A model generated the notes under the pieces. That model had not been told where the DNA came from. It did no database searches and saw only the letters and a program-made list of their open reading frames with translations. Of a stretch of 64,000 nt of DNA, positions 1 through 64,000 are shown piece by piece (within the stretch, counting starts at the first letter, position 1; each line of letters opens with the position of its first letter). The stretch lies in contig NC_090943.1 in assembly GCF_040807025.1 (NCBI RefSeq), positions 27,185,213 through 27,249,212 of the forward strand, in the 5' to 3' direction. The translations under genes were made by a program, and so were the position numbers. The DNA comes from Struthio camelus (Eukaryota; Chordata; Aves; Struthioniformes; Struthionidae).

Positions 1-285
1 CAGAGGCAGAGTGTTCAGAGTTGTCCTGAAAAGCACTGTTAAGATGTTGTGGTTCCAGGGAATTAAATGATAGGTATAAGTATGTAGGAAATCAAGCCAG
101 TGTTTAACAACAATGGAAAAATCTTTATTTCCCAAAAACCATCGCTATTGTTTTTGTCTCTTCTTTCTCTTTACCTTGTTCATACTATTTTGTTTTTCTT
201 GTGTTCTTAACTGATACTTGTGTTTCCTCAGCGTGCTTTTAGAGTTGGTAATTAATAGCTATTTACTTTGACTTTTTACTTTCAG

Positions 286-468
286 CTTCTAGTAAAACAT
301 GGTGGAGATTTGTTTGCAGAAAATGAAAATAAAGATACCCCATGTGACTGCGCAGAGAAACAGCACCATAAAGAGTTGGCTCTTAACCTGGAATCTCGAA
401 TGGTATTCTCACGTGACCCTGAAGCTGAAAGCATTGAAGCTGAATATGCTGCTTTAGACAAAAAAGAG
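286..468 (+). CDS. ANKIB1: ANKIB1 exon: end of ankyrin repeat
   Basis: Acceptor TTTCAG, donor GTCAGA, phase 0 at both ends (61 codons). It encodes the ankyrin helix [13 protein letters not shown], then the linker with [12 protein letters not shown] and [21 protein letters not shown]. This is the first ANKIB1 exon in the window. Confidence 0.95.
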
Positions 469-3400
469 GTCAGAGGATACTTTAAATTGGGGGTGTTTTC
501 TACATATATATGTAGCAGTTTCATTGTGACGCAATTTGGCAAAGTATTTAAGCAGGTAGTATGCTTTAGTTATATTTGTACGGCTGTTGATTTTACCAGA
601 CCTCTTTACATCTTTAAAGTTAAGCTCAGAGGAAACAACAACTCCATTGCCAAAGCTGAAGAGAAGTTCTTAGACGTACACTTCCGCTTCTTCAGTATAT
701 TATGTGGGCTATCTTGAAAGCGTTGTATGTTGTCAGGCTGGAGGAAGAACAATGGGGCCATTAGTGGGGAAGCAGACTCTCCAAAATAAACAGTTTTTAC
801 AGTTTTATGTTTCTGAAGTTGTAAAAATGAGAACAGGAAAAAATTCTGGAAAGGAGAAAATCAGTGGGAGAGAACAGGGAAAGAAACGTATTGTGTCTCT
901 TTCTACTAGACTGAGCTCGTGAACGTGACCAAAAAAAAAAAAGCTAAGGGAGTAGTGCCGAGTTTCCAAACAGTGCATTTGCTTTCTTGTTTTATAACAT
1001 GATGCCTGGAGCTACTGCATACCAGAACTTGTATGAAAGACAGATAATAACAGAGGATGTTATTCTGAAGTCAATTTTGAAAGCAGTTTGAAATTCACGG
1101 ACGCAAATTTGCTTGAAATCTGGTATGCCTTACAGAAGATTGTGATTTAAGTTTTTGCTGTAGGTAAGGATAATTTGACCAAAAAGTTCTAACCAAAACC
1201 TGCCTCCCCATCCATTATGAGATTTTAATTAACTGAGACTCTAAATAAGGATACCTAGATAAATGATGTGACTCATTAAAATTTTTAAGTAATTCTGTAT
1301 AAATTAAAGGGCATATAGACTTCTATATGACTATTCCCTTCAAAAGCAGAATGGCCTTACGTTTTACTATGTCAGTGCTCTTACAGTCTGGTGACACTTA
1401 AAATTAATTCAGGTTTAGATACGAGTAGCTTTAGAGCACATCAGTTGTTTACCTGAAAAATGCCATGCATGATAATTTTTATTTGAAAGTAAGAGAGTCT
1501 TTGTACTCTTCAGTTAATTTTCTGCCTAATTTTCTTCAATTAACTTAAATTTAAACAAGCTTAATGAGATTGTTTACTCTTAGATGAGAGGTGTTTAAAT
1601 GGGGTTTAGTACACTTCAGTTGTGCATGCAAGTAATAAAGGTAATTGACCCATTTTAGTTTCTCCAAATATTCCCATGTAGAAACACCCAAAATGTTGTA
1701 AGAGTATAGTCTGAAATTATATTTTTTTTTGTTGGCAAAACCACTTTAAAAGACTAGTGCCATTACCTGCCACTGCTGCAGTGTATTGCCACTCCTTCGG
1801 CTGTATATTTAAAACTTTTTGCATGATTATGCTGTAAACCGGATCATTGCAACGATTTAGCTTAAAGGAGAAAAAAAAAGTCTTTGAGAGTGGAAGCATG
1901 TAATTGTTTTATTTAACCTGAATCATTCTTATCATTATACTTATACGACAGCTTTGCTGGTATGCGTACCTGCACAAGTATGAGAATAGTAAACTTTCAG
2001 ATTGGGTGGGGCAAATCAGGAACTACTTGAACAAGTTTTTAGCGTGAGAAACTTGGAGCCAAACGAACTTAAAGGCTAGATATTTACTAGGGGGACTCAA
2101 GTAATAGGTAATTATGTTAATTTGGGGTCACTTCACTGGGATGATTAAAAGATCCAGCTCTGTTCCTCACTTGACTTGTTTTCAGCAAAGTTTCTGAGCG
2201 TGAGAATTGAAGCGAAGGCAGGCCTGCAGAGGCTAGATGAATATGACACGTCAAGGCAGCTTTCCAAAATGCTCTACGATTCACAAGCTGAAAAATGTCA
2301 CCTTGGAATCTGGTACACCAACTGGTGGTCTTGGGGTTTCATGTAGAGTACTTCCACCTCCATAATCTCTCTCTCTTTTTTCTTTCTTTGTGATTTTTTT
2401 CACTCAGATAAGTTCTGGATCTGACTTCTTGTGCAACTGTAACAGTGCAAGGGCTAGCCCAAGAAAGATGTCAAGCACGTGTAGCTAGGGGAGACTCATC
2501 TTTCTGTGTTAGCCCTCAGAGTGGCTGAAAATAATTGAAAAACAACAGCCTTAGAAAGACTGGCGCTGAATTGCAATCCAAATGACTACATGTCCGCATC
2601 CCTAGGGTCTGTGGGCAAATGCCTGGAATAGGCAGTGAAAGCTGCTCTTACCGCTAGCCAGCTCTGGTGATGCCTCCGGCTATTACCTTAATGGGGACAA
2701 GAGGTGCTCAGAAAGCCTTCCCAGAGTACTTGTCCCTCATCTAAAACTGCCCCTTGAGTATGGTCCTCTACTTTTTTCTCTCAATTTCATTGTTAACAAA
2801 ACAAATCCTGAAGGAAGTGAATATGCAAAATGCTTGTTTGACGTACTGTTTACATTGTAGATATTCAGTGACATCCTTTACTTTATTATCCTTCCAAAAC
2901 ATGAGAATTCAATTCACAAAAACCAGAACTTTGGAACACCAAGAAATGCATTTACAGAGTCATCTCATCTCATGAGTGAAGGTTGGAGGGAAAAAATAAA
3001 ATGTTTGAAAACCATGAATATGATTATCTTCCTGGGCAAAACAGCCAAACAGTATTAACTTTTCAGGGTTCATGGTGTGCACAGTAGTATCCGGAATTAC
3101 AGTACCTAATACCTTCCCTTCCAGGCCTGTCACGTGTACAGCAGAAAATTATTACTTTCTCATACAGACCAAAAGATGTTTGTAGTGGTGGTCTGTGCAG
3201 TGTCATTGGATTAAGTGTGTTTATTCAGGTTAATAACAAAGCTTTGTTTCTGATGTTGAAAGCCAATTTTTGTCGTTCTTCATGTTGAAATATTACCAAG
3301 GAATTATGTGAGTGCTCATATTTAGAACTGAAGCACTTGCAGTAGTGGAAAAAAGCTTGCACATACCTTTCTATGTGGTTAGAGAGGCTTTCAAGCCTTT

Positions 3401-6400
3401 GAAAAATACACATCGCTGAGCAGACCCACACTGCAAGTTGGAGAGCCTGATGGCAAAGAGCAGTCTTCTAGAAGTTCAGTTTACTCCTTCTGCTAGGGTT
3501 TCTTAATAAAATCCATCTCTTTCCTAACACAGTTATCCTAACCTTTTAAAATCTCATTTTGCTTCGGCACCACCTGATGGATATTTTTTAAGAGAAGTTA
3601 CTTCGTTTTTAACATACCTCAAGCACTTTTAATGGAGAGAGCAGTGAAAGGCACGTAGCAAGCAGGCCCTGATAGGTTAGAAACCCCAACATGATCCCTT
3701 TAAGCGTGTTTCCACAAAACATGACATAGAAGGAGAGCAATATACCACACGCACATAATCTGTATTTCCCTATATAAAATAGAAAGGACAAACATGCTGT
3801 GAGCAGAGTCAAGAACCTGACTGTTATCACAGAGTAGATAGATAGCTGTAGCAAAACAGGATCCATCTAAGATGTTGTGTGGGCAGGGGGAAGGGTGTTA
3901 GACAACAAGCCAGGAGAGTATTTCAGATGACTTCCTTTGTCTTGATTCTTTTCTTTCATTTCACTAATGAACAGACACCGAAAGATAATGCAAGTCAGCT
4001 AACTCTATTACATAAAAATATATGGTTTTATCTTTGAAATCTCAATGAAGTTACACTAAATAATATAACTGTAATTGCATGATTTTTCAAACTGCTTTTA
4101 TAGATTTTGGTTGTTCTGCTTGCACAGTTCTCTAGTTTACTGTTTATTCTAACGTAGAAGCACATTTGTCTTTTGATATATTCCTGGAAGATAACAGGCA
4201 CCTTCATTTCCGTCACATCCTGCAATGTTTTAAGCATATGTAAGCAACACCTGGGAACGCGCAGTAATTCAGAGCAGATCATCCATAACAGTTTTGGTTC
4301 TCAGTCAGACTCAGAGAAGTACACACTGTACAATAGAAAAATATATAATGTCTTAGTTTATTTTACATATGTGTCTCTGAAGCCTGTAGAAATGCACTTA
4401 TTAATGGAGGTATCACAGATTTATTGCGCATATAGTTTTTGGAATGTTTTTTTTCAGTTCCAAAATGAATGTAATGTATATTGCGAGTATGATAAGGACT
4501 GAGTTATCTAAAATGATAAAAATGTACTTGTTCTCTACAGATAGAGAATTATTTATTAAGTGGAAGGAGTGAAGATGACTAGCTATTTAGGAGATAAACA
4601 CACATACACTACATAGATATGGTGCATATGCCGATACATCAGTGAGTTAAATGGAGCATAAATAATTTTTTAAACATTCAACTCCATTAAATGTATAACT
4701 CCATCCAAAAAGGAGGATATTTACATGAAGTATATATGTCACCATTTAATTATATAGTTGCCACTGTAGCAAGCAGTTGCTTTGCCCTTGTTTACTTTAA
4801 TGGTGCTGTAAAAGTAAAACTAATACTTTGAAACAGACTGTTAAAATAATATTCTGTTTACATGTTAAAATAGTTTCATGAGAAAAACACTAATATAATT
4901 TAGGATATCTGAGTATTAGTGGTAAAAAATCTGAGAGGAAAGTATTTTTAAAAAAGGTTTGTTGAGAATATCAAAGTGTTAAAATCTGTAGTGAGAAGCT
5001 CACCAGTGGGCGGATGTAGCAACTGGAACTGTACATTTCACAATCATTATATAGATCAGTGATATTAATTTCAAACAAAACATTTTTCACAGCAAATATC
5101 AGTGAAGACCTCCTCTGTAAGCAAGTACTGAAAGATGCCTCTGAGCATCGTGAGCTGGAATCAAGATTATTTGCAGTACATGGCAGTACAGAGACAAGTC
5201 AGAAATGTCAAAAGTTGTTTAAAAAAACTGTGTGTTTTTACCTAGAGAATGTATGTCCTTATAACTGAAGACGATATCTTCACAAGATTCAATAAGACTA
5301 CATCCTGTAGACATGAACGTTTTTAAAGGGTTCTCACTGTAAAGCCTTCGCTGTGCAATGTCCAGCTGAGGTTACCTGTGCCAGCCAACGTTTCCTTTCT
5401 TTTAGCTTCTGTTGTGGACTCGTGTATTGTTTTATGAACAAAGGGTCTAAAGTTTCAAACACATTCTTAAGAAATATTCTCCTCATTGCTTAAAAAGATA
5501 AAATTAGGTTTTTTTTTTTTAAAAACTACAGGATCCGAAAATCCCTGCTGGGTTGTATGGATTGCTCCAGCTGAGATAGTATAATAGTCTGTTGCTCAAG
5601 GGGAATAATTGCCAGTGTTTGACCTAGAACCAGTCAGTTAAATATAATTTTGAGCATGTCTGCAGTTCAGGATAAAATGCTGTGTCCTAAAATATGCGTT
5701 TATGTTGCAGGTTTAATAGAAAAGAATTCTCCTTTTATCTTGTATGTGTCTTCAGAAAGTGAGGACTGTTGTGCTGACAAAGCTATATATTTTACAATTA
5801 CAATTCCAAATGCAGTTCAAATTCAGGCAAAGAAGGTTTACTCATTGCTCCAATTTTTTACAGCATATTCGTGCAGTTAAGATCATTCAGGCACCCAGCT
5901 GTTTGTAACCCTGTCTCGCTAACACGCTTTTATAAAAGTTCTCTTTTGTAGGAAATTAAATAGGTCAGGCCAATTCCTATGAAGCAAGCGGCCCAGATTT
6001 ACTTCAGCGCAAACCATTAATGTTCAACTTGCCCTTTACTTTACCGTTCATGATTGGAAATGGAAGCACATACAGAAACTCCCTAAACTTGGGCAGTCCA
6101 GATCTAAAGGTCAGGACACTGGCTGTCCGTTCCTCTCATGCTCTTCTTGCTTTCCCAAAAAGGACAAGACACAATGCACAGCTGTGGCACCGTTACTCTT
6201 GCCAGTCACAGCGACTCTGACATCTATAAGTTCTTGTTTATGTCACTGGCTAGCGAAGAGAAAGGGTCATTGTAGGAGTCAGTTGTGGTTTTTAGATGCA
6301 TTTCATACAGATGTACATATACATGTGATGCCCAGAATGTAGGAAGAATGTTATGTTTTCGAAGTATGTGTCTCAAAAGAAGAAAATCATTCAGAAGTGG

Positions 6401-9400
6401 AATGTATCCATTTCTCTCCCTTCCTCTCTTATGCCTTTTGTTTGCTGTCCTCAAGGGGTTACATGCACAGTAGAGACTTTACTTAGGCTGTAGACCTCCA
6501 AGGAACAGAACCAGTCTTTGCTCTGTGTGTGTGTATGTGCGTGTGCGCGTGTATACAACGTCTTAATGCTGGAAGGTCCTGGACTATGCTCTACATAAAA
6601 TCAAAATACAGATGGTAATAGTAATGACACCTGCTCTGAACTGTGGTTATCTAGTATCACTGCTGCTCTGTGTCCTTTTTTTTCCCAAGTTAGAGAAGAC
6701 TATTGCCATTTGGTGGCCAACTTCCTAATTATACCTGAGCGCATTTCAGTGTTATCTTATATCAAATGTTTTAAACCTTTTTTTTGCTATCCTTTATTTA
6801 CATAGAACTAATGCATGTAAGAATAGATTCTTCTCACATACCCTTTCGTATCTACTCTCTTTACATATCCTCCTACTTGTTTTTCCATTTCTACCTTTTG
6901 GACAATTTCCCTGGGCAACAGTAAAAAATGTATTATCTGCTGCCATGTTCTTCCACTGTTAAAAGTGAATCTGCAAAATGTATGCATGCATCTCCAAAAT
7001 CTTGGTCGGGGCTCATTCAGAATCCTAAAATTACTGTCTTTTTTGCCTTTCTAATTTGACCTTTTTTTTAGCATTGTAATAAGGGGATGGAACTCCAGAC
7101 CAGAGGAAGGCAGCAATTAACTCTGACTGCGCAGGGCTGTCAGAGCGTGGCCGCTGCTTCTCAAAGAGAGTTTTGACATCTTCATGTACAATGAATCCCC
7201 AGCCTCTAGCTGCCTGCCTGGCCTCTCCTATTCATTGCTGCTTTTTCTGCTTCTCTGAAGGCACGTATTGCCTCAAAAGACGTGTATCTGATTCTGTTCA
7301 TAAAACATATATCCTTTCTTACTATCTAATGTCTCAGCGTATCCTCCTCCAGATCGATTCAAAGTTAATGGGTCTCAAGTCACATATAAAAGTAAGTGTC
7401 AGGAAATCTGTGTGCAGCGTATGTTAACTTGTCTCTTCTCCCTGTCTTCCTCCAAATCCAAACATTACCTCAGTTCCAATACTGCCTTCTCCTACCCCAT
7501 GTCTGTATGTTGGAGATTTAATCACTTGACGATTCAACTGGATTCTGTGAAAATCTAGTAATTTTTTGCGGGGGAGAATCAGTGTTATTAGGACAGTTAC
7601 TCATTTGAACCTGGCCTCCAGTCATAATGGAGAACGTTAGAAATACTGTCTTTTGGATTTTGAAATGTGCAAAGTTCATATATTATAAATATTGCTAAAT
7701 GACAAAGTTTCCATATAATTTTGCATGGTCATTGGTCTGCACAACGTATTAATTTTATCTCATCTTACATCACAAGGACAGTTCTATTTTACGGTTGAGA
7801 TAGTTGTCAGTAATAGCGCTTTGAATGTTTTCATTTTAATGTAGAGAAGTAGAGATTCCCTGGAAAGTGCTGCTAGACATAAAATGTCTTTTTTCTTCTT
7901 CTCAAAGCCATATGAGGGGCTAAGACTTCAGGATCTGCGAAGGCTTAAGGATATGCTGATAGTGGAGTCTGCTGACATGCTTCAAGCCCCACTGTTCACT
8001 GCAGAAGCTCTGCTTCGGGCACATGGTAATCAAAAAGTTTAAAGACTACAAAAATTGTTTTCAGCAAAATAAAAATTGCATTTGTGAGAGCATTTTCTTC
8101 TTATTTGCAAGTAAAAGAGCGGTAATGGCTAATGAAATACCAGGAAATAGTTCCTACAGTACTTCAGAAAGAAGTACATCTGCAGTATGTCAAAAGCATT
8201 GATGCAGACAGGGAAGTTGATGGGAAAATGATTCAGACAAGGAATTATAATGAAAGAAGTTTTAATCTAAAGCAGTGTGGAGAAACAGCTTTCTTATTTT
8301 AGTGATGAAACACAGAAGTAGAACTTCCGTGGTTTAGTCTTTGTCAAGTAAGTCAAAGAAATTCATTGTACCTATTTTTGTCAGGCTGTTGGTTGTCTTC
8401 CACTACGTATTTGTGTATTTATTTTTTTGCTGCAATAAAACCAGTCTGACCATTATAATAAATAGCTGGAATTTGCCTTAGGGTTTAAAGTGTAAGGGAT
8501 TATATCCTTTAGAGATTTTTATAGTCACTGTTTTAATATGAGATATACTTTTGCCTGTGTATATCTTTAACAAGTTAAATTTCACTGGAAACAGTTTGTG
8601 CTCTCATCCTGTAATTTAAAGTGGCGTTGTCAGGATGGGTATATACTGACTTCAGTGGGTTTCCCCCAGATAAAAGTATTTTTCTGAAACTCGGTGGAAG
8701 CTTTAGGCTTTGATTCAGTGAATCAGAACTTAGGCTTCATGAAGCATCTGCATTGTCCCTGTATGCCAGAAGGACTACCCAGGCAGTTAATAGTTTGCGT
8801 GCTCTTCCCCATGTTGCTGGATTAAGTTTCAGTTAATGTTTACCCTATTATTTTTGTGGGCTCCTTCTGTATAAAAAAAGAGACAAGAAAAAGCGAAATA
8901 GGAAAATGTGATTTTAAACCCACCAAATTTGGCGGACTTTCATGAGTAGGGATGGTGCCTGAAACTATTGTCTCTTTTTAATTATTTTGACTAGTTTGTA
9001 CTCACAGTCCTTTTAACAGTGAATTAGGCTGACACGAACTTGTGCCCGCGGGTTGAAGTGCCAGTCTGATCACATTTAAGTCACGTTCTTCGCATATGTA
9101 ATTTTTAAACGTTGATTATTTGCTTTAGTTCTCCAAGTGTATTTATAGTATTTGCAATATTTGAATGGTATTTTGGATTCTCAGAATACTCCATGAAGGC
9201 TGAGTGTTTCTAACTATTTAACTAAACGGATAGGCATTTTTTTGTAACCTGTGCCCAGACAGCCTGAAGAAGAAAATGATGGCAGTACCACTCAGACTGA
9301 CATCCCAGTCTGTAAGAAGTCCAAAAGCACCGAGGCCGCTGTAAATGGGGCAGAAATGTCTGCCCACGTCTAGTGAGCAGTAACTGAAAGTTGAGAAGAA

Positions 9401-12400
9401 ATCAGGTGGTGTTGCAAAGGTCATTCTGCTGGTATTGCCTTGTAATGCAGCTGTCACTTAATGCGCTTGACCAGCGTGGAGAACAAAGCATCCACAATTT
9501 GCAAGTCACGAGGAAGTTGTTTTGCCCTTAGCTGTAGTCACACACTGGAAATTATTCAAAGATAATTTTGTTATTTGAAGTGAAGACATGGTGGTGGTAT
9601 GACCTCGTAAAAGGAATAACTGAAGTATTTACAAGACTTGAGACAATTAGGAAAGACCAAATGCCAAATTGTAATGTTTTTGCATTTAGTTTTGAGATTC
9701 ATGAAAGAAAAATATGGAATCTTAACTTAATTCACACTTAGTGTATAAAAAGCAAGTTTTAAATTCTTGGAAAGATTGTTCTTATTTAATACTTTTAATA
9801 TTTTACAGACATTTAATCCAGCTACCTTTGCTTTCTTTTATCACACAACTATATCAGTTTGCTGACACAGGCTGTAAGAGTTAGGAGTGTATTTTTGTAT
9901 ACCTTTTTTTTACATTACTAGAAGTATGTAGGGTAAGAGCCAAGGGAAAAAAAAAGTTGTTATGGCAGTGACAGGGGGAAAAAAATGAACTTTCCAGCTT
10001 CTGTAGAAATATTTTTTCAACATTGCTCTTGTAGGACAAAATACATCATAGGTCATAGTAATCTCTCATATAGTTCATGCTAAAGCAGTGGATTTAAGGA
10101 CAAAAAAGATACCATTCAGCAAATACAGCTACCTTTTGTTTTACTAAAATTTGTAACTTACTAAAGAAAACAAAAAGGAATCCATTTCCTAGCACGTTTT
10201 AGCCTTGGCTAATTTTAAAACATGTATTACAGACAAAAGAGCTCAAAAAATGTTTAGCAAATTTTGCCTAGACCTTAGCATCAGTAAGTTCCCCTATGAA
10301 AGATTATAAGGTCAGGATGATTTGAAAAATGTTAATAGAATTTATAATTATTGAAGTGTAAATATCATTAGTATTAATCTTAGGTATCAGAAACTGAAGA
10401 CATTTCAAACAACAATTAAGAAAGATTCTTTTTAGTTTTAATCTCTTCGTACATAGTATTAATAATTTTTGCTTCACTACTTCTTTTTTCTATGTAAATG
10501 GAAAATTTTAACCATGAATAAAAGTAAAGCGTTTAAGAACATCTGATTACAGAATACAGTAGTAAGAATATATGACGTTTTTTGATTTTTTTTTTTTTTT
10601 TTAGTATGTCACTTTTATGAACAGACTGCTAGCTCTTCAGGTGCCAAAAGCGTCATGTATTTCAGGTTAACCAAACCATTTTTGAAGTTTTTCAGCAAAT
10701 CCAATTTGGAAGTTTGACGTGGCAGTGACTAGCAAAAAGCACTGCTTTCCGACTAGCAAAAAGCACTGCTTCCCCGCTTCCCTCTTGCCACCCGGGCGCA
10801 CGGCCGCTCTGCACCCCTGCAAAGAGCACAGCGCTGTATTGAGCCCTTCGCAGACGACCCCTGCTGCGGGACAAGAGGCGGCTGAGTTAAAGCGCTCTTA
10901 CCCTGACTTGCAGTTCCTGAACTGCTCGTGGGCGTTTCATCTGCAGGAAGTCAAGCAGTAGAGGAAATCCAGGCTCACTGAAGTTAATGAGAGTTGTGTC
11001 ATTTACTTTGATGGGAACAACATTTCTCCTAGTTTCTTAATCTAATTAAAAGCATCAGCTCTCTGTGAGTGTAATGATTGTGGAAACATCTGCTAAATCT
11101 TACAAGAAACTCAGCTCACATGAATAATCCTACTAGGTAACTTTTGCAGGATGTATTAGCTTGCATACATTGTTAACGAAGCGTACGCAGCTTCAGGACC
11201 AAAGCTGGTGTACACCAGACTATGCCCAAATGTGGGGAAAGCAAGCCTGAATCTGCTCTATACAGCTATGTGTACTCTCAGGAGAAAATTTTGGACTGGC
11301 CACATAACTCAAATGATCACTGTGTTGCTGAGAATTTGAAGGGTGAAAAGGCTGTAGTATAAAATGGGGGAATCAAGTCTTGCAAAAAAATAAAAAATAA
11401 AATGAAAAGGTTTAAAATCTTTTTGAAATTCAGTTGTATCCTAGTTGTATCCTCTCTTCATTTGTAACACTTGGCTTGTTCCTATCAAAATAAAACCAGA
11501 ATAGACAAAAATGAGTCTATATTGAACGATCAGTTTTTTCATGCAAAGAGAAAATATCAAAAATTTTGTGGTGCAAGGACTGTTGTATTTCGATCTGTGC
11601 TTGCAAGATCCCCAAGTCCCCAGATAAATAATAAAAATTGTTTTATTTAAGGCTGATATTACACAGAAAGGAAAAGCTTGCAATGCAATTAGTTACATAA
11701 ATATCTTGCATTATGTATTATCTTGGAATACATTCTGTGAAATTTAGTATGTAAAGTTCCATTCACCTCTATTTCAGCATAATTTATTTCTTACTGAATT
11801 TTTTAGGTTAGCACTTATATATTCCTTTGAGGATACAGTTACAAAATATACTTAAAGCAATGTCAGCTGCCTGATTTCCTGTATCTATATATTTATTGAA
11901 GATTGGGACAGAGAGAAGTTACTTGAAGCATGGATGTCTAATCCAGAGAACTGCTGCCAGCGTTCAGGGGTTCAGATGCCAACGCCACCTCCAAGTGGCT
12001 ACAACGCGTGGGACACGCTCCCTTCTCCGCGGACCCCGCGCACCACTCGCTCCTCTGTAACTTCCCCAGATGAAATCAGCCCATCACCAGGAGACATTGA
12101 GACAGCTGTGGTAAGTTTATAAATAGGTCTCAACTGACAGGGAGAAGAGTTTATTTCTAAACATATGTACACCTACGCAGACAGAAGAGCTACCCTGACT
12201 TTTGTTGTTGTTGTTGTTGTTTTTTTGGAAAATAACTTTGTAGAGCACTTTTGTTTGCAAAAGTGATGAACAGGGAAGTTTTCACCTTAAACATGCTATA
12301 TAATCAGACAGTTGAGCATGTGGCCAATACAAAGCACTGTTTTCACCTTGCCTGCCACTCACAAAGTAGGATTTTATCCAGATACAATCACATCAGTGCA

Positions 12401-15400
12401 TTTGGCTCTTCTGAGCTTTCTTTTAAAGCCTCTTATCAAGATGTTCTCTTCTATTGTATCCTTTTCCCCAAATGTACTGAATGCTGCGAACCCTGCCTTT
12501 TAAAAATTTTTTCATTAGAAAACAAAATTTTCTTTGTCTGCATTTTGAAATGTCAGCCCACTAGTGTACTGTAAGATTGTAATTACTTTTAGTATGTGTG
12601 GGCTGCTTCAAGCAGTTTACAAGGCTATTGCAAATTTGAAATATGAAAGCGCCTTTCATTAAAATCAGTGTGGTTCTTTTGGAAAACAGAGTTCTCTTTT
12701 TAATAGTCCACAGCTGCGGCATTATAAAACTCTTTCTCCATGACCTAAGCATTTTTCTAGAATATAAATGGATCATCCCTGGATATCACGTTAAAATAAA
12801 AATTTTTCATTCCTGCGTAGAAGCCTTTTTTTCCCTCTACCTATAAAATGCTAAAAAAGAAGCCATATGGAATAGTGTTATTATATATTTTATTTACTTT
12901 AGGAGAGAAAAATTGTCTGGGAATATTCCCTAATTAAAACGTGTAATGTAAGGTTACGTGTATTCAGTTTTATATTGTATGTTTTATTTTTCAGTGATGG
13001 GTCTTAAGCCGGGACTGCAGGCTAGTGGTAGCGACTGTAGTTCTGGATCTGTGGTATCTAAATCCAGATCCAGAGTTACACGTATAATATTCTTGTTTTC
13101 ATAAAAATCTTACACAAAGGTATCAAAGTAATGTTTTCAAAACAGTGTTTATCAAGTAACACATATATTTCTAACGCCATTCATTTTGGCAGGCAAATGA
13201 AAAATAAGAGGAATTTTAAAAAGCAAAGCATAAGCTACAAAACTCATTTTCAGATTTTGCTGGTTTCCATCTTATCTTATAATTAAAACTGTTCCAGTAA
13301 ATGTTCTACACTTGATTTTCTGCTTGTTTAATTGTACAGAGATTTAAGATTTTACTTTGTGTTATTTTTATCAAGGCATTTCACTTTTAAGATGATCTTT
13401 TCGATAAAGACAGACCCAGGGCTTCAGTTTCATTTCATGAAAGCTAAGTTTTAAACAATATTGAAAGTTGATACACACGTAATAGTGAACATTTTTGATG
13501 CATTATCAACCTCTAAAATAGTTAACTTTAGCAAGATAGTGAGATGAAATGACTGAAACAGCAGGAAATGCCTTCATCAAGTTTTGCAATTTAAAGTCAA
13601 GTTTTTTTGGTTTTGTTTTTGCTTCTGCTGTAGCACAAGCACTTTTTAAAAAAGGTATGCTTTTATGGCATACCATAGGCTAACTTTTGAAAATGTTTTG
13701 TCCTCTGTGTGTGTAATAACTAATATGTTGAAATTTGAAGTAAATTTTTGTGGACTCTTTCCACTGGAAAAAAAAAAATCCGTTTGTACTCCTTTAAGAA
13801 ATATTTACACTCATGCCTAACCACAAGCACTGAGTAATTTCTTCTCAACTATTTTAATGTTTGCAGGGTAAGAGCATCAGCATTCAATGTTATTTTTTCT
13901 ATAGTTACTAGATGTATAAAATTCAGTGGAGGCATCTTAACTTCTGCTGAATTAGTTTTAGCTTAACGCATTTTGTGTTTGTATTGAAAGTCTCACCTTA
14001 TTAAAAAAAAAAATAGCATACATGTAAATTATTACTTAAAACAATTGCTGCTATTGCACAGCCCAATTGTTCTGCCTTGGTTTGGGCCTGGTTGTGTGAG
14101 ATGCTAAATATTTTCTGTAGACTTTGTCTCCAAACTCCATTTCTGGCTGCCTGTGAAGTCGATGAAAAATTCTGGTCCCTTTTGCCCTTCGAGCTCTAGC
14201 TCAGAGGTCTCAACGCCCTGTGGGATGAAGCACTTGCTGAGCTGGAAGACATAGAAGCCGGCACCCCAAAATGTACCGTGTGGATAGGGAGGATACAAAA
14301 AGAGAAATATCTAAATCTTTCCCATTTTTATTTTAATAGCCTAAATAACACTTTCCTTCTGATCACATTTTTGCTTGAATTTTCCAACGTAATGTATACT
14401 GCTAACAATATGAAAGTTTTAGGATATTTTAGGATATTTCTTAATCAGAAGTTTGGGTTTTTTTTATCTACAGTGTGACATTTGTATGTGTAATATTTCT
14501 GTATTTGAAGACCCAGTGGATATGCCTTGTGGGCATGACTTCTGCAGAGCCTGCTGGGAGGCGTGAGTATATGTTCTTCTGTATCTTTTGCGAAATGTTT
14601 TTACTTCCCATTTTGAAGAGGAAAGGCCATAGACAATAAGCACCTAATGTGAAAGTACTATTTGGGTTTCACAGAGGTGCTGTTTTGATATTATTGAATA
14701 TTTAAGTTGTCGTTCAAAGTGACTATCAACTGTTTTAGGCTTACATAATGATTGTTTTGGTCCTGACTCAGCGATGCTATTAAGCCTGTATTTTAAGCTT
14801 GCGTGTAAATAGAAGAGCCTGCTCTTGGTTTGCTGGGGGGTGGGGTGGAGGTGTTACAGTTTCTAAATGAGGCACGTGCTTTAGCACACTAAACTTAGGC
14901 ATCTTAAGTCCATTTCCAGTCAGCAAAACAATTAAAATGCATTCTTACAGTGAGGCTTAATAATTGAAGAGTAGCATGAGCTTAAAAATTTTATTAGTAT
15001 AACTCTCTGGTTAGCATACAATTTTTTTTTAAAAGCTAAAATAATCACACTAATAAAAGCTCAAGCATGGACAATTATACTCGTATAAATATCAATCATA
15101 TTTCTGTTTCCTCAGGAATAATTGTATCTGCATACATCTTTGCATTCATATTTGTTCCCGTTCAAAAGATTGTACAGCTTGAATTGTACCACTGTAGCAC
15201 AGCTAGTCCTTCTGCAGATTAGCCTAATTTAAATAAACTCATTCCTTCCATGTTAAGGAAGAGCACTTTTTCCACATGTGCTTTTAAAAGACAATTGTTA
15301 GGTGCTCAGAAAATTAATAGCCAAGCTTCTGTTGTCCTGTAAATTGTTATGCAAAGGTTTGGAAGTTACTAAGAGATCGCTGGCTTGACATGGAGCTTCT

Positions 15401-18400
15401 AGTTTGGGTTCTGGACTATGTGTACTGTGATTTGTGCACGCGCTCAGGGCTGCAGTGCAATGTCAGCGAGTGTTTCTGGTGGCCTCCCTAGGGCTAGGGT
15501 GGGATTCAGGTGAGATTTCGTCTTTCTGAGCTAAGTTGCTCAGCGGGTAGCCAGGAGTGAGTCATCCCATTCTAAGGTCTGAATCTAAAGCGGGATGAAT
15601 TGGCAAGTCTCTCTGCCTTACCTGTTAAAGGGCCCCAGATGACTAACTTAGAACAGATGCCTGTCCTTTAGCTGATGGAAGCTAGATAAAATGAATGTCA
15701 TTTTTGATGTCAGATTAATAAGTAGATTATAGCCTTTAGACTAAGCAACCCTGTGCACTGTGAGTTTAAAGTTTAAGTCCAGCTCTCAGCAGATTTCTGA
15801 GCGTGTTCTAGCTTGCATTCTGCTAGCGGCTGGGGACTATGAAGGCCTCCTCCTAGAAATCTGTTTCCAAGAGCAAAGCTATTTTGACTAGCACAGCTGT
15901 AAAAATTAATTGCATGTCTAATTAAGTATTTTCTGCATTAATTACAGTTATATGTTCCGTTTCAGATGTAAGTTAGAACTAATGCTCAGTTTGACTAAAC
16001 ATTGCATAGCAGTCTCTCATAAATGGCAAAGGTGAAAACCACAAGTATATAGGGTTAAGCATAGTTGTTGGAGCTCACCTTTGAACTGTGATAGCGTTCT
16101 CTTATTTTTTTTAACCATGCTTTGCCTCAAATATGTGGCATTTTTAGGCTAAAAGGGATATGTCCTATTCTTTGTTTAAGATCGATTAATTTGAATGTCT
16201 GTGAACTTTGTATAAATATAAAAATAGTATTTGGCAGCCTCTTGATTTTTACTTTTTATTCACAAATACTGACTGACAAAATTCTGGCAGATTTTTGAAT
16301 CTGAAAATTCAGGAGGGTGAAGCTCACAACATTTTTTGCCCAGCATATGACTGTTTCCAGCTTGTGCCAGTAGACATCATAGAAAGTGTGGTTTCCAAGG
16401 AGATGGACAAAAGATACCTACAGTTTGACATTAAGGTAAATTATCAAACTGTTTCTATATTTTTGAGATGTATTTCATTTTACTATAAATGTCATGCAGC
16501 TTCTGTGTAAAACGCTGCAATATGTCTATAACTTTCCAGGTAGAAATGAACAAATGAATACATGCACTGAATTATTGACTGTCTTACGTACCACAATATG
16601 ACTACTTGAGATAGCGCCAAAAAAAAAGAATGGCCCTTATATTTATTCCTCAAGTACAAATTCAGTACTTCCATAATGTGTAATCTCATGTAGCATTAAT
16701 AAAATTTTTGATCAAGCTAATGTGCATAACAAACAGGTGATATGAAGCTTTTAGTCTGTCAGACTTTTTCATGTTGACAAACTAAAGTTTTTTTAAAGAG
16801 TTTTTGAATGTTTTTTATTATTAAGAGACTGATTTCATTTACAAATGTTTGCAGTTTCCCATTTTGGAAAAATATTGCCACAGCTGAATGACTTAGAATT
16901 CTTTTTCCGTCCAGTGCTTGGTATGATTGCTATGTATAGGAAAAGAAGTTGGAAAATCTTGATTTGATTTTCCTGATTATTTTAAAAATGTTGATTTCCA
17001 TTGTTGCAACTTATTTTAAAAAGCAATCTTTTAATTAAGCTTTTCTTACTACTGAACGTAGTAACAGGCTAGTCTTTGAAATGATAATGCTGCGTTATCA
17101 GTGGTGGCAGGACAAAAGAAAGCAGGGAAACGCATTTTCCTTTGCGATACAATATAATACTTCCTGTGTGTGACAAGCCTCTCTAATACACAGTAACAAA
17201 GCCGTACACAGTAAGATGGAAATGACCAGATCTGTTTCAGTATCTTTTACATCTTCCATCTTTTAAGTGGCTTGTGATTGGCATAGTTTTAAAGGGAATT
17301 AGTGAAAGTTCCTTTTCCTCCTCGTTATTTGATGCAAGTTTCATGAAATAAGACCTGCTACATTAACAAATACAGTTTTGGAGGCGAATTTCTGATTGAA
17401 TATAATTCTAATTCCAAGTTTGCAGTTGATTGTATGGGTTCTTTTGATCAGTAAGATTTTACTTCTTTTCAACTACAGGAGCCAAAATTTCAGATTCTGT
17501 TAATGAATATATTGCCAATGCATATATAGTAGAGGTTTAGAGTAAGTTGTGTCACAAAGGAATTGACTTGCACACATGGAACATTTCGTAGGGGTTACAA
17601 ATCGTTTTGTTCTTAGCGTAAGTCTTGGGCATGAGTATAGCAAAGAAATGCCATTATAAAATGGAGATTAAATCATTCTCTTTTTGTAACTATTTTTAAA
17701 AGCATACCAAAGTAATTTTAAGATTGTTTTACGCTCTTTGGCTTTGTTCCCTCAGAGGAAGATTATGATCACAAATGGTTCTGTATCAATGATGAAATGT
17801 GTTCTTATATGTTAAATCATTCTCTTTTAATTTTTTTAAGGCCTTTGTTGAAAACAATCCTGCTATTAAGTGGTGTCCTATACCAGCCTGCGAAAGAGCA
17901 GTAAGGCTAACAAGACAAGGATCAAATTCAACAGGATCAGATGCACTCAGCTTCCCTATGCTAAAAGCCCCTGCTGTAGACTGTGGAAAAGGACATCTTT
18001 TTTGCTGGTTAGTACTAGAGGCTTATCTATGTCTACATAAACTCATAGCCACTGCTATTCTAGGTATTAATAAAAAGTCACACTTAGCACCAAGCATGCA
18101 ACAACAGTTTGCACAGGATGACATACGACTATACCATCCTGTATCCATGCATTAAATAACCTAGAGGGCACAAATATGTTGGTATTTTCGGGCACAACAA
18201 AGAGTTATAATGTTGTCTATTCCCTTTCATTATTAATTCTGTTAAATGCAAAACAGCTGCATGAAGTGTTATGATTTTCGGTTCTGAAGGGGCAGGGAGA
18301 GAAGCAGGGTGTTGGTAGAGAGATTTTTTTGTGTCTCTTCTGGACGGTTATAGTGTGATTGAAACACACGTGGCCCGTCCTGCATTATAGCACAGAAAAT

Positions 18401-21400
18401 CTGGAATTTTTGGCTCTGTCAGAATTATAGTGGACGCATCAGAAAAGCCGAAGTTTAAGGACTATGCCAGATCATTTGCTCCATACATGGCTAGTTTTGT
18501 TTGCCTGATCACTCCAATCCTTGTTTCACTTTCGGACCAGCACTTTCTCTTTACATTATCCTCTACTGAGTCTTAAATTCAGTGCAAGCTCTAGAAGGAA
18601 TATACAGGCTTAAGAGATCTAAGAAACCATCCCTCAAAGACTGCCAAAACTCTATATCCTCAGTTGTTCTATGGAGAGGACAACAAAAATAATAAAACAA
18701 AGCAGGGGGAGATAGTTCTGAAGTCTGGAGTAAGCCCTGTCCTAGTTCCGTGAGATTATCAGACTGGTGATTTAAGACTATTCTGCTCTGGAAGTGGGAC
18801 GTCCTTCTCCCTCCTGGAAAATCAAAAATGATCAACCAAAATACAGACGTTCAGACAAATTGAGTAATTCTTTTTTTCCGGGATGCGGCATTTCTCAAGT
18901 GAAGCAATGATCCAAGAAGAAGAGATCCTGAATAACCTGCTAGATTCCAATATTTTAAAACCGTTAATGAGAGAAACTTCTGATTTTATTTCTTTCCCCA
19001 TCATCTGGGGAACAAGGAGGAAAGTCGGCATAATGAAACAGCCAAGAAAGCCAGAAAATGGAACTTCACGCAAAACCTCTTGGAAAGATATTGTTAACAG
19101 TGTTTGGAGAACTCAGAAAAAAAATCCCATTGGGAACAAACAAGAAAAAGTTTGTATCTGTGAACGTATAACAAACCTTTGTGCCATCCACAAGCAGTAC
19201 CACCCTCTCATCCTCGCTTACGAGTGCTGGTCTCCTGAGAGAGAGAGAAGCAGTTTTTCCGTTAACCTGAAGTACAGAGCTGAGACCAGTCTTGTGTAAT
19301 ATATCGAGGTGGTCCTTTGAACACTGGCAGCCCCTGCTCCCTTTGCGTTGGCTGAATGTACTAGCTCCCCACAACGTCCTCTGAATGTGAAAATGTCCAC
19401 AGAGTGCATAATTTTGATGAGGAATGTCTCGCTGTTTCCTGATAATATTTCTGATGTTTTTGTGTGTGAAGGCTTTGAGATATAGCACAATCAAATATGG
19501 TTAAGATCTTAAAAAAAAAAAAAAAAACAAAAAAAAACCACCCTCACTCCATCAAGAAAATATCGAAGAAGTCCTTTCCAAGGCCTTTGTTTTAATCCCC
19601 ACAAAAGTGAATGAAGACTTTCAGCAATATCAAGAAAGTTCTCCTCACGGCTAAAGCCTTCTGCGGTACTATAAATCAGAACCATTTGCTGAGGATGGTC
19701 ATATTAGTCTTACAGTACAAAACCCTATGCATGATAGAAAGAGTTCCTCTGCAGAAAAAGAAAGTATGTTCTCAGTTCAGAGGGTTTTCATCATTACTGC
19801 ATGCTTAAAGGAAGGTTACTTTATATCGTTTAACTTAAGTCAGCACATCCCACGTTTCCAGCTTTCTGTCACTTCTGCAAGTTTTACCCATGTAATCTAC
19901 AGATTGGACTTTACAATGTCAACTGATACTGCATTTAGTGAAAGAATTTTTTCAGAGTGTATCTGTCAAAAAAAAAAACAGCCAACCCCTAGATACATAC
20001 TTACTGTTGCTTAGTAAGGGACTATCCATGAGGTTTTGTCAACGTGGAATTTCCTTTTATGGGATCTGCAGCCTTCCTGCTCACAGAAGTAAGAGAATTC
20101 TCTGGCTCTGATGAGCAAGTTTCCCTTTTTTTTATGTGCAAGTAGGAATGTTCCTCCTAAGTTCCTTTGAATTTACTCATTTTTCGTACAGTGCCTTAAA
20201 CAAAGTCTAATTTCTTATGACAAAGATATTTGTCTTATGACAAATTCTTCTCATTCTATCTAATTCTTGATTCCATTCCCTTTCAGAAAAATCGTTGTGA
20301 GTGATTTAAATGCAGGGCAAATGAGAACAGTGCACAAATCTTAACATCTGTGTATTATCAGCTAGATTCTTTCTATTAGAACCCCTTCATGCTGCTCCAG
20401 AAGCATAAGAAATTGCAGCAAGCAGACAGGTCTTCTGGAAAATGGATTTAGCAAGCACTGCACGCCTGGTTCTGCACCCTCACTCCTCACTCATTTTATC
20501 CTAGAGGGAGAGAGTCTCATTCTGGGTGAGACGCATCTCTTCAGGAATACTTGGGAAGCTGATTATGAGTTTTAACAGTGTTTTGCTATTTTGATTGATA
20601 GCAAATTCATTATATGATCCAAATAATGTCAGTGAGGAAAGAAAATACAAAAACACGTTCTTCTTGGGCTGTGCTTTCAGCCTCTTCCGGAAATGGCAGC
20701 TGAAATTTGCTACGATTTTATTAAGTACGTACTGCGCCTTCAAATAAATCCTGATGGTTATGGAGGAACGCAGTTTGGAGATGCTAACATTGTTAATTAT
20801 GATAGCCATTTGTTTTTAGTTCCCTTCATCCTGTGTTCTCATGGATTCTGTCTAAAATACAGATTTATTTCATGAAAAGTTTTCTGAGCAGTAAGCTTAT
20901 CACTCTTACTCTATCAAAATGGCATCCCAGTATAAAAATCCTTGTTTTAGGGTAGGCTGGGAAATAATCCCTTTCAGGAGAAGTTGTATAAATTCCTGTT
21001 GTGGCTATCGTGAGATTGCGCTTCGTTAACAATCCTGCTTTCTGTCCAGACCCAAAACTGCAAGGGTCAAGACATTTGGGCATTTATTTCCAGCAGGCTC
21101 TACTGGGAAAGGAAGGAGACTCAGAATAATGGGAGCTATTTTTTTCTCTCACCTGAAGGACACAAATCAGTCTTTTACCCTTGCAGGAACCTAGAAATTA
21201 TTTTCATACAATCTGAGTTAAGCTAGGGGAGCTCAACTCTTACAATATAAGGAACATAGCTTTCTTATGTATTCTGAGTTTCTGCAAGATTTGCAAGGGG
21301 CTCAGTACTATTCTAGAAATGCATTTTTTATTTCTGTATTGTTCTTTAAAATTCTCTAAAGTGTGTTTAGTTTTCTGCTTTCCAGGTCCTGAAATTTTTT

Positions 21401-24400
21401 CAGAATTTAGGAGGATAAATTAGTCTGTCTAAAAGTTCAAAAATTCAAAAACATTGAAGATTCATCTCCCCCCCCCCCGACCTGTAGTAGATTGACTAAT
21501 CAGCCTTTAACTTAAATCTGAGTTTATTAACATTAAGATTTTCCAGCTAATTCCAGTCCTCTCTGGGAACGTGTACTGTGTGAGAGGTCTTGGCTCTCTT
21601 GAAGTTGATGTTTTAAGTGTACTGTTGTCCTACAGAAGTGAAATGTGGCAGTTTTCAACTAGTGTTGAGATTTTCTTAGTACAGGCAAGATATTCACTCT
21701 AGTACAAACTTGCCCACCTGTGGAACCCTAAGTATCTTCAAAGTAGCGCTGCAGATCCTTGTGCAGTGAATTTAAACTTGTTTGATAGCAGACTGGTTAG
21801 TGGATAATAGGTTAAAAAACAGTTGTGCTGAGCTTTTCTTTGTTCACGTGTTCCTGTTTCAGATGTGGACAGGAGTGATCAGAGGGATACTGATTTGACT
21901 TCTGAAACTACATTGCAGGAAGCAGTTCACCATTTATTTGGTCTGCAGAAAACTTGCGTATGCTCCAATGCAGCTGGTGCCCATCTGAAATATACTTCCT
22001 CTGTGAATTTTTTTGTTTGATGTGGCAGACAGCTGAGGCTATTTGCTGCTTTTCCAGTAAAAGAGGGAGTCATTACAAATCTGGAGTCCATATTGACACA
22101 TCTACACCCAAGCACCATCTGGAAGCCATATAGCTGCTGCTGTGTAGTAGTGATTGCCATCTTTAAAAGTAGTAGTAATTCTAAGAAACTCAAGGGAGAC
22201 ATTTCTCTCCTGCGTCCATATAACTTAAGCTAAAGACATTTCAGTAGAGATTTGGGTGGAAAGAATGAAAATCCACAAACGCTTAATGCAGGTTGAAGGA
22301 CTTAGATCTTGTTCTGGATCAAAAAGATTGAATCTAGTTAAAGATTAATTCTTGCAAGAGAATACGGACAAATAATTCTACACAAAATGCACCTCAGCTG
22401 TAATGAACTACCTAGTTTTGGATAATCCCTTTATTCTGAGTTGATATTTACGTTTTGCACAGAAACGGTGCTAGCACTTTTTGTGGCACTAGGATAGGAG
22501 CTGGATGTAACTCAAAGTACAAACCAGTTTGTTTATTTTCCATTGTAATCTTAAAATGCTCTTTTCCTTCCCATTTAAATCCTTTAATAATCTTCGTGAC
22601 AATAATGTATGCTCGCGAGCAAGTAATCTGCGAATATTTTAAAGTAATGCTAATTGAATGAGTTTTAATCTTCCAGATTTCATTAAAGTTTGAGTGTTTT
22701 GTGATTAGTTTCCATGTTTTTTAGTTTGAACCAACACAGAACTTACTATAGGCCTTAATTTTAAATCTATAAAAGATTAGTTATTGTCCATCCATCTTAT
22801 TTTTCAGGGAATGTCTTGGTGAAGCACATGAACCTTGTGACTGTCAAACCTGGAAAGACTGGCTACAGAAAATATCTGAAATGAAGCCAGAAGAACGTAA
22901 GAGTCATGCCTGATGGCTCCTCATGTTTTTGAATTCTGTTGTGTTTTTAGAGGGTTTTTTTTTTTAGCTGCATTAAGTAAAAACTCTACATTTACTGAAA
23001 AAATAGGATAAAGGAGAAGAAAATGAAGCCCTTCCATGAAAATGAGGAGCTGCACAGCTTCATGGCTTTTAACCACATCAGCTGATGTGGAAATGTGGCA
23101 TATTAGGCATCACTAATGGTAGACTGTTCTCCTTAAACCACTCCTGCCCAGCCTGTCCTCATAAATTTGTGTATACATCAGTCAGGAGATATAAAACATT
23201 TTACCCTTCCTCTTACAGCTTTCTTTTGTAAATTTATGTGATTTATTCCTGAATATAATGTTAATTTAATTTGTCCTGGTCAATTTTAAACCTTTTAGCC
23301 CAGTCAGCACTTCTGTTTGAATTGTGCTCCATGCAGTTTATTAAAGTGTGCTTTAAACTACTTTGAGCTAAGAGGTGATAAAAATAGTGAGGTTCAGGAT
23401 AAGTTATGCAGGGAATTGTGGGGAATGGCTTAATGTTAAATAACTTCTAGTGAAACAGCTACTAAGACTTGGGTTTACACAAGACAAAAGTTTTATTGGA
23501 GTGCTCAACAGAAACAAAATAATTAAACATTAACAGTAATTGGAATAAACGCTAACATAAATTAGTTACGATTCAGAACATTTCCATAATATGTTATCCA
23601 TTTTTTTGTAAGGCATAGAAAATTATGTAAAGAGGCAAAATACACCATATTTTGTCAAACTATGCCACTTTTTCTCCTATATATTTTTCTTATGCGTATG
23701 CTATATTATATGCCATGTGTATAAAATGAGTCTATGTATACAAATAAAATATATTACACTGTATAAGTAATATGCATAATGTCATATAGATGCAAATGTA
23801 TATTTTTTTTATATGAGAAACATATATATATACATAGTGAAGACTTATGATATTCTGTCAAGAATTAAGTAAACATTTCTCTTTCCTAATCTGATTTTCA
23901 CAAAGGAGTTCACAAATACAGTTTTAACTTCTGTGCTTTTCTCATGCTTCGTATCCTCCTGTCACCCTCATAAAGTTGTGGGAGTTAGTGAGGCTTATGA
24001 AGATGCTGCCAACTGCCTGTGGTTACTAACTAACTCCAAACCATGCGCCAACTGCAAATCTCCAATTCAAAAGAATGAGGGCTGCAACCACATGCAATGT
24101 GCGAAGGTAAGAAAGCTCTTTCAAATAATTTGTTTCATACAGTTGAAACCATAATTCAGGTTGTGCGCATCATATATACATTTTATGAGCACAGATATTC
24201 CAAACCTCTGAAATTCATGCCTGTGATCTGTTGGGAGAATGGAACCTATTGAAAGAATCATACATAATTTGCAAATTGTGTTTTACATGTATTCTGAAAA
24301 TGTTTCATATTTAGTGAAGTCTGGTTGGTTGGCAAGTGAACAGCGTGATGATCAAAATTTCATAAACACATAAGCCTTGCTGGCAATACAGTAAAAAACT

Positions 24401-27400
24401 TAAGGAAACAGAAATCATTGATAGTTTCATCATTATTAATAATCTGGAAGAGAAAGAGCTTATGTAGTTGGCAGAAGATGATACATTTTAAGGACTGGTA
24501 AGCCCTAATGAAGGTTTTACCTTACGGCATGTTTTTTTGCATTATTTCTCTAACATAGCAACAAAGCAGAGAAGTTTAAATGGAAAAATGTAAAAAGGAA
24601 TTAATCAGTAGGAAGGAAAAAACAGTAAAGCAGTAATGTCGAAAGAAACTTATTGGTGCCAGCAGCCAAAAAATTAGTCATGAGTTTGGCACTGTGCTAC
24701 CAAAATAGAAAAAATATTTTTTGCCATGAGTTCAGTATCATCTGAGGATGCTTATTCCCTCAAATAGGTTAAAAGCTGCATATTTAGTATACCTCTTTAT
24801 TTCAGAAATATCTTATTTAAGCACAGCTAATATCTCATCAAAATGAATATAGTAGGCACACACTTGACATAGTTGGGTTCTGATAAAAAAGCTGAGAGAT
24901 TTAGAAAATAATTTTATTTTTTCTGGGAATTTTTCAGTCTCTCTCCGTTGCTGTCCAGATCCCATTTTCTTTATATTATCATCACATATTCTCTCTCTGT
25001 CTGTGGGACAAATTGAAGGGGCTTTTTGTTGTTTTTTTGGTGGAATTTCTTTGAGTTTGTTTGTAGCAGCAGAGAACAGATTCTCTTCTACTTTGGCTTA
25101 TGCCAAGCTTGCTGGTTATTTTTTCTTCTTCCTAAATGATTTTTTGAAGAGCTCCTGAATTCCATAGCGCTACCAAGTGTACAAGGTGTGTTGATCAGCA
25201 CAATCTGAAATTTTACAGGCTATAAGCAGAGGTAAGAGTGTTTGAAATAGTTATTCATAGAAGAATTACACTGGGGCCAATAATGAAAGAATTCAGATGC
25301 GGGATGTAACAACAATCTCGTTAGTTATCTGACAGCCGTTGTTGCCACTGACCCCATCTCAACAGAATGAAAGTATGGCTTCAGGCTTGAAAAGACTTTG
25401 GCCGTTAAACACTGCAGAATATAGATAATTTAATTTAGTATATGGTCCTGTATGGTAAAACGCTTCAAAGTGGCCCTAGAACAGCCAGATTCCTTTCCTG
25501 GAGGAGCAATCTCTGCAAACAGAAGCTGCCTCCCCTCAGCCTGGTGAAGAAGGGAGGGACGGGTCCCCTCACGGTCGTTCCAGGGCTCAGGTGCAAGGTG
25601 TAGCAGACCTCTCTCCTGTCTCTTCACCCCCAAAAGGACGGCTCAGATGCGAAGCTCCTGCCTGTGCTGCAGTAACTTCTGCTCAAATCTACCACATGAA
25701 GCGTAGAGAGCTGCAGCTGCCTCTCCTCAGTTAGCACATGCCTTGGATACTCTTTAGACATAAAACCACATTTGTGTATTTAGACAGGCACAGTACTGTT
25801 TTATGAGCCTGGTTTCCAAGGAAACCAGGCTTATGCAAGCCTGCTGTCTGGCACTTTCCTCACTCTGGTAGGTTTTTAACCTTCTGGGTACTTTGAACAA
25901 GATAAAAAAGAGCCGGAGAGGCTTCAGAGATACAAAGTTATTGCAAGTGTCATGTGACTTGGTAGGTATCTGGTGCAGAGAGCTACTTTGTACCGCCTCC
26001 AAGAGAGGGCTGAAATACCCGCTCAGCGGTTACCTCTCTGCTTGGCTCAGCCAGTGGCCGGTCAGCACAGGTGAGATTCGGGAGCCAAGCCAGCGGGGCC
26101 CCCTGGCCAGCAGCCCGCTAGGGGACATAAAACAGAGCTCAGGGTTTTGGGAGAAAACATGTGGAAATAGACGGGTGTATTTCTGAGGCTTTAAAGAGAG
26201 TGGGGAAACTGGAGGTATTGGAGGAGGGTCTGGTGTTGGGGTCAATGTTGGTGAACGCTGGGCTGCAGAGGAGGCTGTTGGAGATGCGGTGAGAGATTAG
26301 AAGATAGGGTAGAGAGATCCTGGAGGAGATAAATTGGGAGAAGTAGGATTATTAGAGTAGAAGCATGAGATTCAAATTCATAGGAAATCAAGCTTTTAGC
26401 AGTTTTGTTGCTCATGGAGCAACTTTTTTTGCTATGATTCTTTTCTTACAAAAAATATGTTGTAAGTGATTTTGAATGACAGATAAACTACCCAGTGATA
26501 TAGGCTTTAGTCTCTTATGCATGATTATTCTTATACTACCATTTCATACACGCGAGCAGCTCCAAAAAATGTTTACGAACAAAGAAGGTACTCTACAACA
26601 GCAAGAAGAAATATCCCTAGTCTGCATTGCTTTTTAGAAAAAAAGCATGGCTAAAATACCAGTAATCTCATTTCTTGAATTGATATTAAGAAAGAAGAGA
26701 AGGGAAAATATTACAGAAGACTGAGATTTGACCTGAATTTTATCATTTCTTTAGAGGAAATGTTTTTGGTTGTTCCACAGATAAAGCTAGTTGGGCGTTT
26801 TTAAGGTTTTAAGTGCCCTTTTCACCTCATAGCAGATATTAACTCATAGCACTTTGTTCACATTCACTGACTACAAAGATATCAGCAGTCTTGCAGCTGG
26901 AAACAGTAGATTTCAGAAGGATCTCTCTTAATCTGCTGATACTGATCGCAGTACAGACAGCACTAGAACTGAGTGGAAAACTCTTCTTTTCTACCTGGAG
27001 AATATTTAAGATTCTGAAAAACACTGCTTTCCAAATTGGAAAGAAAGTCAAAATCTTGAACATTTTTCATGAACCAACAGCTGAAGAAAATTCAGGTAAG
27101 GTCAGTTGAAACACTGCATTCCGATAATGGAAATGTTTTGTTTTAGTTTGGAACATTTAAAGTCATATTTATGTATAAATTATTTGTTTCATTTTAATGA
27201 CATTGAAATTAAACTTACTGATAATTTTGCATCTCACGTTAAAGGTAGGAAATTTCTTAAAGCCAGCCCTTTCTCATAAACAGTTTCTGTGTCACTTAAA
27301 CAACAGGACTGTCTTGTTTTTAAAACAAGCAGCAAAGAAACCCCTCCCCCCAAAAAGACCTAACTAGATGTATTTATCATTTGATATATTCCACCCACTT

Positions 27401-30400
27401 GAAATTTAACTTGTAGATCCAACACAATACTGTGATCTGAGGAACAAAAATTATGACTGACATGATTTGATACCACAGATCTTCTGTAGTATGTAAAGCC
27501 TCCTCAAACGTTTCATTTTTGCCCTAAACACACTCAGGATGATGTTAACCCTTCAGTTGTTTATGGTAGAATAATGATGCCTATCTGCGAATCTACAATG
27601 TATCAGCTTCTTTTTTTCCTCTTGTTCTTTCTCTTCTAAAGTGCAAATATGACTTTTGCTGGATATGCTTAGAAGAATGGAAGAAGCACAGCTCTTCCAC
27701 TGGAGGCTATTACAGATGCACTCGCTATGAAGTTATTCAACACGTAGAGGAACAGTCCAAAGAGATGACAGTAGAGGTAACAGATGAAAATATTTGTTTA
27801 AAAAACAGCACAAAGGTTGCGATTTTCTATTTAAGATGGGTTGCATAAAATTCTTCCCAATTTTAAATGGGAGTTTTAAATGGGAAAATATCGCTGTGAA
27901 TATATTGAAGAGACGAAATGAAAACACTGCTTATTTGTGGGTAACAGCATAAGATATCATTCTGTTGTGGGCTTTTTTAACAACCGCTAGCTGAATTTAG
28001 ACAAGTCATTTTACTTCTCTGTGCCATGGTTTCCTTCTGTAGAATGGGCGTTCTGGTACTTCAATTAGTTATTGTGCCTTACAGAAGACTTGTCTTAACC
28101 TTGGCATTGGGAAAGTCTGCTTAAAAGTAGCATGCATGCACAGCATATTAACCTTGTAGCTATAGTATTTGCAGACTTAAATTTTTTTTTTTCAAAAATT
28201 GCATTTGTCTGTTTTCTTACATGGTACTCATTAGCATTGGATATAATGCTTTATGTATCGTGGCAACAGACACAGTTAGTTATCTAATTATATGTAATGA
28301 TGTTTGTTAAATTAAACCATAAGATTTATCTGGTTTCGTTTTGTTTTCTTTCTCACCTCTTATTTTCTAGGCTGAAAAGAAACACAGAAGATTTCAAGAG
28401 CTTGATAGGTTTATGCACTATTACACAAGGTTTAAGAACCATGAACTTAGCTACCAGGTGTGGGTCAAGCCATTTTTACTAATTTTTCCATTTCATTCAT
28501 CCCAAAATAATTAACTTAGTGTTTCATTTATTTTCTTGCTTTAGTTAGAACAGCGCCTTCTAAAAACAGCCAAAGAAAAGATGGAGCAATTGAGTAGAGC
28601 GCTCAGTGGAAGTAAGTTGAACTTGTTAGTATTTGCCATAATCTGTGAATTTGATTTGAAATCAAATAAAATCTGTTATAGCTGAACCTTCTTTTGGATA
28701 GAGCTGATTTCAGTCTGCTGTGTGATGTGATCTCTCTAGCACTGGAACTCAAAGGTTGTGGATAAAAGCTAAATGTAGTTTGTAGGGTAAATTTTATGTC
28801 TCTAAAGACACAGGAAAAACAGCATTAGTAAGAGAGAAGCTAATATTCTGGGCTTGTTTCTTATAATTAAGAACACTGCATAATCGTTTAGAACCTGATA
28901 TTGTATCCTTGCAAAATATTTAACTGACATGCACATAAATTTCACTATTTTGGAGGAAAACTCTTACAGTAAAAGAAATACTGACATCAGCAGGAAAAGA
29001 CTCTCACAGTGCTTATAATATCATCACCTTACAGCTGAGGGAGGCTGTCCTGATACCACATTCATTGAAGATGCTGTACAAGAGCTTCTAAAAACTCGCC
29101 GCATTCTCAAGTGTTCTTATCCATATGGATTCTTTTTGGAGCCTAAAAGCACAAAGAAAGAAATATTTGAACTTATGCAGGTAATAAATGCATATATGTT
29201 GCTTTTATAGTGTCACTTTTTTGGAAGTATTAGTTTTCTGTGTCACCTTGTGGTTTTTGTGGTGTAAGACTGATATGCCTTGTGTTTATAACCAAGTTTG
29301 GAAATAAATGCATTTTTATTCTATAAGACAGTAGCTTTTAGTTCAATCTTAGAGTGAATTAAAATACACTTTGCTGCAGGAGGAGGAGGGAAAGGGACAG
29401 GTGGATGAGGAAAAAAGAGGAAAACTATTTACTGTTATCCTCATTTTCGGAAGGTAACATTTCAGCTGAATTCTCGTTCTGAACCAGCCTCATAGCCCAA
29501 AGACAAAAGATGCTTTCCACAAAGAGCTCTTCCCCTGGCTCCTAGCAAGTAGCAAGCAGCAATACTTACATCTCTCAGACTGCAGAGTGGCCTGCAGTGG
29601 CGGGGCAGGGGTTATTCTTAGCCCTAGAATAACGGCATGCAATCTTTATCTCCTTTCCCAACTTTTCTCTCCTGTTTTTTCCCTGCTAACGTGTCTGACA
29701 CATGAGCGGGGGGCAAGAAATGGAGAGTACCTCTGTGGTGATGGCATGATCTGGGCTGGGCAGGGCGCTGCTGCCTCCTTCCTTCCCGTAGGGCGCTGAA
29801 CCTGTGTGATGCATGCGTGTGTGCAGGGAACTCTACTCCAAGTGGGAGGGCAGAAGTCAGGTCGGTAAAGGGATAGGCTAGAAGGGCAGGTATTCTGGGG
29901 CGGCGAATGGGTGATGTGGCTTGTTACACTCAGAGGAACTAGGGAACTAGAATTCAGAGAGCAGGAGTTTGAGTGTGCATCTACATATGGGATGGGATGG
30001 AGCCAAGGCCAAATCAGCACAGGAAAGATGAGAAAAGCAGTAAAGTTGCCGGGCTGCTGGAGCAGGCTTCTAGGTGTGCACTGAGCACTTCAGGGCCTGG
30101 CGTGGTCGTTACCTAGCTCTAAGTCTTACTGATGAATCAAGGCTGTTGTGTTAGACAAAGTACTGAACGCTGAATAAAAAGGTGATTCCTGCTTCCAGCT
30201 AACTTTGTATCAAAGAACAGGGGGAGAAGCCGAAAACAAGCTCTTACAGGTCATCCTGCTAAGCAGATTCTCAGTATGTCTTTTCTGTAGTCATAACAAT
30301 TCTAATAGTAATTATTTGAGAGCTGGTGTTTCAAGGGCCTCCTGCTGGACGATATTTTCAGGAAAACGGAAATCATTCAGTTCAGTGTTTATGGTGGAGT

Positions 30401-33400
30401 TCTGCCTGCTGTTAACTTCACTGGAGAGTTGTTTTATTCTTTACTTATTAACTCCTGCAGACAGACTTAGAAATGGTCACTGAAGACCTTGCACAGAAAG
30501 TGAACAGGCCTTATCTTCGGACTCCTCGCCATAAAATCATCCGAGCAGCTTGTCTTGTGCAGCAGAAGCGGCAAGAATTTTTAGCCTCGGTGGCCCGTGG
30601 TGTTGCTCCCGCAGACTCACCAGAAGCACCAAGGCGCAGGTAATCCAAGCAAAATAGTATGCAACTCAAAGATGTTCGTTTGATAGCTGTCAAAGTGGAT
30701 GAATCCACCTACCTACTCTCATCCTTTGACAGTGAGGTCAAGTGGAGCTGATCAACTTGGTGGCTGTAAATCACCAGAGTGATGTTTTCTTGGTCATTCG
30801 ATCCATGCGGAATTATGACTTTTCACAGACTCAAATGCACACGTGCTGTTAATCCACCTCCCTTTGTTGAGAAAACTGCAAATGAGACACCTCTGCTGGC
30901 TTTTAAAATTGCATCAAAACCCAAGACCAAGAATGGTCTTTGTGAGTACTGAAAGCAGCAGGGGCCTGTTTAGCTTAGAGAGGCTCAGACTTTTTTTCAC
31001 TTCCTTGGCACTTACAGAATCAGGTTCACTGTATAAATCAGTGTTGGTACCTGGTCAGCTAACAAGTAGTGTGATTTGAAATCGGCATTTAAGTAAAAAA
31101 AAAAAAAAAAAAACATATGTTAAAGAAACCCTTAAAGTGATAGCTGAACAAATTGAGCAGCAGTGTTTCACTACTGTTTTATTGCAGTTATATTTTAGAC
31201 TACATGAAGCTGCTATTGATTTGGTGTGACTGTATGTGACTTACCACTAAATCATACTTACATCTTTCATGGTAACAAGTTAAAAACCTAAAACTGACTG
31301 TCCGTTTTCTTTCAACAGAGAAATACATGTCAGTTTGCAAACTCCACTGTTACTACTTTAAATGATAAAGAATTTACAACTCAGTTACTTATCTGGACTA
31401 TCCTGCTGTCGCCACCTTTTCCATGGCAGCAGGTATGCAGGACACCCTAAGGACAGGACACGTTTACCAGGGGTTCTGTGTGCAGTCATAATTTGAAAAC
31501 TTGTTGGTTTTGCCCCTTGTATTTTGACTTCAGCTATCCAAATGGTAACCTTTGTGAATGGAGTGTTGAGAATCACTGCTCTCTATATTGCAGCTTCCCC
31601 ATATAAATTGCTTCCCCATTTGTGATATATTACTGATTAGACATTGTGGCTTCCATTTCACTTGTATACTTCAAGATTGTCACCAAGCACCTGGCACGCT
31701 CAGAAAATCTATAAGCGTTTGCTAAAAATATCAAGCAGTTCTGGAACTGCCAACAGTTTAATTGTATGGTTTCCTTAATGAGTTTTAAGGTAAGAATTAA
31801 AGCGGAAGACTTGTTAACTTGAGAGACTTACAATTGCACTACTTTTTATAGGTTGATGTGTTTTGAAGCTGTGTAGGTTGTTCGTACTTTATTCTACTTA
31901 CAAATGTTACGGTATATCTCCTTTAATTTTACAGCTTTGCTGGTGGAACGTGGGATTGGGAGTATTTAGGATTTGCATCCCCTGAGGTAAACTATTTCTT
32001 TTTTAAATTGTTAATTTAGCTCTGCATAGAAATATAGGTATGATCGTAATCCGCATGAAGAGCTTCCTTATTTTGATTCAAAGCACATCAAGTTGGCAAT
32101 ATTTAGCTTAAGCCATTTTATTTATTTCACAATAGAAGGAAATATATGCATAGCTAATTGTGCAATAACTCTAAACAATGATTCTAAATATGGATATAGT
32201 TATTTCAGATGGCATTAGGTGAGCTGCTTTGTATTAAATGTTTTCCAACTTCAAAACCAATTTTAAAGTTGTGTATAAGCTGGTGTCTACGTGCTGGGGA
32301 ATCTTAAAGTAATAAATATATGCAACTGTGTAGATTACTTTTGAATGCAACATCAGTCCAGCAAAATTCAATAAAAGGTCAAAGAAATTTCCATCCTTTC
32401 ATAACAGTCCAACAAAAATATACAGGCATACAATGAAATACTGTTAACCACTTGAAATGTTCTTTTTTAATGTATTAAAGCAGGATGGAAATCAGGTACG
32501 CGTACCAAAGATGAACCTCCGCTAACTAAAGCATGAATGAAAATTGTAATTTTTAAAATGAATATTCTACAGTCTGTTTACAGGAAACGAGTATATCATT
32601 TTCAAGAAAGCACTAAGATATGAGAAGCTTCCTATGAAGCTTTCCCTTATCATCATAGTATTTTATTTAATATTTTGAGATCATTCGATTACAGCATAGC
32701 GTTAGGAAGGAAACTTCATCTTAACATTTCCTTGTTGCTGCTTTCTTTCTAGCTAGTCATTTTAAAACATCCTGGAAAACTCTATGTACTCTCTCTATAT
32801 ATTTCCTTTGCTATTGTTGTTGGCTAGCATCATCATGCTGGTGAGAAAATAGCTTGCTTCTCCACAAAAAATCAGCTTGCTTCTCCTGTCTAGTTCCTTT
32901 AGTCTTTTGTTTTTAAATAATTCCGTGTTTTATAATATCAAATCGTGATGCTACTGTGTCATCAGTGGAACTGGTTATGAGAAAAAGCTGATAAGCAATA
33001 TGCTGATACGCTATTTAGCAGTAGGTACCATCGCAGTTATGCTAAGATGATGGCTTATGAGTTTTTTATTATTTGACTGAATGAGCGTTGTCTAATGCAG
33101 GTTGGCTTCTTTGCTACATAGTTATGAAAGATACTTGCAACCACCTATGCTAAAGGAATTTTGTAGAATTAATAGTGGTCATCCTTGTTTGTTTGTAGTG
33201 AATTTCACTACACGTTTTTGACATAGAGGTGTACTTTTACTGACAAGCAGTAGAATATCTGTGTATACCAGATTGTCACAGAAAGCAAAATCTTAACTGT
33301 TTTTAGCAAAGCGCACTGCTTGTTATAAGCTATTGTGTGAAATTTCTGTACTTCTACCCAACAAAGTTAAAACTTGCTCTGATCAAATGTATAAAATCTT

Positions 33401-36400
33401 TCCAAGTAATCAGAAATAAAATTGTTTCAGGAGTAGTCAAGATGACTATCTAAAGCGTAAAAAACAGCCAAATGCATTGTTACATGGCTACTGGCAAAAT
33501 CTATGATTTTATTGCAAAACAGATGAAAGACAAGAACTGATATGATTTATAAATCTTAGTGTTTGTTTTTCATCATTCCTTATCTGATTCATAGTGATAT
33601 ATTTTTAAACTAATTCAGTCATATTGTTTCATACCAAGGTTTGATTTTGTTGCTGTTGTTTGGGGGGTAGGGGAGGTTAGTAACACAAAATAGTGGTAAC
33701 CTTCAGTTTAGGAATCCCAAAGCTCCCTGGGGCCTGGAAGAATATTTGGGGAACAGTCATTTCATGCTTGCCCTGTTTTTATGCTGTTCCCTAGGCCAAC
33801 ATGCATCTACTACTACTGCTGGAGACAGAATATTGGGCTAAATGAACCTTTTGTCTGGTGTAGTAGAGTGATTTTTACGTTCTTATAATGTTAATGGATC
33901 TTCTTATATAGACAAAAATCTGCCCACACTGATCATTTTGTAACAACTTTTTTTGGCTTGCATATGTCATAACGAATGAGCAGTTGGTCTGAAAAACTTC
34001 ACAGAAAGACAACGTACAATAATACCCTTAAAATTATTAAGGTCATTGTGCATGAGAAATGACACTTCTTGATTTAAAATTTAGGTATTTTAGATGTTGA
34101 GGTATTCTGGGATAATGTTTATAGAACAGATGTACAAAAGGCACATTAATGGTGATGTTGTCTTTCCCAAGGAATTTGGCTAAAGGAAGTCTTGTATTAC
34201 AGGTCTCCCAACCTGGGGTTTAGGGAAGAAAATAGCAGTATTCTTTTCTGAAGAGCTAGTACCCGTGTGTATATTTTAATTGCCTTGTGTAAATAAATAA
34301 CTCAGATGAACAAAAGATCATACCTACATAGTCAAGATTCACTGTCAACTGTAGTAACCAAAAATTCCATCTGGAAAGTGCCACATTTGCCTTCAAGCAT
34401 AAAATCAGTCTCTTAATGTTAGCCAAAGTATGGAGATGTAAATATTTATTTGAAAGTATTAAGATAATAAAGCCTTGGGATATTAGTCTGCCATAGTCAA
34501 AAGTGAGTCTTTCCTATAAATACGTCAAGTAAAATGTCCCCGATGAATATACACAACGTGAGAAATTATAGCCTGCAAGAGTTCAAATTTCTGTGGTGTG
34601 GCTCATTAACAACTCCGGTTAGGCAAAAACGGAAAGGAGACTTGTAATTCATCAGAGAGAAATCCATCAAAGACTGTTCAGCAGAAGGGTATCGGCTGTG
34701 GCTTAAGAAGTTCCTGAGCTGTAGTGTCCTAGAGGTTGGGAAAGTATTACAAGTACCCATACATATCTGCTCCATTTCTCTACCCTTCAAACAGTATGTT
34801 GTACTGGCCATTGGTGGCCACAGGAGCCTGAAATAATCCATTGGCCTGACTCAGATTAATTGTTTTTATGTTCTAAAATCATTAGGTGTATATATTTATA
34901 AAGAAGTGTGTGTGTGTGTGTATGTGTGAATATGTATGTAAAGCTTTTAAACAAAAAATTCTTTAAAAAGGGAGATTGCAAGTATTAAAGTATCTGCAAT
35001 ACCTCCAGTATTTTTATTTGCCAGTTCATTATTTTATAGATGTAGTGTTACCTGGTGTCTTTTTTTTAATGCATTGCATGATATAACCTGCAATTTATTT
35101 TTCTGAGAGCAGGTGATTTTATAATAAACCTATAAAATCACACATTTTTTTAAAAAATGTGCTTGTTACATCAGAAAAATATTACTGCATGCTGCCCTGT
35201 ATTTTGTAACCTTTGGTTTATGCAGGAATATGCTGAATTTCAGTATCGGAGGAGGCACAGGCAGCGTCGACGTGGAGACATGCACAGTCTGCTGAGTAAT
35301 ACTCCAGATCCTGATGACCCTAGTGAGAGTACCTTAGGTATGCTCCTGCCTTCATGCTGTTTTTCCTTTCTTCTTCCCAATGCCTTTCCTTTCTACTTGG
35401 CTAGCAGAGTCCACAGTGTTTGTTCTTCTATGGATATATTTCAAAGTAGTTTCAAATACTTTGCTCTGTTTTCCAGGATACAATGTTATTCTTCCTCTTT
35501 TGTGTATGTTAAAAGTGTTGCTGACTTCACTGTGGCTGCTCCTCTTTTTAAGGAGCAATGCGTTTATCTTCCTTCTAACTACTCCTCAGCTACTTAGAGC
35601 TGATTTGTTTGTCTGAAAAAAATTTGAAGAGTACGTACTCTGTGTGACAATCTAGTCTATATACCAGCCCTTTTACGCAAAGTAAAAGGAGCAGTTGCGC
35701 ATAAGCAGTGAAGAAGCGGGTTCCCCTGCTGCAGGCATACTGGAAGGTCGTCGTACGGCTGTATTCCAAAGCATTGCTCAGAAACTCCTGTCTTGGCAAG
35801 GACAACCCGTAAACAAGCTGGTACAGGGCTGTGACTTCCAGCACACCGCTAGTCTAAGCGATGCTGCAGCTGGTAGGGCATTCCCTAAGGTTACTGCACC
35901 TTGGCTCTCTGGGCTGTCTCCGTTCTGCCATGAGCTTTTGCAAAGGTACAAAAATAGTTCAAATAGATGCCAGTGGCGTGCTCGGCCTCTCAGCTGTGCT
36001 GCACAAATTCTCATCTCCGTGTTTTATGTACTTAAGCCCTAAACATAACTTGTTCTTTAAAAATGAAGTCCTTTACCAAGGAGAAATGAACAAGTGCCTT
36101 TTTTATTTTTTGAAACAGTGAAAATAATTTTCTTAAGCTTTGATCCTTCCCTATTGCAAGTAAAATTCAAAAACATTTTGTTCGTTTGAGGACTAGAGCT
36201 TGGCTAAACACTTGGATGTTAGAGAGATGAACGTGGCACTGTCATATGCAAGAGAAAACTTTACTTTGGCCACAGGATTCGTTTTAACTGAGTTAGTCGG
36301 ACTTTATTTCATTTTGAGTTTTGAAGTGAAAAATCTTGTTTTCCAAAGTCAAAAGAATTACATTTCTTCTCATTACAGAGTAAGTTTTTCTGGAAACAGC

Positions 36401-38459
36401 ACTTTACTTCTATTGTTTTGTTGGGTTTTTAAGAGAACAGTAATATCATTGATTGCTGAGACAAACACTGATAACTCTTAATTGTATTGCAGTGTCAAGG
36501 TAAAAATCAGTGAAATGTTAACATTACAGCTGAGCTGTCATCTTTGCAAGAACAGAGAAATGGGCCAAATTTGTTTTAAGCCACTTGTAAATGCATCACA
36601 TATGGTGTCTTAAGTGAGTCTGAAGCTCTAAATCACACTGAATTTCCACAGTATCTTACAAGACAACGTAACTAATAGAAGAAAGGCACCGAAAATCGGG
36701 TGTGCTTGAGGACACAAAGCGACAGGCGAGCACAAAAGGACAAATCCAATCCCTCACTTGGGGCTGAGGACGTTCTGGCAGCATTTTCCATAAAGAGCAT
36801 CGTAAAGAGCCAGATCGTGATGAATGACAGAATGAGAGAGGGAGATCCAGAACGCAAATAGGGCAGAGAGGCCATGTGTACTATTTTTCCATAGAAAAAT
36901 GTGTAGAATTTTCCGTAACTCATCTATGTGCCTTTGAAGCAATTTGCCCTTCTCGCCAATGGGCGCGTGCTAATGAGAGCATGTGCCAGTCTTTCAAGGA
37001 GAGGAAGAGTGCTACCGAGAGCAGAAAAGCACAAATGAACCAGGCAGTCCATCCTAAAATAGTGGAATTGGTGTTTTGCCACCGTGTAAGAGTTGATGTG
37101 GAAGGAATGTTTTAGGCTGTTTATTTCAGAGCGAATAAAGGAGTAAAATTACCCAGCTGGAATCCCAAATGAGAAGTAGAGGAGTCAAGAAGGCTTTTCC
37201 TACTTGTTCTTTAAATGTTTTTGTTTCAATTACCCAAACAGACACCCAAGAAGGTGGCAGTAGTAGAAGACACGGCACCTCCATGGTGAGTTCAGCTTCT
37301 ATGGGTATTCTGCACAGCTCTTCGCTTCATGACTATACCCCTGTCAGTCGCTCTGAAAATCAGGATTCTCTTCAGGTATCTCTCCTAATCTCTTTTCCAT
37401 TCTCTCTGCTTTGCTTGCCTTCCTGTGCTCTGCTTTTCTGTATCATTTTTTTTCTCTGCAAATTTTTGTAATTCTTCAATGAGAAAGGGAGAATCTAGGA
37501 CAAGAAAATTATACATTCACACCGGTAAGTATTGCTGAACAATTGCTAATGTCACAATAACCAGCTTTTAAATTCTGACGGCAACTCTAGAACTGTGTCA
37601 GTAAAAATTGCTTCTGATAAATAATGAATGAATTTCAAATTTGAGACCAAATTGCTTTTACTCTAAGGTATGTTACCAGATGGAAGTTTTATTCTGAAAG
37701 CAGCCTTCTGTATTTCCACAGGCTCTGAGCTCTTTAGATGAAGATGACCCAAACATCCTGCTAGCTATTCAGCTATCATTGCAAGAATCTGGCTTGGCCA
37801 TAGATGAAGAAACTAGAGACTTTCTAAATAATGAGGCATCGTTAGGAGCAATAGGTACTTCTTTGCCTACAAGATTGGACTCTGCTCCCATAAGTATAGA
37901 TAACCCAAGGTCGGCATTGAGCAGCTCTGAGCTGTTGGAACTTGGCGATAGTCTGATGAGACTAGGTGCAGGCAATGATCCCTTTTCAGCTGATCGTCTT
38001 CATTCACACCCCTGCAGTGATACAAGAAGTGGATTATATTCAACATCTAGTGACGCGGATTCAAGCAGTCAGGATCCCAACACCAATGAAAATCTACTTG
38101 GAAATATTATGGCCTGGTTTCATGACATGAACCCACAGAGCATTGCTCTGATCCCCTCAGCAAGTACAGAAACGGATGAGGATTCACAGCAACCCAGTAC
38201 TGAAGATGGGTCATCAGGGCAACCAAATCTTATAGACATAGGACTGGAGCCTCAGGAAGAGCATGCGCTATTTGAGGATACACTCAAAAACGAAGGCAGA
38301 GGAACCCAGACAGAGGAGAGTACTTCCGAAGAAAACGTTATTCCAGGTGAAACAGTATCCCAAAGTGGTGATCATACCAGGGAAGATGCTTCAGAAGATA
38401 TTTCAAGTCAGACTCCTCAGACCTCAAGTGAATGGATTGAACATGTGCATCTGGTATGA
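286..38459 (+). CDS. ANKIB1: ANKIB1, ankyrin repeat and IBR domain RBR-type E3 ubiquitin ligase (3' 17 coding exons; 5' part outside window)
   Basis: Seventeen exons with AG/GT borders join in one frame (2781 nt, 926 residues plus stop): 286-468, 7908-8025, 11902-12110, 14474-14562, 16291-16435, 17841-18007, 22808-22896, 23976-24106, 27642-27776, 28371-28457, 28545-28611, 29035-29180, 30461-30639, 31935-31986, 35226-35337, 37242-37375, 37722-38459. In order they encode the end of an ankyrin repeat ([19 protein letters not shown]), a UBA-like helical segment (about residues 62-115), RING1 (from 171, CDICMC), an IBR, RING2 with the thioester-type Cys in GCNHMQC (window residue 370), a helical Ariadne-like region, an Arg-rich stretch, a ubiquitin-interacting motif (about 687-706, [13 protein letters not shown]) and an acidic Ser-rich tail ending HLV. 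RBR ligases pass ubiquitin from E2 to the RING2 Cys and then to substrate. The human protein is about 1089 residues from memory, so roughly 160 N-terminal residues are missing. I see no frameshift or stop. Confidence 0.97.
469..7907. other. ANKIB1 intron, 7.4 kb
   Basis: AT-rich intron with no exon I can support. It holds a TG/CG-type microsatellite at 6523-6556 and scattered short open frames without family resemblance. Confidence 0.7.
6523..6556. repeat. Imperfect (TG)n microsatellite
   Basis: TG dinucleotides with interspersed CG and TA steps, in an ANKIB1 intron. Confidence 0.8.
7908..8025 (+). CDS. ANKIB1: ANKIB1 exon: UBA-like region
   Basis: Acceptor CTCAAAG, donor GTAATC, 118 nt, ending one base into an Asp codon. 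It encodes [17 protein letters not shown] and on to EALLRAH. Short helices of this kind precede RING1 in Ariadne-type RBR ligases and resemble a UBA-like fold. Confidence 0.95.
8026..11901. other. ANKIB1 intron with a GC-rich patch
   Basis: Mostly AT-rich. T17 lies at 10586-10602, followed by a GC-rich island of about 250 bp (10720-10960) that begins with a 21-bp tandem duplication. No gene is recognisable in it. Confidence 0.65.
10727..10771. repeat. 21-bp direct repeat, two copies, 24-bp period
   Basis: The same 21 bases (GACTAGCAAAAAGCACTGCT plus T) occur at 10727-10747 and 10751-10771, separated by three bases. Confidence 0.9.
11902..12110 (+). CDS. ANKIB1: ANKIB1 exon: UBA-like end and Pro/Ser linker
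   Basis: Acceptor TTGAAG, donor GTAAGT, 209 nt, ends in phase 0. It encodes [11 protein letters not shown], then a Pro/Ser/Thr-rich linker ([19 protein letters not shown]) that leads to RING1. Confidence 0.95.
12111..14473. other. ANKIB1 intron
   Basis: A short (GTT)n tract lies near 12203-12220; otherwise AT-rich without recognisable features. Confidence 0.6.
14474..14562 (+). CDS. ANKIB1: ANKIB1 exon: RING1
   Basis: Acceptor TCTACAG, donor GTGAGT, 89 nt. It encodes [15 protein letters not shown], then [13 protein letters not shown]: the Cys/His ligands of RING1, which recruits the E2. It ends two bases into a codon completed by the next exon. Confidence 0.96.
14563..17840. other. Two ANKIB1 introns around the exon at 16291-16435
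   Basis: AT-rich intronic sequence (14563-16290 and 16436-17840). I see no additional gene. Confidence 0.6.
16291..16435 (+). CDS. ANKIB1: ANKIB1 exon: RING1-IBR
   Basis: Acceptor TGGCAG, donor GTAAAT, 145 nt. It encodes [20 protein letters not shown], then [24 protein letters not shown]. The Cys supplies a late RING1 ligand and the helix links RING1 to the IBR. Confidence 0.96.
17841..18007 (+). CDS. ANKIB1: ANKIB1 exon: IBR, first part
   Basis: Acceptor TTTTAAG after a poly-T tract, donor GTTAGT, 167 nt. It encodes [20 protein letters not shown] and [10 protein letters not shown]. The CP..AC and C...H.FCW pattern is typical of the in-between-RING zinc domain. Confidence 0.96.
18008..22807. 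other. ANKIB1 intron, 4.8 kb, with possible old retroposed segment
   Basis: From 18883 to 19494 both strands stay open for about 140 codons, and an A-rich tail (17 A, then C, then 9 A) follows at 19511-19537. A C-run lies near 21470. No family recognised. Confidence 0.5.
19511..19537. repeat. Poly(A) tract
   Basis: Seventeen A, one C, nine A. It could be the tail of an old plus-strand retroposed insert or simple slippage. Confidence 0.75.
22808..22896 (+). CDS. ANKIB1: ANKIB1 exon: IBR, second part
   Basis: Acceptor TTTCAG, donor GTAAGA, 89 nt, completing the split Trp codon of the previous exon. It encodes [19 protein letters not shown], the last Cys/His ligands of the IBR. Confidence 0.95.
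22897..23975. other. ANKIB1 intron with AT-rich low-complexity block
   Basis: From about 23640 to 23830 the sequence is dominated by TATA/ATAT steps with several short palindromes. No coding signal. Confidence 0.65.
23976..24106 (+). CDS. ANKIB1: ANKIB1 exon: RING2 with catalytic cysteine
   Basis: Acceptor CATAAAG, donor GTAAGA, 131 nt. It encodes [17 protein letters not shown], then [19 protein letters not shown]. By comparison with Ariadne RBR ligases the Cys in GCNHM (codon 24083-24085) is the one that carries ubiquitin as a thioester. It is present here. Confidence 0.96.
24107..27641. other. ANKIB1 intron with GC-rich patches
   Basis: GC-rich stretches at about 25480-25640 and 25980-26340 interrupt AT-rich DNA, and a 26-bp palindrome lies between them. 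Short open frames here resemble no known family. Confidence 0.6.
25806..25831. repeat. 26-bp near-perfect palindrome
   Basis: Two 12-bp arms (AGCCTGGTTTCC and its reverse complement) flank AA. It could form a hairpin or bind a dimeric factor. Confidence 0.85.
27642..27776 (+). CDS. ANKIB1: ANKIB1 exon: end of RING2
   Basis: Acceptor TCTAAAG, donor GTAACA, 135 nt, phase 0. It encodes [18 protein letters not shown], the last RING2 zinc ligands, then [20 protein letters not shown]. Confidence 0.96.
28371..28457 (+). CDS. ANKIB1: ANKIB1 exon: post-RING2 helix
   Basis: Acceptor TTCTAG, donor GTGTGG, 87 nt, phase 0. It encodes [20 protein letters not shown], matching the start of the Ariadne-like helical region (LxRFxHYYxRF). 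Confidence 0.95.
28545..28611 (+). CDS. ANKIB1: ANKIB1 exon: Ariadne-like helix
   Basis: Acceptor CTTTAG, donor GTAAGT, 67 nt. It encodes [20 protein letters not shown]; the last base starts a Thr codon finished by the next exon. Confidence 0.95.
29035..29180 (+). CDS. ANKIB1: ANKIB1 exon: Ariadne-like region
   Basis: Acceptor CTTACAG, donor GTAATA, 146 nt. It encodes [19 protein letters not shown], then [20 protein letters not shown]. The RRILK.SY.YG pattern is shared with the Ariadne domain. Confidence 0.95.
29181..30460. other. ANKIB1 intron, purine/GC-rich
   Basis: From about 29370 to 30180 the sequence is GGAG/GAGG-rich with a 124-codon minus-strand open frame of low complexity. I regard it as non-coding. 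Confidence 0.55.
30461..30639 (+). CDS. ANKIB1: ANKIB1 exon
   Basis: Acceptor CCTGCAG, donor GTAATC, 179 nt. It encodes [19 protein letters not shown], then [20 protein letters not shown]. This is the helical end of the Ariadne-like region before the disordered tail. Confidence 0.95.
31935..31986 (+). CDS. ANKIB1: ANKIB1 52-nt micro-like exon
   Basis: Acceptor TTTACAG, donor GTAAAC, only 52 nt. It encodes [17 protein letters not shown]. Phases fit both neighbours, so the exon is needed to keep the frame. Confidence 0.94.
34905..34940. repeat. (GT)n microsatellite
   Basis: GTGTGTGTGTGTGTG followed by imperfect TATGTGTG units. Confidence 0.85.
35226..35337 (+). CDS. ANKIB1: ANKIB1 exon: Arg-rich segment
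   Basis: Acceptor TATGCAG, donor GTATGC, 112 nt. It encodes [19 protein letters not shown], then a Pro/Asp/Ser stretch. The basic run could act as a nuclear or nucleic-acid-binding patch; that is inference only. Confidence 0.95.
35338..37241. other. ANKIB1 intron
   Basis: No additional exon is needed between the flanking phases. Several short overlapping open frames are present but none is recognisable. Confidence 0.6.
37242..37375 (+). CDS. ANKIB1: ANKIB1 exon: Ser-rich linker
   Basis: Acceptor AAACAG, donor GTATCT, 134 nt. It encodes [19 protein letters not shown], then [10 protein letters not shown]. Low-complexity and probably disordered. Confidence 0.94.
37722..38459 (+). CDS. ANKIB1: ANKIB1 last coding exon: UIM and acidic tail
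   Basis: Acceptor TTCCACAG; 738 nt to the TGA at 38457-38459. It opens with [20 protein letters not shown], a clear ubiquitin-interacting motif, followed by about 200 residues rich in Ser, Asp and Glu that end in EHVHLV. Confidence 0.97.
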
Positions 38460-38926
38460 ACAAGAATTAAAATTGGAGTAAATGAATGGCAGTGACAGAT
38501 GGTACAGTATGTGGAATAAGCAATTAGGGAGGCTTTGATCCACATAATGACAGCTCAGTTGTAACCACTGACATAACAATGGATACTTGGGAGTTCTCTT
38601 GAATTGCAGTTCTTTATAATAATGTGAACCTTTCAAGGAATATCCTTTGCATTTAATTAGGTAGTACTTGCCTTTTTGCTCTCAAGAAAAAGGAAATAAG
38701 TAGGTTGTACTCCACATTCCTAATACAATGCAGCATCTGTTTAGCCTTAGGTTGATGATCCTTAACTTGAAAGTATGGATTAAAGGCTTACACTGATTAT
38801 TTTGTTTGTTTTTCCTAAGAAATAGTTTATTCCATTTTTTAGAACTCATTCTTTCACCAAAATAATATTTAGTAATTCATTTGCATTTTGTTTTTGTTTT
38901 CCATAACTTCTCCTTACTCATTTTTC

Positions 38927-38952
38927 TTTTTTTTTTTTTTTTTTTTTTTTTT
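38927..38952. repeat. T26 homopolymer
   Basis: Twenty-six T in the ANKIB1 3' UTR. On the minus strand it reads as a poly(A) tail, but nothing retroposed is recognisable upstream of it on that strand. Confidence 0.9.
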
Positions 38953-39255
38953 AGCAGTGTGAATGGAGGTATTTAATGCTTCTCTTTAGTACTGCTCCAG
39001 GAACAAGTTATAGGGGATACGCTTTCACATTAAAAATCAAAGATTTTTTCATGTCTATTTACAGTCCAAACGTGCCAAACTGTGAATAGTTAGCTGGCTG
39101 TAGCCTAATGAAACAGTGCAGTGTTACTCTATCAAACTAATCCCACAATTTTTAGTAGTGAAAGAAACCACTGGGTAGCATTGCTTCTCTAAATTTAGCT
39201 GGCATGTATTGCCATGGTGACTGCATTTAATTAAATGTAGCCTGTATCTTAAGTT

Positions 39256-39261
39256 AATAAA
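39256..39261 (+). terminator. Possible proximal ANKIB1 poly(A) signal
   Basis: AATAAA about 800 nt after the stop. It could give a shorter transcript; nothing else supports its use. Confidence 0.3.
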
Positions 39262-40702
39262 ACCTAATGCTGCTGTTAAACAGTTATTTTAAATAATTAA
39301 AATACAGTGGGTTAGCAACAGCTGTGCTGTATTTTAAGAGACACTTTAATGGAAGTGCAATCATAGCTCTTTGTTTTCATAATTCTACAAAGCATTCTAT
39401 GCACTAATAGTGCAATTACTTTTAATGATAACGTTTTATAAAAATATAGGAATACAGAATTTTCATACATTAGCCACTCCCACAGTTAAAGTTCAGATAA
39501 CACAGTTTGCTCAACATGTTACGGTGCCTTTGCCTGACCCAACTGGATAGTTGCCACAGTTAAACAAGTAATTCAAATTCAGTGTCTGTTCTGGAGTAAC
39601 TATGCTATTAATTGCAAAGACCTCCATAAAACCACCCATGGCCTTGCCTTTACCGTAAATAAGTAAATGTTCAGGCAGTGTTTTTGCATAAACAAAACAC
39701 TGCTAGATATCTGTTCAATTGCACAATACTCATTTGCTGTGTGATTACTGTTTAGTGTAAAAAACAACAAAAGAAAACCCTCTTCCTAGTTGTTGTACCG
39801 TGAAAAAAAAAAAAAATACTGGTTTTAGATTTGCTTAAAAGCATCAGTCTACAGTTAGTGAGATACAATGGTACAGTACGTAATTACAACTAGAGTAAGT
39901 TGTTGAAATGGCTGTTTTAAATACATATAATCAAAACCTGTCATAATACAAGAAAATTATGTACACTCCATTTTAAGTTTTGCTTAACTGTTACCAGAGA
40001 TTTGTTGATATGGTATAAAAGTTTGTTACTACTGAGTGTGTATAGGCAAGTGTCATGATAGCAAAGTTTATGTATTGATTACTGTGAGTTCAAGTGAGTG
40101 TTTTGGTAACTAATTCATGCAAATCCTGCTTTTGAACCTTGCAGCCACAGGGTTCATATTAGTAAAAAATGAAGTAAGAATATTTTACCCTTAGCCCATA
40201 AAAAAACCTAGTTCATTTTGCAAGCATTTAGAGAAAGTGGAATAGAATAGTCTCAAACCATTTTCCCACTTTTCATCTAGCTGCCCTATTCTCAACGTAG
40301 TCATGAACTCTTGGACATCTTTGAAAAATACCTATTTTCAGTTGTTCAGTGGTATAAAATCCTATAATCTAAAGTAGTTCTTCATGAACTATCATCATGA
40401 ACTGGTCTGAAAGTTGTTTAACTCGCATAGCTTCCTTGAATTGTATTTTCTGAATAGAACGATTCTCACAAAGATTGTGTGTATTGCATTGAAATGTCTT
40501 GCAAAGCTACAGTAAGATATGTAAGAGTGCTCTCTGTGAAGATAGTGCTAAGTTTGTGGGTTCTGGTTTTTTGTAATTTGGTTAGGTTGTGCAGTATATC
40601 CATTGTTTCTGTGTTACTCTTATGAGCATGAAATTACCCTATTAAATTTGTATTTTCTTGGTACTTATTTTAACACCATAGTCATTGACTTTACAATTCA
40701 AA

Positions 40703-40708
40703 AATAAA
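40703..40708 (+). terminator. Poly(A) signal, probable distal ANKIB1 site
   Basis: Canonical AATAAA, 2.24 kb after the stop codon, followed within 20-30 bases by TTTTGTAAACC and T-rich sequence. Confidence 0.5.
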
Positions 40709-40730
40709 GTTTGGCAAGACTATTTTGTAA

Positions 40731-43700
40731 ACCTGTTAATTTTATAATGTAAAAAAATTAATCTAACCTTGAATTGTTATTTGCACTTTCATAGTCTATA
40801 CTTGATACATTCCCACTTTATATACAAGTAGGATACTACAACCATGTAGATGTTTGGCCAAATGAATGCTGTTAATAATATGTAAAATTCTTTGATTAAA
40901 CATTTATTACTTAAACTAATTCCGTTCTGTCTCATTACATCTTGGACTTACTGTAGCAGATTCTTAAGACTGATGACATAAGTTTTTAGGATATACTCAG
41001 TCCTGTGCCAGATTAGCTGGGGGTCCCACAACAAGCTGAATATTTTCATTTGTAAATGTCAGATGCTTATATTCATTAAGTTTTAAAAACAAAATCTAAA
41101 GCAGACAATTTTGCTTAAATTGCTACCGCCACAGTAGGCACCTGTTTTCTGTAAAGAAATAGTGGGGGGGCTAACTGTTGAGGAAGATGCCATTACTAAC
41201 TTGAGTAGCACTGATATGAGACTAAACCTAAACACTGCATATTAAGATAGAAATGAAATGCGGATACTGATTTTGTCCAAGAAAACATGAATAGCCTGAT
41301 CTTGCTGAGTTTTTACCCCGGAGCGCCTAAATTCAACCACTTAATAGCCAATGTTCTTTAACACCAGGATATTCCAGGCTGCCTCTGTATGTTAATAAGC
41401 GCTAAACTATTCTGCTCATTGTTGCAGTAATTTAGTTAGCTTCCTCCAACAAGCATGCAAAAATCCTGGAGTGCTTCTAACATCTAATGTACAAATTTGA
41501 GTGAGTGGGTTTGGGTTTGCATGACGCTATCCACCACCCGCTGCAGTGGTCTCACTGAATATGCTACAGTTACCAAGTACTGAGTTTTACTACGATACTG
41601 AGCATCATGAGAGAGAGATTTGTTCTTCTTGCAGCTAGAGCACATTATATAGATGTTCAAATCTAGACCATATTTGGTGAGGTGTTTTAAATCACAACAA
41701 CATGCTTTAAAATTAGACGCCCCCTCCAACCCAGGTTCAGAGGTCTGTTTATCAAGAATGATTTCACTGTTATCTTCTCCTTTGCTTCCCCTCTCCCAGC
41801 ATACATCGGGCATCCCAAGATAATACTCATGGGTTGGTAAGAATGGCAGGCAAACACAGATACAGGGGTAGCTAGTTACTTTACTAAAAATCGCGCAGAC
41901 AATCTAATCTACTCTGAATTAGACAATATAACGATTATTGTCCCCGTTACTGTTTCAGGTCAGCCAGATAGGGAAACCTGAAAGATGTAGAAAAGCTAGT
42001 GAAGATGCAAAACTGAGTATCAGTTTACCATCTAGTCCTGTCAAATGGAGGAATAAAGCACAGGATATGGAGAAGGCAACGGATCCCCTGTAATTACTGC
42101 ATGAGATGGGTTTTCTGTCAGTCTTTGCACAAGGGCAAAGGAATGAACGAAGTCTTGACTTTCTGCAATGATAGACTTTCAGGCAACTTCAGAAATATGC
42201 AAAATATGTAAATATGAAATATGTAGCATTTATACTGTTGTCCAAATATATAACAACATAGAACAATTTAGGTAGTACATAAAAACTTATTCAAAATACA
42301 ATAATGGACTAAATAAAAAATGTTTCCTAACTTCGTAACTGCAAAGCCCTGTTTTCCTCTGCTCTTCATACAGACTTACAGTTACATCTCACTAGCAAAA
42401 TGTTAAAACTAACTGTTGACAGGATGGTGTCACTTTAAAATTATGCAGGTCTTGATCTTTGCAAAACTCCTTCTGTAGTGAAATATGAAGTTGAGAAAAT
42501 TTTTTTTGTACGTATTTTTCTCTAGCCTCACACTTTGAAATTATGCCATAGGTCCCTTTTTAGGTTATTTGCATGACAATCCAAATAAATGGAATGTAAG
42601 CGAGAAAATATTTAAAATATCCAGAGAGAGCGCAAGGATGCCCAGACTAAACTGTGGAAAAATATTCTAGGCAAGTTTGAAGTGGTTCCAGAAGCCAACA
42701 AACAGTGCAAAGTGCTCTATGCCTTCAAGGCAAATGAAAAGAAGTATACTCACAAACGATTGCAAGTTGGCACAAAGAATGCCAAAGGCTGCAAGTACCA
42801 AGATCAGAATCAGGAGCATTCCAGTCACTACCGTGAAGTCCCACTGGAGATAAAAATGAAACTCAGCTCAAGTATATGGCCTACTACAGCAGATCCTCTG
42901 ACCAGTCCAAAAAGAGACAAAAAGTCACAAAATTGTGCTTTGAGCCTGCCACGTTCCAGAAGTCCAGAAAGGCTGTAACTACATAGTGTCTCAGAAACAG
43001 GGACTGCCCATGCTTTATACAAAAGCAGAGCCACAGAAGCACTTGAGCACCACTTTAACCTTTCAAGCACCACTACAGCCTAAATCCTCTTCTCAATAAT
43101 CTCTACTCTTGCCAGGAGACGCGTCATCAAATCGGTCCCTGGTGCCAGCAAATTCCTCAGCCGGCAGCTTTACCTAAAACCCAGTAGGCGTCATGCCTCC
43201 AGCACGCTTTCTGACACAGCTAACACAGCAGCCAGCACGCTCCAGCGTGACTGCAATGTGTGTGCACGGGCACCTCCAGCAGCCTGCTGATTAAGGCGCT
43301 CCTCTACAAGTCAGATGCTCCTACTTAGGACCCTATGGTGCTCAATTTGAAAGTCTTTGACTAAGTAAGAGTCTTGAACCCAAGCTTTCCACGTCCCTAG
43401 AGCATATGTCCTGATCACAGGCCTATTTTGCTCTCTTATAAGAGTTTCTCCTTCTGTTCCTCTTGTATAAATAGATATACAGAGACTCAAGCTAGAGGTA
43501 GTATGCACTTATATCCAGCAGTTTTGGACATTCACACAGACAGGTTAGGTAACTGCACACCCAAAGACTGTGCACTGCAATCTTTGACTTAGTTCTGGAA
43601 TTGGCTTTCACACCTTTCCTGCTCTGATTGATAGGATTTCCTGGGGAAATTTAAAAGGTAGGGTGCAAAAAAACAGCTCTAGACAGTGCAACATAGTGCA

Positions 43701-44188
43701 GAACAAAAGGCAGCTGAGGCTGCATCAGAAGTGTGTGCGGGCAGGGGGATGCCTACCCCAGAAGAAAATTTCATCAAAAAAAAAAAAAGATTCACTGATA
43801 TCCCCAAGTATCCTGTTAAGTGCAGTTGACTGAAAAGGACAGGTATTTGCCATATTTTTGAAATCTAAGTGTAAAGCAGCCATAAAAAAGGCAATGGTAA
43901 ATAACTGAAGTTGCTTTTCACGTAATAGGAGATCTTACCGAACTGGCAGACCTTCTTTATATTTTTTTTTATCAACTAAATAAATAAATTTTTATTAATT
44001 GAAGTAAAAGTTTAGGTAATTAACAAGTTAATTTACACGCACAGTGGGAATGTGCATCTTGTGCCATTAGGAATCAGTGCTGACTTGCAGCTGCCATGCT
44101 AGCTGATAATGGAGACCTGAGAACATTATTTAACAACAAACATAAAGAAAATCAACTTCCTTAGTCACAGTTCAACAGCACTACCTAC
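40731..44188. other. Intergenic DNA downstream of ANKIB1
   Basis: This is where the missing 3' exons of minus-strand TMBIM copy A should lie, but I found none. A plus-strand open frame at about 42608-42978 is unidentified. An A-run lies near 43777-43789. Confidence 0.5.
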
Positions 44189-44276
44189 TTTTGTCAGTAG
44201 TGCAAAGAGAGACAATCCCAAAGTCACAAATGAAGTTGCACCTAAGGACCACATCACTGCATCAGCATCACAGAGG
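44189..44276 (-). pseudogene. TMBIM copy A: 88-nt exon
   Basis: Acceptor TTTTTAG, donor GTAGGT. It encodes DADAVMWSLGATSFVTLGLS and then LFALLTK, the family's helix that ends with F-Q-T-K. No stop. Same length and phase as copy B's exon at 61263-61176. Confidence 0.82.
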
Positions 44277-44358
44277 CTAAAAATAAAGTATAAACCTTAT
44301 TTTGAGTGACATGCAGTTTAACTGGCACCACTAATTCAAACTCTGTTCAAAGACTTAC

Positions 44359-44396
44359 ACTAACACTGCTCCAAGCATTAGACCCTCAATAACTGT
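44359..44396 (-). pseudogene. TMBIM copy A: 38-nt exon
   Basis: Acceptor ATTTTAG, donor GTAAGT. It encodes TVIEGLMLGAVL plus two bases. Length, phase and the first three residues (TVI) are shared with copy B's exon at 61385-61348. Confidence 0.8.
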
Positions 44397-45543
44397 CTAA
44401 AATGAAGTAGAAATAGTAAGTTGTAAAGATAACCTGTTTAAGCAGAAAGCCTGCACTACAGGCTCCCTATTTGCAAGAAGATGTAACAGTGAAAAACTTG
44501 TTAAGTGTCATAAAAAAAAAAAAAGTCCTGAGAGCCTGAACTGATGAAATACGACAAGTGCAGAAATATTAGCTTTTGTTAAAAGGTGTATTTTTATTCT
44601 TATTGTGTCACACGAGCATTTTAGAGTAGATATAAAGTACTTCTAAAGACAGCTTTAGCATGCATTGAAAGAACAAAGTGGTTTTGATCCTGGTATGTTA
44701 TTTCTGCCATAACTTGACCTAGCCATGGTCCACAGGTCCAAAAAAAGGAACACTTCACAAAATCTGGAGTTAGTTCTTGGCTCTGCTACACACTTGAATG
44801 AGTAAATAAGAAGTTGCAAAGACTTATGCATGTTATTCATGCAAGGCATACATCCTGCAATACATTTCAAGAATACCATCCTTTCAAAGCAAATTTTAGC
44901 TTCAGGAATCAAGAGAATAAAAATGTGCTCCTCTCACAAGAGAAAAAAATAAGTACAGCAACTTAGTACAGGACCATATAGAAATGCAAAGGGCACCAGT
45001 TAGTCAGCTTTGTATCAGATTACAAGCACTTGCAGTGAATACATTTCCAGCGAAGCACTGCAGGTATACCCTCTGCAGCCGACTGTGGAACAGATATGCA
45101 CAGAAAATTAGAACAGAGGGTTCTTCAGAAGTGACCCATGAGAGCAGGTTAGCAGCAGGAAACTAATCGGAAGCAGTGCAGCTAAATCCACTGCCAAACA
45201 ATTTATCTGTCTAAGCAGCAGAGGCACAGAGTGTGCGTGGATATACGTTACTTCTAACAAATAACTGACACACTTCCCAAAAGCTCCTAAGACAAAATGA
45301 TTCTGCACGGGCAGCTAGTGTCACTAATATGCCCGCTCCCCAAGCGGAGCCAACATGCTGTCTTCTGCAGCTCTCTGTCCTGTCTGTTAACATTTGAAGT
45401 CCCTCAGAGCAGGGACAGGTTCAGATGACTCTAAAGAACTTAGCTGAGAGGGCCCCACTATTTTGATGCAAAAATTAAATAAAATAAAGTGAAAATGACA
45501 AATAAGAGAACAAAGAGATTGCTCATTTCAACAAAATACTTAC

Positions 45544-45637
45544 CAAAAAAAATGCCAGTAAAATGAAATTAAATGGAACTTTTCGTCAGGTGCTGCCACA
45601 GCAGGCAAGCACGATGGCCAGAATAAAGACGGCTGCG
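45544..45637 (-). pseudogene. TMBIM copy A: 94-nt exon with TGA
   Basis: Acceptor CTTTTAG, donor GTAAGT. It reads AAVFILAIVLACCGST, TGA, RKVPFNFILLAFFL. The second helix, the Cys-Cys/basic loop and the P-F-N motif are typical of TMBIM. The TGA sits where family members usually have Arg, so a CGA to TGA change is likely. Confidence 0.8.
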
Positions 45638-45812
45638 CTAAAAGGAAGACTTTTTAAAACACTTTCAATGAAACAATTGCAGTTATATAGCATAAAGTGA
45701 TACATACAGTCATAATTTCATGTTAGACATTCGCCATAAGGTAAAGACTCACCCGCTGTTTTATTCAGTGTATGACATATCTCTTCTTAGTAGGCAGATA
45801 GCACATACTCAC

Positions 45813-45866
45813 GTAAGAGAGTATGAAAACCAAGGCTTCGTGCTTATCCATCATCTAAGCCTGATC
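45813..45866 (-). pseudogene. TMBIM copy A: 54-nt exon with TGA
   Basis: Acceptor CTTCCTAG, donor GTGAGT. Read in the frame set by both neighbours: IRLR, TGA, WISTKPWFSYSL. The length and phase equal those of copy B's exon at 63719-63666, where this codon is TGG (Trp). Confidence 0.75.
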
Positions 45867-48413
45867 CTAGGAAGAGACAAAAGGCACAGAAATTTTCAGC
45901 TCATACTACCCAGAAATAGATTATTTAAAATTGCTTGGGCATGCTTTCCTTCCAGGCCTTTGTTCAAATATGATTTGCAGTTTATGATATATGATTTACA
46001 TTCCCACATAAGACTACAGTTACAAGCTGATCGCCACAAACTGCCGCTACTGAAAGGACCATGCTGGCCCTCTCCCTTATCAGCTCTTTCTTCCCACTGT
46101 TTCTTTCTACTGCCTTCTCTTCTGCTGCGACTAGTGCTCCTGCAAGTATGCAGGGCACCAGAACAGGGAATGGATGCACTGAATTACAAATCTCCCCTTT
46201 CTCCCGCCACAAAAAGACCCAACACACAAGAAAGCCAGCAGCAGCACAAGAGACGGGAGCAAGAGGACAGACAAGCAGAGGGAGACGGCACAGAAGTCGT
46301 CTGGTCGTTTTAGCAACAGTGCAAATGACATCTGAAGGAACCAGGTCACCCCAGATACAGAGAGGGTATGTTTGCACAATTTAAAAGGCCAAGTTAGCAC
46401 ATTAACTACAGAAAGCCTTGCTCCCCAGACCTTGGAGCACCCTTGCATTAACGTGCTGAAGAGGGAACTCTCCCCAGGGTCTTAATTCTGTCAGAGCAAC
46501 ATGGCTGAACAGTGGTTGCTCTAAATTTCGTATTATAGGCAGAGCTAATACTGTTCACAATAATTCTGCAAACTCTTCCTGTTACAAGACACATATTCCT
46601 TTGCTTCGTAATTTTGTTGGGTGAAGGGATCAGACTGGATACCAACTGGCTCTAGCTCCTGTTGAAAAATTCAGCCAACCACTGTTATGAAAGGTGTCAG
46701 GAGGAGAAGGTTTTGCCCACAAACTGTATGCTAGCAGCTTTAGCTTTGAGAAGCTCTAACATCCCCAAATTTTGGAGCAGGCTACTGGAATTTAGGCTGC
46801 CTTTGTTTAAAAAAATATCCTTTTTGCTATGCTTTAAAAAATCGTTTTGAAACTGGCCACGCTCTTAGGCTTTAGAAAAGAAACAACACAGCGCTGAGAT
46901 GAACGAGAAGCGGTGATTGGACCAGGGGGGCAAAAAAGCAGGACCAAGAGCCTTGCAAGCATGAGATGGGGTCAGATTATGGCTGGGAGCTAGCTGGCTG
47001 AGGTGGAAACATGAATGCTTGGCGGCAAACTGGGAAGTGGCGTAAACTGGGACTTAAAACTAATGCAGCTGGGAACGGGGCAAACGAAGGGAAAATTGAT
47101 ACCTCGAGGCCCAGCAGTAGAGAACTGACCCAGGCGGAACGTAAGGCACAGTGTAATTCAGAGCAGGGCCTGGAAAGAAACCGACGGATCAGAGCGGCAG
47201 CTGCGATGTGGGAACTGCTTGGCAATGAGAAGACAAGGTCCACAGTCTACAAGGAACAAACTGGACTGAAATCTGTAATGAGACAGACCTCGACAAGGGA
47301 AGCAAGCCAGGGGCTGGGCAGGGAAGAGAGACAACTGAAAGAGCCTGTTCTCCTCACAACCCCTCAGAGCCTGGAAAGGAACCTGTGGATTCTGACTGGG
47401 ATCAGCCTGTGCAGCCCCGCGGCAAAGCACCCAGGCCAGCCCCGGCAGGCCATCCAGGGCCATGCGTCTCTGCGGCGGGCCCACGGGTTCCAACGCTTGT
47501 TTTTTCAATTTAGTTTTTTGTTTAACATGGAAATTACTCACATGCACGTTAACTACATTAAAGGAACACGAGGCTGCAAAATCAAATGCCCCAACATCGA
47601 CAAATGCCAGCGTTAGATGTATGCATTAAGACTCACTCCTAGATTACAAATTTACACACAGTTTTTCCCACATTTGTGCACTTCTTAATGATCTGTAGAT
47701 GGAAAAGAATTAGAATCCTTCCTGTTCATAAGTAGCTTAAGACTTTATTTTCTTACTGTACATTATTCAAGTTTGGCAGTGAAGACCAGAGCATTAATTT
47801 CTTCACCAGCTCTCCTGATGTGCTCAGAGAGATGAACTTAACAGTTTACACTGACTTTCAATTACCTAATGTGACAAGACTACACCCTAATCTTTCAGAG
47901 TCCCTAGGATTACGTAACGCTCCACAGGTTCAGAGCGCAATTCCCACTGATTCTGAAAGCAGGGTTAAGCACTCAGCGGGAAGGCAAGACCATGCCCACT
48001 GGATCAGAAATGGCATCTCAAAGTGAGGCCGAAGCAGTGGAACATTTTGGTATAACTGACTTTCTCACTGTCACCCAAGGAGCTCCATGCCAAAGGCAGG
48101 GATAGGATACAAACGTTCAGGGCACCGTTCAACTACTTCAACCATGAGACAGTCTTTGGCTTCCCTGAGGTCCCCTACCTCATGCATTGCACATGCCCGG
48201 GGCAAAGAACACCCCTCTTTGCAGCACGGTTCACCTTAATTTGGTTGTGAAGAGCGCTCAAGAATGGGGCTGGAAAAATCAAACTACTTTTTCGTTCCGT
48301 GGCAGAACTTAACAAACTAATCTCACAGAATGGCTAAGAGCAATGTTTTTTAAGTGCATCATACATGTTGTTACCAACGAATACACGAAGGAAACAATAA
48401 CACACCAACATAC
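45867..48413. other. Intron between copy A TM1 exon and 54-nt exon, GC-rich in part
   Basis: From about 46050 to 47500 the DNA is comparatively GC-rich with overlapping open frames on both strands, the longest 201 codons on the plus strand (47011-47616). The predicted peptides are basic and low-complexity; I do not call genes here. Confidence 0.5.
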
Positions 48414-48492
48414 CAGTAAACGAACAGGCAGATTATACCAACAGCAATCCCCAGCTGAACTGTCAGGATGAGATACGCTGCACTGATGAAAT
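48414..48492 (-). pseudogene. TMBIM copy A: TM1 exon
   Basis: 79 nt, acceptor ATTTTTAG, donor GTATGT. Its frame reads FISAAYLILTVQLGIAVGII and then CLFVY, a close match to the first helix of lifeguard proteins (VYSILTVQLLLTVGI). No stop inside it. It ends with TG, completed by G of the next exon to Trp. Confidence 0.8.
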
Positions 48493-48805
48493 CTAAAAAT
48501 CATGCAGGCATTGTTTCAAATTAGATACAAAAAACTCCCCAATAATTATCTTTTTTTTCCTAAATTACATCATACAACTTTAAAATGGCAGGATGGAACA
48601 ATTCTAGTTATACTATTAGATATTGCAAATAGCTACAGAAGTGGAGCTAGGCAGATAGGTGTTTTGCAGTATGTTACAGCATCTGGTATTCAGAGCACAA
48701 TTAAGATGTTGGCAGTCCCAAACTGAAAACAAATCATATACTTAGATTTCTTTACAAAACGCAATGTGTTAGTACAGCAAACGATTTGCATCATTTTAAG
48801 TATCT

Positions 48806-49126
48806 GGAGGGGGGGATGTCGAGAGGATGGGGCCAGACTCTTCTCCGTGGTGCCCAGCGACAGGACGAGAGGCAACGGGCACAAACTGGAACACAGGAAG
48901 TTCCCTCTGAACACGAGGAAAAAACTTCTTTCCGGTGAGGGTGAGAGAGCACTGGCACAGGTTGCCCAGAGAGGTAGTGGAGTCTCCTTCCTTGGAGATG
49001 TTCAAAACCCGCCTGGATGCGGTCCTGGGCAATATGCTCTAGAGGACCCTGCTTGAGCAGGGGGGGTTGGACTACATGATCTCCAGAGGTCCCTTCCAAC
49101 CTCAACCATTCTGTGATTCTGTGATC
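48806..49126 (+). mobile_element. CR1 non-LTR retroposon, 3' fragment
   Basis: About 320 bp matching the 3' end of bird CR1: the GGTTGCCCAGAGAGGTAGTG block, GGAGATGTTCAAAACCCGCC, TTGGACTACATGATCTCCAG, GGTCCCTTCCAACC, and a terminal ATTCTGTGATTCTGTGAT. The element is 5'-truncated, as usual for CR1, and lacks reverse transcriptase. It is the main clue that the DNA is avian. Confidence 0.93.
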
Positions 49127-50748
49127 TTGTAAGACAGCAACTAATATAAGTATTTTCTGTAACTATGAAAACAGTGAACAGAAAAGATGAAACAGGATAT
49201 AGAAAAGATTATTATAAAACTTCTTATGAAGTTACATTGCAGAAATTAATACACCACACCATACTGTTCACTAGGTTTCTGTCTCACTCCTCAGGATGTG
49301 TAGAATACACACTCGGCAGCACAGCACATTTTACTTCTCTGTCACTACTGTAGCAAACACAGAAAGCCTGCATCTAGAAAAGTGCTTTTTAAAATTAGTG
49401 CCCTTTGAATCAGTTCTCCTCAGATTTTCCCTCACAATTATGAGAGTTCAGGGTAAGAATTCACATTCCTCTTTCCCCTGCGGACAGTCTTCAGAGAAGT
49501 GGCTGGTGAACTTTGCCCTGCGGTGTCCAGCAGGCTTTTCATGGCCTTCTGCTGGAGCACCGCAAAGTGCTGGAGAACCACCCCGAGACAGCTGGCAGGC
49601 CGATGGAGGCGACCCTGAACTGCCCACGTTCAGAACAAAAGAAACAGCCTCTTCTCTAACACTCAGCTGGAGGGGATTTCCTATCAGACACCGATTCTTT
49701 CAGCCCTTCACCTCACGGATATTTTGCTTCTCCACATCTTCAGAAATTAAAATATTTTCTGCTCCCTGGAATAACTGAAACCGTAACGGTTGATAGCATT
49801 GGGTAGTCAAGCAGTACACCCGTCAGTGACCCTAGAAGTGCCTTCTTCCTTCACTGTCAGACCACTATGTAAAAAACATTTCATCCCTTCTCATTGGAAG
49901 AATAATCCTTTACCTGATTGCAAAATACTGTTTTCATGCAATTCACAATTTCCACCTTTAGAAGGAATAGACTGCTAAGATTAGTAATCCCTAACAATGT
50001 CAAATAAGGCGTATTATTAGCTTACTTTTATGTCCTCCTTTGCTAAAAATCATTTGTACCTACTTGCAATCACATCGTTTCTCAGAGGGACAAGTACTTG
50101 CAAGCCAAAACATAGGTTAATTTCACTATCCCATAGCTACTTGTCAAAAAAGCAGACCTAGGCTGTGAAAAATATTGGAAAAGACAAGATAAATACATGT
50201 TGTCTGCCTACATAAAAAGTGCACACTTAGTGTACAGGAAGCGTGCATGGTCGGGAGACAAGACAGTGGAGCTAAATATGAACCAATCATTTCCAAAGAC
50301 CAAAACAAGCAGGAGGTTACATTTATTCAGAAAACTCCTCCTTTCAAGCAAGCTCTATGCCCAGTGAATATTCTACCCCTTGCAACACCAGGCTACTGGC
50401 TCTCTATTTATTTATTTATTGCCCGCCATCCATGGACATTAAGTGCAGCTCCCTAATTGTCAGTTTACACTCTTCCTAGTCTTCCTCCATTAGTTTTTCT
50501 GCTCAGGCCTTCCAGTGCGAAGTAGGGCCTCGGCTAACTGGCCTCTTGTTTCAGGTATTTCACTCAATACAGGAGATCTAGCATATCCCAGGCAAAACGT
50601 GAGCAGCATGCCACCATCTTCAGCGTGGTCCGTGATTCCCCCGACCAGAGATGCTTGCAAACACAGCCAATATAGAAGTGGTCTTCACATTCTTTTAAAA
50701 AAATATTTACTTGGGGACACACAAAGCTTGCTTTCATACAGGACTTAT

Positions 50749-50791
50749 TACAGCAATCCAAGGTCTCTTTTACAGCAATCCAAGGTCTCTT
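50749..50791. repeat. 21-bp direct repeat, two copies
   Basis: TACAGCAATCCAAGGTCTCT plus T occurs at 50749-50769 and again at 50771-50791. Confidence 0.9.
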
Positions 50792-52031
50792 AACACTTAC
50801 ACGTGAGAACAATACTTCTGCACTACCATCAATAAAGGATCTGAATAACGTTGACATAAAAAGGTCTTTGGGGTGCACTAATCATACTAGAAACAACAAG
50901 TACTTAAATACATAAAAGCTCTGACCTCTCTATTGCATAATGCTGGGAAAATAGAAACCACAACCGTTAAAGAAGCCCCATGCAATTCTACATGCATTCA
51001 AAAAATGTCAATTTAGTTAAGAGATTCAAACAGAATTAGAATAGAAGAGATTAATAGAAGCCCCTGTACTAACTCAGGTTACCGACAGTAAACCCTGAGC
51101 TTCCCCTGCGGTAGCTCCAAGGGCCTTTCACAAGGCCGTGAGCACTATCATACCAACTGCATTGTAATCTGAAGGTGTCATTTCACTTAGATTCCATTTA
51201 AATGGCAGACTTCAATGAAACAGCACTTTGATTTGTCAAGAAATACTGAATTAAAACCCTCTTCTGCCAACGTTACGTAACATGGTTGGCTGAAACCCAC
51301 TGCACTGCCTCAAATTAACGCATCAGACAATGGTTTCTTAAAGCTCAAGCATTTTTTTCTAATTATTGCGTGAAAGCAGAAGGAAGGATCACAGCGGATA
51401 AATTACCAGAACAACATGCAGTAGCAAATTTAGTTAAGAATACACCTATACATGTACAACAGACAGCTCCTACATCCGTGGCTGAGCGGGAAAAAGACTC
51501 TGCAGCCTTGTTTTGGAGAGACCACAGGGGAAGAAGCCAGAAGCGCAGAAGACGGCAAAAAAAAAAAAAAAAAAGACTGAAGCAAAACAACGTGCTCAAA
51601 AGAGTTGGGAAAAAAACCCACCCCGCTACTTCCAAACGCACTTGCTCTCCCCTGGCTGCCGCTGCCCAGGGCCCGGGCGGAGGAGGCGGCAGCGGCAGGG
51701 AGGGCCGGCAGGCAGAAGCTGCAAGAACGCTGCGGGGAAGAGTTTGACTTTAAACAGCACCGAAGAAAATGAGCTTAACGTGCACCAGAGAAGGTTTTAC
51801 AAGCAGAAAGCGCGGCAGCAGGAAGGACGAGGAGGCAAGGGGCGGCACAGCGTGCGCGGCCCACCAGCGAGGCAGCGGCAGGGGGCGGCCTAGGGGCGCC
51901 GCAGCCGCTTCACCATGGCCCCTCTGCCCCCAGTTGGCGGCCGGCGGCCAGGAGGGCAGCCCCACACCTCCGGGCCACGCTCCGGCACGGCTCGCCCGGA
52001 GGCGGCCGACGGGCTCAGCGGGGGGCAGGCG

Positions 52032-52060
52032 CCCCCCTCCCCTCCCCTCCCCTCCCCCCC
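52032..52060. repeat. Homopyrimidine (CCCCT)n tract
   Basis: CCCCTCCCCTCCCCT-type pentamers with C-runs; the G-rich complement could form a G-quadruplex or triplex. Confidence 0.8.
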
Positions 52061-52231
52061 GCCGCGGGCAGCGCCCGGCGGCCCCTGAGGCGCCAACGGC
52101 CGCCGCCGCCCGCCCTGAGGCGAGGCGAGGCGGGGCGAGGCGGGCCGCGGCCGCCCCCCGGCGGCGGGAGGGCGCCGGCGCCCGGCGGCCCCGCCGCCAG
52201 CAGAGGGCAGAGCCCCGTCGGCCCGCTCCTC

Positions 52232-52255
52232 CCGCCGCCGCCGCCGCCGCCGCCG
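52232..52255. repeat. (CCG)8 trinucleotide repeat
   Basis: Eight perfect CCG units in the GATAD1 5' leader or proximal promoter, 142 bp before the start codon. Confidence 0.95.
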
Positions 52256-52283
52256 CGACATCCGCCGCCGGCGGGAAGAGGCC

Positions 52284-52313
52284 GGGGCCGGGGCCGGGGC
52301 CGGGGCCGGGGCC
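52284..52313 (+). repeat. (GGGGCC)5 hexanucleotide repeat
   Basis: Five perfect GGGGCC units, then GGGT, 83 bp before the GATAD1 ATG. The same unit as the human C9orf72 repeat, in a normal-sized run. Strong G-quadruplex potential on the plus strand. Confidence 0.95.
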
Positions 52314-52396
52314 GGGTCGGGTCTGGCGGCGGCGGCGACCGCCGCGTTCCGCCGTGTGGCTGCGAGGGGCTGCGGGCCCCGGCGGCGGCGCGGAGG

Positions 52397-52588
52397 ATGC
52401 CGCTGGGGCTGAAGCCCACCTGCAGCGTGTGCCGCAGCACGTCCTCCTCCATGTGGAAGAAGGGCGGCCAAGGCGAGATCCTCTGCAACAACTGCACGGC
52501 CCGCTCCGCGCCGCCCGGGCCCGGCGCCTTCGCCACCACCTCGGCCGCCGCCCAGCACAGCAACGGCGGCGGCGGCGGCGGCAAGCAG
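52397..52588 (+). CDS. GATAD1: GATAD1 exon 1: GATA finger
   Basis: 64 codons from ATG to donor GTGAGG, phase 0. MPLGLKPTCSVC begins the zinc finger; after the finger come Pro/Ala and five consecutive Gly residues before KQ. Confidence 0.95.
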
Positions 52589-55500
52589 GTGAGGCCGCCT
52601 CGGCCGGGGCTCCCCGCGCGGGGCCGCCGCCGCCGGGCCGCGGGCGGGCCGGGCCGGGGCTGCCCCCCGTCCCCGTCCCCGTCCCCGCCACCGCCGGTGT
52701 CTTTGCATCCTAGAGCAAGCAAGAAATACACAGGCGGTCTGCGCGGCTGCGGAACACCAAGTACAAGTCCGCCCCTGCTGCGGAGAAGAAGGTTTCCACG
52801 AAGGGCAAAGGGAGGAGACACATCTTCAAGTTGAAAAATGTAAGGCGGTGCGTGGGTTTTCCTGCCGCTCTCGGGCAGGGTGTTGAGGAGCGGGCTGCGG
52901 TCAGGGCCCGGCGGGGCCGGCCCTCGGTGTGCCGGGGTGACCCGGGCCTGCCGAAAGGCTGCCCCCCCCCCCCCCCCAAGGGGCTGCGCATTTGACATGT
53001 TTGCACTCATTCCTTGTTTCCTAATTTTCTAAGAAGATTCTCTATCAGGATGCCCCCTTTCTAAAAGGGGGGGGGGGAGCAAATTAGCATCACATAGTGT
53101 GTTTGTGCTAACACTGCTGACCTTCCCTTTCTCTGTTGTTTTCTCAGCCTATCAAGGCTCCTGAATCTGTATCCACTATAATTACAGCAGAATCGATCTT
53201 TTATAAGGTATGGTTTATGCAAGTTTGTTTGCAAAATGGATCTGGCTGTTTCTGTTTCCGATTTCAAAAGTTAATGCAAATATTGAAAGTGCTAAGGATG
53301 TATTTGCAGAAGCTATACTTTCTTTCCCAGCATTATGTGTAGTGTGTTGTTTTGTTTTATGCCATTGCCATTGAGGCTTGTGAAGCAGTTTATTCCAGAA
53401 GTTGTTATCGTCCCATTTTTCTTCTTCCAAGAAAAAGATGCATTTAGTCCCCCTAGTAATTATTGCCATCAAGATCTTAAAAATTATATGTGGTTAAGTG
53501 AATGAGTGAAGGAAAATTCTTAACTCTCACTGTGCTGATAGCGAGCAAAACTGACTATAGCTGATGATCACTTAAACGTATGAGATGCTTCCTACGTTAA
53601 GCATATAGAATAGTGCAGATGATAGGTTGCCCTGCCTTAACATCTGAACTTGCTCCCCTTTCAGAGCTGCATGTGAGCAGCGTCAGGCAGCCTGGGAACA
53701 GGATCTGTTGAACCTTCCAAGGAAAGCAGAAGCCGGTCACCTTCTCACGTTTCACATTCTAGAGCATTTTTAACAGTGCACCAACATGTTAGTGTTTTGA
53801 AGTTCTGAAACTTGCTTTTGCCTTCCAGTAAAACAACAACCCTTTTGAGACGTATTTTCCTCAAAATGAAAAGGGCCAGGATAGCCAGTAGCCATTGTAC
53901 ATTTGCCAAATGCTATAAAAACACTTGAGAAGTGGGGTACCGAGTTTCCTTATACTCACTAGAGACCTGATGCTGCATGTCTCACATCTGAGATGAATCT
54001 CTATTTTGCTGTTGACTGCTTTGGAAGAGAATCGATGTCTTTTCTTGTGTTTTTTGTTTTCATCAGAAATTCCTGAGAATTATATCAGAAGTCCTATCTA
54101 ACCTGACACCCTTATGCAAGATCTGTCTGTTTTTACGCTTGGCTGTGTTTTTGGGGAGGGAGTGGGTTGATTTTTTTTTGTTTGTGTGTTCTTTTTATCT
54201 GTTTTAAAAACAAAACCCTGCTGGGTGATTCATGGCAAACTCTGATCTTGATTGTGCAAACACTGCCTTGTGCTGTGTGACACTGTTATAACATGAACTG
54301 ATACTGCCATCGCTGTGCAGCCTCATGCACGTTAGGGCACCTTGTAAAATGGTTGAGCCTTGGCAGTAGAAGGAGACGGGTCTGTGTTTTGGGACTGAGT
54401 TGCATGCGGATCTGGGTTGGTACACTCTTCTTCATGTGCAGAAGGCTGCTTTTTCTGTACACAGCACAGCTTACTGCTGTTACTATTTCTAGATGGCATC
54501 GGACTTGCTGTTCTACTTCTGACAGAATAAGACCATTGCCAGCCTGCAGACAGGCATAACAGTCCACAGAGAGGGAAGGAGCAGAACAGCTGAGCTAGCC
54601 GTTTCTTTGAAGATGGATAAGGCCAAGTTGCTTCTGCCATTGCACATTGAGCCCACAGTAGACCACGTGGAATTGCCTGTTTGGTTTCAGAAGCCGTTTT
54701 GGGACCAAACGCACACCTCTAGACATTAGGTGACTCTGCTCAAGCTGTGCCTATGGCTGCATAGATGAGACAAGCTTCATCTTACGCCACCTTTCACTTG
54801 CATGTAGCTGGATTAAGATTGTCTTTTGAGACTGGGTTAACTTGAGATAATGTTAAGATATTGATATTTAAGATACTCATGAATCAGAATTAGAGTGAAG
54901 CTTCCAAAATCAGATTGTTTAATTATCATTTGTACGTCTTTTAGGGCGTGTACTATCAAATTGGAGATGTTGTTTCAGTGGTTGATGAGCAGGATGGAAA
55001 AACATACTATGCTCAGATCCGTGGGTTTATTCAGGACCAATACTGTGAAAAGAGCGCTGCACTAACCTGGCTCATTCCAACGCAAGCCAGCCCCAAAGAT
55101 TGCTTTGATGCTGCATCCTATATCATAGGTAATCTCTAAGCTGTCATCTTCTGCGACTTCTGCATGCCTAGACTGATGCAAGCAGAGTTGTAATTTTTTA
55201 ACTTTTCTAATTTGTCAAAATCATTTATGTAATTGCCACATTTTAGACCCTAATCCTGTAATCATTTATCTCACTCGAGTAATGTTTTATTTATGTATGT
55301 GTGTATATGTGTGTGTGTGTGTGTATATATGTGTATATACTGCATGTATGTACATATATACTGCTCCAGTGAGTGGGATTGTTTACTTACATGTGCTCAC
55401 AGGACAGGCACAATTACAGTCTTGCAGCTTCGAGGATTAAATTATTCCTCCATAGCTGGAGTCAAAGTTATTACAGTATAAATCTGATACACTAGGCAAG

Positions 55501-56102
55501 CTGTTTCTTTTAAAGTGTACTGAATTAACTGGTCTTCTTCCAGGGTACTTAGAATGGATAGGGCGTAAGCACTAGCAGAGAAAGTGTTCTGTAACTGATT
55601 ATAAAATTACTAATATTTCGGGAAAATCCTTTTGACAGGCAGGCTACAAACAGTATTCATTTAAAATATGTTAACTAAAATACTTCATTCCACTCGACTA
55701 ACTGAATGCTTAAAAAAAAAAATCATGCCGACAAAAAGAAATGTAGACGTTTCTTATGTAGTATTTGAGGCTATTTTACTGACAATGCCATTAACTGAAA
55801 TTGCATATTCTGTGGGGGATTTTGGCTCTTGTTGCATGTTACGTAGTTATTGGATGTTCCAGTTTTAAGCCTTGAAATTTTTGACTTTGGGGTTTATTTG
55901 TTTTTTCCTAGGACCAGAAGAAGATCTCCCGAGGAAAATGGAATATTTAGAATTTGTCTGTCATGCTCCTTCAGAATATTTCAAATCCCGATCATCTCCC
56001 TTCCCTACTGTTCCTACAAGACCAGAGAAAGGCTATATATGGACTCATGTGGGACCTACTCCAGCAATCTCCATTAAAGAAACTGTTACCAACAATTTAT
56101 AA
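52397..56102 (+). CDS. GATAD1: GATAD1, GATA zinc finger domain-containing protein 1 (complete)
   Basis: Five coding exons: 52397-52588, 52714-52839, 53148-53207, 54945-55128, 55912-56102. All have AG/GT borders and join to 753 nt (250 residues). The N terminus carries one GATA-type finger, C9-x2-C12-x17-C30-x2-C33 (CSVCRSTSSSMWKKG, then LCNNC). A Gly/Ala-rich low-complexity segment follows, then a basic RRSARLRNTKYKSAP region and a conserved C-terminal half (IKAPESVSTIITAESIFYK, YYQIGDVVSV, YCEKSAALTWLIP, PRKMEYLEFVCHAPSEYF). The human protein is a chromatin factor linked to H3K4me3 and the EMSY/KDM5A/SIN3 complex; I recall 269 residues, the difference lying in the low-complexity linker. The Ser changed in a human dilated cardiomyopathy family (S102P, from memory) corresponds to S83 here (YKSAP) and is conserved. 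The ATG has A at -3. Confidence 0.97.
52714..52839 (+). CDS. GATAD1: GATAD1 exon 2: basic region
   Basis: Acceptor CATCCTAG, donor GTAAGG, 42 codons. Encodes SKQEIHRRSARLRNTKYKSA, then KKVSTKGKGRRHIFKLKN. The intron before it is only 125 nt. Confidence 0.96.
53148..53207 (+). CDS. GATAD1: GATAD1 exon 3
   Basis: Acceptor TTCTCAG, donor GTATGG, 20 codons, phase 0: PIKAPESVSTIITAESIFYK. Confidence 0.96.
53208..54944. other. GATAD1 intron 3
   Basis: AT-rich DNA of 1.7 kb without recognisable features. Confidence 0.6.
54945..55128 (+). CDS. GATAD1: GATAD1 exon 4
   Basis: Acceptor CTTTTAG, donor GTAATC, 184 nt. Encodes GVYYQIGDVVSVVDEQDGKT, IRGFIQDQYCEKSAALTWLI and ends SYII with one base of the next codon. 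Confidence 0.96.
55293..55360. repeat. (TG/TA)n microsatellite in GATAD1 intron 4
   Basis: GTGTGTGTGTGTGTGTATAT core with TATG/TATA variants on both sides. Confidence 0.85.
55912..56102 (+). CDS. GATAD1: GATAD1 exon 5 (last)
   Basis: Acceptor TTCCTAG, stop TAA at 56100-56102. Encodes PEEDLPRKMEYLEFVCHAPS, RPEKGYIWTHVGPTPAISIK and ends TNNL. Confidence 0.97.
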
Positions 56103-57650
56103 TTTTTTTTAAAAGGAATACTCTGGACCAGTTATTTTGGGTGTATTCTCAGGTCTGTGAACCCCGTACAGGAAGTTTAAAAAAAATTGTAAAACGTTCG
56201 TGGATTGTGGTACTTATTTATTTTAGGTTATATCTGATTTTTAAAATGGAAATTCTCTTTCTCTTTGATGCTTCTTTTCCATGCTCCATTCTTCAGTCAT
56301 TATTGCTCAGTTTGGGGGGAAAAAAGCTACAAATTTAATTTCATCTTCCAGTTCAATGAACAAGTGAATGACTTGAAGTTGCCTTTAGTGTTGTTATTTT
56401 CTAACTTATTTCTAGGAAATGAGTTACAATCCCTACTTCGGATCATCCAGCACTTTATATACTTGTTTAATGTAGTTAACTGTGACTGAAATTTGTGTTT
56501 GTTTCCTAAAAATAACCTAAGACTAGTTTTGAATAAACACTTGGAGGGTCTAAACTTGATCAGTGATGCAGTTAACAGTTTTCTGTTGCACTGGAGATAA
56601 GTGATCTCCTTTGATTTTTGTTCTTTAAACTAGAACCTTTTCTCCTGGCAGTATGTACAATATGGCTGTAGTCCGTTTACCTGTCATCTTTTAAAGGAAG
56701 TTTGTTCAGCTGAATCTAAAAAAATGTGGACCTATGTAGCTTTCTGCTCTGCACTTTGTTTACATACGGGGATAAATTTCTTGTTAAGCTGAACACAGAT
56801 TAAGGAACTAATGTTATTTGGCTTCCCTATCCTGGCCTCCTTGCAGCAGTAATTTATCTTATTTCCAGAGCAAGCCAACGCTGACACATGATTTGAATTT
56901 GATGTTGTTACTAGTTGTGTGTTAGCTTACCCCCTTAAATTTGAGTTCAAATACTTTTTTCAGTCTTTGCAGTTAATGAGGGTAAAAAACAGAATCAGCA
57001 GAGGTTCCATATTTAAAAAAAAACCCAAACAGTTGCTAAGGAAAGAGAGAGACTAATCTTACACTTTGATAGTCTCAGTATACGAATGAACATATTTAAA
57101 TAGCAGAACTGGAAAAATACCAGAGTTTATATAAAGATATTCAAATGAATAGAAACTGGATAGTTCATATTAAAGTTCTATGCAGTAAACATTTTACAAG
57201 CCAAATAGGTCAAAACACTGTGAGGGGTGCTCAGATCACCCAAACTCCCTGTATTTAGTGTTTCCTGCTCCCTATGTAGCGTAAGAGATGTACGTGGAAT
57301 ACTGATCCTCTTAAACATGCTCTTACATTTAACTTTATAGCTCTTTTCAGCTTTTTTTGACTTATGTGACCGTAGCACCCAGAAACCACAAATCGACTTT
57401 AGTACATTGTGTGAAAGTCTGTAACAGTTGCAGTAGAGTTATATTTTAGCATCACGGAAAACTTTGACTTACTTTGAAATACATTTTGAAAGTGTCTCAA
57501 TTGTTGATGATGTTTAATACGGTGAGACCTGTGACAGCAAGAACCAGGCCTATTTGTTTCAGTTTGTTGCCTCAGTTCTCCCCTCTTCAAATACAATGAA
57601 GAATAGTCAACTTTAAGGGAATAAATGCTGAATTTAAGAGATTCTGGCAA
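56103..57650 (+). other. GATAD1: GATAD1 3' UTR (probable)
   Basis: AT-rich non-coding DNA after the stop. Poly(A) signals AATAAA lie at 56532-56537 and 57620-57625; either could end the transcript. Confidence 0.5.
56532..56537 (+). terminator. GATAD1 poly(A) signal candidate
   Basis: AATAAA 430 nt after the stop codon. A second AATAAA is at 57620-57625. Confidence 0.45.
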
Positions 57651-57961
57651 TAGCTCAGAATGTCTCCGGTTGCTTTAGAGGGTTCTAGTTCAAATGGCCA
57701 TAACAACTATCGAATGGCATGAGGAGTTTTCAGAAAAGTAGGGGTCATACCACATCCCTACTACCTTTAAAATATAAGAAAGCGATCAGTATGTAGCACC
57801 GGGCTAGCATGACTGCTAATACAGAGTTAAATCTCAAATAGCTCTAGTTACTGCATGCGTTTCAGATGCGTATGTTCAGTGTGTTGCAGTAATGGTGACC
57901 GGTGAAAGTGACTTCACTCCTGGCCTTCTGACCGAGCGCTCCTTTCTCCCACTTCCTCCGA

Positions 57962-58022
57962 CTTCTTAATTAAATTAACAAGCTGATTGTTTAGCTGATT
58001 CTTCTTAATTAAATTAACAAGC
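57962..58022. repeat. 22-bp direct repeat, two copies
   Basis: The 22 bases beginning CTTCTTAATTAAATTAAC occur at 57962-57983 and 58001-58022, 17 bp apart. They lie in the gap between the convergent GATAD1 and TMBIM copy B genes. Confidence 0.9.
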
Positions 58023-58311
58023 ATCAGAAGGTAAAAATAATGACTCTTGAAAGTTATTTACAGTAACCACAGTGACCCCCTCAAATGTTATATCTCCTCT
58101 CCTTTTTCTGCAGTCTGCAAGCTTTTCACATCGGGTTCCCTCAATATTCCTCATCTTTAGTAACTCTGAGTTGCGTTTTTGGTAATAATGTGACATCCTT
58201 CATTCATGAGACTGACCCTAAGCCTTGTGATGACACCATCTCATCAGCGAGGTAACATATTTTATAGATTAGCACAGTATATTATGCCACACTCAACAAC
58301 CTCCCCCCACC

Positions 58312-58317
58312 TTTAAT
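58312..58317 (-). terminator. Possible poly(A) signal of TMBIM copy B
   Basis: ATTAAA on the minus strand about 107 nt after the stop codon. No AATAAA is nearby. Confidence 0.3.
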
Positions 58318-58423
58318 ACCTATTTCTACAATTCCCTAAGACAATTTTTTGTCTATAAGAAGACTGTTATACAAAAATGCATCCTGTAATCTGAGCTGAC
58401 ATGTACCTTCCTTTAGTGGATGA

Positions 58424-58585
58424 TCAAGGAAAAGAGTGTAAGGGTATTGCATCAACTAACAGCAAAGTAAAGAAGAAGAGCATAGCAATGTGTATGTAAA
58501 GTGACCATGCTGTCTGAGTGTAATTCATGGAGGCTTGATCCTTTGTGGGTTGCCTTTCAAGCTCAGCTACTGTCTTCATCAAATC
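58424..58585 (-). CDS. TMBIM copy B: last exon
   Basis: Acceptor CTTCCTTCAAG; 53 codons to TGA at 58426-58424. DLMKTVAELERQPTKDQASM, then NYTQTAWSLYIHIAMLFFFT and a short tail ending LHSFP. LY.HI..LF aligns with family LY.DI..IF; the SPEEY motif is not recognisable. Confidence 0.7.
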   Translation of the reverse strand, partial: DLMKTVAELERQPTKDQASMNYTQTAWSLYIHIAMLFFFTLLLVDAIPLHSFP

Positions 58586-61500
58586 CTTGAAGGAAGAAGA
58601 GGGAGAAAAATGCTTTTATTATTCATTCATATTCATGTATATTATATTCATTTTTGCTTTTTTGGGTTTTTACAATTTGTACAAAATTTAAAGTCCTTGC
58701 ATGCTGTTTGCCCTTATTTGGAGATAAATAATAGGGACAATTCAGAGAAATGCAAATGAATGATTTGCAGTTTGGAGTTTCTGTTTCACAGAATGACTGG
58801 AATTCCCTATTAATGATGAGGGCAAAGTCATAACCCTTCTCCAGCAGGGACAATAGTTGGTTATTAAGTCCTCGTGACTGCAAGATTATTTTTAGACAGT
58901 GGACCGCTATGAACCAATGGTAGTGAGAAAGAGAATATTAAGAGGAAAAAGAGATGTTACTGGGGGAGGTATTAACTCAGAGGAAACCTGAGCATGACAA
59001 AGGAAAGGAGGTTCAGATTTCTCCTCATTTACAAAGTGGTTTGTTTTTTTCATGCCTCGTTGTTTCATTAATGGTCCCTGCACACAATCTGTTTTTTTTC
59101 TAATGCAGCTTCCTGCCCACAAGTGACACTAATACTGTGATGAACTTTCAGCCTTCTAAGATGTCTAAAAAGATGGGAAACTTCCCAGGCTGTTCCACTG
59201 CTTTCCTTGGAGGCTAGGGGTACTTTATAACTGGAGTCTGATTTGGAGTTCTCAGTTCTCACATGTTTAGACACACACATTCCCCCTCTCGCCGCAACCA
59301 GAGGAGCAGGTAACAGGAGCAGCCCTTGTATCTAGAAAATTTTCATGGCAGCTTATTATCAGCAGAGACCTATGAGTAGTTTGGAAACCACTGTTGTGTT
59401 TCAGCAGCAAAGCAAAACGTCTACCTACTTGGGCAGATAAGAAGTGCACCTTGTTATTTGCTTCACCAAGTTCTATATTTAAAAATTTGGGGAGGGGGAA
59501 GAAGTGTGCCTTTCTACAGAACAGGCCTAAGGAAGTGGCCAATTTTGCAGCTACACAGATCTCAGCATCCTCCCATGCCAAATAGAAGGTCATACTGAGA
59601 CAGACGTCTGACTGCAGGATCAGGGAACCTTATGTTGGACATGAAGTTTGAAAGCTTAAGCAAAAAAGTTGGTAGCAAGATAATATCTTACCCTTATGAG
59701 AAAAAGCATGCCATATAAACGTTCTACTTACAGCAGCAAAGAGCAGAGTTCCAAATGCAGCATATATAACCTGGAACTTCTGTAGGAAAAGGCAACAATT
59801 TGCACTATGAAATGAAAGCTAGAATCAAATAAAAATGACATCCTTCACTGTATTTAAATCAATAGCAGCACTAAATCTAAGAAAGGCATATTCTGGTCAG
59901 GTTAAAAAAAGACACAATAAAGACAAGACTATCAAATGATGTAGTAGTTAAGTAGTCTAGTAGTTAGTAGTCTAAACCAAATGTGAATCCACCTCCCTTC
60001 TGTTATTTACCTAACCATGATAGATAATTACTTGGTTTGGAAAGGTGCAAAACTCATCTGTTTTCTAGTGAAACAGCCCACAGGAACTTTAAATACCTAT
60101 TTAGCCGTTTGGTCTTGCTATTCAATAGGAATTAAATAGGAAAAAAAAAAAATCACATCATTGAAAAAATATCTACTGAGCAGCTGATTAAACATAAACC
60201 TTGCCGTCTAAACATTTTTGCCACTTTCCCTAACACAGAAAAGGACCTTAATAGAGAAAACGACTTCTGCATTTAAACATTTTTATATAATTTGCTACAG
60301 TGTGATAAGAAGCTACTGATACTACCCAATACAGATACAGTGATTACAGGTACTGTACAAGATAAACTATAGCCATAGCAGCGTATCTCATAAGTGCACA
60401 TCAAGTAAACCACTTACAGATGAATTTGTAAGGACAAGTATAGCTGCTCCAATAAGCAGCAGGATGCTTGAGACGATTGATATGGTCATGCTTGTCAGGG
60501 TTTTCTGAGGACAGCAAGCACAGTAAGATTGTCTTTAGTTGCCATTGGCCAACACATCTTTGAATTAAAAAGATTATATGTTGTTCAGGGATTATGGTGA
60601 ATAAACTAAAATTAATGACATATAGTCATGATAAATCCTGAGATTACTACAGCTGGTTTAACGTTTTCTGGTCTGTTAATTAGCTGAATAATTCCTAAAA
60701 CACGTGTAATTGATTTCCAACTCTGTGAAGGGTCTGTTTTTGTTAGTTTCCTAAACTGACTTCCAACTACTGCTGCCGTCCTATTGATACCCATCAACGT
60801 TTCTGAGCGATGCTCTAAGAGAAGAATAAATAAATGGTAATATGTTAATAACTAAAACCAGACTACCTTCCACCTATGCATGTTTGGATTCTCTCACCCT
60901 TGATATAGCACACCTGTACAGTGAAAAACGAAGCTGGTATAGAGATTTGCAGGAGCATAGGATCTCTTCATTTAGTTCCCCAGTTCTCAGGTCAGACTTT
61001 TCATTTACCTTTTTTTTTTTAAACTATGAACACTGCTAATATTGGAGATGCAAACAAAGCTAGTAGACATGATGGCAAGACATTGAGTGACTCTAAAGGA
61101 TAAAACATATAAAATGATCATTACAATCATGACAACAGTTTATTTGTTGTTACACAGTCCATTAATGGTACTTACTTTTGTCATCAGAGCAAGTACAATC
61201 AGTAACAGCGTTGCAAATGCAGTTATTTCTCCAACTTGCATTAAAGTCATTGTATCATGGGAACTAAGACAATAAGATGCAGTTTATTATCTCAGAGTGC
61301 TCAAGAAGAATGCAAGGCAACGAAATAAAAATACTTAAAAGACTTACTCTGAAATAATTCCAAGTATTATACTTCCAATTACTGTCTAAGAAGACAAAAA
61401 GGATTTTTTTTAGAATTATAGAACAACCTCCCTTAGTAAACACGACATATTTTTATTTTAGTTTTTGATTATACTGGCATGTGCTAAAAATACCACAAAT

Positions 61501-63960
61501 TGGCAAGAATTCTGATGGTAAGGTCCTAAAAGAGTTTAGATCCCCAGTCACTGTCTTGTATTAAATCATTATAGCTTTATATGTGAGTATTTGAACAGTT
61601 CTGCTGTCTTGTTTCTTCATATTCCGAATATAAACCAGTAACATAGGAATAATGAATGATTCTCCAGAGAGCTTCTTATACACATTGCTGAAAGAATGGG
61701 ATGTCTGAGAGTAATTTCTCTTTCTCAGGACTTTTCATATTAGGAAAATGGAGGACAAAAAGAAGACTTAAAAAATGGACTCAACAGCAGAAGGGATATC
61801 ATAGGATCCCATAGGAACAGGATTTGATGGTCTGCAATTGAATAATCTGAGCTCACCCAATACTATACTTTCTTTTCCCCTTTGTACCTCCACTCCCCAT
61901 GCCAAAATTTAGGTAGATTTCATTTTTGCATCACTGTACTGTGAATAGATACGCTACTACTAAATTTATTGCTTTGTGTTGAGCTTCCGAGCTTTGTGAC
62001 CAGTCAACAGACCTTTCTGTTAAGCAGTTTCAGTTCTCAAGATGGAACATCTAGCTAAGACCTGAAGTCATTAGTATACTGAGCAATGTACAGAACATCC
62101 ACAGTATGCCCTGAGGTCTTTCAGTTTCATCTGCCTGCAGGAAGAAAATATCCTTTTTGTAATTGTAGGAAATCAGTATTATTGAGTACATTTGCCTTGC
62201 AGAACAGAAAAAAAGGTTCCCAAGATGGAAGTAATGGATATTCTTTTTAGAACGAATTTTTGACTGAGGCGAACACTTACTTTTGTGTCTATTTAGGAGG
62301 AATAAAAGAGCTTGACAAGGAAAAATCATGGGCTTCAACAATATACTTACCCCTAGGAAGGTGTAAGTGGCATGCTCTAAAATAATTTTGTTGGAAATTG
62401 TATGCAGGATAATAATAGCAACACTTGTCCCAGTTTAAAAAAAAAAAAGGAAAAAAGCAAATAAAGTATTTTTAGTGACTGATAATTCAAGTAAATATAG
62501 CAAATAACAAGTAAAATGTTTTAGTGTTGAAAGGAAAACATTCAGATTTCATATGTCTACTAAATATTCATTTATTTATTCAATATATTTTTACATTATG
62601 AAAGTGGAGTCTTTGTTATACAAAGCCATACTGCTTGAAATAGAGAAATGAATCATTTGGGATATATACACATAAATCATGCAAATAAACCAAGCTTATT
62701 TGTTCTCAGGCATTTGTCATATACTTGTAGGTGCATTAAGAACATATTTTGAGGGTGAACTAAATGATTTTGTTACTTCTAACTTGCCTGAGTGAGCAGC
62801 ATTGAAGATTTGAAGATTTGTATTAGAAGGCTGGACCAAAGGGAGAAAAACAGATTAAAAACCTAAGGCCAGCTTCTCCAGAAGATGTTATTTGTGCCTA
62901 TGAACTTTTTGATAAGCAGTATACCAGCATACTCGTCGGTTTTACATTCCAACAAAAGTTTTTTCTTCTGCTGCTTTTTCTGTACCTCTGCATCTCCTTC
63001 CAACACCTGAGCACTATGGATAGAGCTACACGGCCCAGGACAGACAGTCTTGGCCAGGCAGGATGTGAGCCCGCTACAGAATGGGAGCCAGTTAATAGAT
63101 CCTGCTGTAAAAAGAGCACCTTATTTTCTTTTCCCTCCTCTCCTCTCCCTGTCCAATAGCCCCCAGCAACTTGGTTTTCTTACTTTTGCATTCAACCCCT
63201 CACCAAGTGTAGCAATGAGAGCTAACTGAACATGATGGAGCCCTGAACTTTCAGCGCAGCTAAAATGGCTGCAATTGGTACGACAGACTAGCATGTATCG
63301 TTTCAACTTTTTTCAATCATTTCAAGTATTGGCTGAGGGACAATGAAAAACCTAACAATCACTACCTGGAAGATTACTTCATAGTTTTCAGCACACAGTG
63401 CTAGGTATATATCTATTTACTATCCTCACATTGAAATTCTAGCCTTCAATGAAGAAAAAGAGACACCAAGGAAGATGCGAAGAGAAGGGAAAGTCATGCC
63501 ATAATCCTACCGACCAACAAAACCAAAAGATGTAGGAAGAGAAGTAGCAGAGTACTGATCTGATCCACTCTGGAAGAGGTACCAAGTGGTACTGTAAATA
63601 ATAAACTCTCAGTTCTTAACATTTACCTGAGCTAGAAGTTTGGTGCTTCATATCTAGGTACTTACATGGGTGTGAGAAGAAGCCACCAGTATTTCTGCAG
63701 CTTCCATAATACTCTGGTCCTAAGGAAGGACAAAGCTGTAGTTACAACATCCTACAAGACTGCAAAATACATGCATTTCAGCATGACCACTGACCCCAAC
63801 AGCATTGCCAGAATTTAAATGAATAAAAACTTCGCTTCTCCTTCCCCCCCAGCTTGTGCTCGGTATAGTTTCCCCGAGATTTCTTTGAATGCTCCTCAAA
63901 TCCAGAATGCTCTCCTTACATCCACAGTTCCCGGAGGGCCAGTAAACCAATAGCAATGAA
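58424..63960 (-). CDS. TMBIM7-like (lifeguard/BAX-inhibitor family) membrane protein, copy B; 5' end outside window
   Basis: Eight minus-strand exons join without a stop: 63960-63920, 63719-63666, 62423-62351, 61385-61348, 61263-61176, 60504-60418, 59779-59732, 58585-58424 (591 nt, 196 residues plus TGA). Every junction keeps the frame, including two that split codons. Helices visible in order: FIAIGLLAL; WWLLLTPIVAIIIL; LEHATYTFLGTVIGSIILGI; ITAFATLLLIVLAL then MTK; MTISIVSSILLLIGAAILVL; FQVIYAAFGTLLFAAD; AWSLYIHIAMLFFFTLLL. This spacing matches TMBIM/lifeguard proteins (family: FQTK, VYAxLGxLLFxxxLxxDTQ, ALxLYxDIIxIFL). Such proteins sit in ER or Golgi membranes and modulate Ca2+ and apoptosis. 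Copy B is divergent: the Cys-Cys/basic loop is deleted and the second conserved Asp is His. TMBIM membership is fairly sure; TMBIM7 rests on synteny. The N-terminal exons are right of the window. Confidence 0.75.
59732..59779 (-). CDS. TMBIM copy B: 48-nt exon
   Basis: Acceptor TTCCTACAG, donor GTAAGT, 16 codons: KFQVIYAAFGTLLFAA. Best family match in the gene (lifeguard VYAALGALLFT). Confidence 0.82.
60418..60504 (-). CDS. TMBIM copy B: 87-nt exon
   Basis: Acceptor TCCTCAG, donor GTAAGT, 29 codons, phase 0: KTLTSMTISIVSSILLLIGA, then AILVLTNSS. One hydrophobic helix. Confidence 0.77.
61176..61263 (-). CDS. TMBIM copy B: 88-nt exon
   Basis: Acceptor GTCTTAG, donor GTAAGT. SHDTMTLMQVGEITAFATLL, then LIVLALMTK; aligns with the family segment YNTxxVLLAxGIT, then FxFQTK. 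Confidence 0.8.
61348..61385 (-). CDS. TMBIM copy B: 38-nt exon
   Basis: Acceptor GTCTTAG, donor GTAAGT. TVIGSIILGIIS plus GA, which with the next T makes Asp. Confidence 0.78.
62351..62423 (-). CDS. TMBIM copy B: 73-nt exon (21 nt shorter than copy A)
   Basis: Acceptor GGACAAG, donor GTAAGT. It encodes VAIIILHTISNKIILEHATY, then TFLG. Compared with copy A it lacks seven codons around the Cys-Cys/basic loop, in frame. Confidence 0.75.
63666..63719 (-). CDS. TMBIM copy B: 54-nt exon
   Basis: Acceptor CCTTAG, donor GTAAGT. In the frame imposed by both neighbours it reads TRVLWKLQKYWWLLLTP. The second W of YWW aligns with the Trp of the family's NPW motif. Confidence 0.7.
63920..63960 (-). CDS. 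TMBIM copy B: end of TM1 exon
   Basis: Donor GTAAGG. FIAIGLLALRELW plus two bases of a Met codon, aligning with AVGIICLFVYW of copy A. A CAG acceptor precedes 63960 after a pyrimidine-rich stretch, but the frame also stays open to the window edge, so the exon may be longer, as in copy A (79 nt). Confidence 0.6.
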
Positions 63961-64000
63961 CTGAAATGGCAAAGACGAATGATGAAGAGTAACAGATAAG

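Follow-up and report, generated by a model that had tools for sequence, protein, structure and literature searches.

TMBIM7, or LFG5 (also TMBIM1b, with the human pseudogene TMBIM7P), is expressed in the testis of the mouse and is a pseudogene in humans. We take the mouse gene to adjoin GATAD1 on its ANKIB1 side. Loss of TMBIM7 in human and naked mole rat is reported in passages of PMC6719933 and PMC6842137, and a table in PMC5451544 gives its conservation as eutherian mammals. A passage of that source describes the SPE[ED]Y motif as present throughout the LFG proteins. The latch of BsYetJ, a bacterial TMBIM protein (PDB 4pgr), consists of Asp-171, Asp-195, and Arg-60, and according to a passage of PMC4416878 the Asp-195 residue occurs in all TMBIM members. 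Changes in the di-aspartyl motif abolish Ca2+ flux in TMBIM6 and TMBIM1, as stated, citing others, in a passage of PMC9206080. With regard to birds, PMC4509753 reports that palaeognaths retain STK33, which has a suggested role in spermatogenesis, and that neognaths have lost it. TMBIM, GATAD1, and LFG5 go unmentioned in the main text of PMC4290089, which deals with genes that birds lack.

Described here is a 64-kb stretch of ostrich (Struthio camelus) DNA, referred to as the window, in which two sets of short exons, both on the minus strand, flank one gene on the plus strand. The reading that we favor, at a probability of roughly 0.7, is that the set on the left, copy A, is a decayed TMBIM7 and that the set on the right, copy B, is a fast-evolved neighboring paralogue that probably still encodes a membrane protein, one that lacks the usual pH gate.

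Results

Locus layout and copy A

The initial annotation had placed two TMBIM7-like genes to the left and right of GATAD1, and the arrangement itself was borne out, as were the matching phases and exon order of the two copies. The first exon of the plus-strand gene (52397-52594) encodes a GATA zinc finger (PF00320, E-value of 2.5e-7), and we assume the name GATAD1 for it. Copy A sits between this gene and RING/IBR exons that presumably belong to ANKIB1. There were no Rfam matches in the window.

Copy A spans 48492-42565 on the minus strand and is composed of six exons with lengths of 79, 54, 94, 38, 88, and 90 nt, followed by a remnant of the last exon; TMBIM7/LFG5 aligns with it over all of these. 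The TM1 exon (48414-48492, FISAAYLILTVQLGIAVGIICLFVYW) ends at a GTATGT donor. Exon 2 (45813-45866), which reads IRLR, stop, WISTKPWFSYSLT, contains an in-frame TGA at 45853-45851, and exon 3 (45544-45637) contains a second at 45588-45586, where relatives have a conserved arginine. These are followed by exon 4 (44359-44396, TVIEGLMLGAVLV), exon 5 (44189-44276, CDADAVMWSLGATSFVTLGLSLFALLTK), exon 6 (42754-42843, WDFTVVTGMLLILILVLAAFGILCANLQSF), and the remnant (42565-42641, ILALSLDILNIFSLTFHLFGLSCK and a stop codon), the last two of which lie to the left of position 44189, where the initial annotation had begun. The TM6 exon and the first half of the last exon have disappeared from the ∼110 bp between exon 6 and the remnant. 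All splice sites are still canonical GT/AG, with the donor GTAAGT in two of six cases, and 38 of the 42 comparable near-invariant residues of the family are kept. The best of 12 database matches is an alligator protein with an amino acid sequence identity of 64%; the 11 named matches include no bird protein. A search of the PDB with copy A alone yielded no sequence relative. With stops in two successive exons and the TM6 exon missing, there is no uninterrupted coding frame, and copy A is a pseudogene rather than a gene. The claim of two genes thus fails for this copy and holds for copy B as regards an open frame once the exons are spliced.

Copy B

The portion of copy B that lies within the window extends from 63719 to 58424 on the minus strand and is formed by seven exons of 54, 73, 38, 88, 87, 48, and 162 nt, giving 182 open codons. 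The exon after TM1 (63666-63719, TRVLWKLQKYWWLLLTP) is followed by exons 3 (62351-62423, VAIIILHTISNKIILEHATYTFLG), 4 (61348-61385, TVIGSIILGIIS), 5 (61176-61263, SHDTMTLMQVGEITAFATLLLIVLALMTK), 6 (60418-60504, KTLTSMTISIVSSILLLIGAAILVLTNSS), and 7 (59732-59779, KFQVIYAAFGTLLFAA), and by the last exon with its stop codon (58424-58585, DLMKTVAELERQ...WSLYIHIAMLFFFTLLLVDAIPLHSFP). All six donors are canonical and read GTAAGT. The spliced product corresponds, letter for letter, to residues 179-360 of Struthio camelus isoform X2 (P0125), and with exon 6 omitted it corresponds to residues 179-331 of isoform X3 (P0001). Both NCBI entries are named only "uncharacterized protein". The TM1 of the ostrich protein (MRVYCFTAFHLAITVGLICW) is encoded beyond the window, so that copy B exceeds the interval first assigned to it, and joins directly to the exon at 63666-63719. 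Another stretch resembling TM1, near 63965-63919, was ruled out as the TM1 of copy B, the ostrich protein having a different one. The first 156 residues of the ostrich protein matched no Pfam family (best E-value of 0.11), and a PDB search with isoform X3 returned seven weak, unrelated matches (best E-value of 1.7).

Only two proteins matched copy B in the database search. The relative from kiwi (P0002) shares 123 of 161 positions with it, an identity of 76%; this compares predicted proteins rather than DNA, and a frameshift in kiwi is possible. The kiwi model is shorter, begins within what is an intron in the ostrich upstream of exon 3, and differs at its C-terminus. Both the ostrich and the kiwi proteins are predictions, whose isoform labels can only hint at transcript support.

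Profile scores

With a profile built from nine TMBIM7-type proteins, we searched 3,406 stop-free fragments from the window. The window in reverse supplied 3,506 fragments as the control, the best of which scored 9.6 bits. Exons 5, 6, and 1 of copy A scored 42.0, 36.4, and 31.9 bits, respectively, and two pieces of its exon 3 scored 11.6 and 11.2, all above the control. Neither exon 4 (8.7), exon 2 (7.3), nor the last-exon remnant (8.9) exceeded it. The same was true for copy B, in which exons 7, 5, 8 (the last), and 3 scored 9.6, 5.6, 4.8, and 0.9 bits and exons 2, 4, and 6 were unmatched. The exons of both sets are real: those not exceeding the control stand on order, phase, and strand (for the remnant, on position, strand, and order), and those of copy B also on their identity with the database proteins.

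A match to the BI-1-like family, PF01027, had been anticipated for both copies. Copy A clears the cut-off of 34.1 bits (45.4 bits, E-value of 1e-11). Copy B matches below it, whether as the window exons (25.6 bits, E-value of 1.2e-5), as the full ostrich isoform X2 (27.5 bits, E-value of 3.3e-6, covering profile positions 3-204 of 207), or as the kiwi protein (28.2 bits). Isoform X3 gave no match at E ≤ 10, and with NCBIfam nothing surpassed its cut-offs for either copy.

Family signatures and latch residues

The signatures on which the initial annotation relied are partly absent. FQTK appears as LLTK in copy A and LMTK in copy B, VYA.LG.LLF is present only in copy B, as IYAAFGTLLF, and LY.DI is LYIHI in copy B. 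A 15-row profile that includes both copies finds BsYetJ with a best E-value of 6.1e-7, and the aspartate columns can therefore be mapped. In four MAFFT settings, the positions of Asp 269 and Asp 297 (alligator numbering), which are aspartates of the latch in BsYetJ, are occupied by lysine and histidine in both ostrich and kiwi copy B. Note that the lysine column adjoins an alignment gap, with another aspartate in copy B four columns earlier, such that the change to histidine (LYLDI to LYIHI) is the only gap-free one of the two. Copy A likewise does not retain the pair: the second aspartate is kept in the remnant (SLDILNIF), and the part of the exon with the first is missing. Copy B has also lost the conserved TM2 arginines and the PE[ED]Y motif before TM7, which reads ASMNY in the ostrich and ASKNY in the kiwi. 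Of 64 comparable near-invariant family residues it keeps 27 and has lost 37. Given these losses, in the alignments, of both latch aspartates, the TM2 arginines, and PEEY, we infer that copy B would not act as the usual pH-gated Ca2+ leak.

Two AlphaFold models of copy B proteins are poor, with pTM values of 0.34 and 0.39; the former displays seven long helices in its membrane part. Foldseek returned no match at E ≤ 0.001 for either model and 182 and 72 matches at E ≤ 10. Among the best 50 listed for each, BsYetJ chains appear for the ostrich model with E-values of 2.3 and 3.9, which are not significant, and are absent for the kiwi model. BsYetJ is also absent from the 50 VIA-align rows listed.

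Maintenance of copy B

The frame of copy B could have remained open by chance and been annotated for that reason, in which case both copies would be pseudogenes. The 37 lost residues, the truncated start of the kiwi model, the finding of only two matching proteins, and the scores below the Pfam cut-off would all be in keeping with such an explanation. Against it are the six consensus donors of six and the 182 codons that stay open at ∼30% identity to relatives. Of 20,000 random splices of window fragments of the same lengths, 4 were open in any of the frames. When neutral decay was simulated to 30% identity, a mean of 5.2 stops accumulated in 300 runs, although stop-free runs did occur. When neutral change was simulated up to the level of identity between ostrich and kiwi, a sequence escaped both stops and frameshifts with a probability of ∼0.0001 (assumed indel ratio of 0.15) to 0.014 (assumed ratio of 0.05), and stops alone were absent in 20-23% of the runs. 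These values are built on the predicted kiwi protein, from models chosen to be open, and on assumed indel ratios, because no usable printed neutral distance between ostrich and kiwi was found. On balance, we regard the loss of both genes as unlikely.

Origin of the two copies

Copy A clusters with the TMBIM7-type proteins of alligator and squamates, with support of 98/93 (starred) in one tree and 90/89 (unstarred) in another, and fits the positional TMBIM7 that had been proposed. This group nests in a set that includes amphibian, fish, shark, and mammal rows; database matches of the TMBIM7 type range from sharks to crocodilians, in contrast to the eutherian mammals tabled in the portion of PMC5451544 cited above. 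The 30 rows comprising 27 TMBIM7-type proteins, copy A, copy B, and kiwi B are split from three LFG1-3 rows (GRINA, FAIM2, and TMBIM1; human sequences) with starred supports of 100/100 and 99/99. The LFG1-3 proteins have the same helix order and can be aligned over the whole membrane domain, yet these human sequences are only 30-32% identical to copy A.

The placement of copy B is another matter, for its stem branch is saturated, at 9.57 and 7.04 changes per column in the two trees. AU tests gave p values of 0.237 for copy B held with copy A, 0.375 with sauropsid TMBIM7, and 0.364 with the GRINA/FAIM2/TMBIM1 rows. An older lifeguard paralogue of the LFG1-3 type that ended up beside GATAD1, as opposed to a TMBIM7 duplicate, is accordingly not rejected by the tree, and the identities of kiwi B overlap (22-30% to TMBIM7-type rows versus 22-26% to LFG1-3). 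Ostrich copy B, on the other hand, is 25-32% identical to the 27 TMBIM7-type rows versus 20-23% to the three human LFG1-3 sequences, retains the TMBIM7-like stretches LGIIS and ALMTK, and matches its neighbor in strand and exon phases, which leaves an LFG1-3 origin rather improbable in our estimation.

The old local duplication put forward in the initial annotation fits the strand, position, exon order, and phases of the copies, together with a 55-bp DNA match of 74.5% (E-value of 1.9e-4) across exon 4 and its donor. The tree leaves copy B unplaced, and given such divergence local duplication is a possible rather than a demonstrated origin. All LFG genes may, we suspect, have a common exon plan, and exon lengths alone would then be no proof of it. 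A recent segmental duplication was ruled out, as only the exon 4 match among the eight best between the two loci is significant.

Discussion

On the reading that we favor, copy A represents the remains of TMBIM7, a gene that stop codons and a deletion disabled following a long period of constraint. Copy B would be a lifeguard-type paralogue, across GATAD1 from copy A, that evolved very rapidly on its stem. With its open frame and consensus donors, it most likely still encodes a multi-helix membrane protein. Its role is most likely derived, and its expression may perhaps be in testis, as for mouse Tmbim7. Local duplication, expression, membrane function, and tissue are predictions; the exons, their frames and splice sites, the match to the ostrich NCBI proteins, the kiwi relative, and the residue differences were observed directly. 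A truncated or recoded product of copy A, made for instance by skipping both stop-bearing exons, would suit its canonical splice sites and its 38 retained residues, but is very improbable given stops in successive exons, the loss of the TM6 exon and of half the last one, no exon before TM1 found by the TMBIM7-type profile, and no named bird protein among its 12 matches.

A bolder version of the preferred reading is possible but tentative. In it, copy B would be a neofunctionalised lifeguard protein confined to palaeognaths, would have a novel N-terminal region and lack the pH latch, and would have been maintained by selection since the death of the ancestral TMBIM7 beside it. Unlike STK33, which palaeognaths retain, the ancestral-type copy at this locus has died in the ostrich, and only the derived neighbor is intact.

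As far as the titles and abstract openings of open-licence PMC articles were searched, two points are new: TMBIM7 is broken in the ostrich too, a loss in a bird as opposed to human and naked mole rat, and a neighbor lacking a residue printed as universal in TMBIM proteins has kept its frame open in the annotations of two palaeognaths. The analysis also connects to a family an ostrich gene labeled "uncharacterized" and a kiwi gene with a loose name. If translated, copy B would test the need for the di-aspartyl latch in the anti-apoptotic or structural role of the family, and, should the neofunctionalised form prove true, it would be a natural case of a TMBIM fold in use with the channel switch gone.

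Organization of the Locus

The window opens with RING and IBR exons on the plus strand, presumably those of ANKIB1. Copy A (minus strand, 48492-42565) follows, then a plus-strand GATA-finger gene, presumably GATAD1, and finally copy B, again on the minus strand (63719-58424). The window sequence itself supplied the coordinates, lengths, and phases of the exons of both copies, together with their splice sites. The initial annotation had described two TMBIM7-like genes; its exons are real, their lengths (54; 94 or 73; 38; 88 nt) are correct for both sets, and the TMBIM family was correctly named. Copy A continues with a 90-nt exon and a last-exon remnant, and copy B with exons of 87, 48, and 162 nt. 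Copy A is a pseudogene of TMBIM7 with two in-frame TGA codons and a missing TM6 exon.

Nine TMBIM7-type proteins were combined into a profile, with which 3,406 window fragments were scanned; 3,506 reversed-window fragments served as the control. Exons A5, A6, and A1 (the TM1 exon) scored 42.0, 36.4, and 31.9 bits, and two pieces of A3 scored 11.6 and 11.2 bits, as compared to a control maximum of 9.6 bits. Neither A2, A4, the last-exon remnant of copy A, nor any B exon individually exceeded that control; B7, at 9.6 bits, tied with its best fragment, and B2, B4, and B6 were not matched by the profile on the window fragments. These exons rest on order, phase, and strand, and those of copy B also on the ostrich proteins. 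Against Pfam, copy A matched Bax1-I above the cut-off (1e-11). The window exons of copy B (1.2e-5), ostrich isoform X2 (3.3e-6, profile positions 3-204 of 207), and the kiwi B protein (2e-6) all fell below it, and isoform X3, which is without exon 6, gave no Bax1-I match.

Copy A

A search with the copy A protein yielded 12 matches at E ≤ 0.001 among 1,219 candidates, the best being that of the alligator (64%). The matches come from alligator, crocodile, two geckos, two salamanders, a caecilian, two frogs, a shark, and a ray, the twelfth being without a name; no bird is among those named. In a broader search by profile, 539 proteins reached E ≤ 1e-10. Among the best 120 of these, the sole named bird protein is that of ostrich copy B (P0125), which suggests that birds may lack proteins of the A type. 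In a table of PMC5451544, Lfg5 (TMBIM7) is listed as conserved in eutherian mammals, whereas here TMBIM7-type proteins extend from sharks to crocodilians. Among the papers listed in searches of the open-licence PMC literature, none on TMBIM7 in birds was found.

Copy A retains 38 of 42 comparable near-invariant residues and was therefore under constraint for a long time. In-frame TGA codons lie at 45853-45851 and at 45588-45586, the latter replacing a conserved family arginine. Between 42754 and 42641 there is no TM6 exon, and the last exon has lost its first half, such that only its tail, LDILNIF up to the stop, is left.

At its 3' end, A exon 3 (45544-45637) exceeds the family alignment by one codon, beside a run of eight T. 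With the TMBIM7-type profile, no exon preceding TM1 was found in the window. Upstream of the TM1 exon, the minus strand at 48790-49123 carries a stretch resembling a CR1-type LINE fragment.

Copy B

Once spliced, copy B gives 182 residues that match exactly positions 179-360 of isoform X2 (P0125) of an ostrich "uncharacterized protein"; with exon 6 removed, they match positions 179-331 of isoform X3 (P0001). This identity marks the window as ostrich DNA. The search that located P0001 scored 1,750 candidates, of which two proteins reached E ≤ 10: P0001 itself and P0002, annotated in kiwi as "protein lifeguard 1-like." Copy B already stands among the predicted ostrich genes, though without a name; it is strongly changed and has a relative in kiwi.

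The frame is open across 182 codons, the remaining two frames of the same splice being rich in stops; only 4 of 20,000 random window splices of these exon lengths were open in any frame. All six donors of copy B read GTAAGT versus two of six in copy A. The ostrich and kiwi proteins are identical at 123 of 161 positions. When neutral change was simulated to that identity, 20-23% of runs stayed free of stops; once frameshifting indels were added at assumed ratios, the probability that the frame survived intact dropped to 0.014-0.0001. This comparison, made at the protein level with a predicted kiwi protein that is without its first exons, favours copy B as a probable working gene.

Exon 6 (60418-60504, minus strand), retained in X2 and skipped in X3, encodes an in-frame hydrophobic helix; its skipping would alter the helix number and abolishes the Pfam match. 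The kiwi model begins in sequence that is intron immediately upstream of ostrich exon 3, and its first exons may therefore be lost or missed in the gene model. Residues 1-156 of P0125, encoded beyond 64000, form an N-terminal region with no Pfam family (best E 0.11). The first 40 are predicted, fairly confidently (pLDDT 70-86 by blocks), to be helical, whereas in many TMBIM7-type proteins the N-terminus is rich in proline.

Descent of Copy B

Ostrich B is 25-32% identical to 27 TMBIM7-type rows versus 20-23% to three human LFG1-3 sequences; for kiwi B the ranges overlap (22-30% versus 22-26%). Two trees were built, each of 33 rows (284 and 214 columns). The TMBIM7-type rows, copy A, and both B proteins split from the three LFG1-3 rows (100/100 and 99/99), and copy A joins the alligator and squamate proteins (98/93 and 90/89). 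The B proteins form one clade (100/100) on a stem that is saturated, at 9.57 and 7.04 changes per column in the two trees, and constraining B to group with copy A, sauropsid TMBIM7, or LFG1-3 gave p values of 0.237, 0.375, and 0.364, none rejected. What speaks for an origin of B by local duplication is therefore its position, strand, and exon plan, together with a single DNA match between the copies over exon 4 (55 bp, 74.5%, E 1.9e-4).

Latch Residues and Possible Function

According to PMC4416878, two aspartates and a TM2 arginine make the pH latch of BsYetJ, and the TM7 aspartate is present in all TMBIM members. Altering the latch aspartates of TMBIM6 and TMBIM1 abolishes Ca2+ flux, as cited in PMC9206080. 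Under four MAFFT settings, the aspartate positions are lysine and histidine in both ostrich and kiwi B. The first is less certain in that it adjoins an alignment gap, with another aspartate four columns earlier; the second is gap-free (LYLDI to LYIHI). Two conserved arginines at the presumed TM2 latch site are both isoleucine in ostrich B, and isoleucine and a gap in kiwi B. At the LFG motif, given as SPE[ED]Y in PMC5451544, copy B has SMNY. By a strict test, copy B is a TMBIM homologue lacking features that define the family, namely the Pfam cut-off score, the latch, and PEEY, and not a full member.

A low-confidence structure prediction places seven long helices in the membrane portion of B, and structure comparison gave no significant match to the family. 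Mouse Tmbim7, as described in PMC6842137, is expressed mainly in testis. From its sequence, we infer that copy B would be a membrane protein that is not gated in the usual way.
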